DNA from: Ectocarpus siliculosus
Lineage: Eukaryota; Sar; Phaeophyceae; Ectocarpales; Ectocarpaceae
NCBI GenBank assembly: GCA_000310025.1
Contig: FN648236.1
Span: 1-64,000, forward strand
Direction: 5' to 3'
DNA length: 64,000 nucleotides
The notes below the pieces were generated by a model. It did no database searches and had not been told where the DNA came from. It saw nothing but the letters and a program-made list of their open reading frames with translations. The translations under genes were made by a program, and so were the position numbers. Shown here one piece after another: positions 1 to 64,000 of the stretch (its first letter is position 1; each line of letters begins with the position of its first letter).

Positions 1-894
1 AGCGGTGGTGGACCAAAATCGCATCACGACCAAAAACATCTTCAGCATGTGTCGTGAGTGTCTCCTCGAAACCACGAAACAGCCAACATCACCCAACACC
101 AAAAACAAGACCTGCATATTGTACTACAGTATATGCTGCTTCGCAAAAAGAAAGTAATGCCTATATACTTCATCGACACCATACTCATAATACCGCAGTA
201 GCGGTACTCCTACGAGATGGGTAACTAAGCAACACCGTCACAACGGGTTGTAAAACAATTGACGACGTTGTCGATGGGGTAAAGAAAAAGCACCTCCCTA
301 CGTGCATTGCACACCCATACCTGAGCAAAAAAACAGCTGAAAAAAACCTAACATGCAACTATTGTAGACTAAATAGTATCAACATTGTGCAGGCACCCGT
401 CATGCGAGGCAGTGCACGCTTCAGGGTTAATGAGCCGAGTCAAAAACTTGTCCGGACTTTCGGTCCTGCTTCAGAGGCATATTCGCGTCTCGTAAGACGT
501 GGCCTCGACTCAAAAAGGGGGGCCTCGAAACAGGCTAAATGGTTATTCCTAGACTACCAGAATGCAACGAACAGTTTCGCTTGATGAGTGGTACGTGGCA
601 ACGACGCCTGAATACCTCAAAACACTCCCTCCACAGGCAGCAACAATGCAACGAGGATCCGGCGAGACAATAGGTTGCAACGTAAACAAAAAGGAGACAC
701 TAGTTGCCCCCCGGTCGATGGGAATGCACTTGCGACCATCGCCCACTTACACGATCCCGCTGTTGTTGATGGAAAATGCCACCGCACAGGTGGTCGTTAA
801 AAAAATGCGCAGACATCCGCCCGGAATAGGACGAGATTGACGGTGAAGAAAAATGTGGCGCTCTACGTTTAGGTCTCCGATTCATACTCCCCCT
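1..894. other. Outer flank of left arm, no gene seen
   Basis: This is the 3' flank of the minus-strand beta-helix gene. It is homologous at roughly 90% to 27,396-28,275, with small indels, and shows only short reading frames. I see no independent gene. It presumably contains the 3' untranslated region of the gene ending at 895. Confidence 0.6.
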
Positions 895-3800
895 TCAGGC
901 AGTATCGTCGTCGTCGTTATCATCGTTATCGTCGTCGTGGTCGTCGTGGTCGTCGTGGTCGTGGTCGTCGTCGTCGTCGTCGTGGTCGTCGTCGTGGTCG
1001 TCGTCGTTATCGTCGTCGTTATCGTCGTCGTTGTCGTCGTTATGGTCGTCGTCGTCGTCCTCGTCGTCGTCGTTGTGGTCGTCGTCGGCTATAATGATAC
1101 ACGGGGCCTCGTTGGTGTCGTCACAGTATCTGCCGCTATCGTGCACCTCTGGTGGGCAGCAAGACTCAGCGCCGAGACCGTTCGAAGCGCCCGAAGCGTC
1201 GCATCCTGGACCTCCGCACTGGCCACACCCGAGCGAACAACAGATCTCGCCTCTGTGGTCGATGCCCTCGAGGCCATTGCTGCACGTACTCTCTGTTTTG
1301 AAACGGGCAAGTCCAATGAATTTCGGTTTTGTTTTGTGATGGTGAGTTCGAAATTTTGAGGTGCAGGCAGCACTGCCATCAAGATTTTCCCCGACGCATA
1401 TCCTTGCTCATGGCACATAGCCACTGTAAGCGGACAGGATGTTTGGGCTACCAGAATGCTATGGCGTTCACCTTCGTCATCGTCGTCCTCAGCATCACCC
1501 TCGTTGGTGTCGTCGTTGTCGTCGTCGTCGTCAGCATCGGGGGCACTGCCGTAGATGCATGGGGCTTCGCCGGTGTCGTCACAGTATTTGCCGCTAGAAC
1601 TGACCGGTTCTCTACAGCAAGAGTCAGCGCCAAGACCGTACGCGGCGCCAGAAGTGCTGCATCCCGTCCCTCCGCACTGGCCACACTCGAGCGGGCAGCA
1701 GACGACGCGGCCGTCGATGCCCTCAATGCCGTCGCGACACGTACTCTCTGTTTCTTGAAACGTACGGGTTGGAGATCGGGTCGTGCGGGCGCGAGAAGTA
1801 CGCGAAAAATGTTGGTGATAGTTGGAACGGAGTGTGCTCGTTTGTTGTTTTTTAGTGGCGCAGCAGGGCGACCAACCAAGCTTCTCAATAACACGTACGG
1901 GACCGCAGCCTACTACTTCATTTCGTGTTCATTTCGATGGACTTGTTGTGCTGCTATGTATTATTCCCCCAAACTCATGTTGCCCACTATACTGCTGTAG
2001 CTCAATAGCACGCTTTCCATACAATATGTTTTCATCCTTCGGCCATGCGGTGGGTGACAGTTCCCCTGCTGCTGTTCTATGCCAAGACGTCGCTGTCGTT
2101 GTCTCTTCTCCCGCATTATCAGCAGTCTTCCAAAATACTGGGACTTCCTAGTGGAACAGTCTGCCAATACTTCGCACAGCAAGCATGTTCTGCTTTCTCG
2201 TCATTGTTGGCGTCGGCCCAAGAACTACAGTAGTGTCGTTTCGGCTCCCCCTCACGTTTTCGAACCATCTGTCGGTTTTCCTGTGTGGAACACTCTCTCC
2301 CGCTACGAGTTGTCCCTGCTCTTGTGAATCATGTATGTTTTTCGGCGTGACTGCCCAACAGATAGCACGGCGACGCCAATAGGTCCAATGCTCGTGTACG
2401 CGCTCCTTTTCGATCGCTTAGATTTCTTGTACCCTGTATTGTTTCTGCACCGCCTTCTTCACGTCGCCCTTTCAGGGAGGCCTTCAAACGCGCCCCGCCG
2501 CCAGATGGCTATTTGTGTGTGCGTGTGGGCTACTTGCTGTGGATCATGATGGTTGGATACTTATCCCCACTCATACCCGAATTTTGGCTCCCCAACCCAG
2601 CGTACAACGCGGTCGATTTCCCCTAAGTATCGGTGCCGTTCGGTTTGGAATTTTGGGGCACATTGGGACTACAGTATCATTCTTGTAATGTCCCATACCA
2701 TTATGGCATACATTCTAACATACTGAGTGGTAGCGTACAGCAAGGGCAGGAGGATTGGTCTGTCTTCGGAAATACTCACCGGCTTCAGCCGTTGGCTCGG
2801 TCGTTGGCTCGGTCGTTGGCGCGATCGTTGCTTCAGCCGTTGGCTCGAGCGTTCCCGCAGGCGTTGCCTCGAGCGTTGCCGCAGGCGTTGGCGCGATCGT
2901 TGGCGCGATCGTTGCTTCAGACGTCGGGACGGTCGTTGCCGCGGGCGTTGGCTCGGTCGTTGGCTCGAGCGTTGCCGCTCGCGTTGGCGCGATTGTTGGC
3001 GCGATCGTTGCGTCAGCCGTTGGCTCGAGCGTTGCCGTAGGCGTTGCCTCGAGCGTTGCCGCAGGCGTTGGCGCGATTGTTGACTCGATCGTTGGCTCGG
3101 AGGATTCCTCGTTCATTGCCTCGGCAAATGCCTCGGTCGTTGCCTCGGGCGTTGGCTCAGGTGCCGGGGTCACCTGGGCACACGACAACGAAACGCGCTT
3201 GTTATGAGGGTTACTGTAGTCGTTGTTTTCCATGTAGTTCGTTTCCATCCTCACATCTGGAGTGTATCACTATGTGGGCGCACTCTGCATTACCTATTAT
3301 GCGCTACACTACTCCACGAATGTTGCCTCTTTGGCTGAAGAACTAAGGCCCGTGGTCGCGTCGGCCACGGATATATTGTGCGGCCCGCATGCCGCCGCCT
3401 TGCACCCATGAGGAGGGCTTCGCTCACACCCTGCCCCTAAGTGCACACGCACATGCATGCACGAACCGAACCTTTCCACGCCAGAGGGTGAATCGCCCAT
3501 TGCACGCCTCGGCGGTGTTTAACTTCCCTCCCGCGCATCTATCCATGCATGGTCGCCCGAATATCAAGTGTCGAGCCTACAATACAACAAGACCAAGCGG
3601 AGCCTATAATACAACTAGACCAAGCGGCTTCCAGTCCCAACAGAGCGGAACAACCAGAGATTACTGCTACCTGGTGCTGCGGGTACTTCGACTTCTATGT
3701 AAACGGCAAAATGCAAATGACAGCCGATTCGAAACGTTTGGTATCAGAACGCGCCAAGACCTTACTGGAGTTGTGATACCAAGCAGCACATCGGAGACAA

Positions 3801-6800
3801 TGGACGAGTCTCGCTACCCGAGCAAAGAACGAACGGCCCACACCTACATCTCGCGATCGAATGGACGGCTCCAGCAAGACAAGTAGATCGCACTACGCCT
3901 TGTCGCCATCGTATCTCGGTCTCTCTTTTGCTAGTGTTCTCTCTCGCTAGTGTATTCTATAAGAGAATCGAGCTCACCGATGCAGAGGTTGACCCAGGCG
4001 CCGATGAGGACGAAGAGTCACAGGGTATCAACGGGTCGTAGTAGTAGGCTCCTCCGGAATAGTTGTACTGCGTTCATGACGCCCAGTGCAAGGAGAGAGC
4101 GAGAAAGAGAGTGGGAGAGAGAGAGAGAGAGGAAGCGAGAGAGAGAAAGAGAGAGAGAGGAAGACGGAGCTCAGAGGAGTGGCAAAGGCGGCCGCGCTCC
4201 TGCTTGTTCTCTGAATCAATCATTATCGGACGTGGTTCAGCGGGGACTGACGCGGAACCGAGCTACATTCCTGCAACAGAGCCACTTGCCACTCCCTATT
4301 GTGTGCTCTTCTACTATGGAGACGGGTGTTGTGGGTCATGTTCAAAACATATGTCAGGTTTCGGTAGTAACCTTGGAGGCCAGAAAAGCGGCTCCTACCC
4401 CCATGATCTGGGTTTTTTCTAAGGAAGTATCCACCAAGTACTTGTGATCGATGGCCGTAACGCCCCCCGCCACCCTTGAGTATCGTACCCACCAGAACAG
4501 CAGGCCAGGGAAAATATCGGTCTCCAATCTAGGGCTCAACACTCACGTCGGCGTCATCATCGGTGTCAGGAACCTCGATGTCGTTGCCGCAGATCTGACC
4601 CTGGGGAGTAACCATGACCTTTATTCCGGAGGCCCGGCAGTTGACCATGGTGTTTTCGTATACCTGTTGCATGCGCGGACGGGCCGGATAGGTAGAGGGC
4701 CGGGGGGGCGGGAGGAGGGACGGGAGGCCGTGGTTCGCGTATGAGTTGGTTGAATCATCACTGACTGTTGTATGTGGACTCGCTCGACACCGTCTCATCT
4801 CTTCCAAGTCGATGCGTGGGAAGATGTTCCGGCTCGAAAACACTATCTATCCGAAATCGGCGACGAGGCGATGTCGCCCTCGGCGTTCAAGTTCCTGGGG
4901 GACCTGGGGAAGCCGTCGACAGGTAGGTGCGTGTCTGTGTAACGGTGCGAAATATTCAGCCTTTCAACCGAGGTAGGATGGGGGTCAAAGAAGTATCTGA
5001 CTCACGGTGAGAGCAGCGTCCTACTGTTGGACACCCACCACGTTGACGGCAGAAGTAAATATTCGGGTGAGATGAAACTTCCTCGGACGAACCTTCCTTG
5101 GTCCAGCCTTTGAATGTCACGAAAACAAGCGCTACCCGTGTGGGGGAAACCGCGGCACCTTTCCATCGCATACACTCAGAACTCTCGGTGTATGCCTGAG
5201 GTCACACCAGCACCTGGTTGTTGGCGCCGTACTCAATGCCGTCCACCGTGTGGCCTCCTAAACGGACACCCGCCCCGTCCGTGTCTTCGATGTGGTTGTA
5301 GCGGATGATGCTCCGGTCACCTCGGCTTCCGATGCCTGCCCACAAATGGCGATATTTGCTTTCGTTGTAGTTGCTCGAGTGGTATTCGCGATTGCTTCTG
5401 TGCCCCCGCAGAAGGTTGGTGCGAAGACGCATCTCAGGGGAAACGTCTTGCGCTATCGAAAAAGCCTACAGTTTGGGTACACACACTTTCGTGCTCCGGA
5501 AAACCTCGAAGTGTGCATGACATCACCGGGAGAAGACGAATTCCCATCACATGTTTTGCGTAAGCCGGATGCATCGTGTACAATGCTGCACGAGTAATCA
5601 AGACTTGTGACAACGTTGTTTCTCCTGTGGCGATTGGGGCAATCTTTAAGATGCGTCCCAGGTATGTGATAGACCGGGTCCAAGACTGTTACTCAATGTT
5701 TTCATACTCCAATCAATCAATGTCTCGCCGACTCGTTGTGTGAACAACCGGAGCTGTTTGATCTCTCTGTCCTCGCCTCTCCGACTCACCTCCGGACTCA
5801 GCGTCGTATTGCATGTACACCTCGTTGCCCTCGATCAGGGTTTCAACGGTTCCTTCTTTCACTTCAATGCCTTCGTTACCCTGATGGAAGTAGTACAGCG
5901 CAGTAGTGGCCACGGAGCGAACATGAGTTCGTGCGGACAAGGCGGACTTCTGGTAATCTGGTAACCGGCGAGGAGCGGCCGCAACTGCATAAAGTACACC
6001 GCCCTATTAGCAGATCGCAGAGAGTCTCACCTCACCCCCAATTCGCCAAGCATCAAACCACAACGGGCAATCGTTTTGCGGGAAACTTGCGCTTTGCGTC
6101 GTTGTCGGGCTTCGAGTCCGGCAACTAACAGGTTCCTGCCTTTTTCGATTCGATTCTAAACCTGTCTGTCCGTTTGAGATCACCAACCTCGTGTCAAATG
6201 CCATGAAGCTCGCGATAATTGTCGCAACATGACGCTGTGATGCTTGGTTCTGGCACGACGTATGACAAAGTGCAGCTCTAACCAACATATCATGCAGTGA
6301 TGTACGATGACGTTAATGCGCACATTTGTTTTCGTGGTAAGCATGATGACGAGGTTCGATTCTTCTTCCCTTACCTTTGTCCTGATGAAGTTGTCACGGA
6401 CTGTGATACCCTGGCACACGTCCGGCCCGTCACTCCAATTGTCACCGTCGTCCCACTGAGTGCTGGAGGTTCCGATATCTGCGTGTTGACCATCGAAACA
6501 TGTCAGAGGGGAGACAATAAACATGTCGAAGCACACACACACTGTACCATGATTTGGGTGTATTGTCCAACGTTTCTATGAGTGGCGAAAGTTGCCTACA
6601 CATTTCTCACTTCCGAAAGACGCCTGGCCCATGCGGGGGACCCAAGCACGAAGCGTACACTTTCGGCGTAGCCTCAGCAGGACATCGTTGACGCTCATTG
6701 CGGCAAGGTGCTTGACTAAAATCCGTAGAATCCGAACTGTTGGACGTTGTTAACGGCACCGTCATGCTTCAAACTGTGCGACAGTTCCTGTCATTGTTGA

Positions 6801-9800
6801 CTGCAACCGCACGCCTACCCCGGGAATAAATCACGCCAGAGTACTCTCGTTGTTTGGTCCCACTCACATACACCTTCCCCGTTCTTGCCCTCAGTGCCTT
6901 CTTCCCTTCAGGTGCGTGGAAGCCCGGGGGGGGAGGGAGCGGGAGGAAGGAGATGACACGGAGGATAAGGCCGAAAGGGTGGAGGGAAGAAGAATTGGAA
7001 CAGAACGTACCAGCGAGAGGTGCGGGCGTGACGCGCTACTGTGACTGCAACAGAGAATTTCGAAGCGGCCACTCTCTTTTCCACCCCGCACAACAAACTG
7101 TTTGACGGGTTCGCTTGCACCGGTTTTTTCTGCGCACCCCACCAAACTACAAAACAAACCACCCAGGCCCGCCACCGGTAAACGCGTAACGCGAGGTATT
7201 TCGGGAAAAATCGCTTGACATGTCAAGAACGCGCCGCTCTTCAAGTCGAATCAGGTCGAGCCTGGGTGCATTGGGGCTACTCGAACCTGAAGTCGTAGAT
7301 TCCTGGGCGCACGAAGACGGGAACGGGAGCGTCGGAAAGCAAGAGATGGGGTGGGGTGGAGGTTATTGTTTGGGTACTAGGGTTCGCCAGCCCTGGTGTC
7401 AGCGATGTGGAGCTTGTGCTAAGGCATTGAAAAAGGCTATGGCTGAAGCTTACCGCAGTCGGTGATAGTGTTGCCGTACACCTCGGCGTACGTCACGTGG
7501 TCTTGAGAGGAAAGATGGGCAGCGGCAGGAGCGGCCGCGTGTTTGGTGGAAGTAGAGCACGAACGCCGAAAGGAAAAATGGTTCGAGGTGTTAACAATAG
7601 TGATTCCAATTTGTGCCGCCTGCGCATGAGTTCACTCTAGACGCGGTCAGACTTTGTCCTCTGAGACGCAACTGGAGACTGCTTGAAGAACAGCTGGCTT
7701 CACGGAAACAAGGGAAATTTGCACGTAGCACGCCCTTGAAGCACTGCGTACGACCGAGCATCAGACACTCAAACACGCGACACAGCACGCTCACGTTTTC
7801 GAATGAACGCGGCAGTTAGCATCGAATCGTGCGAGAAGAAATTGACGGCAACGAATAGCTGGTCACCGCACTTCGCATGCGAGAGACGGACCCCGTGTGT
7901 GCGACGAGAACACTATTTGTTGCTTCTCCGCTTACCGCGTAAGCGGATGCACTCGCCACCGGCATTGGCGATCGCCATGTTACGAATTACCAGGCCGTCT
8001 ATGCCAGAAACATAGCCCCCATCCCTTTCGGTAGGCTCCCGCCCGCCTGGTTGACCGACGGAGGGAGTGGAAACAACGGTCAACATCCATGCGTTACAAC
8101 GAACTGGGTGAGTAGCGGTGGGAGGGGGAGTAGCGGCCTGAGCTTCCCCCGCACGCGTGGATAGCCACAGGGGCCATGCCAACGTTGACAGTCAAGACAA
8201 ATAAATGGCCAGACATCGGCGACGACGGGCCACTAGGGTTTACCATCAGCACGTTTCTCGTACAACGGACGCGAGGAACGGACCCCTCTGCACTTGTCCA
8301 GCCAAAGCTTTCCCGTTGCAAGCGTTTCCTTTGTAGTATTGTAACTTTGTGGTCTCGTCGTTGTGGAGGGTTGCGAACAACCTTGGGATGGGGCCCCGAG
8401 ACGATCTTGGCAACGGAAACAACAGTATCAACGAAACCTCTACAAAGGGAGCCGCTTACACCAAAGTAACGACGCCATGGTTGGGAAATCTCCTACCGGT
8501 GGCGTAGATTAGTATGTCGCGCCACAATTCCTTGATGGAATCGGAACCCGTACCGCGGTCTGGATCATCTTCCGCGTCTCCGTTCACTGTGAAGTCCTGG
8601 TTGGGGCGAGCGGACACGGCAAGAATTGTTCGTTTTACCAACAGCGTCTGATAGTTGGTTGTTCGCCACACGCATGTTCGAGTGATGATGCTCTTCACTC
8701 CTTGCTCGCGAATGCCTTTAGAGGCAGGCCTGATACTATGACAAGCGCCAAAGGGCACGACAACGCTCCAGACGAAAATACCATGCACCACACGCCCATG
8801 ACGTCGCCCATGTACTCGGCGACTCGATTGCTAGCATGCGACATCCAATAGGAATATTGCGACATAGAACAACTATATCCGCATGCCCGGTTGCGTGTGG
8901 CACCAAATGATTTGCATCGAAGCGGCGCTTCAGTTATCATGATTGCACTTCGACACCACAGGCCTCCTCCGTGTTAGCCTATCCTTTGGAGCTCTACGGT
9001 CCTCGATGAGCGATATGAATGCGCGGCTGCGTTTGGCCCACCAACAATATATACGCATTGCAGTATAGTCATGGCGTTTTCGCAGTGCATGCCTGCGCCG
9101 TAGCCGACGATATTCGCACCTCGATGATGTAGTAGTCGTGCTTGACTTCGAACACCCTGCTGCTAGTGCCATCGCCGCGAAGAACGACGTTGTCTCTGTC
9201 GTCCGTCCCCCCAGCCCCGCGGATAGTGATCGGCATGTCGGCCGTTCCATCGATCTACAGGGCAGCGACGATGAAGTGAGAGAATGAACCGAGATCAGGG
9301 CTTGGCCGCGAGAAGCGGCCGTCCAGCGCCATTCTCAAGAGACGCCATTGCTCGACAGGTTCGACGGCACAGTACTGTGTCAGGGTTGTCAACAGTGCAC
9401 GCCCAACATTTGTGGGCGCTCAGTGTTCTTGTTGGCGCTTGTTGACTCCCCGACGTGGTAAGGTGCGGCGTATGGGAGCACATGCTGCAGCCACTGCTCT
9501 AGCTGTCGAACAATCAATACTCGGTTCGCCGCTTACTTCAGTGTACTACTGTGAATAATGGTATCGCAACCGACGACAGTAGAACTCCCACTTCTGACTG
9601 GACGCGATGGCCTTTCGTAGATGCGGACAACCCTTTGTGCACATGCGAGGCCACACCGCCGTCCACCCACCGTTGTTTTGATATCTTCCCAGTAATCTCC
9701 GTGCCCGATCTCGATGACGTCACCAGGGTTGACCTCATCGAGGGCATCCTGAGGCAAGCATGTAGTGAGTGCAATGTGCTAATCAGTGCAGCGGTTCGCA

Positions 9801-11074
9801 CGTGGAAAACTTGAGTGGATGATTGAACTATCTGTACTTCTAAGTTCGAAACGGCATAGACTACTGTACATCTGACCTGCTGAACTAGTGGGGTCACGCA
9901 TTCTTCGTATATCTTGGCTCTACGCTTGATTGTTCCCTTTCTCAATCAAAGTGGTTCACACACGCACGTGAGTAATGATTCGGGCTTGAGTTCTACGGCG
10001 AAGATTGTGGTACCCTGCGAAACGCATTCCCAACCGGCGGGCCTTGATATCACACACGTGGCGGGGTTATGATCATGGCTCAGTCATGATCGGGATGATC
10101 GGGTCACGACTCAGTCATGACCCGATCATGGGTCTTAGCTCTGTCGGTGCGGGCATAACCCGCGCATGACTCGGTCATGACCCGTTCATGACATGATCAT
10201 CTCTCTCTGTCAAAGTGATGTTGACCCGGCAATGAAACAATCATGGCAGGATCATGAGACTGGATCATGATCTAGCATTCTCGCCAAATATTCGTGCGTA
10301 TCCTGTAGAAATATACCAACCACCTGCTGCCTACGTTTGATAAATTGTTGTGTTCCGAGTTCAGGCAAGCAACGGAACCATGAATGGCAGCAGAGGTAAG
10401 GTATGCATATGACGCTCCCTCTTGCTCAGTGCTGCCTAGGAGTGATAGCGAACGACTGGGAGAGAAAGGAAGGACAAGAAAGGAATCGGACTGAAACTGA
10501 ACCTCTAACCTGCACACAGTGGTCGAATATGCCCCACACTACATATATGACTCGGTCATGACCCGGTCACGAAGCTGGGGTCATGACCCAATGATGTCAC
10601 TCATTGGAGTTGGCATGGCCTGCGCCTTTACGGCGAAGCATTGGCACGCCGTCAGGGTTAATTATCCCAGATAAGCACGGTCCGAGTATCGAAAGAAAAC
10701 ATCGACGTAGTCTGAGTCTACTGTGTATCAAGCGACACGCACACACAGAGACTTGAACGAAGCTACAGCAGTACCGATTACTGCTGACTGCGCATAGATA
10801 TAGTGACGAGTTCCGCCGACAATCTCCGATCGTTGGTTGTGTCCACTCGACATTGGTGTTGAATTTCCACACCCTTGATCATGTTCATCCAGGAGCATCC
10901 AAGAACCGACGGAGGCCCAAACAGAAACCTATCGAGGCTCAAAAGGCGCTTCACACAAGACCACGTTGTCTGTACCTGAAATGCGGTGCCTCCCGGAGAG
11001 ATCGATATGGTGGCGCACTGACCGCAGAACGTTGAAAAGCCCAGGAAGAGCAGTGGCAGCAGCAGCGGCGACAT
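895..11074 (-). CDS. Secreted parallel beta-helix protein with two 10-Cys domains and an Asp/His-rich tail (left copy)
   Basis: Sixteen exons, 5' to 3': 11074-10976, 9748-9671, 9254-9120, 8596-8497, 8046-7936, 7501-7454, 7302-7287, 6905-6868, 6478-6375, 5880-5790, 5335-5214, 4663-4547, 4067-3978, 3173-2780, 1747-1472, 1292-895. All junctions are GT-AG and in phase, giving 738 residues. Exon 1 is a signal peptide (MSPLLLPLLFLG, cleavage near residue 20). Residues about 34-383 carry beta-helix rungs (DGLVIRNMAIANAGGECIRL, GNEGIEVKEGTVETLIEGNE, DGAGVRLGGHTVDGIEYG). A 131-residue Pro/Thr/Ala/Glu linker follows, then two cysteine domains and an Asp tail containing 8 His. The PGDVIE...GTADMPITIRG start resembles PL6-type alginate lyase/chondroitinase B beta-helices, and the lysine in IEVKEGT sits where that family has its catalytic lysine. 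That is a tentative family comparison. The protein is inferred to be secreted and to act on or bind wall or matrix polysaccharide. Catalytic activity is unproven. Confidence 0.88.
4096..4165. repeat. (GA)n microsatellite in intron 12 (left); (CT)n counterpart at 24,122-24,186
   Basis: An imperfect GA-rich tract lies just upstream of the exon 13 acceptor of the minus-strand gene, where it acts as that gene's polypyrimidine tract. The right copy has the reverse-complement tract in the same place, with different unit counts. Confidence 0.85.
10050..10270. repeat. Dense array of TCATGA-centred motifs in intron 1 (left copy)
   Basis: In about 210 bp there are a dozen or more near-copies of gtcatgacccgatcatg-type sequence, built around the palindromes TCATGA and ATGATCAT. 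They lie within intron 1 of the minus-strand beta-helix gene, with one more cluster at 10,545-10,600. The right arm has counterparts at 14,530-14,580 and 17,930-18,150. Function is unknown. It could be an old palindromic repeat or a cluster of binding sites. Confidence 0.75.
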
Positions 11075-11441
11075 TGGATCCCTGGGTCCCAGCAACACGT
11101 TATCGCAGTGTATTCGTCGTGTGCGCAATAGTGTGGTGCTAGCGATACCACAAGGGTTTAGCACGTTCAACAGTAAAAGTTTGAAAATATAGGCTACTGT
11201 GTGCTGGCGTTTGTAATGAACGAACGTGCAGAGGAGTGAGTGTGAGGTAGTGTTTGGCCCGGCCAAGTTTTCTAGTTGTCGGGTGGATGTACTGTTGTTC
11301 TTTCGGGCGGATGTTGGCTGATTGTGTCTTCGTCCCCTTGAAATTTCCTGACCACACGCATGGAGACCCCACGTTGTCTCGCTGGCAACATGCGTTCTGC
11401 GTTCTTGTTTGCCAACTTCAAAAATGGACTAGATATGTGAA

Positions 11442-11472
<31 letters not shown>
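11442..11472. repeat. (GTT)n microsatellite
   Basis: About ten uninterrupted GTT units mark the inner limit of left-arm homology. Confidence 0.9.
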
Positions 11473-11473
<1 letters not shown>

Positions 11474-11756
11474 TCTTCACATTAAACTCGTGTCAGTTGC
11501 TAATCCCAAAATCTAGCATGTAGACATGCACAGAGTAGACCATTCCCACAACAGGCGTTCCACTCAAGAGAACAAGGAACCGAGTCCATCTACATGTACC
11601 ACGAGTTACAGTAGTTCGGAACAGGCACATTGGCAGCGGGCTGTCGAACAGATGACCCTACGAATGCACCAAATACAGTTGCATGTACATAACTAGACCC
11701 AATGTAGAACAAGTCATCATGAGTATCTAGACCATCCGTATGATCCCCCAATTGAC

Positions 11757-11860
11757 TTGTCTCTTGTCTCGTCGGTGCCCCGGCCTGGTCTGTGACCTCT
11801 GAAGTTCAACCGTAAAAAACGGTTCAGACCGCCAACGGAAAGAGGCGTACCGAAAGTTCA
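11757..11860 (+). repeat. Short direct repeat in the palindrome centre, copy 1
   Basis: This shares the order gtcggtgcc, gacctctgaagt, caac, aacggttcaga, ccgcca and cggaaa with 13,540-13,660, in the same orientation. The copies therefore do not belong to the inverted duplication. It is probably a small dispersed repeat of unknown family. Confidence 0.6.
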
Positions 11861-13539
11861 TAGTGTATAACATCTGGTACACGAGCTATAACGTGGAGAT
11901 ATCTGTAGGTACATACGAGCACGCACGCACGCACGACCGCACGACTGCACGGCCGCTCGCACGACCGCCCCTTCTTCTCTCTCTCGCATGATGTTCATCG
12001 TCACTTGATGCGTTGTTGGCCTGTAGACTAAATAGTGGATTATTGCCCCCCTGTTGTAACCGTTGGAGGAAGAAGAGGTTTCTACAGGTTAGCACATGGG
12101 CACCGCAGCAGCACATAGGCATCAGTCTAACAAGATACGCAAACCCTAGAAAAGAATGGTATTGGGTCTACATGCATGTAGTGTCATTGGGTGTCAATGG
12201 TCATCAGCTGAGGGGTGGAGTTGGCGAGAAAAGCTTTAGCTGCTACTGACTGTAGAATCGATGGATCGGATGCGTCTACTATGTATGATGGTCCAATGGT
12301 TGTTCATATACATACGTACAATACCAGTCTCATCTCCCTCTCTGTTGTAGAATAGCAGCTGCATTTTTACTTCGGTTGTTGCATATAACCCGAAGGAAAA
12401 TCGCCTGATGCAAACGACGTTTGCATACCATCCTTGCTTCATTGTTGCGAAGAAAACGGTATCTCGCAGTGAGGATGGTTGTAACATGCATGCGCACATG
12501 ATACATACGTCATCAACGGCATTGGAGATTCCGCATTCACCCACTTCGCCACACGCTACGATTTTTATTGCTTTATCCACGAGTTGTCGTTGATTCATGT
12601 GATGACGGCAGAGAGAGGCACCTTGCGTGTATATTTATTATTGGCATCGACCGCGCTAACCCGCTGGCCAATGAAAAGACGTCAGTCTTCGTGCGGTTGA
12701 AAACACAAAAACACTCCTATCTGCCATCAACTGGGACCCCGTTAGGGGGCAGCATGGGGGAGGCGAAACTATCCTTCGGATCAAAGACAGAAACGGTGGC
12801 AGCAGAAGAAAACTGCACACGTCTACCAAGGCTATTACCTTGTACTCGAGTTCGTTTAGGAGTACTTTCGCCTTTTCCCCTTTGTTGCTGCTACCATCAT
12901 TCTGTATGTGTATGCACGGTGTACGATATCCATATCATCATTATTATTATTTCAGCCCCAGCTGATGATAATTTGACACTACGGTACTGTATATTTTCAA
13001 GGCGGGCGTTTCTCTTTACACTGGTACGTACGTACAGTTATGTGCTGCTGCACCCTGTAGTATGACGTACCCGTACATAGAAACCGGTTCTCCCTCGAAC
13101 GGTTACAGTGTTGAAGACGCGTTTTCTCAGATAGAGATGGATTCGATGTGTCATAATAAGAAAATAAAAAATCAATGATGAGTGATGAGCGTCCAACGCC
13201 AGAAAATATCAGGGGGGGCGGTAAGTGCGTGCGTGTTTGAGTCCAGTCGAATATATTTAGTTATCGACGTGTAGTTCGCATGAAAGTGTAAACTCTAAGG
13301 CCACGCATTTGACTCACCATAAAACCCATCCATTCGATCAACATTCATTCATTGTACGACGAGTGAGTTCAAAGATGGCACATTTACAAAAAAAAACACA
13401 TTATTAAGCAGTTGGCCGCCGAAGACGAGCCGCCGAACGACAACGCGAAAAGTATCTTGGAAAAAGTCAGAACCCTGAAAAAAGAACAATCAGTGAGGAT
13501 CGACAGCATGTATGTAGACTATTTGAATGGTGGTGCCAA

Positions 13540-13660
13540 TTGGCTTCTCTAGTCGGTGCCCTGGTCTGACTGTCTGACCTCTCTGTGTAATGATGACCTC
13601 TGAAGTCAACTGTTCGAAACGGTTCAGACTGCCACAGCGGAAACCTCTACCGGAACTTGA
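13540..13660 (+). repeat. Short direct repeat in the palindrome centre, copy 2
   Basis: Partner of 11,757-11,860, with about 20 extra bases after ctgacctct. It sits just outside the inner limit of right-arm homology. Confidence 0.6.
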
Positions 13661-14074
13661 CAATCAGTCCCGTTTGGTCTCCGGGTGCAATGGTCTACAT
13701 GTTGTATACTATCCACCGCGGTATGACGTTTGAAGCAAGAACGCAGACCGCATTTTGCCAGCGAGACAACGTGGAGTCTCCACACCAACAGTGTGGTCAG
13801 CAAATCTTGACGGGACGAAGACGCAATCAGCCAACATCCACCCGAAAAACATGAAAATAGTACATCCACCCGACAACTAGAAAACTTGGTCGGGCCAAAC
13901 ACTTACACTCACTCCTCGCACCGTCGCTTCATTACCAACGCCACCTCCAACAATCTCGTCTACATCTTCGGACTTCTGCAAACCCGTGTGGTATTACCAG
14001 CGCCAATATTGCGTTCATTTTCGTCAGAGCGGCGGTTACGCTGCGTTAGCTGGTACTGAGACCAAGAGATCCAA

Positions 14075-17000
14075 ATGTCGTCGCTCCTGCTGCCACTGCT
14101 CTTCCTGGGCTGTTCAACGCTCTACGGTCAGTGTGCCACCATATCGATTTCTCCGGGAGGCACAGCATTTCAGGTACAGAGAACGTGGTCGTAGTGTGGA
14201 GCGCCTTATGAGCGTTGTTTGAGCTTCCGTCGGTTCATAGATGCCCCTGGATGAACACGATCAAGCGTGGTGGAATGATGGAATTCAAAAAGTGCTCACA
14301 ACTATCGGAGATTATGGGAGATTGTCGTTGGAACTCGTCCCTATATCTATCTGCACGTACCGGCAGCTTCCATAGAGTGTCAGAGTGTCAGACTGGGGAG
14401 ATGTTTTCGCTCCATCCTTGGACCGTACTGACCTGGTGCAATTGACCCTGGCGGTGTGGGCATGTTTTGCCGTCAAGGCGTAGGCGACGCCAACACTCTA
14501 ATGAGTGACATCATTGGGTCAGCTCGTTATTATCGTGATCATGATCGGGTCATGATTTCGGCCATGACCGAGTCATGTGACGGCTTTGAGTGTGGCGTGG
14601 AGCGTACCCATCCCCTGCGTACAGGCTTGCTGCTCCGTGTCAGTCCGACCCCTGACTTGTCCTTCCTTTCTCTCCCAGTCTCTCGCCATCGCTTACTCTG
14701 AGCAAGAGGGGACGCTGCTGCTGCTGTAACAACCTTTGTTCCGTTGGTTACCTGAACTCGGCATACAATAGTCAAACACCGTCCTCTGCCAGGGTAGGCA
14801 GCAGTTGATCGGTGCTTTTCGACAAGGTACAGAACGGGCCTGCAATTACAAAAAAATCTGTAAATAATAACATAGACTTGAGACTTGTAAGAAGAAAGGG
14901 CTCAACTTCTACTTTTCACGAAAAATAAGAAAACAGGGCTAAGAAACTAAGCTCAATCTCGGCCACAACATGAGAAACATTCCAATAAGAAACATGATCG
15001 TGCGATACCCCCCAGATATAAGAAAGGGCAGGTTTGTTTAAGGCGTAGACAAAGGCGTAGACAAAACAAACCGAGGTTTATTGAAACAACTCGAATTGCA
15101 ATACTGTTTATATTGGGGTACCCGGAACGCATTGCGTACTGCGGGGCCCCCTCGGTCGAGAGGAGGAGTCGCATATGTTACCATTCTGTTCAAGCCTTGT
15201 GTCCACAGAGTCTTAGCGTGCCAGAGAGAGAGTATCGCAGAGACAACTAGCGAGGTGGTCACATAGAAGGCTTCTAGCGGTGTGCCAGCCTCTGGAGCTG
15301 ACAGGAAGTGGAGTCTTTTCCCACCCACCCACCCCTTTTCTTTCGAAGGTGGGGGAAAGGAGAGGACGGATTATGTATCCGGTAGAACTTATAGCTGTAT
15401 GTATGTGAGGCGAAGAAAATGGTAGGGTACCATTTTAGGGACTTGGTCATCTGAGACTACTGTGTGCAGTAAGATTGGTTCCCTCCACCGCAGGAGAGGG
15501 CACCCTCAGTTGCTGTTTGGAGGGAAGAGAGAGACAGTCTTTATTGGGAGAGAGGCAGAGGCACGATAGAAAGGCCGCAGACACGTGTCTGCGGGAAATG
15601 TGCTCTCTGCCAGTTTGGTATCTCTCTCTTCCCTCGGGCGGTAGAAAATATTAATAAATGCAATTCGAAAGAAAACAATAAACGGGTTGTTTGGGGGGCG
15701 CGTCCAATGAGAAATGTGATGATGTTGATGCCATGCTCCCGACCCCCACCTAGCTCATGTAATTATTTTTGGTAGGGGGGCGTACTCTTATGTTTTGCAT
15801 GCCTTATGAGCGGTTAGACCATTGACCACGCGTCCTCGAGAGGACGGAGCATTGTCCGATCACCGATGGCCAATCGCTCCTTCCTACTTTGCCAAAGGTG
15901 GCTCAAAAATGTTTTCCCTAGTCTGTCTATCCTAACGATATCCCTCCCTGCCTTTTCCAACCACTTCCTACTCCCCAGTACAGCTACCGTCCTCTCCTCT
16001 CTATTCCATGCCTCGAACATCTCCCTGTACGTCCCTTGTATTTTTCCCAGCTCAGTACACTTCCCTCTCTTCTTCGTACCACGGACATTCAGCGACTGGT
16101 CTTCGCATTCGAAGCCGCAATCACATTTGAACTTGTCGTCTTCGTCGTCTACCGTCCTATGTCTTCGTCGACGTTCTCGAAGGCCCATGTCCCCGGTCCT
16201 GAATTTGACCTTAAGCTTTGTCCCTGCATCCATTGGTCCATGTAGGTAATCCTTGAACCCTATTCCTTCTTTCAACATTCCGTACACTTCTAGACCCGCC
16301 TTATCCTCGGTTTCTCTCCTTAGATTCTGTTCTTCTCTCTCGGCACAAGCAACAGATATCTTCTCCTTGAACCCCTGTAGACCCTTCGTTTCCAGCGTTT
16401 CATCTTCGTCGATGTCTAACCCCTTCCATACGTCCTCTACAACCTTGACCCATTCCGTGGGCTGTCTACCCCTCTTTTTGTTTGCCCACTTCGTCTCCCA
16501 TACTATTCTCGGCAACCTCTCCTCTCCCATCCCGCACATGCGATACTGCCATGTCAGCTTCCTTGCGTCTCTTCCCGGCCGTAGGGATTGGATCCCTTAT
16601 TCTGCCCTGACGGCTGCATTACTTGTGCGCTTGGAGCATCCTAGGATGATTTTCGCTGCTTTCATCTGCGCCTCCTCGAGTTCTTTCACTACCTTCTTAT
16701 TTCCTTCCAATGCTTTTCTGGCGTACTCTAGCGGCGGTACGATTACGCTCTTCAAAACCGCCAATTTGATGCGTGTACCGAGGTGCCGGTTTGCGAGTAT
16801 TGGTTGCAGCTTCCCTGCTCGTGCGCTGCCCGTTTCCGCTACCTTGGACATGTGCGCATTCCACGAGCAGTCTTTTGCGATCTCTACTCCGAGGTATGTG
16901 TACTGGTCCACTACTGCAATCTCCTCGATCCCCCACTTCCATCTATGTTCTGCTGGTTCCTCCCTGACCTCGTTGCACACCATGACGGCACTCTTCTTAG

Positions 17001-20000
17001 CGTTGGCAGACAATCTCCACTGATCAGTAAACTTCTTCGCCGCGGTAGGGGGGGGGGGGGGAATCGTGCATGCGGTAATCGTTAAACCATTGACCTCCCA
17101 TCCCTACAAAACCCGGACGGTAGGGGGGGGGGGGGGGGGGGGGGGGGGGNNNNNNNNNNNNNNNNNNNNNNNNNNNNNNNNNNNNNNNNNNNNNNNNNNN
17201 NNNNNNNNNNNNNNNNNNNNNNNNNNNNNNNNNNNNNNNNNNNNNNNNNNNNNNNNNNNNNNNNNNNNNNNNNNNNNNNNNNNNNNNNNNNNNNNNNNNN
17301 NNNNNNNNNNNNNNNNNNNNNNNNNNNNNNNNNNNNNNNNNNNNNNNNNNNNNNNNNNNNNNNNNNNNNNNNNNNNNNNNNNNNNNNNNNNNNNNNNNNN
17401 NNNNNNNNNNNNNNNNNNNNNNNNNNNNNNNNNNNNNNNNNNNNNNNNNNNNNNNNNNNNNNNNNNNNNNNNNNNNNNNNNNNNNNNNNNNNNNNNNNNN
17501 NNNNNNNNNNNNNNNNNNNNNNNNNNNNNNNNNNNNNNNNNNNNNNNNNNNNNNNNNNNNNNNNNNNNNNNNNNNNNNNNNNNNNNNNNNNNNNNNNNNN
17601 NNNNNNNNNNNGTATTTCCGCGGCGCCCCCCGCGCCCCCACACCGCCGCGGGCGGCGCTATATCCACCAGCCACTGCCGCTGTACTGGTGTGTTGTTTTC
17701 TTCGCCAGAACTAAGAAGATATAATAAAGCAAGATAATCAGCAGGATGCAACAGCCCAAAGGAATAAGAAATCGGTTCAAAGACAATAGGCCAACTTCGT
17801 TCGGCTAATCCTTCTGCCCAACATAAGATATTGAGGCTGGACCCGATTGTGACGTTTCTTGTCTCCGGGCACGTTCTGTATTCCCGCCCAGAAGATATCG
17901 TAGTAGTCCAACTATCATGGGTCAAGACCAGATCACGACTTCGTATTTTCTCTCATTAGCAGAAAAATTGACCAGACGGTCATGCTCCAGTCATGATTGT
18001 ATCACTACCCACAGTCGCCATCGTGTCATGACCGGATCGAGGCGAGTGGACTAAGACCGAGACAGGCATGATCATGATCGGGTCATGACCCGGTCATGCC
18101 CGGGTTATGAATGAATCGTGATCCGATCATCCCAATCATGACATAAAGTCATGATCAGTAAACCACTGATGTCCAAGCCCGACGTTTGGTAATCATTTTG
18201 GCAAGGTACCGCAATCTTCGCCGCAGACCTCAAGACCGAAACTTGCAAACCATATCACCACTCACGTGCAGCTCGATCGTGGCGCAAACGATGGCGAATA
18301 ACGTGCGTGTTTGAACCACTTTGATTGAGAAAGGAAACAGTCAAGCGTGTAACCTTTGCGAAGAATGTTTGTGATACTGCTGTACTGCACCTATACTAAC
18401 CTGTTGACCCAACCAACCCTCTACGTGCTGGCCCCAGGATGCCCTCGATGAGGTCAACCCTGGTGACGTCATCGAGCTGGGGCACGGAGATTACTGGGAA
18501 GACCTTAAGACAACGGTGGGTGGACTGCGGTGTGACCTCGCATGTGCGCTCAGGGTTGTCCCGCATCTATAAGTACAAAGAGTCACCACATATATAAAGC
18601 CCAGCCAGAAGGAAAATGACCGTTCTACTGTAGTACACATAACTCGGATGTTAGGCGCAACCATATGCAAACGCACTTTCTTCGCGGTGTACCATACGCA
18701 GACCACGAATCATTCACTACCATGTCCCCGGAGCCAACACTCAGTGCGGTCGGGTACAAAATGTTGGTATGTATCACGCCCACCCAAGATTTATTCTACA
18801 GCTGCAGCAGGTGCTCCAATACGTCACAGTTGTATGCTGACATACCAAAGGGCTAGAGCGCCAACCAGAATATTGAGCGGCTGTGAAATATCGATGGGCG
18901 TGCACTTTAAACAACCCTGACACGGTACTGTACCGTAGAACCTGTCCAGTAATGGCGTCTCTTGAGACTAGCGTTGGACTATTTCTCGCGGCCAAGCCTT
19001 GATGTCGGTTCATTCTCTCACTTCATCGTCGCCGCTCTGTAGATCGATGGAACGGCCGACATGCCAATCACTATCCGCGGGGCTGGTGGGACGGACGACA
19101 GAGACAACGTCGTTCTTCGCGGCGATGGCACTAGCAGCAGGGTCTTCGAAGTCAAGCACGACTACTACATCATCGAGGTGCGAATATCGTCGGCTACGGC
19201 GCAGGCATGCACTGCGAAAACGCCATGACTATACTGCAATGCGTATATATATATGTTGGTGGGCCATACGCAGCAGCGCATTCATATCTTTCATCGAGAG
19301 CCAAAGAACTCCAAAGGATAGGCCAACATCGAGGAGGCCTGTGGTGGCGAAGTGCAATCATGATAACCGAAGCGCCGCTCCGATGCGAATCATTGGTACC
19401 ATCATAGCCGGGCATGCGGATATTGTTGCTCTACGTCGCAATATTCCTATTGGATGTCGCATGCTAGCGATCGAGTCGCCGAGTACATGGGCGATGTCGT
19501 GGGCATGTGGTGCATGGCCTTTCCGTCTGCAGCGTTGTCGTGGCCTTTGACGCTTGTCATAGTATCAGGCCTGCCTCTAAAGGCATTCGCGAGCAAGGAA
19601 TGAAGAGCATCATCACTCAACCATGCGTGAGGCGAACAACCAAGCATAAGACGCGTTGGTAATACGAATAATAATTGCCGTGTCCGCTCGCCCCCGAACA
19701 GGACTTCACAGTGAACGGAGACGCGGAAGATGATCCAGACCGCGGTTCGGGCTCCGATTCCATCAAGGAATTGTGGCGCGACATACTAATCTACGCCACC
19801 GGTAGGAGACCCGACCAACCATGGCGTCGTTGTTTTGGTGTAGGCGGCCTCCTTTGTGATGTGGTGTTATTGGTGTTGTTGTTTCCGTTGCCAAGATCGT
19901 TTCGGGGCCCCATTCCAAGGTTGTTCGCAACCCTCCACAACGACGAGACCACAAAGTTACAATACCAGGAAGGACACGCTTGCAACGGGAAAGCTATGAC

Positions 20001-23000
20001 TGGACAAGTACAGAGGGGTCCGTTCCTCGCGTCCGTTGTACGAGAAACGTGCTGATGGTAGAACCTAATGGCCCGTGGTCGCCGACATCTGCCCATCTTA
20101 TTGTTTTGACTGTCAACGTTGGCATGGCCCCTGCGGCTATTCACGCGTGCGGCGGAAGCTCAGGCTGCTACTCCCCCTCCCACCGCTACCCACCCACTTC
20201 GTTGTAACGCATAGATGTTGACCGTTGTTTTCACTGCCCGCCTCGGTTACCCAGGCGGGCGGGAGCCTACCGAAAGGGATGGAGGCTATGTTTCTGGCAT
20301 AGACGGCCTGGTAATTCGCAACATGGCGATTGCCAATGCCGGTGGCGAGTGCATCCGCTTGCGCGGTAAGCGGAGAAGCGACAAATAGCGTTCTCGTGTC
20401 ATATACGGCATCCCTCTCTCGCATGCGAAATATAGTTTGTCGTTGCCGTCAGTTTCTTCTCAATGCTAACTGCCGCGTTCATTCGAAAACGTGAGCGGGC
20501 TGTTTCGCGTGTTTGAGTGTCTGATGCTCGGTCGTACGTAGTGCTTCAAGGTCGTGCTACGTGCAATTTCCCTTGTCTCCGTGAAGCCAGCTGTTCTTCA
20601 AGCAGTCTCCAGTTGCGTCTCAGAGGACAAAGTCTGACCGCGTCTAGAGTGAACTCATGCGCAGGCGGCACAAATTGGAATCACTATTGTTAACACCTCG
20701 AACCATTTTCCTTTCGGCGTTCGTGCTCTACTTCCACCAAACACGCGGCCGCTCCTGCCGCTGCCCATCTTTCCTCTCAAGACCACGTGACGTACGCCGA
20801 GGTGTACGGCAACACTATCACCGACTGCGGTAAGCTTCAGCCATAGCCTTTTTCAATGCCTTAGCACAAGCTCCACCCTATCGACACATCGCTGACACCA
20901 GAGCTGGCGAACCTTAGTACCCAAACAATAACCTCCACCCCACCCCATCTCTTGCTTTCCGACGCTTCCGTTCCCGTCTTCGTGCGCCCAGGAATCTACG
21001 ACTTCAGGTTCGAGTAGCCCCAATGCACCCAGGCTCGACCTGATTCGACTTGAAGAGCGGCGCGTTCTTGACATGTCAAGCGATTTTTCCCGAAATACCT
21101 CGCGTTACGCGTTTACCGGTGGCGGGCCTGGGTGATTTGTTTTGTAGTTTGGTGGGGTGCGCAGAAAAAACCGGTGCAAGCGAACCCGTCAAACAGTTTG
21201 TTGTGCGGGGTGGAAAAGAGAATGGCCGCTTCGAAAATTCTCTGTTGCAGTCACAGTAGCGCGTCACGCCCGCACCTCTCGTTGGTACGTTCTGTTCCAA
21301 TTCTTCTTCCCTCCACCCTTTCGGCCTTATCCTCCTTGTCATCTCCTTCCTCCCGCTCCCTCCCCCCCCGGGCTTCCACCCACCTGAAGGGAAGAAGGCA
21401 CTGAGGGGAAGAACGGGGAAGGTGTATGTGAGTGGGACCAAACAACGAGAGTACTCTGGCGTGATTGATTCCCGGGGTAGGCGTGCGGTTGCAGTCAACA
21501 ATGACAGGAACTGTCGCACAGTTTGAAGCATGACGGTGCCGTTAACAATGTCCAACAGTTCGGATTCTACGGATTTTACTCAAGCACCTTGCCGCAATGA
21601 GCGTCAACGATGTCCTACTGAGGCTACGCCGAAAGTATACGCTTCATGCTTGGGTCCCCCGCATGAGCCAGGCGCCTTTCAGAAGTGAGAAATGTGTAGG
21701 CAACTTTCACCACTCATAGAAACGTTGGATAATACACCCAAATCATGTGTGTGCTTCGACGCGTTTATTGTCTCCCCTCTGACATGTTTCGATGGTCAAC
21801 GCGCAGATATCGGAACCTCCAGCACTCAGTGGGACGACGGTGACAATTGGAGTGACGGGCCGGACGTGTGCCAGGGTATCACAGTCCATGACAACTTCAT
21901 CAGGACAAAGGTCAGAGAAGAAGAATCGAACCTCGTCACCATGTTTACCACGGAAACAAATGTGCGCATTAACGTCATGGTAAATCACCGCAGAACATTT
22001 AGTTTGGAACTGAACTTTCTCATACGCTGTGCCGGAACCAAACATCACAGCGTCATGTTGCGACGATTATCGCGAGCTTCATGGCAGTTGACACGAGGTT
22101 GGTGATCTCAAACGGACAGACAGGTTTAGAATCGAATCGAAAATGGCAGGAAATTGTTAGTTGCCGGGCTCGAAGCCCGACCACGACGCAGAGCGCAAGT
22201 TTCCCGCAAAACGATTGCCCGTTGTGGTTTGATGCTTGGCGAATTGAGGGTGAGGTGAGATTCTCTGCGATCTGCTATTAGGGCGGTGTACTTTATGCAG
22301 TTGCGGCCGCTCCTCGCCGGTTACCAGATTACCAGAAGTCCGCCTTGTCCGCACGAACTCATGTTCGGTCCGTGGCCGCTACTGCACTGTACTACTTCCA
22401 TCAGGGTAACGAAGGCATTGAAGTGAAAGAAGGAACCGTTGAAACCCTGATCGAGGGCAACGAGGTGTACATGCAGTACGACGCTGAGTCCGGAGGTGAG
22501 TCAGAGAGGCGAGTACAGAGAGATCAAACAGCTCCGGTTGTTCACACAACGAGTTGGCGAGACATTGATTGATTGGAATATGAAAACATTGAGTAACAGT
22601 CTTGGACCTGGTCTATCACATACCTGGGACGCATCTTAAAGATTGCCCCAATCGCCACAGGAGAAACAACGTTGTCACAAGTCTTGATTACTCGTGCAGC
22701 ATTTTACACGATGCATCCGGCTTACGCAAAGCATGTGATGGGAATTCGTCTTCTCCGGGTGGTGTCATGCACACTGCGAAGTTTTCCGGAGCACGAAAGT
22801 GTGTGTACCCAAACTGTAGGCTTTTTCGATAGCGCAAGACGTTTCCCCTGAGATGCGTCTTCGCACCAACCTTCTGCGGGGGCACAGAAGCAATCGCGAA
22901 TACCACTCGAGCAACTACAACGAAAGCAAATATCGCCATTTGTGGGCAGGCATCGGAAGCCGAGGTGACCGGAGCATCATCCGCTACAACCACATCGAAG

Positions 23001-26000
23001 ACACGGACGGGGCGGGTGTCCGTTTAGGAGGCCACACGGTGGACGGCATTGAGTACGGCGCCAACAACCAGGTGCTGGTGTGACCTCAGGCATACACCGA
23101 CAGTTCTGAGTGTATGCGATGGAAAGGTGCCGCGGTTTCCCCCACACGGGTAGCGCTTGTTTTCGTGACATTCAAAGGCTGGGCCAAGGAAGGTTCGTCC
23201 GAGGAAGTTTCATCTCACCCGAATATTTACTTCTGTCGTCAACGTGGTGGGTGTCCAACAGTAGGACGCTGCTCTCACCGTGAGTCAGATACTTCTTTGA
23301 CCCCCATCCTACCTCGGTTGAAAGGCTGAATATTTCGCACCGTTACACAGACACGCACCTACCTGTCGACGGCTTCCCCAGGTCCCCCAGGAACTTGAAC
23401 GCCGAGGGCGACATCGCCTCGTCGCCGATTTCGAATAGATGGTGTTTTCGAGCCGGAACATCTTCCCACGCATCGACTTGGAAGAGATGAGACGGTGTCG
23501 AGCAAGTCCACATACAACAGTCAGTGATGATTCAACCAACTCATACGCGAACCACGGCCTCCCGTCCCTCCTCCCGCCCCCCCGGCCCTCTACCTATCCG
23601 GCCCGTCCGCGCATGCAACAGGTATACGAAAACACCATGGTCAACTGCCGGGCCTCCGGAATAAAGGTCATGGTTACTCCCCAGGGTCAGATCTGCGGCA
23701 ACGACATCGAGGTTCCTGACACCGATGATGACGCCGACGTGAGTGTTGAGCCCTAGGTTGGAGACCGATATTTTCCCTGGCCTGCTGTTCTGGTGGGTAC
23801 GATACTCAAGGGTGGCGGGGGGCGTTACGGCCATCGATCACAAGTACTTGGTGGATACTTCCTTAGAAAAAAACCCAGATCATGGGGGTAGGAGCCGCTT
23901 TTCTGGCCTCCAAGGTTACTACCGAAACCTGACATATGTTTTGAACATGACCCACAACACCCGTCTCCATAGTAGAAGAGCACACAATAGGAGTGGCAAG
24001 TGGCTCTGTTGCAGGAATGTAGCTCGGTGCCGCGTCAGTCCCCGCTGAACCACGTCCGATAATGATTGATTCAGAGAACAAGCAGGAGCGCGGCCGCCTT
24101 TGCCACTCCTCTGAGCTCCGTCTTCCTCTCTCTCTCTTTCTCCCTCTCGCTTCCTCTCTCTCTCTCTCTCCCACTCTCTTTCTCGCTCTCTCCTTGCACT
24201 GGGCGTTATAAACGCAGTACAACTATTCCGGAGGAGCCTACTACTACGACCCGCTGATACCCTGTGACTCTTCGTCCTCATCGGCGCCTGGGTCAACCTC
24301 TGCATCGGTGAGATCGAAGCTCTTCTAGAATACACTAGCGAGAGAGAACACTAGCAAAAGAGAGACCGAGATACGATGGCGACAAAGCGTAGTGCGATCT
24401 ACTTGTCTTGCTGGAGCCGTCCATTCGATCGCGAGATGTAGGTATGGGCCGTTCGTTCTTTGCTCGGGTAGCGAGACTCGTCCATTGTCTCCGATGTGCT
24501 GCTTGGTATCACAACTCCAGTAAGGTCTTGGCGCGTTCTGATACCAAACGTTTCGAATCGGCTGTCATTTGCATTTTGCCGTTTACATAGAAGTCGAAGT
24601 ACCCGCAGCACCAGGTAGCAGTAATCTCTGGTTGTTCCGCTCTGTTGGGACTGGAAGCCGCTTGGTCTAGTTGTATTATAGGCTCCGCTTGGTCTTGTTG
24701 TATTGTAGGCTCGACACTTGATATTCGGGCGACCATGCATGGATAGATGCGCGGGAGGGAAGTTAAACACCGCCGAGGCGTGCAATGGGCGATTCACCCT
24801 CTGGCGTGGAAAGGTTCGGTTCGTGCATGCATGTGCGTGTGCACTTAGGGGCAGGATGTGAGCGAAGCCCTCCTCATGGGTGCAAGGCGGCGGCATGCGA
24901 GCCGCACAATATATCCGTGGCCGACGCGACCACGGGCCTTAGTTCTTCAGCCAAAGAGGCAACATTCGTGGAGTAGTGTAGCGCATAATAAGTAATGCAG
25001 AGTGCGCCCCATAGTGATACACTCCAGATGTGAGGATGGAAACGAACTACATGGAAAACAACGACTACAGTAACCCTCATAACAAGCGCGTTTCGTTGTC
25101 GTGTGCCCAGGTGACCCCGGCACCTGAGCCAACGCCCGAGGCAACGACCGAGGCATTTGCCGAGGCAATGAACGAGGAATCCTCCGAGCCAACGATCGAG
25201 TCAACAATCGCGCCAACGCCTGCGGCAACGCTCGAGGCAACGCCTACGGCAACGCTCGAGCCAACGGCTGACGCAACGATCGCGCCAACAATCGCGCCAA
25301 CGCCTGCTGCAACGCTCGAGCCAACGACCGAGCCAACGCCCGCGGCAACGACCGTCCCGACGTCTGAAGCAACGATCGCGCCAACGATCGCGCCAACGCC
25401 TGCGGCAACGCTCGAGGCAACGCCTGCGAGAACGCTCGAGCCAACGGCTGAAGCAACGATCGCGCCAACGACCGAGCCAACGACCGAACCAACGGCTGAA
25501 GCCGGTGAGTATTTCCGAAGACAGACCAATCCTCCTGCCCTTGCTGTACGCTACCACTCAGTATGTTAGAATGTATGCCATAATGGAATGGGACATTACA
25601 AGAATGATACTGTAGTCCCAATGTGCCCCAAAATTAAAACCAGAACGGCACCACTATTTAGGGTGAATCGACCCCGTTGTACCCTGGGTTGGGGAGCCAA
25701 ACTTCGAATATGAGTGGGGATAAGTATCCAACCATCATGATCCACAATAAGTAACCCACACGAACACACAAATAGCCATCTGGCGGCGGCGCACGTTTGA
25801 AGGTCTCCCTGGAAGGGCGACGTGAAGAAGGCGGTGGAGAAACACTACAGGGTACAAGAAATCTAAGCGATCGAAAAGGAACGCGTAAACGAGCATTGGA
25901 CCTATTGGCGTCGCCGTGCTATCTACTGGGCAGTCACGCCGAAAAACATACATGATTCACAAGAGCAGGGACAACTCGTAGCGGGAGAGAGTGTTCCACA

Positions 26001-27297
26001 CAGGAAAACCGACAGATGGTTCGAACACGTGAGGGGGAGCCGAAACGACACTAGTTCTTGGCCGACGCCAACAATGACGAGAAAGCAGAACATGCTTGCT
26101 GTGCGAAGTATTGGCAGACTGTTCCACTAGGAAGTCCCAGTACTTCTTCCAAAATGAAAGAAGACTGCTGATAATGCGGGAGAAGAGACAACGACAGCGA
26201 CGTCTTGGCATAGAACAGCAGCAGGGGAACTGTCACCCACCGCATGGCCGAAGGATGAAAACATATTGTATGGAAAGCGTGCTATTGAGCTACAGCAGTA
26301 TAGTGGGCAACATGAGTTTGGGGGAATAATACATAGCAGCACAACAAGTCCATCGAAATGAACACGAAATGAAGTAGTAGGCTGCGGTCCCGTACGTGTT
26401 ATTGAGAAGCTTGGTTGGTCGCCCTGCTGCGCCACTAAAAAACAACAAACGAGCACACTCCGTTCCAACTATCACCAACATTTTTCGCGTACTTCTCGCG
26501 CCCGCACGACCCGATCTCCAACCCGTACGTTTCAAGAAACAGAGAGTACGTGTCGCGACGGCATTGAGGGCATCGACGGCCGCGTCGTCTGCTGCCCGCT
26601 CGAGTGTGGCCAGTGCGGAGGGACGGGATGCAGCACTTCTGGCGCCGCGTACGGTCTTGGCGCTGACTCTTGCTGTAGAGAACCGGTCAGTTCTAGCGGC
26701 AAATACTGTGACGACACCGGCGAAGCCCCATGCATCTACGGCAGTGCCCCCGATGCTGACGACGACGACGACGACAACGTCGACACCAACGAGGGTGATG
26801 CTGAGGACGACGATAACGAAGGTGAACGCCATAGCAGTCTGGTAGCCCAAGCATCCTGCCCGCTTACAGTGGCTATGTGCCATGAGCAAGGATATGCGTC
26901 GGAGAAAATCTTGATAGCAGTGCTGCCTGCACCTCAAAATTTCGAACTCACCATCACAAAACAAAACCGAAATTCATTGGACTTGTCCGTTTCAAAACAG
27001 AGAGTATGTGCAGTAATGGCCTCGAGGGCATCGACCACAGAGGCGAGATCTGTTGTTCGCTCGGGTGTGGCCAGTGCGGAGGTCCAGGATGCGACGCTTC
27101 TGGCGCTTCGAACGGTCTTGGCGCTGAGTCTTGCTGCCCACCAGAGGTGCACGATAGCGGCAGATACTGTGACGACACCAACGAGGCCCCGTGTATCATT
27201 ATAGCCGACGACGACCACAACGACGACGATAACGACGACAACGACGACGATAACGACGACGACAACGACGACGATAACGACGACAACGACGACGATA

Positions 27298-27361
<64 letters not shown>

Positions 27362-27395
27362 CGATAACGACGATAACGACGACGATACTGCCTGA
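14075..27395 (+). CDS. Secreted parallel beta-helix protein with two 10-Cys domains and an Asp/Asn-rich tail (right copy)
   Basis: Sixteen exons: 14075-14173, 18438-18515, 19043-19177, 19702-19801, 20255-20365, 20782-20829, 20992-21007, 21390-21427, 21807-21910, 22405-22495, 22950-23071, 23622-23738, 24218-24307, 25111-25504, 26543-26821, 27001-27395. Every junction is GT-AG and phase-compatible, giving 738 residues, the same length as the inverted copy. The signal peptide begins MSSLLLPLLFLG. The beta-helix spans about 34-383, the linker 384-514, Cys domain 1 515-607, Cys domain 2 608-672, and the acidic tail 677-738. Each Cys domain follows C-x(12-13)-CC-x3-C-x2-C-x4-C-x13-CC-x10-C-x7-C. 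Differences from the left copy include DVIEL/DLK versus DVIEI/DIK in exon 2, VHD versus VRD in exon 9, and a nearly His-free tail. Intron 1 is 4.26 kb, against 1.23 kb in the left copy, and contains a LINE piece and the assembly gap. No disabling change is seen. Confidence 0.88.
14840..15769. other. Right-arm-specific intron sequence, no gene seen
   Basis: Homology to the left arm stops near 14.83 kb. This stretch has no left counterpart and only short reading frames. It contains a perfect 20-bp palindrome at 15,575-15,594 with CACGTG at its centre, and several purine-rich GA stretches. It may be part of the same insertion event as the LINE or a separate insertion of unrecognised type. Confidence 0.5.
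15770..17046 (-). mobile_element. 5'-truncated LINE (non-LTR retrotransposon), reverse-transcriptase C-terminal part
   Basis: On the minus strand 17013-16597 encodes the end of a LINE reverse transcriptase (KKSAVMV, then YTYLGVEI with W and H nearby, then VIVPPLEYARKAL). It reads in the same frame, through one in-frame stop at 16597, into 16539-15814 (LTWQYRMCGMGEERLPRIVW, then a Cys-rich tail CDCGFECED). The element begins abruptly with the codons for AAKKFTDQW near 17,046 and ends in a C-run (G-run on the plus strand) near 15,770, as expected of a 5'-truncated copy inserted by target-primed reverse transcription. It lies in intron 1 of the right beta-helix gene and is absent from the left copy. 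Confidence 0.88.
17046..17149 (-). mobile_element. Second, very short LINE 3'-end copy abutting the assembly gap
   Basis: A G-run is followed by aatcgtgcatgcggtaatcg, accattgacctc and acaaaacccggacgg. This is the same terminal sequence that ends the LINE at 15.77 kb. It sits directly against the truncated 5' end of that LINE and is followed by a long G-run into the gap. Confidence 0.7.
17150..17611. other. Assembly gap (462 N)
   Basis: Unknown bases preceded by a long G-run. The gap lies in intron 1 of the right beta-helix gene. It separates exon 1 from exons 2-16 of that copy and limits confidence in the order and orientation of the two halves. Confidence 0.99.
17920..18150. repeat. Dense array of TCATGA-centred motifs in intron 1 (right copy)
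   Basis: This is the counterpart of 10,050-10,270. Repeats such as gatcgggtcatgacccggtc alternate with diverged spacers. The array lies just upstream of exon 2 of the plus-strand beta-helix gene and next to the point where arm homology resumes after the 3 kb insertion. Confidence 0.72.
20992..21007 (+). other. 16-nt micro-exon 7 of the right beta-helix gene
   Basis: The exon is 16 bases flanked by ...gcgcccag and gttcgag. Its phases (1 in, 2 out) join exon 6 (TITDCG) to exon 8 (EEGTEGKNGEGVY) to read CGIYDFREEG. Without it the frame breaks. The left copy has the identical exon at 7302-7287. Confidence 0.75.
26543..27195 (+). other. Duplicated 10-cysteine domain exons (exons 15 and 16)
   Basis: Exons 15 (26543-26821) and 16 (27001-27395) both start after AAACAG, in phase 1, with the residues E-S-T/M-C. 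They encode the same cysteine pattern and shared blocks (CGQCGG, GLGA, YCDDT, EAPCI). They look like a tandem exon duplication. Two such domains end each beta-helix protein in this window. I associate this cysteine pattern with secreted stramenopile proteins, but its fold is unknown to me. Confidence 0.8.
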
Positions 27396-28275
27396 AGGGG
27401 GAGTATGAATCGGAGACCTAAACGTAGAGCGCCACATTTTTCTTCACCGTCAATCTCGTCCTATTCCGGACGGATGTCTGCACATTTTTTAACGACCACT
27501 GTGCGGTGGCATTTTCCATCAAAAGCAACAGGATCGTTTAAGTGGGCGATGCTCGCAAGTGCATTCCCATCGACCGGGGGGCAACTAGTGTCTCCGTTTT
27601 GCTTACGTTGCAACCTATTGTCTCGCCAGATCATCCTTGTAGTGTTGCTGCCTTTGGAGGGAGTGTTTTGAGGTATTCAGGGGTCGTTGCCGCGTACCAC
27701 TCATCAAGCGAAACTGTTCGTTGCACTCTGGTAGTATTTAGCCTGTTTCGAGGCCCCACCTTTTGAGTCGAGGCCACGTCTTACGAGACGTGAATATGCC
27801 TCTGAAGCAGGACCGAAAGTCCGGACAAGTTTTGGACTCGGCTCATTAACCCTGAAGCGTGCACTGCCTCGCATGACGGGTGCCTGCACAATGTTGATAC
27901 TATTTAGTCTACAATAGTTGTACGCAAGTTAGGTTTTTTTCAGCTGTTTTTTTGCTCAGGTATGGGTGGGTGTGCAATGCACGGAGGGGGGTGTTTTTTT
28001 TACCCCATCGACAACGTCGCCAATCATTTCTCAACCCGTTGTGATGGTGTTGCTTAGTTACCCATCTCGTAGGAGTACCGCTAATGTGGTATTATGAGTA
28101 TGGTTTCGATGAAGTATATAGGCATTACTTTCTTTTTGCGAAGCAGCATATTGTACAATGCAGGTCTTGTTTTTGGTGTCGGGTGCTTTGGTGTCTGTTT
28201 TTCGCGGTTTCGAGGAGACACTCACGACACATGCGGAAGTTGTTTTTGGTCATGATGCGATTTTGGTCTACACCG
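27396..28275. other. 3' flank of right beta-helix gene, no other gene seen
   Basis: This is the counterpart of 1-894 in inverted orientation, with small indels. It holds the presumed 3' untranslated region. I see nothing else in it. Confidence 0.6.
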
Positions 28276-31200
28276 CTCGAGTTTGAGTTGATCCTTTCAA
28301 GAAATGCTCGATATCGTGTCCGCATGTATGTACGACACAGTCAGGGTTACGTGTCACATTAATTTATTATTTTAAGCCTGGGTGCGCGTTTAAAGCCGAC
28401 AGGTTGTTTGTTTTGTTCGGCACGACGGGTCTACTAGTCAAATAGCACGAGAGGAGTGTGTGAAAACAGGTACATAATGGATTGCATCGTGTACGTGGGT
28501 TCGAGGTTGTTAATGTACCCCTAAAACATTATTTCCGGGAGAATTCTCTTTTATAGAGGAGAAGGGGGGCTGGGGAAGCCCTATTGGCATTGTGTGACGA
28601 AATCCAGATATTTATCGCATCTACAGTAGCTCGATGTGCCCATGGACAACCTCCTGTCCAACAGCAGGACGTTCGCGTCGACTGCTAAACCTCTGGGCGA
28701 TCGCTGGGATCGAGATTGATGGTCCTTGGACATACACTGACTGGAAAACAAAGGATATTGTCCAAGTGCTACCGGAGACAGACACATCTTGAGGAGATGT
28801 CCTCGAAACCTTTTACCAGCCAACCAGGTCCACCTCCCCACCTGTTCGGTCTCAAGATAGGCCCATACTTTCTAGAAGCACCTCATCGAGCCCCGCCGAC
28901 AATTTCCTCCCAATAACCTTGCTCCAGACCACTCCAGACCGAATTGTTGTATAGGTGAGGTCTACCGTGAATAACGGGCGGCTCTTTACTATGCTCGCAC
29001 TTACTAGGTGAATAAACACGACCGCCGATAGAGCCGAGGGAAGCCAAACCAATCAAAGTTGGGCAGCTTGTTTCGTATCGCCGGGGCTCACTCGAGGCAG
29101 CCTAGAGCTGCAATGCTTTGAGAGAGGTTCTAGCCAAGTTCCTTCATGTAGGAGCCTGTGTTACTTCAATACTCCCTTCCGCGGAAATTGCTTGAGATCA
29201 AGCAGAACCTATTCGACATTACGAACCAACGGGTCGGTTAATCATCACGTGACGGGCCACACCAATGGTGTACTAGTGCTGATGAACACGGAAGGAGTGT
29301 TCCCAGTGTACCTCGGGGAAGAACAAGGATGCTGGCAGGCAGCGAATATTGAGAACAGCTCCAGTTGTGGAGCTGTTCTCGATATGTTGGCGGGAAAGCA
29401 AAGGAGAAACACAAGGACTCCAAGGATTTCATCGGGACACTCATTAGTCTATGTGTCTTGGCATCGCCAGTCAGCCTCAGTCTGGCCGAGAGGTTTCAGG
29501 GTGGCCTTTCACGGTATCGTCGACGAAAGGATTGCTGCCAAGGCTGTTACTGCTGCCGACGGAGACGGTGCTGTCGTGGGGATCGCTGGTGGTCATCCAG
29601 TCGTCCCTGTGCTTGTCCTTACTGTAGGAAAACTCAAGAGAAGTAGGTCTGCGAAACAGGTTCTAGCTTGGATCGGATGGATGCCAGGCCCCCGGCTGCG
29701 CGTTGTCGAGGTAGCGCTGGGAAACATCGTGAGCTTCGGGCAGAGTCCTTCGCGAGTTACGAAACGGGGATGTCAGCGAGAAAAGGTTTTTGCGAGCGAA
29801 ACCTAGCTTGACGAATCAACTACATTCCCTTGGGCACGCAAGGGAGAGTCTCGTCACGAGTCAGCCCTTATGGTGGTGTGCAAGTTCTGCACAAATTGTA
29901 TACTGGCCGTTCCTACATAAATGACAAACCACAAATGTTACATGTGAGGAAATTAGAGGCCAGGAATACAGAATCAGGGCCGTCTCCTCTGTTCCGGCCG
30001 CTCTCCTGACAACTTATCTATCGAGACGGCCCTTTGAGTTGCTTTGAGGATGTAGTGTGGGAGATCACAAACCTTCGCCTGACCCGAAGTAACGTAACCA
30101 CGGCACAGACTAGTGAATTCCTTACGTCCTGGTGGGACATTGTTTAGCAAGGAATATCTCGCTAATTTCAGTCACGTCGCGTCGGAGGATACGTGAACGA
30201 ACTCTTGGACGGCTCGACGGGGGAATTTTTTGTGAACCAACCCCCAGAGGCGTTTGTTCGGTACCCTATCAATGAACACCGCGACATTGACGACCCCAGC
30301 ATGCGCAACTACTGTAGGAGACCCCTGACGGGTGGGGGTGACAAACGAAAACGTAGAAAAGAGAGAAAGAGGTGCGAACGCCTCGGGGTACGCTATTGTC
30401 GTTGTCGTTGTCGTTGTTGTTGTTGTTGTTGTTGTTGTCTTGTCTTCACAGAAATAATTGCTTCGGTCTCTGCATAGTGCCTTGTAACGACAGTACCGGT
30501 GCAACGACCGCGTGGGTTGGTTGTTGGCGTGACCCAAAGAATGCCTGAGAAAATGAGCCGATTTCTTGCTCCACTCTACAACACTGTCAATGGAATCTCG
30601 GGAAACATCGACCGAAGAAGAACATGCTTTTAGAGGAGAGAATGGAGATCGCCAACTCTACAACTATGCGAACAAAAACATTAAGTGGGGTCGGATTCGG
30701 ATATGTAGGTCTGAGAATTCCCACGACAAGACACTGAATCCATATCGGGGTTCAGAACTGCTAATTCGATTCTCAGATGCATTCTCGCCCGCCGTCGGTT
30801 TAGTCGGTTCGGTTGACGGCATCCTGTTTTCCCGTTTTCCTTTTTGGGAGCGGATGCTTTTTCTTTTTCTTCGAGGGCTCCCATGTGCTTTGTCCGCAGG
30901 TGTCCGTCCTTGAAGTATACAACGCAAAGCAAGAATTTGCTCCTTCACAGGAGAGTAACGGAAAAGTTCGACGTCTAAGATCCTGAACATCCTGAATTGA
31001 ACGTGCTCAATGAGTTGAGAGGAAACCCTGCGAAGCAACTGTTCACTGATACGCGAAACTATTTTTTTGCAGCTGGCCGCACGGGCTCCCTACAGAGTAC
31101 GAGAGAAGGTGCGTTTCAGACGCTTCTTCTCTCTCACATTCCGTGAGCATGGCGACCATTTACACGTGAAACTACGTCTCTGATACCAAGTTGCGCACCC

Positions 31201-34119
31201 GCGTCAGCCAATAGCTGCACCGTGAGCCTAACGCCTCGATTCTCCCCGAAACACCTCCTGTACTCGGTTGCACGACCCGGTTCCGACGTTCACGCCGTCT
31301 CGGAGTCGAGAGGTGACGACATTGCAGTTGGGGCGGATTCGTCTTGCTCGGCCGACGTTGTCACTAAGTCCAATCCAGTGCCGCTCTGCTTGTGCTCCTG
31401 CCTCATAGCAGAGTACCAATCGATGTGGAACAGGGAGGAAACGGACGATGATGGTTAGCTCGTTTCCCCTTACTCTGACTTTCACTGTGTTGCAGGTCCT
31501 GCTCACTCTCCACTCTCCTACTGTCAGTAGGTCCATGAAACAATGGCATCAGTTATGGTAGGGACCGGAACACACTTCCGAAGCGTCGGTGGCAGTCGTT
31601 CATCAGCTAGGAAGTGTTTGCTGGGCTCCTCCCGAACTACCCTTCCTATGTACAACGGGGAGCGTCCGGCGGCAGGCTCGACATACGCCCGACCATTCAT
31701 GCCTCAGCTGCCACTAAGTTATCCATCAACATGCGCGGATTGGTGCCCGAGGTGTATATCATTGCATACCTCGACCCCCTGCAGGGATGAGGTACTCGTC
31801 CCCTTTCCGCCAAACGTTGAGTACGAAGGAAGCTCACTCTGGGCTTGCCGGTCGGTTCCCTTCGGCCTACTCCTAAGCTTTCGCCAGTGCCAGTAGGCCT
31901 GCCCCGCAAAGCGCACACCAAAAGAATACGTCGGTCAAATATTTGAATAGGCCCTGGGCAGGTGCAAGCTACTGAATAATGCCGTTCGCATATACATCAC
32001 CTTAGATGTACTGTCTGACGTGGCCTTCCAATGCAACTGGCAGACAAGCGGGCTTGGTTATGCAGCGGCTTGGGCTTCTGCGTGAGGGAAAACTATTCAC
32101 TCCTGTACTTGCTCCACCCAAAATGAAACTCCGCCACAAACAGCCATCACCTAGGTGTGTATTGCTGTTCCATGCCCACGGGCTAAAAGAACATGGGTAT
32201 TTTAGTGACAAAGAGTGGCGACGACGACGTCACACACCAGACAAGCCGCAGGGTTCACCTAACGCGATCCTCTACCGCCAACAACCGAGATATGTTCATA
32301 GCATTGGTGCTACCGAGAGATCTCAACAAACTCACTTCAATAATAGAGTGAATGTCAGACACAACGTAAACCCGTACCTTCCAGTTGAATCGCCATTCTT
32401 TGCACCATATCTGCGGCGTAAGAGTAGTCACACAACCGCACGAAGAATGACATCCGAGCGACCACGATCAGCTAGAGTGCACGAAAGTCACAGTGAAGAA
32501 GAGTCCGTATAGAATAATAGCGTTAGCGTCCCTCGAAATCGTGGTGACGGGGTACGTATTCTTGCCAAGATACGAAGTGGCGAAGGGAACGCCTACACCT
32601 CGAGACAACGACAACGTTCAATGAACGGACAGTAGCAAACGAGATCTAGGCACATGATCGCTCATTCGGTGGACTATGGGTGCGGAGGAGCTCCATATGA
32701 GAGGCATGTACCCGTCGCTGCTATGTATAATATGGTTTGATATTCACCAAGCAATGGTGCCGGGGAAGTGACGCACTATGTACGGAACGTATCGCATTTC
32801 AGCCGAAAATATCCTTTCTCGCAAACTCGTATCATCAGGGAAAAACGAATCCACTTAGAACTCTTAGCGGCGGGGCCCAGTTGTGTCAGTACAGGCCGGT
32901 GTTCTTGACGTAACGAAAGTGGAGCCCCCAGAGTGTTTCGTTCACAAGGCGCATTCAAGTTTCATCAGAGCAAAGTCTTGCCTTGTCACCAATGGCGGAA
33001 GCTTTCCTGCTGTTGAAGAAGGAGTCCACAGCAGGAATTGCTAACGTCGCGGCCTGAAGTAACGTTCACGACCAAGGGCAAGGAATGGCGATTTCTCAAG
33101 GGTTGGTGCGAAATTGGCCCCTCACACCACGAAGCGGACAACGTTCGATAGCAACGGTACCCCGCTACCATACTATGTGATGGGCAATGTTTGAGCCCGC
33201 GACCTGCGTCTGATCGACCCTCCCGTGTGGTTTGGACAAAACATTATCACTCTCCACTCAATTCCGCCGAAAAATGTTGGGGCTATGGATGGACATAGGT
33301 GGAGGTGAGACCCCGGGATCTACAGCATGAGGTGGTTGGTTGTCGCCCCTAGGAGGGCAGTCCGTCTGTTCGGCTACGTATCATGAAGAGCGTGACTCTC
33401 GCTTGACTGAACGGGCGCCAAACAACCCCGAGCAATGATGCGTCTGCACTTCCCTGCATCTACGGCAGTGGTATACATTGCACTCGACAAATTTGCTGCA
33501 TGACTCGCTCCTGAGGCTAGGACCGGGGGCATTGTGACGATGAAGCCCAAGTCACCCACGGTGGGCTCAATTATTCATCCACGAATAGAAGGGGACTACC
33601 GTAGCGCCGTCCAAAGAAAAACCGGAAGGCACGGTTGGTTGCTTCAATACTCCCTTCTCACCGCCATAGAGGTTGCGCTCAGGGAAGAGCTCCATCCCAG
33701 CGCGGTTTGCCCCACAGTGCTGGTGCCTACCCCCCAAAAGAACATCGCCGGGGCCCCTAGGAGCACGCTGAGCTTGTTCGACCTACGACGATTTGGGGGG
33801 AGTTGGTCGAGGCACGCAAACCGCCGCAACATTAACCAGGGGTCGGACATACATCAAGGCTTCAGGCATTCCCACCCGCTTCGCGTGGTACAACGTTGTT
33901 CAAGGCGTCAGTATATACAGCTTAGTGAATCCCGAGATTTACAGTTGTTGACAGCTTTTGCAGAGTAAAATCGAACCGTCGACACTGGGCGAAACGGCGA
34001 TTAATCGAAACCTATGTCTATGTGTTTGTTTGCGTTTCATCGCACAAACTCTGAATGAGGTCCACCATGCGGCCGATGTCAACGACACGCGGTATCTACC
34101 TCGGTGCTTGGGGTATTGT
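28276..34119. other. Long stretch without a recognised gene
   Basis: Several reading frames of 100-200 codons exist (for example 29,192-29,806 plus and 32,006-32,512 plus). They show no domain I recognise and no consistent set of spliced partners, and they begin at non-ATG codons or lie in mixed-frame sequence. A (GTT)n microsatellite is at 30,396-30,438 and a perfect hairpin at 29,351-29,380. Exons of an unrecognised gene cannot be excluded. Confidence 0.5.
29351..29380. repeat. Perfect 12-bp-stem hairpin
   Basis: GAGAACAGCTCC and its exact reverse complement GGAGCTGTTCTC are separated by six bases. It is isolated, with no T-run and no gene assigned nearby, so its role is unknown. Confidence 0.7.
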
Positions 34120-36126
34120 TTATCCAGCTCGAACACTCTCCGCAAAATATAAGACAGAGCAGAAAGACACGATATACGCACTGCCGCTTGCAGTGCTCAT
34201 GGCTGTCCGCGACGGGCCGGAATTGGTAGCTACTCCTTTGCCGTCTGCATACGACCTGTGAAGTGAAACAGCCACTGAAAATTCGCATTGATTTGACGGC
34301 GCGCGTGAAGGGTTGAAAATGGCCGCCCCTTTTGTTGGTTCGGCCTAACACCTTGAGCTCGACCCTACCTTTGATAGCCCTCCGTCAAAGCCCTGGAGTA
34401 CGTTCGGACAGGTGACGAACACACAGCTGCTACAGCAGTACTGCTTTGCATCCAATCATCCATGTTCGACACGAGCTGCAGTAGTACACCCAGCGCAAGT
34501 AAGCATGGATCTCACCTCGCCTTTACACCAGTATGCTTCGAATCGGAATCATCGACGGATCCAGTCGTCGCAAGCTTCACGAGGGGGGCCAACGCGCACA
34601 TGATGTAGAGCAGAATCAGTTGCCTCCCCTCTGCTATCTGTGGCAGGAGGAGCTGGAACATCTGCTTCGGGAAGCGACACCGAGAAGGATGACCGGATGA
34701 CATCATAAGAATCAACCACAATACATGTTGTGGCCCCAGACTATGTACGGAAATGCGCGAACCGCATTTCGCCGCTGAGGTGCGTTCAACGTAAAATCTG
34801 CAACTCGCTCTTCCAATCGTACGCGATGCTCCCACGCAACGGCTAACTTTCTTTGCACTCACGACGACCAGCTTCCCGGGGATGAATCCTTCGATTTTCG
34901 CGTCCATTGTGCTTGGGTCGATGGTGATGGCGACGGTGACGTTTTGGAAGTCCGTGGTTGTGGTGATGGTGGGAAAATGAGTCGTGCAACGACACGGAGG
35001 GGGGGGAATAGACTTGAGATCGAGTCACGGGCGTCCAGCATCACGCGGAGGAGAGATGGGAAAGAAAATCTTAAGCATGTATTACTCTGGAGCGTTCCAA
35101 TCTGGAAAAGGTGAACTTCCACAAAATACTGTATCGGGGTCAAAGACGAAGACAACACAAGAAACGGCAAAAATCCACGAAAATCGGGAAGTCTTTCCGG
35201 GATCAACGACGGCGAAGACACGACAATCTTGCGAACATCGGAATCTTTGTCGAAACGCTGAAAGTTCGTGTTCGACAGCCAGGCGACCACATAAGTCGGC
35301 TTCACTCGTGAGACGTACCGACATCTAGCCTAGACATAATGTTCATTCCACACCATGCGAGTCGGGCGTGTTGAAACCAGTACCCGCGCAAAGGGTTACT
35401 CGATGCTCGTACCATGTCTCGATTGTCCGGGAAACTCTTGCTACTCGAGGGGTCGCTCGGTCTGGCTTCCATGGTATTGTTGTACCCTACAACATGCAAC
35501 TGTATTGTTCATTTTCGTCTCAAGTCTTGGTTGCCGCACTTCGTCCACACAGGTGGTATTAGGGTTCAACGACGTACCTCAATTTTGACCTGGCGTCCAC
35601 GTCCTTCTGCTTGGTGGGGCAGGAGAAGAAGCAAACGCAACAGAGAGAAGAAGAAAAACAAGGTGGAGTCAACACTGCCCATCTTGAGTCGAGATATTCG
35701 TATCGAACGAGGCCCTGTTGCAATGAGCTCTCTCCACGGCGACCCCTGCCATTGGGCTGCGCGTGGGAACCATCTCTTGCGAAAACGAGAGACAGAATAC
35801 ACACAACACAGGGGAATTCTATGGTGTTCACACACCCTTTGGCCCCACCGATGTGAGACCCCAACACGCGGCGATTAGTTCAACCTGCAGATAAATATCG
35901 ACAGGCGTCGCAAGCACATGTAGTAGGGCACTTCGTTGCAACAGTCACGTCAAATCGTTAGCGCGGAAAGTCAGCAAAAACCATGCGGCTGGTGGACAAG
36001 CAATACTTGTGCAATCGCCATCAGACCCCTGCTTTCGAATCGAGGTTGGGTTCAGTTCGGGTTGATCGGAGGTTCAAGTCCAGGCCCGTGCTCCTTTTCT
36101 TTCGAACCTTCCAAATTCCGACGGAG

Positions 36127-36197
<71 letters not shown>

Positions 36198-39100
36198 CGC
36201 TCGCTCTCTCCGTGCTACTGCTTCCAGTCTCATCCACCCTCGAAGCCAATGGCAGCGGGAGCGACCCGCATGTCGTTCTACGTCATTTCGTTCCTTGCGG
36301 GCATTCATCCAATACGAAAATGTTCTAGGTTCTAATACTACAGGCGTGTGTCGAAACTTGACTAGTTAGGAGTAGGCTCGAAGAAAAAGATCGACTCAAT
36401 GCGACAGCTGCAGCGATTCTTGCGGGAGTCAACTTGGAACGCCCCGCGGTTTGATTGGTGTTGGAGTCGGTGAATTCTGCGACGACGTCCAATACAGCAG
36501 CACCGGTAACAACAACAACAACAACTATTTATTACGACCACGACGACGACGACGACGACGAAAATAAAAAAAAACAGCAACAGCAGCAACAAACAACAGC
36601 ATGGCAAGGAGCTCAAGCAAGCACTTGCCTTAAGTTGACCTGCTCGGAGGGCGTACAACTTGCGCATGTCCGTGTTCCCTCGAGCCAGGGCGTCGATCAT
36701 AGGAGTGTCCTCCCTTTCCCCCTCGTTGGTCTCCATCATCTCGCTCACCTGTTGTTGTTGTTGTCGTCGTGCCATTGAGAAACAGACCCAGGAGTTTTTT
36801 CACGCGTCGAAGCCCGGCCGCGCTTTGTTGTAGGTTCGTACTTCGGTAGGCATACATTATTGGTTGTCACAAGGTCCGTTATGACATCACGATTTGTTTA
36901 TTGCGGACGGTGATGACCCAAGACCGGTCTGGAGAACGTTGACTCACTCGCCATGTACGTAGCGATGACGCGATGTTTGGGAAACGTCCCACTGCCGCTT
37001 TCCATGACCCGTTCCAACCCATCCGGGCCAGAAAAGGGTTACAACGCTGACCGGGCCTTGAGAACCATGAAATTCCGTGTCACACCGTGACATCAATGCA
37101 GTAGTTGGTTGAGGATCTGGCAAACAACAATACTCTTGCAAGTAGTTCTCTGGGTTAGCAAAACATAATAATAGTCGGAAAAGGGCGCCTTTTGGCACGC
37201 TCCTTCGTTTTTCGGTCTTCGACTCCTGACTACGATCACCACACACCACCACCACCGCCCGCTGTGTGTGCCTAAGTCGCACTCGGGTTGGGGTGCCACG
37301 ATGAAATGATTATCCACGGTGCTGCGCTTGCCGGAACGACTTGCCGGAACGGTTTGTCGCGCACAGGCTCACCAGCTCGTCCTGGAGAACGTCGCGGACC
37401 GCCCCGTAGGCGGCTTCGAACATCATCTCGTGGCCCGACAGCAGGGCGTGCGTCAGGACGCTTCTCCCCCACAGATCCACCGCCTTCAGCTGCTGCAAGA
37501 CCTGTCGAGGCCGTCGACGCGTTTCGTTGTTAAGTATGCCAACACAGAAAAAAAAAACACCAATTTGGTTTCCGGGTGGTGTTTAGCTTTTTTCAGGTAC
37601 CAACAAAGAGCAGCACCCACAAAGGAGGGAAGAAACAAAGTAACGACAGCAACCAACAATCTACATGCTAGCGCACACCACAACTAAAAGAAGACGGATA
37701 GTCCAAGGCTGGCCAGGCCAAGATCATCCCCAAGAAACGAAAAATCACAAGCTGCCATTGGCCCAATCCTTTGAGATGTCATCAGGTTCTCGAAAACAAA
37801 GCCACCAGCAGGGGACGCCGTTTAGAATATTGACTCTTTGAGTATTGGGAAAAAAACATTTAAGCGCAGCAACGTTGTATCCAGCAAAGGAACGAACGCA
37901 GGCTGTACCCCCCGCGGCCTCACCTCGTCGGTCCAGAGGCATCGTGTCACAAGGCGAACAGCTACCTTGAACACCGGCACCACGACGGCATCGCGCTTGT
38001 TGACGCCCTTTTCCTCCTTGGTGTCGGCCTCGACCGTCTTCTCGACCGCAGTCTTCTTGTCCTTTGCGGCATCGCCTGCAACCGCGCCGCTGCTGGCGTC
38101 TGCGGGCGACGTGCCTCCTCCTGTCAGCGCCGTTTTCGAGGCTGTACCCTTGCTTCTGCTGCTCTCTGCGGGGCCCCCATCCTTCTTGTGGCTTGAGTCG
38201 GGGTCGACTACCGCAGAAACAATATCACACACATTTCAATAGCCGAGATCAAAGGGACAAACAGCAGGAGGTTACCCGGCGAGCCGGGGGGGGGGGGCGC
38301 ACTCTTATGTTTTGCATGCCTTAGCGGTTGAAATCGAAAGTCAACGCGGCAGTGGGCAAAACCCACCTGACCTGTAGTCCTATAAGGATTCATTGGCATC
38401 GGAGAACGGGGGCCGGGGCAGCGAGGATAAATAGTGTTTTGAACGATGCGGGGAGGTTGCTTGCCTGGCGGGGTCTCCGCGGGGACGAGGGCGGAGGCGG
38501 GAGCGCAGCAGGAGGCCGCGTGCATGAGCAGGTTTAGTCCGTCCGAATCGCGCTCGACCATCATTTCTCTCAGCTGGACGACAACGTCGGGGTAAGAGAC
38601 GGAGGGTCGGGGTCGGCGTTAAAGCGCGCACAGATTACAGCAGGGCCAGTTGGAGAAACCGGTCGTAGATTCTTTCGGGCTATTGCCGGTCGATCGGCGG
38701 GTATCATGAAAATGTAAGACAGACCAACACGCAGGTATGACGGATCGTAACCTGGACCAGTCAATAAAATCATGGTATTTCCGCCTCAAGGGCCAAGGCA
38801 ATGCCATCCCTTAGGTGTACCGCCCCGCCTATTGAGTCAGAAAACAACAGCGAAAGAACAAGACGGTAGGTAGGTAGGTAGGTAAGGCCAAACAGTTCCA
38901 ATGAAGTGCCCCGGCTTCGAGAGCTGAGAAGAGAGGCCGTTTCATGACGAACCGTACCGCTTGGGGTCTGATGAACCTCTGGCAAACCTCCGAGACCATG
39001 ATAAGCACCATGGAGTCGCCGGAGGCCGCCGCGTGCATCAAGATCGTACGGCCATCTGCGGATTGGCGCATCAGATGCCGACAAAACCCCTGCACAGCAG

Positions 39101-40863
39101 TGTTTAGGCAGAGAGGTTCGAAGGGAGGGAGGAATCGCTTGTGTCCTATGTTGCTGCTGCGGGCAGGCTTGCTATATGATTTCGGCGGGAGGGTTGCAAT
39201 GCGCGGCAAACCTGTCTGTTCTCAGGCGAAATTCATAGAGTATATCACGAAAATCTCTTTCTGGCATAAGGATATGGTTCTTATCCTCGACACAGCTGTC
39301 CATACGAACTGACATTCCCACATCTTGCCAACACTTGGTGGGTACACGAGATACTACTTGACGATGGAAGATTGAAAGGGAATTGGTGAATAATTCCTCT
39401 CGATACGGATCAAGACCAAGCGCCGCAGGACGAAAGAGGGGATACAAACACCTCCTGTGTGACTTTCTTCCTGCATGACAACAGCAGCTGGTACGTCCAA
39501 AGCGAACGGCAAGAAGAAACAAAAACGCATGAACACACACCGCGCAAAACTGAGTCTCCAGTTTCCATCATCGAACCACAAGTGCACGGTACTGGAGATA
39601 GCGGCAAAAGAAGAACAACGCCGTGCATGATACGCAGTTGCGTGACTGCTACTAAGCCCGTCTCTTTGCAATCTAGCTTCATCTCACGTCCTCGTCGCCT
39701 CCGAAGGCTTTGCGCATAGCCTGCTGAGCCTCCTGGAATATTGGGGCAGGGCCGTTGCTGGCTGCGTGCATCAGCAACGTCATGTGTTTGTGATCGTGTA
39801 GTTCGAGGGTCGCCAGCGCCTGTGGGAAACAAAGGCAGGAGAGACAGAGAGAGCGGGTGAGACGGGCAAAAAAGGACGGGGGGGGAGAAGACAAGACAAT
39901 GGACAGGTGCGACTGACAGTGCATGCCAGAAACATAGAGAATACGCGGACTAGAGAAGAGACCCGCTTGTATCGCGTTATTTTATTGTTACACATCGCAC
40001 ACAGAAGAAGACAGTCCCCGTGATGCGAAGACGCTCGTTGTGCTCCTACTCAGCTGTACCTCCGTGTTGTAGATCTCCGTCAAGAGCTCGCCGAGCACGG
40101 CTACGCTGGAGCTCCGCGCCGCCAGCATCAGTGCGGTCATCCCCTCCCGGTCTCGATTCGTCAGTTGTGTCCTCATCTCCGATTCCCTCGCAAGCTGTGC
40201 TCATAGATGGGTCACGAAGGGAAACGAGACACGCCAACAAGAGCATGCATATCGGGGTGGAGTCTGGGAAGGAGCAAGTCGGGGGATGGAGGGCTGTGCT
40301 AGAGATAGCTGCGGAATCGAAACAACTGCGTGCTGTCTATTTCGGAGGAGAGCACACACAGTAGTGTGTGCCCGCCAAGAGCGGAAAATTAGCGCAACGG
40401 AAGCTCGTCGCAGACAGTCTCAGCTCACATACGGTCAACAACACGAGAATGTTTCTCCTTGCACCCATCTTGCGAAGGGCTAGCGTAGGAGACAATAGTG
40501 CCCAAGACTTCACGCGAGCAACAACACCTCACACGGCTGTGCTGCCATTGAGTCCACCGGGTTGCTGCTGCGCGTGAGACAAAAGTGAGGCCGAACCTTG
40601 TTGGAGTACTGCTGGTTGAGAGCTTGTAGCGTTGCCGTACACGTCGCTAAGTCTCCCGTTGCGGCCGCGGCCATGAGCGGCGTACGCATCTTGTGCTTGG
40701 CGAGAAGACTGGGGGTAGTGAGGACGGACGTTTCACCCCCCGGAAGGTCTGACAACAAGCGATGAAGGTCTTCTATGTCACCGTCCTCGATGCAGGTAAG
40801 CAGGTTGTCGGACTCCTCAGCGTCCTTTAGGCTGAACCGGCGCTCAATCCCGAGGCCTGGAAC
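34120..40863 (-). CDS. Ankyrin-repeat protein gene, near one-repeat-per-exon, 5' end not resolved
   Basis: Eleven exons, 5' to 3': 40863-40597, 40194-40060, 39819-39688, 39089-38958, 38573-38465, 38207-37924, 37501-37373, 36748-36629, 35012-34863, 34661-34516, 34180-34120. Most exons carry one ankyrin-like unit around the core T-x-L-M-x-A-A (RTPLMAAAATGD, MTALMLAARSS, MTLLMHAASNG, RTILMHAAASGD, LNLLMHAASCC, RSVLTHALLSGHE). The 38207-37924 exon is a charged low-complexity insert. The exons at 35012 and 34661 encode a non-ankyrin C-terminal part with a hydrophobic stretch (LILLYIMCALAPLVKLA) that could be a membrane segment. Most introns are phase 0, and two fit GC-AG splicing. The summed frame is open (554 residues). 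The last exon and everything upstream of 40863 are uncertain. Ankyrin repeats mediate protein binding, and the partner is unknown. Confidence 0.72.
36129..36194. repeat. (TC)n microsatellite
   Basis: About 33 uninterrupted TC units lie within the long intron between the 36.7 kb and 35.0 kb exons of the ankyrin gene. AAC-, ACG- and CAG-type triplet runs follow at 36,507-36,600. Confidence 0.95.
38286..38335 (-). mobile_element. LINE 3'-end fragment
   Basis: A G-run followed by cgcactcttatgttttgcat and gccttagcggtt matches the last bases of the LINE at 15.77 kb. It is a severely 5'-truncated retroposon tail in an intron of the ankyrin gene. Confidence 0.75.
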
Positions 40864-41034
40864 CTGTAGTCGGAAGGTTGACGTGGTTGAAAGAGGGACG
40901 GGGAGGGGACGTTGTACGCTAGTGGGTACGCAACTACTACTACGCACAACACCTGCTTGTCACCAGTTCATTCCAAAAAGCTGAGGATACATCTCCCTTG
41001 ATAGCATAGGAAACTAGCGGATCTCCCCTAATCC

Positions 41035-41754
41035 TTAACAGCGGTTTGGCCAAAAACAAAAGAGCAGCACAGTTCCACACGTTCCACGCTTCCGCTCGAA
41101 CCCACACAAACACCGCGGTTGGCTACCACGCCACCTGCTCACAACCCTGATGCCAGCATACGCGAACCTCTTTTTCTTTGGCGCGCACGCAGCTACACTG
41201 GCATGGCGGTGGGACATCAGATCGTTTCTTCAATCGATGGCCGTGTAGCGCTCTTGCAGGATTCCATGCGCATGCGGGGGGTGAGGATACCTATTGCATG
41301 TGTAGATGCGTCGACGCTTGCATTTGTATCTCTGTGCCTTGGTGCGTGGACTGGTACAATTTTGCGCTTGGCATGTGTCAAAGCGTCGATGCTTGAGTTT
41401 ATACCTCTGTGCGTTGGTGTGTGGACGAGTACAATCGTACACGCTTGTTCTTTGGAGATGCAAGTTGGTCCAACCTTGGGCGTAGGAGGGGACACGTTAT
41501 AGGCGTGCAGTAGGCGCCACGTCTGTAGCTGTAGACTACTCTACCATCACCTCAGCGTGTGTTATAGCGCGTGTAATTGTTTAAAGACGCGGAGAAAAGC
41601 CCGCTCCGTGATAATACTGAGATCTTGCTCGTTATTGACTTCTGCTTGTAGTGGAAACATTTTCTTGCCCCCTTCTTAGGAGGCAAAAGTAGCCCGTAGC
41701 CCGTGGCCATTTTCGCCTCGCGTTACACGGTTATGTCAGCAGGACGAACCAATC
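41035..41754. other. Stretch upstream of the resolved ankyrin exons; contains a two-copy tandem repeat
   Basis: Two imperfect copies of a 74-bp unit start at 41,297 and 41,371 (gcatgtgt, then gcgtcgatgcttg, ctctgtgc, ttggtg and gtacaat). The minus-strand frame 41,217-41,035 begins with ATG and could hold a first ankyrin exon, but no splice partner could be established. Confidence 0.45.
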
Positions 41755-41830
41755 GCCCCCCATGGCCTAGTGGTTAACCTTGCAAGCCTACATTTTAGTA
41801 GTAGAAGGTTGCGGGTTCCTTTCTCTCTCT
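41755..41830 (+). mobile_element. tRNA-like SINE head (tentative)
   Basis: TGGCCTAGTGGTTAACC is a good match to a pol III A box. About 45 bases later, GGTTGCGGGTTCC followed by a pyrimidine tail is a partial B box. The acceptor stem does not pair well, so a functional tRNA gene is unlikely. A tRNA-derived SINE fragment fits better, with a LINE tail starting about 130 bases downstream. Confidence 0.4.
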
Positions 41831-41961
41831 GGAGGGTTTTCTTTGCCTATTAATTTTCAGTGGAAAGCAAAATTATTTTCGACTTCATGGTCAACGCTGA
41901 CGGAAAGGGGCGGCTGCACCCTTGTTGCGATAAAAACAAAGTATGCTGCAGGAGGAAACGT

Positions 41962-42050
41962 GGGGGGGGGGGAGGTGTACTCATAGTCGTGCATGCCGTA
42001 AGTCGCTAGACCATTGACCTCGCATCTCTACAAAGCCGGGACGGAGCACG
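41962..42050 (-). mobile_element. LINE 3'-end fragment
   Basis: A G-run is followed by gtgtactcatagtcgtgcat, gaccattgacctcgcatc and gccgggacggagcacgcc. This is the same 3' terminus as the LINE at 15.77 kb, read on the minus strand and ending in a C-run. Confidence 0.75.
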
Positions 42051-45000
42051 CCGGGTTCTCACCGGACCAGGCTCTCACACCACCACGTGCGAAGCGTCGT
42101 GAGGTATTCGGCGAGTCGCATGAAGGGTGCGCCGCATCCTGCTAAGGGTGTTCGGCATCTTGTGCATACTTCCCTGCGCACGGATGGCAGATTTATTTTC
42201 TGGTGCTTTCACTCCCAGAGACAGTTAGAAGCACGGTGTAACTGCCTCGACGGTGCTTGACCAATTTAACACAACGTGGTGCGATCATCCCCTTTGCGCG
42301 GAATGAGGGTTCTCGACCCCCCACAACATTATCTACTCGACCACCATTCAAGATTACCGCAAAAAACGGTCACCTGGTTGCCTAGCTCACGAAGTGATCG
42401 GCTTGTACGACGAAAACCCAACCCCGATGGCAAACACCGGGGGGGGGGAACCGTGGGGAGGGAAAAAATAAACTCTTCTGGCCTTCGTCCTGTGTGACCT
42501 CTCTTGATACGTCAAACGTTTCATGGAGAGGTGTGTAGACTGGCGCCAGCGTAAGTGAACGGACACACACGCTAGCCTTTCTTGAATCGCATGCAAGCTG
42601 TAAGCTGGGGACGGAGCCCAGTGCACGGAAATTATGCTAGGCTGGGAGAAATACATGATGGAGCAACAAGGTTGCTTAGAACCTCTAGCGTGTTTAATTT
42701 TGTCTTCATCCCGCCATTACACTGACTTATTTCAGTCAGCAAGTCAGCGCGGTCGATACAAACTCAAGAAACACACGCACGCACACCTTGAAGTTGGAAT
42801 GCTGCTTGTAAAGAATGGATTGCAACCAACAAAGACCGTAACCATTGCAACACCAGGACAACAGCAGTGAGAGCCGCCCGCGAAGAAGGTTTACTACCGA
42901 ACCTGGTTGATCCACCACATGACCCCCATCGGAACCCCACCGGGATTCTTCTTGTAAGGACAGTCGGTCCCGCTTGGCGTTGCCAACTGGAAAAAGGTCG
43001 AACCTCAACCAAAGGCAGAGCGATGAAAAAAAAGAGGTTCCGATTTTTTTTTCGAGCCGCCGTCTCTCTCAGTGTATGTTTGTGGATGAAAAGTGTTCGC
43101 TGATGCAGGTAGCAGCCTATACCCTTCAGACGGGCAACACCGGTGTACCCACATCACTTCGGTGGTACCGCTCCAGTACTTGGCCTCTGGTTTGTTTGAA
43201 CAGAGCACATCAAATATGAACCAACTCTGTTCCCTCTCGTGGGCCGTGATGATGTGTATTTACCATTGCACAAGTGAACTTTGAACATACCAGCTAAACA
43301 TGTCGCAACATCGCCGAAGCCAAGTTGCGATCTGCTTCGCCGGTGCACGTATAGCACACACGCCAGGCTGCTGGCGAAGACCCTGAGCTCAGAAGAGCGG
43401 CTGTGTAGGGGAATGACTTTGGCTGCGGCTGCAACACTCAATGGTGTACCTGCTGCCGCCGTAGCGAGGGCGTTCAGAATACGAACCTACACCTTGTCCT
43501 CTCACCGAAGGTGTTCTGCTGCCGGCGCTAGGCGAGCCCTGCATGCTTGCCATGTCCGTGGAACTGCGGGAACGCCGAACCTGTATACCCGTAGCAGCTG
43601 CTGCTTTTCGTCCCCGCTGCTGCCAGGACTACACGGGACGAGAACAAATACTCTCCCAGACTACTACTGCTGCTGCAGGATGCAGCAGTTCGGATATTTT
43701 TCCAGAGGGGAATACGTTCGTGAGGAAGACTGGAGGCCGACATTACAGTAGGTCACAGACAACCATGGTTGTGCATAGAGTTGGAATGGTTAACCAGTGA
43801 CCAGCGAACCAGCATCTTCCTTCCATGGTTCCCAAACCAAGAATCCGTGACAGTCTCGCCTCGCCGTTCGCGCTAGTATGGCTGTCGGTATTGAACATGG
43901 CGACCGCACACAAGGATAGCACCGTGGGGGGTTGAATATCAGGGGGTTGAACATCAGGAAGAGATTCACACGGGTGCGGGTTCAGCAGTCCCCCGAGCTA
44001 AGCGTGTTTTCATCACCGACGTTTTTCTGTTGGGCAGCGTTATTTGCCAGGAGGTCTCGGTATGCACGTGCGGCGCAACATCTGCGTTTGGCGCGCATGT
44101 CTTGCCAACGCGTGAACGACGATGTGCGACACAGGAGAGAGGCTGCGCCCCCCTCCTTTTCACGGGCTTGTGCCTGTTCCTTTCCTCCCCTCTCTCCCCT
44201 CCTACGGAAGCAACGCCGAAGAGAACCGAACGAGTTCACACGATCGGACACCACCCGTTCACCCGTTTATCCACAGCGGTTGCACCTACCGCGGTGCAGT
44301 TACACCTGAGTTACACAGTTCACCCGTCACCAGTCCCGTGTGGGCGAGATGACAAACGCCTCTTTCATTGATTTGGGAGAAAAGTGGAGGCGACCCCGCC
44401 CGTCCGTCCGTCTCTGTGTCTCTGTTACGGTGACTGTGCCGCACTTCCTCGTTGGGCGAACACACACACACACACCTGGTGGTCAATTTCTGCGTTCGTT
44501 CCAGGTATAGCGGAGACTGCTGATGGTGAAAACGTGGCCAACGAGACCCAAATTGGAAATCTAATCAGTGGTGAGAAATTTGCTTAAAGCTGTCTACGTG
44601 CTACTGCTGTATGTACGCTAGTTGAGGCGTGAGAGCAGTGCAAACAGCAAGGGTGCGGGAACATGTACATGTGTCCCTGTGCCGCTTCTCTTCTTCGTGC
44701 GCTTGATTCGTGGTGCTGTATCCTCATTTCGTCTGTGACACCTGTCGGGTGATGCCGTGTCCACTACGTAGCTGCAAACATTTTCTGCTGGCGTGCCAGG
44801 ACAGGAGGCAAGCTGCTGACGACGACCGGCGTCGCTGTATCATGAGACTACATAACGTTACGGATGAGAAACCCAGAAACGCGTACCAGGAGAGCTGACA
44901 TCTGTGTCTCTAAGTGTGGGGGATTTATGCAGAACGTTTTTGGGCGCACTTGAGACTCCGTTTCGCCCGCTCCCAACAGCCTACACATTGGTGGTTGCCT

Positions 45001-45088
45001 GTGTCCTCCCAAACCTCGTCTGTACGCCTGCTAACAGCAAGGGTCCTCGGCGAAGCAACGAGCTTTGGAAAAAGCCACAAAACTAGCG
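42051..45088. other. Stretch upstream of the AAA gene; isolated exon-like pieces only
   Basis: At 44,504-44,571 a short open segment (AETADGENVANETQIGNLIS) lies between a pyrimidine tract ending in AG and a GTGAGA donor, and looks like an exon. No partner was found. The plus-strand frame 43,281-43,751 is Ala-rich and unrecognised. The 5' untranslated region of the AAA gene presumably lies at the right end. Confidence 0.4.
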
Positions 45089-48000
45089 ATGGGTCCAGCA
45101 ACCATTGCTGGCGATGGGGACCATCATCACCACCACCACGTGCCGCCGCCTTTGCTCCTCCTCCAGCCGGCACACCTCCGGCTCTACGGCTACGACGCTG
45201 AGTTTTCCTTGCCCTCACGACGACGACGGCTGCCCGCCGCCGACGGCCCCCCGTTCAAGACGGCAACAACAGGAGCAGCAGCAGCAGCAGCTGGAAAATA
45301 CACCCCAGGCGTCGTCGGCGGTGGTAACAGTGATGACCGCGACGAAGAGGGCCAGGCGACTGCAGGAGATGCGTTTGGGGCGTCTAGTAGTGGTGCGCCC
45401 GCTAGCCGACGGCACCACTCTTCATCGCCGGAAGCTGGCGCAAAGCAGCAGCAGCAGCAGCAGCATTTCGGCGCCTCGGCGCTCCAAAGAGAGGCCCGTT
45501 CAGGCAGCAGGCGAACAAAGCTGCCGTTGCCGCCCCCGGCCATGTCGGCGAGATGCCAGGTGCACCCGGCGGTCATGCAAGACCTAGGGCTCTACCCCGG
45601 CGACCCTGTCTTGGCGCTCACCCTTGTCGGAGGGCGGTCATCTTCGGCGGCCGCTGCTTCTTCCCTTATTTCGGCCGCCGCAGCGGGTTCTGAGAGCGTC
45701 GGCGGTACTGCTAGCGGCGTGTTCAAGGGCCCGGCACCGACGGCAGACAACTTCGCCCCGGGGGGCACGTTGGAGCTCCGGTGCCTGCTATGCACGATCT
45801 GGGCCAACCCGCACCTTGCGCTGGCGGAGACGGCTGTCGACGGCAGGATTCACATTCCGGTGCCGGCATCCGCCCTTGCTGTCGCTGCCCCGTCCGATGC
45901 ACCCCTGCCGATAACCGGGGCGGTGGCAGCCACTACCGAATGCCCGGCTGATGCCCCGTCGCCCCCCTCCGACGCAGCAAGAGCCGCCGCCGCCGAAAGC
46001 CCGAGCCCTACCGCCACCACTGTCGACCCCCCCGCGCAGAATCTGATCGCTCGATTCCTGAGGGCGGCGAACGCCTCCGGACGGGAGGCGGAGAAGGACG
46101 GCGAGGGTTACCAGGTAGTTGGAATCGTTCCTGTGCGTTCTTTGCGGAACGGTCCTGGAACCGGTACGCCGGTGGGGCGTAGGGCTGGGCGCGGGGGCGA
46201 TGCGTCACCACCCGCGGCGGGGAGGGTTTCCGCACGGGTGCTTCGGTCCTCGAGGCGACACCGGGGCTCCGCGGTAGGATTTTTAGGGGGGATGGGTGGC
46301 ACCGCAGTGGCTGCGGCGGCGGGGGTGACCGGCGGCATTCCGGGGGAGAGCGATGCGTCGTCGCTGCCAGCCTCACCGCCGGCGTTTGAGCACTCGTTCC
46401 AACAACGGCAGCAGCAGCGGTATCTTCCACCCGAGTACACGTCGTTGCTCAAGCGCTCCCTGAGACATCTCGTCGTGACAGACAGCTGCGAGGTCGCCGT
46501 CCCCTCCTGTCCGCGGAGCACGGGCACGATTCTTGAAGGACCTACGGCGGCGGGGGTGGGGGAGTCAGCGAATGGCGATGGAGGTGGTAGTGGTGATGGT
46601 GGTGGGAAAGAGCACCTACCGGCAGATGGCACAACCTTCCTTCGCATTGGCGTCGGGGACAAAGGTGGCGGCGACGGTCGCCGGGGAGAGGGGGGCGCCC
46701 TAACCTCGCTGTTGGGCGGCGCGGTGTGCGTAGTGGGGCCGGAGTCGCTGGTTCTAGTGGAAAGTGAGGAGAGTAGAGGGGTCGGCGCGAGGGACAGTGA
46801 TGTCGAGGCGGGACCACGACACAAAGGGGTGCGGGTACTGGACGGCGCAAGCGCGGGTGGAAGGGGGAGCCCTGGGAATGACCGACAACGTCGAGGTGGG
46901 TGTGGTTGGAGAAGAACGGCTTCTTATTAAACGCATGTATGGTTGTGTACATATTGTCGCGAATGCTGGAGGTAGGAGTGTGTTTGGTTCTGCTGCGTCT
47001 CTTGGTCGTGTGAGTCAGCCTGGAAGAACTGCTGCACTACGTGTGGATTGCTCGTTCGTTCCCTCGCCGAATTTTGCTATTTAGGAAAATCCCCCCAAGA
47101 ATTTCTACCTACCCAACAAACGCATTATTCCATCAAAACCGCACCAATAAAGAAGTCGACTACTCGGGCTGCTTTCGCCCTCCCCCCCCCACCCCATCGC
47201 GCCTGTTTGTCGCAGAGGAAGTATCACGTGAACCAAGGCCGCGGGACGGCGGCAACAGAGGGGTGAGGAAGGTTTCCACGATGACACCGACAGAGGCGTT
47301 GATGGAGCTAATGCTGCTGCCCATGACCGCGACAACACCGGCCAAGGCGGCCGGAGGCGCTGGTGAGAACATTCCCGAGATCAATTTTTTTTTAGTTGAG
47401 GGGGGGTAGAACGAGGCTGTGTTCTCCCTCTCACTTCTGTCGGTCCCCTGTGTCTTTTTTTTTGTCCGAGCTGCAAACGCGTAAGGCTCGAGACCTCTGT
47501 TTTTATCCGGGTTGTCTCGCTGACGGTTCGCTCTTTTTTCGCTTTTTTGTTTCCTGTGGTTTTCCACGCAACGTGGTTGCTTTGGCGCAATTTGCTTGTC
47601 CCAAGTGAGGCGATATTTCGCTTCTTGAGGGCTCAACAAAGCGTTGGTGGTTGTCAATGGCCCCTCTTTGCTGCCGTTGATCGATCGCCTCAAGAACGCA
47701 AGTTTTCTGGGATAGTTTTCGAGACAAGATGGACGCCTGGGTGTGTCGCCCTAAGCTGGGTATGCCGTTTAACAGCTGTCAATACGTCTTGCACTATTCG
47801 TACATCATTCGAACATGTTGCCCCTTACACCCCGCCACATCATTCCACTCCTGCGCTGCTCGCCTGTGCCAGAGCTGAAACCGTTGGAGTCCTTGGTCCC
47901 CAGAGGCGTGTTGCTCACGGGACCCCCTGGGGTAGGAAAAACCTTCGCCGTCAGGAGCGCTGTTGAGGCCGTGAGGAATGCAGCTCCTCGCCCTTCTTTT

Positions 48001-49352
48001 TCGGGGACGGGACGAGGAGAGATGGACGGCCCGTTCCAGGTGATACCCCGTGCTGTTTTCCTCCCTCCCTTGCAGAGTAGTTTTTCTCTTTGATCATACA
48101 GAATGAGCCCGCAGTCAAGAACTATTTCGCAAATGAGGCTCATATTTTCACGAGAACTAATGAAAAGAGGTCTTGAATGAAACAGTCGTGGGTGCTACAC
48201 TACACTTTAAATGTAAGAACTTGTGCTCCACAGCAGTAGTTTATGGCGACGAAATAAAGAAGTCGAGCCTTGACCCGATTGTGAAGTTTCGCTTCCAGGC
48301 CGGTTCTGTAGCGCCTTTGTCTGCCTCATGCTTTTTAGGTGTTCCATGATGTTCATGACTTGTTTTAGGGTTTGGAAGTTGTTGCTGTCGTCTTCTGACC
48401 ACGATGCTCATGGCCTTGTGTTGTTGGTAGGGGGGGGCGGTAGGTCTTGCTATCCGCCGACCCCCCAGGAACGTGTATCCACTTGCTTGACGTGGTTTCA
48501 CGCCTCACTGCTGCGCGCACGAGACGCAGCCATTCAACAACGCCGCATTGGGTTCAAACTCGACTGCCCTTGAAACCTTCACGCCAACATGACAAGGGCC
48601 TCGCTGACGGCAAAGCCAGGACCCATGAGAAAACTCTGGCATCGTCATCTTTCTCTCTCAACCCCCGGGCGCCCCTCACCAAAACATGCATAATTCTCTC
48701 GTCTACTGATGTGTTGTTGTTGTTGTTGTTGTTGTTGTCTCCGCGTTTCAATCGTTCCGGTGTCTACTCGGTGCCCTCTAATACCTGTACTGGTCCAGAT
48801 GACCCCGGGCGCCAACTGCCAAACAAAACGGAAGTACACACTCTAGAAATCATATTCAAACTTTTGTACACCCGGAAAATCCTCAAACAGAACAGAACGC
48901 AATACACAGCAGAGAGCACGACAGACCGGGAGGCGATCGAACACGAGTGTACGGGCTCAATACTCTTCCAAACGTGCAGCTGCCTTTTCGTTTTGTTTTT
49001 CGGGGGGGGGGCGCAGGTTCGACTGACGACGCTCAACGGCGCCGAAATCCTGTCGCTCGGGCAGTGGGAAGCCTGCCAGGCGTTGCGAGACGCGTTTTCT
49101 GCGGCGGAAGAGTGGAGCAAGGGCGAAGGGGGGGGGAGGGCGAGGGGTAACAGATGTGCCGTCATATTCCTGGACGAGGCGGACGCTCTGCTAGCCAGGC
49201 GAGCCCCGTTTCGGAGGCCTGAGGCTGGCAGTAAGGCGTTTGCTGCTTGCTGCTTTGGGGTGCAGTAGGTTTGGTGGGGCGGGGGTAGAGAATACAGAGA
49301 GAGAGAGACGGAGAGATTGATATTAGAGAGAGAGGTACAAGAGAGAGCAGGC

Positions 49353-49387
<35 letters not shown>

Positions 49388-52300
49388 GGCAGAGAGACAA
49401 ACAGAAAGAGAGGGGCAAAGATAGAGACACAGAGCGAGAGAGAGGGACAGATGGAGGGAGATGGAGAGAGAGCGTGCTTTTATGGGTGTGAAACTAGTGG
49501 TTCTTCTTGATGTGTTGCGTACCCCCGTTTTTATTTATTTTTGTCTTTGAAAACTGAAGCTCTTGGGGGTTTCCTATGTTTCGACCAGGCGGGACCGAGA
49601 CGGCGATAAAGCCGGGGGTGGGGAAGGCGCCAGGGCGCTGGCACAGCTGCTGACTCTGATGGACGGCTTCCGAGGGGCTGAGGGATCGTCGCACGTGATC
49701 GTAGTCGGGGCTACCAACAGGTGTGGTGGTCAATCAACATGCTATTATAAGACGGACGTTTGCTTTTTTTTTTGTCGTGCAAGGCCCCACAACGAAACCA
49801 TCACTATCCGCAGATAAAAAGAGTCCGGGATGAAGCTTTGTTTGTTTCAGTGCATCGGCGTGCGACGATGGTTTTTGTTTTTTGCTCTTACACCGATTTT
49901 TGTGGGCGCATTAAGTTGCGAGAAAGTTGAAGTTTGCTATTTTTTCTCACAACGTTTCTCATGCGCGCTCTTTATATGGGAGCAATACGTTTCGCATCAC
50001 AATTTTGGAAACTTTTGCTTTTGACAATAGTCGCGCGATCTGGATCAAAAGTTTGCAAATTTTCCTCGCGACTAGACTACACTATCGAACAAAAATTTCG
50101 CGGCGAGACTTCCGTCCGTCCGCGCCAAGCACCTGCCCCTACCATTCGGGCTGGTCTTGTCCACTTTGGTGCTTTCCACACTTGACATCCACGCCAACAG
50201 TTAGAACAGGAAGATCCACAGAACTGTGGGAGTAAAATGGTGGCAGGTCCTAACCGCTTTGTAGCAAAACCAGACCTAGAGTTTGAGTTGAGTGATCGGC
50301 ATAACTACCAATAGGCTGTGGAGGTGTTGCGGTGCTGGTTTGCAATTGCGTGGAGATGGATGGGTAGTTGGGGCAACGGCCAGTGGCCTCCTTGAGAACT
50401 GCGCGGGCCGGCAGTTGTGTGTGTCGATGTGGGGAGACAGGGCAACGGCCAGTCAGCCCCTTGAGAGCTGCGCGGGCTGGGAACACCCTACCTTATTGCA
50501 CGAACTCGATGGAAGGGTTGCAGCATATGCTGCGGTTACATCAAGGTGGCACTGGTGACAGCTTGCTGCTGCTGCTGCTACTTGTCGCGGTGCTGTTAGT
50601 CAGCAATGCGAGGAGGGTATCATCTTGTGCTCAAGGAAAGATTGGTGGTGGAGCGTGTGTGGTGCGCGAGTTTGAAGACTGTACCTCGTGCTATGTTGCA
50701 ACGTGCCGTGAAAGTGACATCAGTCGTGCACTCTTCGCTATCTTGCCTCCAATAGACCGAATTTTGGTTGCCGTTGGAAACTCTGGGTTTCCGTTTCGCT
50801 GAACTATGATTTCAATTTAAATGATTTTTGATTTATTTCAAATGGTAGTCCGGATGTTCTAACCCTGTTGCTTGCTGGAACTGCCGGTGGAAAAAAAAAA
50901 AAAGGTGGTCTTGTCGTTATTTCACCCAATCAAACTGGGACTTCTGTGCTGCGTCCCGTTTTAACTACAGTGGGGGGCCCTCTATAGTGCCGGTTGAATA
51001 GTGCCAACTGCCGGTATAGTGCCGGTAAAATCTCTCCACACAGAAAGCGCCCTCAATAGTGCCAAACGGCACTATTGAGGGCGGGCCTGGTATAGTGCCG
51101 GTTGGGCACCACGTCAGCCCGCAATAGTGCCGGTTCACACACGCACGCACACACACCACCACACTCCCAAAATACAGACACCGTGCTGCTGCAGTCCAAC
51201 ACAGCTCTACGCAGAGGCGCACCATGCCGTGTGCGGAAGGTGAACTGTGCCTTCAACAGAACAGAACGCCGAAGGCCCCTCATGGCCACGTCTGCAAGGG
51301 AGGATGTGGCGGGCGGCTCCATGGCACTTGCGGCAGCGTGGAGGGTGACTTCGAAACATCCCGCATCTGCAGTTCTTGCGTCGCTGCTAAGACTGGCAAG
51401 CGCAAAGCGACCGCAGCTGGGGTTGATGCTGGGGCGGGACCATCTAAACGTCCGACAGAGAAAGGGGGGGGGAAGAAGGCTTCTCGCGCGCGGCTGAGCA
51501 ACGCTGACAAGGTTGAGGTCCTCAAGCTGCTGGATGCCAAGATTTCTCATGAGCAGATAGCAGATCGCTTTAAGTGCTCGGAACGGCTGGTCTGCAAGGT
51601 GAACGCTGAACGGAAGGAAGTGGAGGCTAAGGCAGCTGCAGGCGACGGAAGCCAGAAAACCGCACGCAGAGGAGACTTTCCGGAGGTAGGTAGAGTACAC
51701 GACATGCCTGGCAATTTCCTCTCGAACGTTGTTTTTCCCCGCCATTTTTCAAAAATGCCCTCATGTCGCCGATTTCTACTGCTGTACCTTTTTTTTTTTT
51801 GCCCTTCCTTGTTTCTTTGCCTTTCCCTTTTCGTCTTTTCGTATGTATCATATGGTGTTTTTTTTTTTCATGTCACCTCCTTTTTTTGTTATGTCTTTGG
51901 CCTTTGAGGTCCTCGATGTCCACACTCATAGACCTTCCGATTATTTGTCCTTGAAATTGAAAGAGCACTGTTGTGTACATATTCGCACCCGCTTTTTTTT
52001 CAAAACAAACAAGCAGGCGGACAGTGATCATGAGGACACGGGGGGCGGCCGCCGCGCCCCACCGGCTTACGGTGAACTGTCTTCTCACTTCGGCGTCCTG
52101 GAGGTGGCCGCGCGGGAGAGTGGAAACGGGGACGCTGCGTTCCACCTATCGAAAGCGAAGATGGCGATGATCGCGGCGCATGCCGCTAAGGGCGTGCGCC
52201 AGACAGACATGAGAGAGTTTGTTGATGAGTGAGGGGGGGACAGCTATACCGCAGTTTTTTTCTTTTTGTTTTGTTTTATTTTTGTCCGCTTCGTTGCTGG

Positions 52301-55300
52301 CGCGTTTATTGGTTTTGTTGGCGTGTCTCATCACGCAACATCGTAGGGAGGCAGCGAGGAACGTGATATTTTTTCAAGTATACTAAGTTGCACGGACAGG
52401 AGCTGTACACGGGGTTTGGCTCCGAAGGTGAATTCTGCGCGTGCATGCGGGAATGGTTTCGCGGCAAACTCAGCTATCAGAGTGGAACCCACATTTGTCT
52501 CAGAAAAGGCTGCCCCTGCCGCCCACAAAGTATATTCACCACACTCGATCCACATGCTACTCTGTTGGCCTCGCAAATGGTAAGCGATACACCATGAACT
52601 CAAACAGCAGTGCCTCAGTAGTGCCAGACCGGCACTACTGAGGGATATCGATCACCCGAATAGTGCCGTTTGGCACTATTGAGGCACTATTCCCAGTTGT
52701 GCCGGTGCCCGCTATAGTGCCGGTGAACGCCCTGCGCACGTACCGGCACTATAGAGGGCCCCCCACTGTATTGGTGTTTGAGGTCTTACTGGCTTCGATT
52801 GGAGTGCACAACGCAAGGTTTCGTGCCACCACGAATCGTTTCTCCGAGCTTTCGTCGCGCGCCCTGAGTGGTTTCGAAGTGTGGCATGAAGGGGTGTTCC
52901 TGTTTCTCGGTGTTAAGAACCCAATCAATGATCACGCCTCCGCATTCCAACAGTCCCGTGAAGGAACCTTCCTTCGCCCGATAGTGAGGGTGCAATGAAA
53001 AGCGTTTTTGACCAAAAGTTCCCAACCCAGAGTTGCCAACAAAACAACTTTTCTCGCAACTTTATGCTCCCGAAAAAAAGCGCTGTTACCTAAACGCAAC
53101 GAATTATTTTCTGTCCACAGATAAAAAAAGCCCGGCATGTTTTTTTTTTTTGCTCGTTACCCGGCATGTCTTAGTGGTCAATTGGGGCAAAAGCTATGGT
53201 GCCCGACCTATTGAGCGAAATCCGGTGAACACATGTATTTGGTTTCTACCTTGGCGATCACAAACTTTGAAGCATAGGGGTGTCCTCCGACCTGTAACAC
53301 AAAAGGTGGTGACAATTGTCTTTGGCTCTTATCTTGGTAATCATAAACCTTGGAGCACACGGGTGTCGTCCGACCTATTCACACGTGGCGACCAATTGCC
53401 TTGTCTTGACGATCACCGCGTGGGCCCCCGACACCGACCCAGGCCCGGAGCGTTAGACCCCGCCTTGAGAAGACCGGGAAGATTCGACCGCGAACTGGCG
53501 CTGGCTCCACCCGATGTGAAGGAACGAGCAGACATCCTGCGACATCACTTGATGAGGGTCAAGGTGCTATTTGTTGACTATCTGAATGCCGCCTTCGCTC
53601 TCTTTGCTATTGGTTGCAACTGCCTCGTTCTGCAAACGTCCTGCGGCATCACTTGATGAGGGTCAAGGTGCTACATGTTGACTATCCGAATGCCGTCTTC
53701 TCTCTCCTACTATTTGTTGAAACTGCCTTGCACTGCAGACAACCTGCAGCATCGCTCTTGAGGAGGGCCGAGGTGTTTTTATTGACTAGTTTACCGCCGT
53801 ATTGCTATCGCTATCTTGCTATTGGTTGAAACTACGTTGCACCTCTCTGGTCTTTTTGTTATTTATTGTGGTTGTGGTGATCGATGTATTTTTCTGTATT
53901 TTTTGGGTTGAAAGGAAAGGATTCCCTCGTTAGCCATACCGCAGGGCAGCGGAGATTTCTGGGTGCAAAGGAAAAAAACTTCGCTAACTCCTCCCGAGCT
54001 AGGAAGACACTAAGATGTATACAAGTATGGGTTGCAAGCTTTACGAGGGTGACTCGTTTTTCCGCCTAAATTGAATTCGTCCAAGGGATTGAAGAGCTAA
54101 GTACGATGCTTCTTCTGGAATAGTTTTCACTTCCTTTCTCGTGTATCACCCCAAATGCTCATCAACATCACACCAACAACTTTTCGGCACCCTTACCTCA
54201 CTTGTCGAAATACAGATACAAGAATACAACATTAGTTTTCTCCTGTGTATGTCGGATTGAACAATTTCACGGCGGCGCACACCTTGACTTGGTTGTTTTC
54301 GTGTCGCTGTTGCTCCAGGTCGCTGGAGGGGAATCAACCATCGAAACGGTGTCCCGCAAGTGCGTCGGCTACGTGGGCGCCGATCTCGCCGCCCTCGCTC
54401 GAGAGGCCGCCCTCTTGGCCGCCAGGTATGTATCCTCAAGGGGATCGTGATTTTCCTCGCGAAACATGTTTTTGCATCGTTTGTGGCTGTGTTGGTTTTG
54501 CATCGATCGGCACTGCAAGTGTAGTCGTGGGGGGGCGTTTGTTTTTTGGCTTTTTTTCGATTTTTTTTTTTTATCTAGTACGTCGGGGGGGGGACCGGCT
54601 GCTCTACAAAGAGCGATCGCCGATTTTTGTTCTGCCTGGGGACCATGTCCTTCACGTGTGTGGCTGTGAGCCCGCATTTTGCCCTGTACGGCACCAAGGT
54701 CGGTATATCCTAAACCTCTAACGTTGTGACGAAGGTTTGGGTGTTACTCTGGCATCCTATGCGGTACTCCGGCATTGCTTTTGTTGTCGTACTGCGCTCT
54801 CTCCGACATGCAGAAGGCGTTTGTTTGGTGGGTGGTGTGAGTGCTGTTGTTGCTGTCGTCTCGGAAAGTAATTAGGTATTTCTAGCCTGCGCACAATACA
54901 TCCGCATGCCTCACTGCTGTTGTAGCCGATATGTTGACTTGTGTCAACACAGCATCAACCGAACACAGCTGTTATAGTTCGCGTCGCGCTTACGACAGTT
55001 TCCATGTACTGGTACCTGGTTGTCTCGACACCAATGCCGACATGTACCTCCTTCCCCGGACGATAGGTTCTCCGCCAAAGACAAGAACGGCAACACTCGT
55101 ACCGTCCGCGAGCGTCCTCGCGATGTCCGCTCTTCGATAACCCCACATCCTTGATGGAGTTGCGACGACGATTGAGGCGTTTTTTTTTTTTTATGTCGGT
55201 TTCACGGTACGCTGCGTCCCCTCACTACACAGGACCCAGGCCTCCCGACCATCTCGCCACGATGGCGAAGAGAATCGGCCATTGGCGGCGGCGTCGAAGG

Positions 55301-55603
55301 AGGCCTTGGTGGAACCCGAGCACCTCTCTCTGGCGATGGAAAAGGTGCCAGGGTGTGCTCGACATGCTTGTCTTGCTCTTTGTTGTGGAGGCCATGGGCG
55401 TGCGGACAAATCGACCTTATTGTTGCTGCCGCTACTGCGGTACCGAGCGCAACAAAAGGCCGTGTTTTCGACAAGGGATGCGGCCCGATTATTGCGTCGA
55501 CTCATTTTTAGGATACTGGAAGGTACTGAGTGGATATCGGAACGTTTTTTTTTGTGAAGACAGTCGAACAACAACAACAACAACAACAACAACAACGACA
55601 ACA

Positions 55604-55634
<31 letters not shown>

Positions 55635-56993
55635 CAACATTGTTCTTGTTCGGGTCCTGCGCCCTTTCGCGTTCCGAAACCAAGGCGTGCGCCGAAGAGA
55701 TAGTCTTCTCTGTGGCGGAGATATTCGCAGGTCCTCAATCAGATGGGGATGACTGCACGCAGGTAGGGAGGGACTAAAATCGACGGCTTGTCTTGGGCGT
55801 AGTGAAAAGGAAACACGTCAAAACCTTTGAATCCGGCGCCAAGCCAAGCCCGTGTATTCGGCTTTCCGCGTCTGGCTTTCGACATCTTCATGAAAACTCT
55901 AATGGAAGCGCCAGGTCCGTGATTTCAGACTTGAAGGCTTTTCAAGCCTGTCTATTGAGAACTTTTCTTTTTGTCACAATTCTCTGTTGTGCGTGGGCAT
56001 GTCTCGACACCAACAGGTGGGGGCGTCGTCGCTACGGGGACACCAGGTTACCGTCCCTGACACACCGTGGTCGGATATCGGAGGAATGGAGGAGGTATAC
56101 TTCCCCCGTTGTTGATATCAGTGCCCCCCTTTCTTCTCCTGTTTTTTTCGTGTGATTTTTGTTCTAGGTGGTCGTGATGCTCTATTGTGTCTCCGTTCTC
56201 TTTTTTGGGTCTTTTTTAAGTTGACGCATGATGAGGGTTATCCCGGTATACCCATGGTAGAGGTATCCGGGTACACATGGTATGTTAGAGGTGTCCTGGT
56301 AGTGGTTTAGCTCAGAGAACACGGTGCGCCGACATTCTTTTTGCCGCCTCCGCACATGCGGTCAAACGTACGTTAGTATGGTACGTTATAGTCACCGACG
56401 TAAGAATGGCATGCATTCGAGTATAGTCACCGACTCAAAAACTTTTCTGCCTTGCATGAATGAGCACACCGATAGAGGTATGCTCTACCCCTGGGTCCAG
56501 AGAAAGGCGGAATGATGAAAAGGACCGAAGATTTTTCTGAACGCTGTTGTTTCAGCGATTCACCCTGTAGTTCCACTTGTATCGTACGCCGCAAGGGGCC
56601 CTCCATGTGGAAACCGTGGAACACGCCAGCCCCCCCCCCCCCGGGCCAAGATTGCAGCGCATAATAAGGGGTTTAGGCGGCACGCTTGCAGCAGTATATT
56701 GTATAGGATTTAGTGCTTCCATAGTAAAACCGATATTCTGTTCATTGAATAAACGTTCGTGCCGCATTCTAAAACCCATAAAATTCTCTTCATTTGTAGG
56801 CTTCGTGTCGTTATACTAATTCCTACCCCATAAACTAGACCTCGCGACCAAGATTGACGCGTATTCTTGGGGTGTTTTCATAATTTCCACTAACTCTCGT
56901 GTGGGATCCCGCGCGCGCGCGCTGAAAAAAGCGCCCGAAAATGTCCAAACCCCGGGGATTTTGTCAAAATGTCGCCCAACGGGGACATATAAA

Positions 56994-57026
<33 letters not shown>

Positions 57027-60000
57027 AAATTTCNNNNNNNNNNNNNNNNNNNNNNNNNNNNNNNNNNNNNNNNNNNNNNNNNNNNNNNNNNNNNNNNNNN
57101 NNNNNNNNNNNNNNNNNNNNNNNNNNNNNNNNNGGCCCCCCCCCCCCCCCCCCCCCCCCGCGACCAAGATTGCAGCGTAGCCCAGGGTGTTCCGACGTTT
57201 CCAAATGGAGGGCCCGTTGTACGCCGCTATATATGCCAGGCCCTCCTTTGAGCAACGTAGATGGCAATGGCTGAAACGGCTGCCTGTATGATGTGGTGGC
57301 AAGGCGTAAGATGCAGGCAATCCCTGTGAGGATTCTTCATGGCTCCACTAGGGTGTAGGCGTTGGTTGGAACCTGGTGCTAAGTAGTGCCATGTGTGATG
57401 AATGGTATCAGTACAGACAACAGGCAGCGTTTCCCCTTTTTTTTTCCTCTCGTGGACAAGGCGAAGGCGAGGCTGAGGCAGGCGGTGGAGTGGCCGGTCG
57501 TCCACAAGGCCTCTTTCGATCGGATGGGGCTTACACCCCCTAGGTACGTACGTACGCACGACGAGCGCTGAAGGCGTTCGATAGAATAGGCGTGTCGCTA
57601 GGGGGGCAAGGACTGGACAATACGGCAGGACTGCTGTGTCGCTCTAGCGACAGGACTCTGTTGTGCTGTGTCGCCAGTTCGGCAGGTCTCTTTGTGTGTT
57701 TTGCTGTCATTTAGCGGGAGTATTTTATTTTTGCTTGTTACGGTGTTGGCGTTGTTAGGTGTCGGCATTGGTGTTCTCTCGAGCGCATTCAACAACACCG
57801 CTCCGAAGTCCTTTTTCTCGTTCCTCCGGTGGCGCTTTCAGGAATGGCACAGTATTGCTTCCTCGCTTCCCGCTTCAGCAACAATGCGTTGGTTGCCGCT
57901 CTTGATGCCAGTCGTTGTTTTTTTTATTTTTCCGCCATCTTTGCTAGTTTGATGTGGTCGTTCCCGTACCTCTGCCATCCGCCCCCGCCCCACCCCCAGG
58001 GGAATTCTACTCTTCGGCCCCCCCGGCTGCAGCAAGACTACCCTAGTTCGCGCCGCGGCTACAGCTGCCGGCGCGACATTCGTGTGCCTCTCGGGTGCGT
58101 AAAGTGTTCTTTTTTTCGTGTGGGCTCTTTGTTGCCTTTCACTGATAGGCCGCATACGCCTCTTGCTGGCCAATCAGAATGGTCGCATGTCGTCGTGCTT
58201 GTCGGTTAGAGTATGCTTGTTTCTCTGATGTTCTGTGTAGGTGCCGACATGTTTCCCCCGCGTATCATCGGTGTTGTGATGTTTTGGTCCTTCTTTTTCG
58301 TTTTTTTTCTTCTTGTGCTCTTTCGCAGTTCGCACGTGCCGACAACCGCTCCCCGCATGTCTGTGCGGCGCTTTTTTTTTTTTCTGTTTTTGCCTATCGC
58401 TGCTCTGCTACTGCAGACGTCGACCTGTTTTCTGTTTTCCCCGCATTGGTGGTTGTGGTGTTTTATTTTTTTTATTTTTTACCTCGCTGCTGCTTTTACA
58501 GGAGCCGATGTGTTTTCCCCTTACCTGGGAGAAGCGGAGGCAGAGATCAGGCAAGCCTTTCGGATCGCTCGGAATGCCGCGCCTGCCATCCTCTTCTTCG
58601 ACGAAATCGACGCAATCGTCTGCAACAGGGGCGGTGGGGGCAAGGCAAGCTTTGTTGGAGCAGGGGGGCGCGCTCATGGTTCGCATGCCTTTTAGCCTAG
58701 AGACCATGACCACGCAGGATTGTTGTTTTCGATTTTTTGCAACTGAATCACCTGCGCCGCGCAATTCTTCGGGGTTGTCGTATCTCACTCCGCCTCCGGC
58801 GCCCGTGAGTTTTGCGTGTGGATGCTGGCACGGATCGCGTTAGCTGCCGCCTGTGAAACGAAACCTTGCCAATTCGTTTCTATGCGTGGATAAAAAGATA
58901 TATGGTCGGGGTTTTCGTGATCCTGGTGGATGGGACAAAACGTGTGTTTGTTTGCTCCATTTTCGTTAAATTGTAAAGTAGTCTAGTTGGTCATCTTGGG
59001 GGGGAAAGTTGTGTGAACTTTGTTTTGGCTTGCTTGTTGGATTGAAGGATTTGGAAAATTTGCAGCTGTCACGGTGCCCACTTAAAGGAGAGTAGCACCA
59101 GCATTGTCTTCCCTCTGCCACCACGGCTCTGGTATAGTTGCCGTGCACGGTAGCTGGCGGCAAGCTCTTGCTGCCGTTGGTTCTGCCATTTCCCCCAACC
59201 ATCATCCCTTTGTGCATCTACCGGGACTCGATATTTGCCCCCAATCAGCGACAACAAACAACGAAATCCCATCAATACACGAACATATCCCCCGCCCTCA
59301 TAAAAAAACAATGCCTGTCCACCCCCCAAAAAAACATAAGAACATCCTCCCCCCCCAAAAAAGGAAACGCCCCTCCCCCCCCCTAACATAGTAGTAAACA
59401 CCCGCCCGTCCCTGACACCCAGCACTGATGTCGCTTGCACTACACTACGCACGCACGAACTGACGGGGTCCCAGGGGTCCGCAAGCTCGGCGGAGTCGCG
59501 TGTGCTGGCGACGTTCTTGACGGAGATGGACGGAGTCGGCAGCCTCAAGGGGGACGGGGTGGTCGTTGTCGGGGCCACGAACAGACCGGAGGCGGTGGAC
59601 CGCGCGCTTCTGCGGCCCGGGCGATTCGACCAGGTGGTCTACGCCCCGCTGCCCGAAGAGAACGCAAGGCGGCAGGTGAATCTTGTGTTTACTTTTTTTT
59701 GCTCTGTCTTTTTTTTTTTTTTTTGCCCGTGTTTGTGTTGGTTTGATTGCTACGTTCACTCTGTGCGTGTCTTGCTTTTCTCCCCCCATCTCCGAGTGCG
59801 GGTCCAGTATTTATTATCTCCCAGGGTTGTGCCTCGGTAGGACTGTCCCCGGTATGTGTTTTAGTTCTCGTTGACGTTGGTTGGTTGGGTGCTGCGCGCA
59901 CCGTTTATCGTCGCTGTCGAAGAGCTTGACCATCGTCGTTTTTTGGCGCCATCATGGCAGATGTTCTGTTTCGTGTACTAGCTGATTATATGATCCCCAC

Positions 60001-61466
60001 CTCCTTCCCCCCCGAATAAAACGAAGAACCGAATATTTTTCCGCTCCTGACGCCAAAACGTTCCCATACCATTGGTTTTGCGGGACGAGAGTGGAATAGC
60101 AAATGTTAAAAAAACGCCTTGCCGCGTCGGTATTTTTTTCCCGGCAGATCTTCGAAGTACACACGAGGAGGATGGCGGTCGACAGGGAAGACGTCGACTT
60201 CCTCAGGCTCGCTGGCGTCACCAAGGGCTTGACGGGGGCTGAAATAGAGGTATGACAGGGACATGCGACTGCATATAGGACCATGGAAGGGGATAGATGC
60301 CCTACCTACATGAATCCTTCCGCCCCCCCCGCAATAGTTCAGCGGCGTGCTGACTGGAAAATTCCTATGCACACATTAGACTGAAGACAGATTGTTCAGT
60401 CTTTTTTTTTTTTCGCTTTCTTTTTGGGTGGTTTTCTGGGCTCTTCGAGTCGCAAACACATCGGTTGTGGGTGAGCTGTTCGAGCTTGGGGAACGTCACA
60501 ACTCACAGCTGGCAGCCAGCTGTGGGGTGCCTCTGCTGGCTGTTTTTGATGCCATCTTGCTTGGTTTGACGACACTGTTATTTCACTCAAGCCAAAGCCG
60601 GAGGGAGCACTTGTAGGCACATACACACCGTCGGAAGATACCACACTCCCTGCACCTATTCTCCAAGCTCGATTACTCCACGATGAAGATGATGCACAAA
60701 TATTGTGACATCATTTCGGAAACCTCTCGCTGAGACGGTTCTAACACTGCCGTTGTCGCCACGGCGCCGTTTCTGCTTTGGAGCAATCGAGCTTTGACAG
60801 TCGTGTGGTATCTTGCGTCACCTACGGGTATGCATGTGCTGGCCACGTTCTTTGCCGCGGGGAGACAGAACGATTTTGTGATTGGTACACAGTAAGTCTC
60901 TGCTGCGGCGGTTGACGATGTCTTTACGTCACATCGCCTGTTCCGACGTGTACTACTCTACCCCCAGGATCGCTCCATGGAACCCAAGGCCACATCTCGT
61001 CGGCGACCACTCTCGTTATCTCATTCTCCTGCAGTTCATCAAAACCATCGTGCCCGGTCTCTCCATTCCGTGTAACATCACTACTTAGCCTTCCCCTTCT
61101 CCAATGCCCGCGAAACAAAACATCGTGTGCCTGCAGGGGGTCTGTAGAGAGGCCGCGATGTCGGCCATCAGGGAAGCCGGGTTCGGGGGCGACGCAGACA
61201 GCAGCACCGACGCCAGCAGCATCGCCGCAATCAACACCACCACTAGCAGCAGCACCATCGCTGCCGACTCGTGCCGACAAAGCGAAGACGATGTTGGTCC
61301 GGAAGAGGTGCAGCAGGCCACGACGATGGGTAGGGGGAAAGAGAGGCGGAGCGCTGCGGTAGCGATGCGGCATCTCATGGCGGCGGCCGAGGCGGCGGCA
61401 GCCAGGCCGGGGGTGACGCAGGAGATGATGCAGGGGTACAACCGGTTCGCCTCTGGTCTTGCATGA
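45089..61466 (+). CDS. AFG2B: Two-domain AAA ATPase, AFG2B (SPATA5L1)-like
   Basis: Fifteen exons: 45089-46895, 47216-47362, 47873-48039, 49017-49230, 49600-49720, 53443-53563, 54319-54425, 55233-55344, 56017-56094, 57461-57543, 58000-58094, 58502-58644, 59475-59675, 60148-60249, 61137-61466. They give 1275 residues. The N-domain ([28 protein letters not shown]) is followed by long low-complexity sequence to about 600. AAA1 has Walker A GPPGVGKT (668-675), Walker B VIFLDEAD (D760, E761) and RRPGRF. AAA2 has GPPGCSKT (992-999), ILFFDEID (D1051, E1052) and [28 protein letters not shown] and [15 protein letters not shown] match my memory of SPATA5L1 better than AFG2A or CDC48. The family remodels pre-60S ribosomes and, in animals, works with AFG2A. 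The AAA1 pore loop (EILSLGQWE) lacks the usual aromatic. Human AFG2B is about 750 residues, so this N-terminal half is greatly expanded. The exon 5 start is the least certain junction. Intron 12 looks GC-AG. Confidence 0.85.
48714..48738. repeat. (GTT)n microsatellite in an AAA-gene intron
   Basis: About eight GTT units in the intron between exons 3 and 4. Confidence 0.9.
49280..49470. repeat. GA-rich stretch with (GACA)n core
   Basis: Purine-rich simple sequence just after exon 4 of the AAA gene, with about nine perfect GACA units at 49,351-49,387. Confidence 0.9.
50369..50480 (+). repeat. Two-copy tandem repeat (about 70 bp) in intron 5
   Basis: gggcaacggccagt, then ccttgaga-ctgcgcgggc, occurs twice, 70 bp apart, in the large AAA-gene intron that also carries the pogo-like element. 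Confidence 0.7.
50968..52768 (+). mobile_element. Pogo-like (Tc1/mariner) DNA transposon, 1801 bp, DNA-binding module only
   Basis: The ends are perfect 27-bp inverted repeats starting CAGTGGGGGGCCCTCT, flanked on both sides by TA (50,966-50,967 and 52,769-52,770), the target duplication of the Tc1/mariner superfamily. Inside each end lie several copies of an atagtgccggt motif in both orientations. The element carries a two-exon gene for a zinc-finger plus CENP-B/Psq-like helix-turn-helix protein. No DDE catalytic domain is visible. It lies in intron 5 of the AFG2B-like gene in the same orientation. The identical ends suggest a recent insertion. An open piece at 52,388-52,597 may be a further remnant. 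Confidence 0.88.
51224..52232 (+). CDS. Zinc-finger/CENP-B-type HTH protein of the pogo-like element
   Basis: Two exons, 51224-51685 and 52017-52232, with donor CGGAG/gtaggt, acceptor aagcag/gcg and phase 0, give 225 residues. The start is the ATG in caccATGCCG. Near the N-terminus [16 protein letters not shown] and RICSSC form a Cys/His cluster that looks like a zinc-binding motif. Residues about 88-125 ([20 protein letters not shown], then [17 protein letters not shown]) fit the N-terminal helix-turn-helix of CENP-B/pogo transposases. Exon 2 is acidic and then Ala-rich, ending MREFVDE and stop. The usual second DNA-binding half and the catalytic domain are not recognisable. It could bind the repeated subterminal motifs of its own element. 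That is inference. Confidence 0.75.
53240..53400 (+). repeat. Two-copy tandem repeat (about 84 bp) just upstream of AAA exon 6
   Basis: ttctaccttggcgatcacaa and cttatcttggtaatcataaa begin two units sharing ggtgtc-tccgacct and gacaattgtc/gaccaattgcc. They lie immediately before the exon 6 acceptor at 53,442. Confidence 0.7.
53536..53850 (+). repeat. Tandem triplication of the 3' end of AAA exon 6 plus its splice donor
   Basis: Units start at 53,536, 53,640 and 53,743 (period 103-104 bp). The first contains the real exon end encoding LRHHLMRVK and the GTGCTA donor at 53,564. The second repeats both almost exactly. The third is diverged. The copies run into the following intron. Confidence 0.8.
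55569..55641. repeat. (AAC)n(AGC)n microsatellite
   Basis: Consecutive AAC and AGC runs in the intron between exons 8 and 9 of the AAA gene. Confidence 0.9.
56570..57250. repeat. Repeat family with C-runs in both orientations, flanking an assembly gap
   Basis: The block ccaagattg(c)a(g)cg recurs at 56,645, 56,849 and 57,163. The block gggccctccat-tggaaac appears on the plus strand at 56,597 and on the minus strand near 57,210. C-runs precede two of the copies. All of this lies in the intron between exons 9 and 10 of the AAA gene. It looks like several copies of an unidentified short retroposon. Confidence 0.55.
57034..57133. other. Assembly gap (100 N)
   Basis: Exactly 100 unknown bases, probably a placeholder of fixed size, bounded by C-runs on both sides. 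It lies in the AAA-gene intron between exons 9 and 10, so coding sequence is not obviously affected. Confidence 0.99.
58662..58720 (-). mobile_element. LINE 3'-end fragment directly after AAA exon 12
   Basis: ggggggcgcgctcatggttc, gcatgcctt and gaccatgaccacgc match the LINE terminus at 15.77 kb. It begins only about 18 bases after the end of exon 12, almost touching the splice donor. Confidence 0.65.
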
Positions 61467-62812
61467 CCACCAGACAGTAGCATAGGGAGGCGACACGTGT
61501 AATTATGGCAGGGGTCTCGCTTGATTATCCCCCTCTGCGCTGGCTGTAGCGGTGTTGCTGTTTCCCATGCGGAAAAAAAAAAAAAAAGCAGTCACGCAAC
61601 GAGCGGGCGGCAATTGTTCCGAAATCGAGCACAACAAGTATTTCGACGGACAGATGTCAGCTGAGTTCAGCCAATCAGCGCGTCTTGCGACCACACGTCG
61701 AGACGTGGGCGAAACCTTGTGAAGAACCAAACACCAAGGGCGTTCCCTTCTATGGACCTACCTGGTAGGTCACACCTTTTGTCGGTTCTCACGTCTGGTT
61801 GGCCGGTCGAGCCTACTACGCCATGGGGCCGCAATATCGGACAGTCCGCCAGAAGGGAGGACGGAAAAAAATCTCGGAGCGGCGAAAACACTCTTCGTGT
61901 GGAAATACCCCGCTTGAGATTCGTCAGCGTGTGTACGGAAACTCGCTGATCTTCGTTTCTCGTGGACACACCGAAAAACAACGACGGCGAACGGTGGGGC
62001 TTGAAGGTTTCGACGCCATGCCCCCTCAGCCTTTCAACCATCATTTTCTTTTTAACTTGGGGGTGAAGAACTTGGGCCTAAAAAAAAATCCAAACAACTT
62101 GGCAATAAGAACAGGTGGTCAGTAAAAAGCCTACACTAAAACGCGTATTGTAGCCGTGGGGTTGCCCCATTGACAACGTATGCATGGAGAAACGAGCCTT
62201 GGGCAAAGCAAGAGGTTCTCGAGTGGCGGAGCGTTCTGTATCACAGCTCAGCCCAGTTCCATGCCGGGACGCTCCCAAACCCGAGTGGACGAATCTCCTT
62301 TCTCATTTGTGTAGCGAGTTTTTTACTCCCGCCCAGACATGGGAACTATTTTCTATTTTCCGTGGAGGGTCCTACGGGTTGGCCGCGCGAATTTGTGACC
62401 GTCGGTTTGCCCCGAACCGACAGCCCGGGTGGTTCGGAGGTCGAAAATGTAATTTCATCGTACATTTTCGAAAACGATTCTTTGCCCACGCCCTGGTGGT
62501 TCGGAGGTCGAAAATGTAATTTCATCGTACATTTTCGAAAACGATTCTTTGCCCACGCCCTGGTGGTTCGGAGGTCGAAAATGGTATTTAATCGTACGTT
62601 TCGTAAACGATTCTTCCTTCTCTGTCGAATTCAAGCCCGCACAACCACGGGCGTTAACGAAAGATCGACCTCCCCCCCCCCGAAAGCAAAACAATATCGG
62701 AGTTGTGGTCGACTTGGGGATTTTCCTGCCGTTGAAAGCCCACGGTTGGGTGCACGAATTCCACACCGTCGTTTTCATTGGCTCGAAAGTTGAAAACATG
62801 TTATCTTATCTT
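61467..62812. other. Stretch downstream of the AAA gene; tandem hairpin repeat, no gene recognised
   Basis: This contains the presumed 3' end of the AAA transcript. The frames at 61,667-62,125 and 62,170-62,793 are unrecognised. The second is mostly produced by the tandem repeat at 62,429-62,610. Confidence 0.5.
62429..62610. repeat. 67-bp tandem repeat with internal hairpin, about 2.7 copies
   Basis: Units start at 62,431, 62,498 and 62,565 with ggttcggaggtcgaaaatg. In the first two, TCGAAAATGTA and its exact complement TACATTTTCGA are separated by nine bases. The third unit has diverged. Confidence 0.85.
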
Positions 62813-63872
62813 TAGGGTTGTGTATCGGCGCAGCCGAACGATATAATATGTATCGGAGATCGGCGCAGCCGATATAACGATATTTTTTCGATATATCGGC
62901 TACGAAAAAATATCGGCGAGCGAAGCGAGCCGTGGTTAGGGGGCTCGCGAAACGAGCCCCCCCTCGGCCCCCCGGCTGGTGAGGGGCCCCGCTGGAGGCG
63001 CCCCCGGAGGGCCCCGCTGGAGGCGCCCCGCCGGAGGCGTTTTTTTACGCGATTTGGCTTCACTAGAGCATATTTTTTGGGTGATTTTGGGGCACTTCGA
63101 CCATGCCATTTTTTGGTGGGTGATATCCTGAAAACTACTGAAAAACGCTAAAACTTGGAAACCATCGACAATAAATGACAGATGATTAGTCAGTTCTCTT
63201 TCGAAGCTTTGGTTGGGTGGTACAACACGACCACGTTTGAACGTCTTCACGAAGCTGCTTCCAAAACACGTTCCCACCTCCCTCGTCCTCCCTCTCTCTC
63301 TGAATCTTGTCATGTTTCTACAACACAGCCTAAGTTTTTCGTGTTTTTTTTAACTTGGTCTCTGCACAGTGAAAGTCGCCGTTTGCCACGCACAACTGAC
63401 AGATCGCGATGCCCGAATGGCATGGGTTCCGATACACCCTGAAATGCTTCCACACCGGGTGTGAGGCATTCGGGGGCTTGGGCAGCTTCGGCTCCATCTT
63501 GACCCTCTCCACCTTCGCAGCCCGCTCGTTTTTCTTCGAACGCTCTGCTGTCTCTGTGTCTGAAACTGGTTCTACTGTAACCACCGGCGTGGAGGACCCT
63601 CCATCCTGGTCCGCTGCTGGTGGGGTACTCATGGGGTGTTCGGCTAGTGTTCGGTGTTCGGTCTGCTCTTCTGTGGTCCAAAGCAACAGCCGCCGCAACA
63701 GCGTGGCCTCATAGGGGGTCCAAACGTGTAACTGTTGTAACATATGCCCCCTTTTTGATTCACGGAGCCCCCTCAAATATATCGCCCAACATATCGGGGC
63801 TGACAATAGATATTCGATACGATATATATCGTCCGATTATATCAAACATATCGGCTCCGATACACAACCCTA
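62813..63872 (-). mobile_element. Short hAT-superfamily DNA transposon, 1060 bp, keeps part of a BED finger
   Basis: The terminal inverted repeats TAGGGTTGTGTATCGG are flanked by a perfect 8-bp target duplication CTTATCTT (62,805-62,812 and 63,873-63,880), diagnostic of hAT-type transposition. Subterminal sequence is packed with ATATCGG/CCGATAT motifs. An internal GC-rich tandem tract lies near 62,980-63,045. The minus strand encodes a short protein with the beginning of a BED zinc finger. No hAT catalytic or dimerisation domain is visible, so the element is non-autonomous. Confidence 0.9.
63330..63632 (-). CDS. Truncated BED-finger protein of the hAT element
   Basis: This is a 100-codon frame from an ATG at 63632, with open sequence continuing upstream without another convincing start. 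The Lys/Glu-rich N-terminal half is followed by SHPVWKHFRVYRNP and AICQLC, the VW-x-x-F and C-x2-C halves of a BED zinc finger. The His pair that should complete the finger is missing, and the frame ends KKTRKT. A GT after ACCAA could be a splice donor to a lost exon. The protein is probably not functional as it stands. Confidence 0.6.
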   Translation of the reverse strand: MSTPPAADQDGGSSTPVVTVEPVSDTETAERSKKNERAAKVERVKMEPKLPKPPNASHPVWKHFRVYRNPCHSGIAICQLCVANGDFHCAETKLKKTRKT

Positions 63873-64000
63873 CTTATCTTGCAGAAAAACACCGAAATCT
63901 CTTCCGTGCTCTGGTCCACCACGAGAAAAAAGTATGTAATACACGGCATCACTGCGACTCAAGTATACTGTGGCCGAAACCATCGATATTGGCTTTGCTC

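Follow-up and report, generated by a model that had tools for sequence, protein, structure and literature searches.

Two copies of a 16-exon gene, L and R, lie in opposite orientation in the first 28 kb of the window (the whole analysed stretch of 64,000 nucleotides of Ectocarpus siliculosus DNA, bases 1-64000 of the 380,134-bp contig C47), and this inverted pair is part of a small gene family homogenised in patches, not an isolated giant palindrome. A third complete copy, X, was found on contig C358. We consider it likely that the copies of this small paralog cluster are old and that ectopic gene conversion later acted among their gene bodies.

Inverted arms, gene models and the sequence gap

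Self-comparison of the window with blastn gave one dominant inverted match, in which 1-9439 pairs with 28277-18857 at 95.02% identity over 9,497 columns (E=0). Further inward, the inverted likeness falls into pieces of 77-94% identity (blastn), some in 9618-10195 that pair with 18569-18067 and others in 10444-11420 that pair with 14690-13724, and the centre between the innermost blocks, 11421-13723, has the size of roughly 2.3 kb given by the first-pass annotation. The non-coding sequence of the older left part diverges by 13-26% from R and X. Base 1 is the start of the contig and not the end of the arm, because flank homology runs to about 28887 in a copy on C358. The right arm is longer than the left, since intron 1 of R (4.26 kb vs 1.23 kb in L) holds additional repeats and an N gap. 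Coding ends before the arm end in both copies (27395 in R, 895 in L), and a gene end coinciding with the arm end was ruled out by the stop codon of R at 27393-27395 (Table 1).

Table 1. Positions of the arms, the two gene copies and associated features in the window
Feature	Left or central position	Right position	Strand (left/right)	Remarks
Arm, high-identity part	1..9439	18857..28277	-/+	self blastn; left part cut at contig start, 95.0% to 28277-18857
Arm, older part	9440..11420	13724..18856	-/+	left: most of intron 2, exon 2, intron 1, exon 1, ~350 bp upstream; right: ~3 kb additional sequence inside intron 1
Gene (L left, R right)	895..11074	14075..27395	-/+	16 exons, 742 aa each; AG/GT borders, open frame
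Exon 1	11074-10976	14075-14173	-/+	signal-like N-terminus
Exon 2	9748-9671	18438-18515	-/+
Exon 3	9254-9120	19043-19177	-/+
Exon 4	8596-8497	19702-19801	-/+
Exon 5	8046-7936	20255-20365	-/+
Exon 6	7501-7454	20782-20829	-/+
Exon 7	7302-7281	20992-21013	-/+	micro-exon
Exon 8	6905-6868	21390-21427	-/+	micro-exon
Exon 9	6478-6375	21807-21910	-/+
Exon 10	5880-5790	22405-22495	-/+
Exon 11	5335-5208	22950-23077	-/+
Exon 12	4663-4547	23622-23738	-/+
Exon 13	4067-3978	24218-24307	-/+
Exon 14	2780..3173	25111..25504	-/+	minisatellite linker, Pro/Thr/Glu/Ala-rich
Exon 15	1747-1472	26543-26821	-/+
Exon 16	1292-895	27001-27395	-/+	ends in stop (R: 27393-27395)
Coding minisatellite of tail	905..1087	27206..27385	-/+	Asp-rich in L, Asp/Asn-rich in R
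Block upstream of L, ~300 bp	11552..11855			inverted relative to its match upstream of X (C358:9625-9931)
Candidate head-to-head junction interval	12632..13595			blastn detection limits
High-copy repeat, R intron 1		15775..17044		at least 40 other matches at 92-94% (40 of 3008 candidates scored)
N gap		17150..17611		after 27 G (17123-17149), before dispersed repeat
Dispersed repeat, ~270 bp, R intron 1		17612-17882		directly beyond N gap

Fourteen exons with AG/GT borders were recognised in L, R and X (the 14-exon model), and the addition of two micro-exons brought the number to 16. Earlier schemes with 25 and then 13-23 exons were dropped after inspection of splice sites and phases and the finding of the micro-exons. 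All three complete copies have 16 exons with one stop each, the same phases and the same exon borders, those of the micro-exons included. L and R, with GT-AG introns and equal total length, both look intact; the exon-by-exon inverted correspondence of two apparently intact copies, claimed by the first-pass annotation, was confirmed by self blastn and by these common borders, phases and stops. L and R have 742 codons each and X has 711, being shorter by 84 nt in the linker exon (310 nt, against 394 nt in the two others) and slightly in the tail. The total of 738 codons first proposed corresponds to an alternative 26-nt micro-exon at 21406-21431, which gives 738 aa in both L and R; the equality of length holds, but 742 is preferred, because the peptide GEGVYIGTSSTQ resulting from the 38-nt micro-exon matches GETIYLGTSSNQ in the continuous frame of a paralog on C16.

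Over the first 540 residues, 530 are identical between the L and R proteins (14-exon model). For exons 2-11 of the same model, dN/dS is 0.0058/0.0616 (~0.09) for L-R, from 4.5 non-synonymous and 13.5 synonymous changes, and 0.05 for L-X, from 1 and 6, the changes being few in either pair. Judging from the L-R ratio, L and R are under purifying selection, which supports the view of two intact divergent copies.

The gap-free stretch 1-17149 contains the whole of L, the two promoters and R exon 1, and exons 2-16 of R lie beyond the gap. The original caution that only the inner inverted part is held on one contig was therefore right, as this stretch stops before exon 2 of R. Beyond the gap, the sequence re-enters intron 1 of R 826 bp before exon 2, and the remaining exons follow on the expected strand. 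Among the matches listed, where exon 1 of L is also missing, no further exon 1 was present on C47. The worry that the gap might join unrelated contigs is answered in part, since the flanking repeats lie within a single intron, and the gene parts to either side complement each other and share a strand. For this reason a fusion of unrelated contigs was dropped as an explanation, and the same arrangement suggests that exon 1 of R belongs with exons 2-16. By eye, the repeat at 15775-17044 may be a truncated LINE. The head-to-head join is expected within the candidate interval of Table 1, because L matches X up to 12631 and R matches family sequence up to 13596. A second N gap in the window, at 57034-57133, has long C homopolymers near both sides and looks like a sequencing stop.

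An assembly artefact, with the wrong paralog placed across the gap or with mixed reads, would produce false identical tracts or a partly false inversion, and read mixing in the draft is the main rival to conversion. The N gap sits between repeats, the first bases of both C47 and C358 fall within the repeated unit, and just 10 bp of C358 follow the stop of X; moreover, the assembly is a gapped draft (189.5 Mb, 492 contigs, several N runs) in which read mixing could yield an identical L-X tract. Against this stand the gap-free stretch with the whole of L, the two promoters and R exon 1 in inverted orientation, the return into the same intron with the remaining exons correctly oriented, and the differences of R from L and X, which occur before as well as after the gap. 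We regard such an artefact as unlikely.

Further copies of the gene in the assembly

Contigs were searched for copies with a preliminary protein extended by more of the C-terminal part, and only the best candidates were scored, so the counts are lower bounds. On C358 (20,378 bp), X is complete, with exon 1 at 10355 and the stop ending at 20368. A 3' half-copy, Y, precedes X in the same orientation and starts at the first base of the contig. Y has no 5' half of its own among the matches listed, and the missing half was found only as L. Since L in turn lacks the 3' flank, this is the geometry of overlapping contig ends, and it is quite likely that Y is L sequenced twice and the two are one gene. 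The 3' flank is consistent with this, having 0 substitutions in 894 positions between L and Y (with one single-base indel) vs 81 in 876 between L and R.

The alternative, that L and Y are separate genes and that contig ends truncate two of four near-identical copies, appears rather doubtful. The 18 listed differences over 5.3 kb would suit two recent copies: five are substitutions outside repeats, within ~0.7 kb near the C358 end, four are single-base indels, three of which fall in homopolymer runs, and nine entries lie in minisatellites, while the linker of Y (311 nt) is out of frame through a length change relative to L. However, the missing 5' half of Y and the missing 3' flank of L are each supplied by the other, the flank is free of substitutions, and exon 7 was found at at least three near-identical places vs at least four for exon 9 (among the matches listed). 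If Y and L are indeed one gene, the order would be X, L and then R inverted, with X in the same orientation as L; in window orientation, X and L would read leftward and R rightward.

An allelic origin from one diploid locus is very improbable, whether for the arms or for C358 and C47. It was dropped because L and R run in opposite directions on the same scaffold and intron divergence between them reaches 26%. Published accounts of Ectocarpus sp. 7 describe references derived from haploid individuals and a near-gapless V5 assembly with 27 chromosomes and five unplaced scaffolds (PMC11541908, PMC12477816). The present genome, presumably from such a haploid strain, is not V5, as it has 492 contigs. 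A type III polyketide synthase fragment on its contig C15 agrees at 91 of 91 residues with PDB 4B0N, a structure that a review attributes to Ectocarpus siliculosus (PMC6274091), which places the genome in Ectocarpus.

C8 carries older paralogs, one at ~1.737-1.754 Mb and another at ~1.776-1.789 Mb, whose alignable segments are 72-87% identical to the window; a 5,000-N gap (C8:1783422-1788421) takes out the middle of the latter, and an exon-2 piece lies near 1.799 Mb. Among the matches listed, more beta-helix matches were found on C12, C16, C26 and C192 and, at lower strength, on C96 and C111; matches to the Cys-rich module occurred at many further places, again a lower bound. The relative at C16:4489427-4491986 has its beta-helix in long frames with few introns and a different C-terminal part, and is useful for the study of intron gain or loss in this family. 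A 428-bp exon-2 piece at C67:19951-20378, 97.7% identical to X, ends near the onset of high L-X identity (C358:11981 and 11990, respectively); no other exon match was found within 10 kb around it, and it is taken as an orphan fragment.

Outside the gene, the dispersed sequence at 41963-42366 of the window has two further matches, at 82% and 87%, close to the paralogs on C8. Another element of ~1.8 kb, at 50966-52770, has perfect 29-nt terminal inverted repeats and further inverted repeats inside both ends, and looks like a DNA transposon; its ORF at 51128-51904 gave a weak helix-turn-helix match (E 3.6e-4) below the cut-off. It would lie inside pieces that by eye resemble an AAA ATPase gene (48444-53656), where the ORFs 48444-49265 and 53012-53653 had no Pfam match at E up to 0.01.

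Mosaic divergence and probable gene conversion

By segment, the arms diverge by 0 to 26%. In the 14-exon model, L-R divergence of introns 3 to 13 is 9.4, 11.3, 5.3, 2.4, 7.3, 2.4, 1.1, 1.0, 1.1, 3.2 and 3.4%, respectively, a heterogeneity with chi2 171 and p 1e-31 when sites are treated as independent. Intron 2 differs by 26%, although it is rich in indels and the value ranges over 20-26% with the alignment. In 300-column windows (14-exon numbering), L-R divergence is 5-10% across exons 3-5, falls to 1-2% near exon 6, climbs to 3-8% near exon 7 and is mostly 0.3-3% across exons 8-12, with 8.7% in one intron 12 window; past this peak the values are 0-2%, rising to 3-15% toward and beyond the 3' end. 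The longest identical L-R run has 613 columns vs a maximum of 327 in 2000 random placements of the differences.

Between L and X the pattern is sharper. Divergence by intron (14-exon model) is 20.5% in intron 2, 6.4% in intron 3, then 2.0 and 0.9%, 0 for introns 6-11, 0.1% and 4.5% (intron 13), and an identical run of 4,582 columns extends from L 7644, vs a maximum of 698 in 2000 random placements. Of the 311 sites that vary over R 19043-27200, 250 place L with X, 38 place L with R and 21 place R with X, and two differ in all; the longest unbroken run of sites with L equal to X, 113, was reached in none of 10000 shuffles (sites treated as independent). The bin 19000-19499 reverses the order, with 24 sites for L-R, 19 for L-X and 10 for R-X. 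At the 3' side, the tail minisatellite differs at 40 of 189 positions between L and X, where the alignment is uncertain, and the non-repeat part of the last exon at 1 of 200 (9 of 379 with intron 13). Because divergence outside the tail minisatellite is so mild, the L-X tract ends far less sharply on the 3' side than on the 5' side.

Upstream of these tracts, all three pairs are diverged: the 350 bp before the start differ by 16-19%, exon 1 at 7-8 of 99 positions, and the 5' part of intron 1 by 13-26%. Exon 2 of L differs from R at 6 of 78 positions and from X at 1 of 78.

Plain duplication without conversion, with selection or mutation-rate variation along the gene making divergence uneven, is highly unlikely. 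Exons do mostly diverge less than the adjoining introns. Yet the L-R introns alone vary about tenfold, so coding constraint is no explanation for the patchiness and was dropped as its cause, and none of the 2000 random placements gave identical runs as long as those of L-X and L-R. Conversion predicts just this pattern, an old 5' end joined to a younger body, and identical tracts adjoin diverged sequence between paralogs, introns included, as expected of ectopic conversion; we infer that conversion caused the mosaic. The window would then begin within a small paralog cluster whose genes encode a beta-helix protein that is probably secreted. Its copies would be old, as their 5' non-coding divergence suggests, and stretches of gene body would later have been copied among cluster members by ectopic gene conversion, the copying between L and X being recent and clean and that between R and the L/X lineage older and piecemeal, with promoters and exon 1 staying outside the tracts. 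The earlier remark that inverted copies recombine and convert is supported by this mosaic. A length of 4.6 kb is long for a single conversion event, and the L-X run could possibly reflect other recent segmental copying.

Large gene palindromes of the sex-chromosome type have inverted arms over 8 kb around a small spacer, and the arms are uniformly 97% or more identical. The present arms reach that size, with 9.4 kb at high identity and a 2.3 kb spacer, but lack the uniform near-identity, at 95.0% overall. The inverted arms of the "giant palindrome" first described are thus real, while the term overstates them: the likeness is patchy, there is another near-identical complete copy, and the cleanest homogenised tract is that of L and X. 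Mammalian sex chromosomes are described as carrying gene-bearing palindromes (PMC6790999). L and R share with these a gene in each inverted arm, a small spacer and, probably, inter-arm conversion, and differ from them in their diverged inner parts and in that the best homogenised partner, X, lies on another contig.

The encoded protein and evolution of the cluster

The protein consists of a signal-like N-terminus (by eye), a beta-helix, a linker rich in Pro, Thr, Glu and Ala, two Cys-rich modules and an Asp-rich tail. Both modules carry a CGQCGG-x-GC motif, with an acidic stretch between them. With the corrected R model, the Pfam right-handed beta-helix family PF13229 scored 34.5 bits, above the cut-off of 25.9, and PF05048 scored 29.2 bits, above its own low cut-off. 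The preliminary protein, which contained intronic residues between exons 6 and 7 and mixed L and R letters there, gave Pfam and PDB results in agreement with these. The NCBIfam score comes from this preliminary protein, which reached 21.7 bits for the NosD copper-maturation protein (TIGR04247), below the cut-off of 300, and its Cys-rich part had no Pfam match at E up to 1. The sole solved relatives by sequence were the AlyGC entries 5gkd and 5gkq, which we take to be an alginate lyase of family PL6; the best stretch is short, 51 residues (query 17-67, E about 9e-5), and other stretches are weak. Compared with this short beta-helix match, the present protein has the additional linker, Cys-rich modules and acidic tail. 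Mannuronan C5-epimerases carry the motif YG(F/I)DPH(D/E), which by eye is absent from the 14-exon-model proteins. The protein is probably secreted, judging from its N-terminus, and its likely secretion, its fold and the host together suggest a putative role in the wall, perhaps on alginate.

Clusters of paralogs are known to evolve in concert by ectopic gene conversion. L, R and X share with such clusters several intact copies in mixed orientation, patchy identity and diverged flanks; they differ in that the tracts leave out the promoter, exon 1 and intron 2, and in belonging to a brown alga. Among the papers listed on gene conversion or palindromes in Ectocarpus, no title or abstract opening dealt with this locus, which at that level says little about what is in print. 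Patchy homogenisation of gene families is a known kind of evolution, of which L, R and X look like another case. Tentatively, conversion among direct and inverted copies might repeatedly reset the core (exons 6-13 of the 14-exon model), with promoters, the signal-peptide exon, the repeat-encoded linker and the acidic tail free to diverge; one core protein would then exist in versions that differ in their control and their tails. Because promoter and exon 1 differ, transcripts of L, R and X can be told apart. Such clusters risk being counted double in draft assemblies, as with L and Y, and the locus offers a compact, testable case of apparent concerted evolution in a brown alga.
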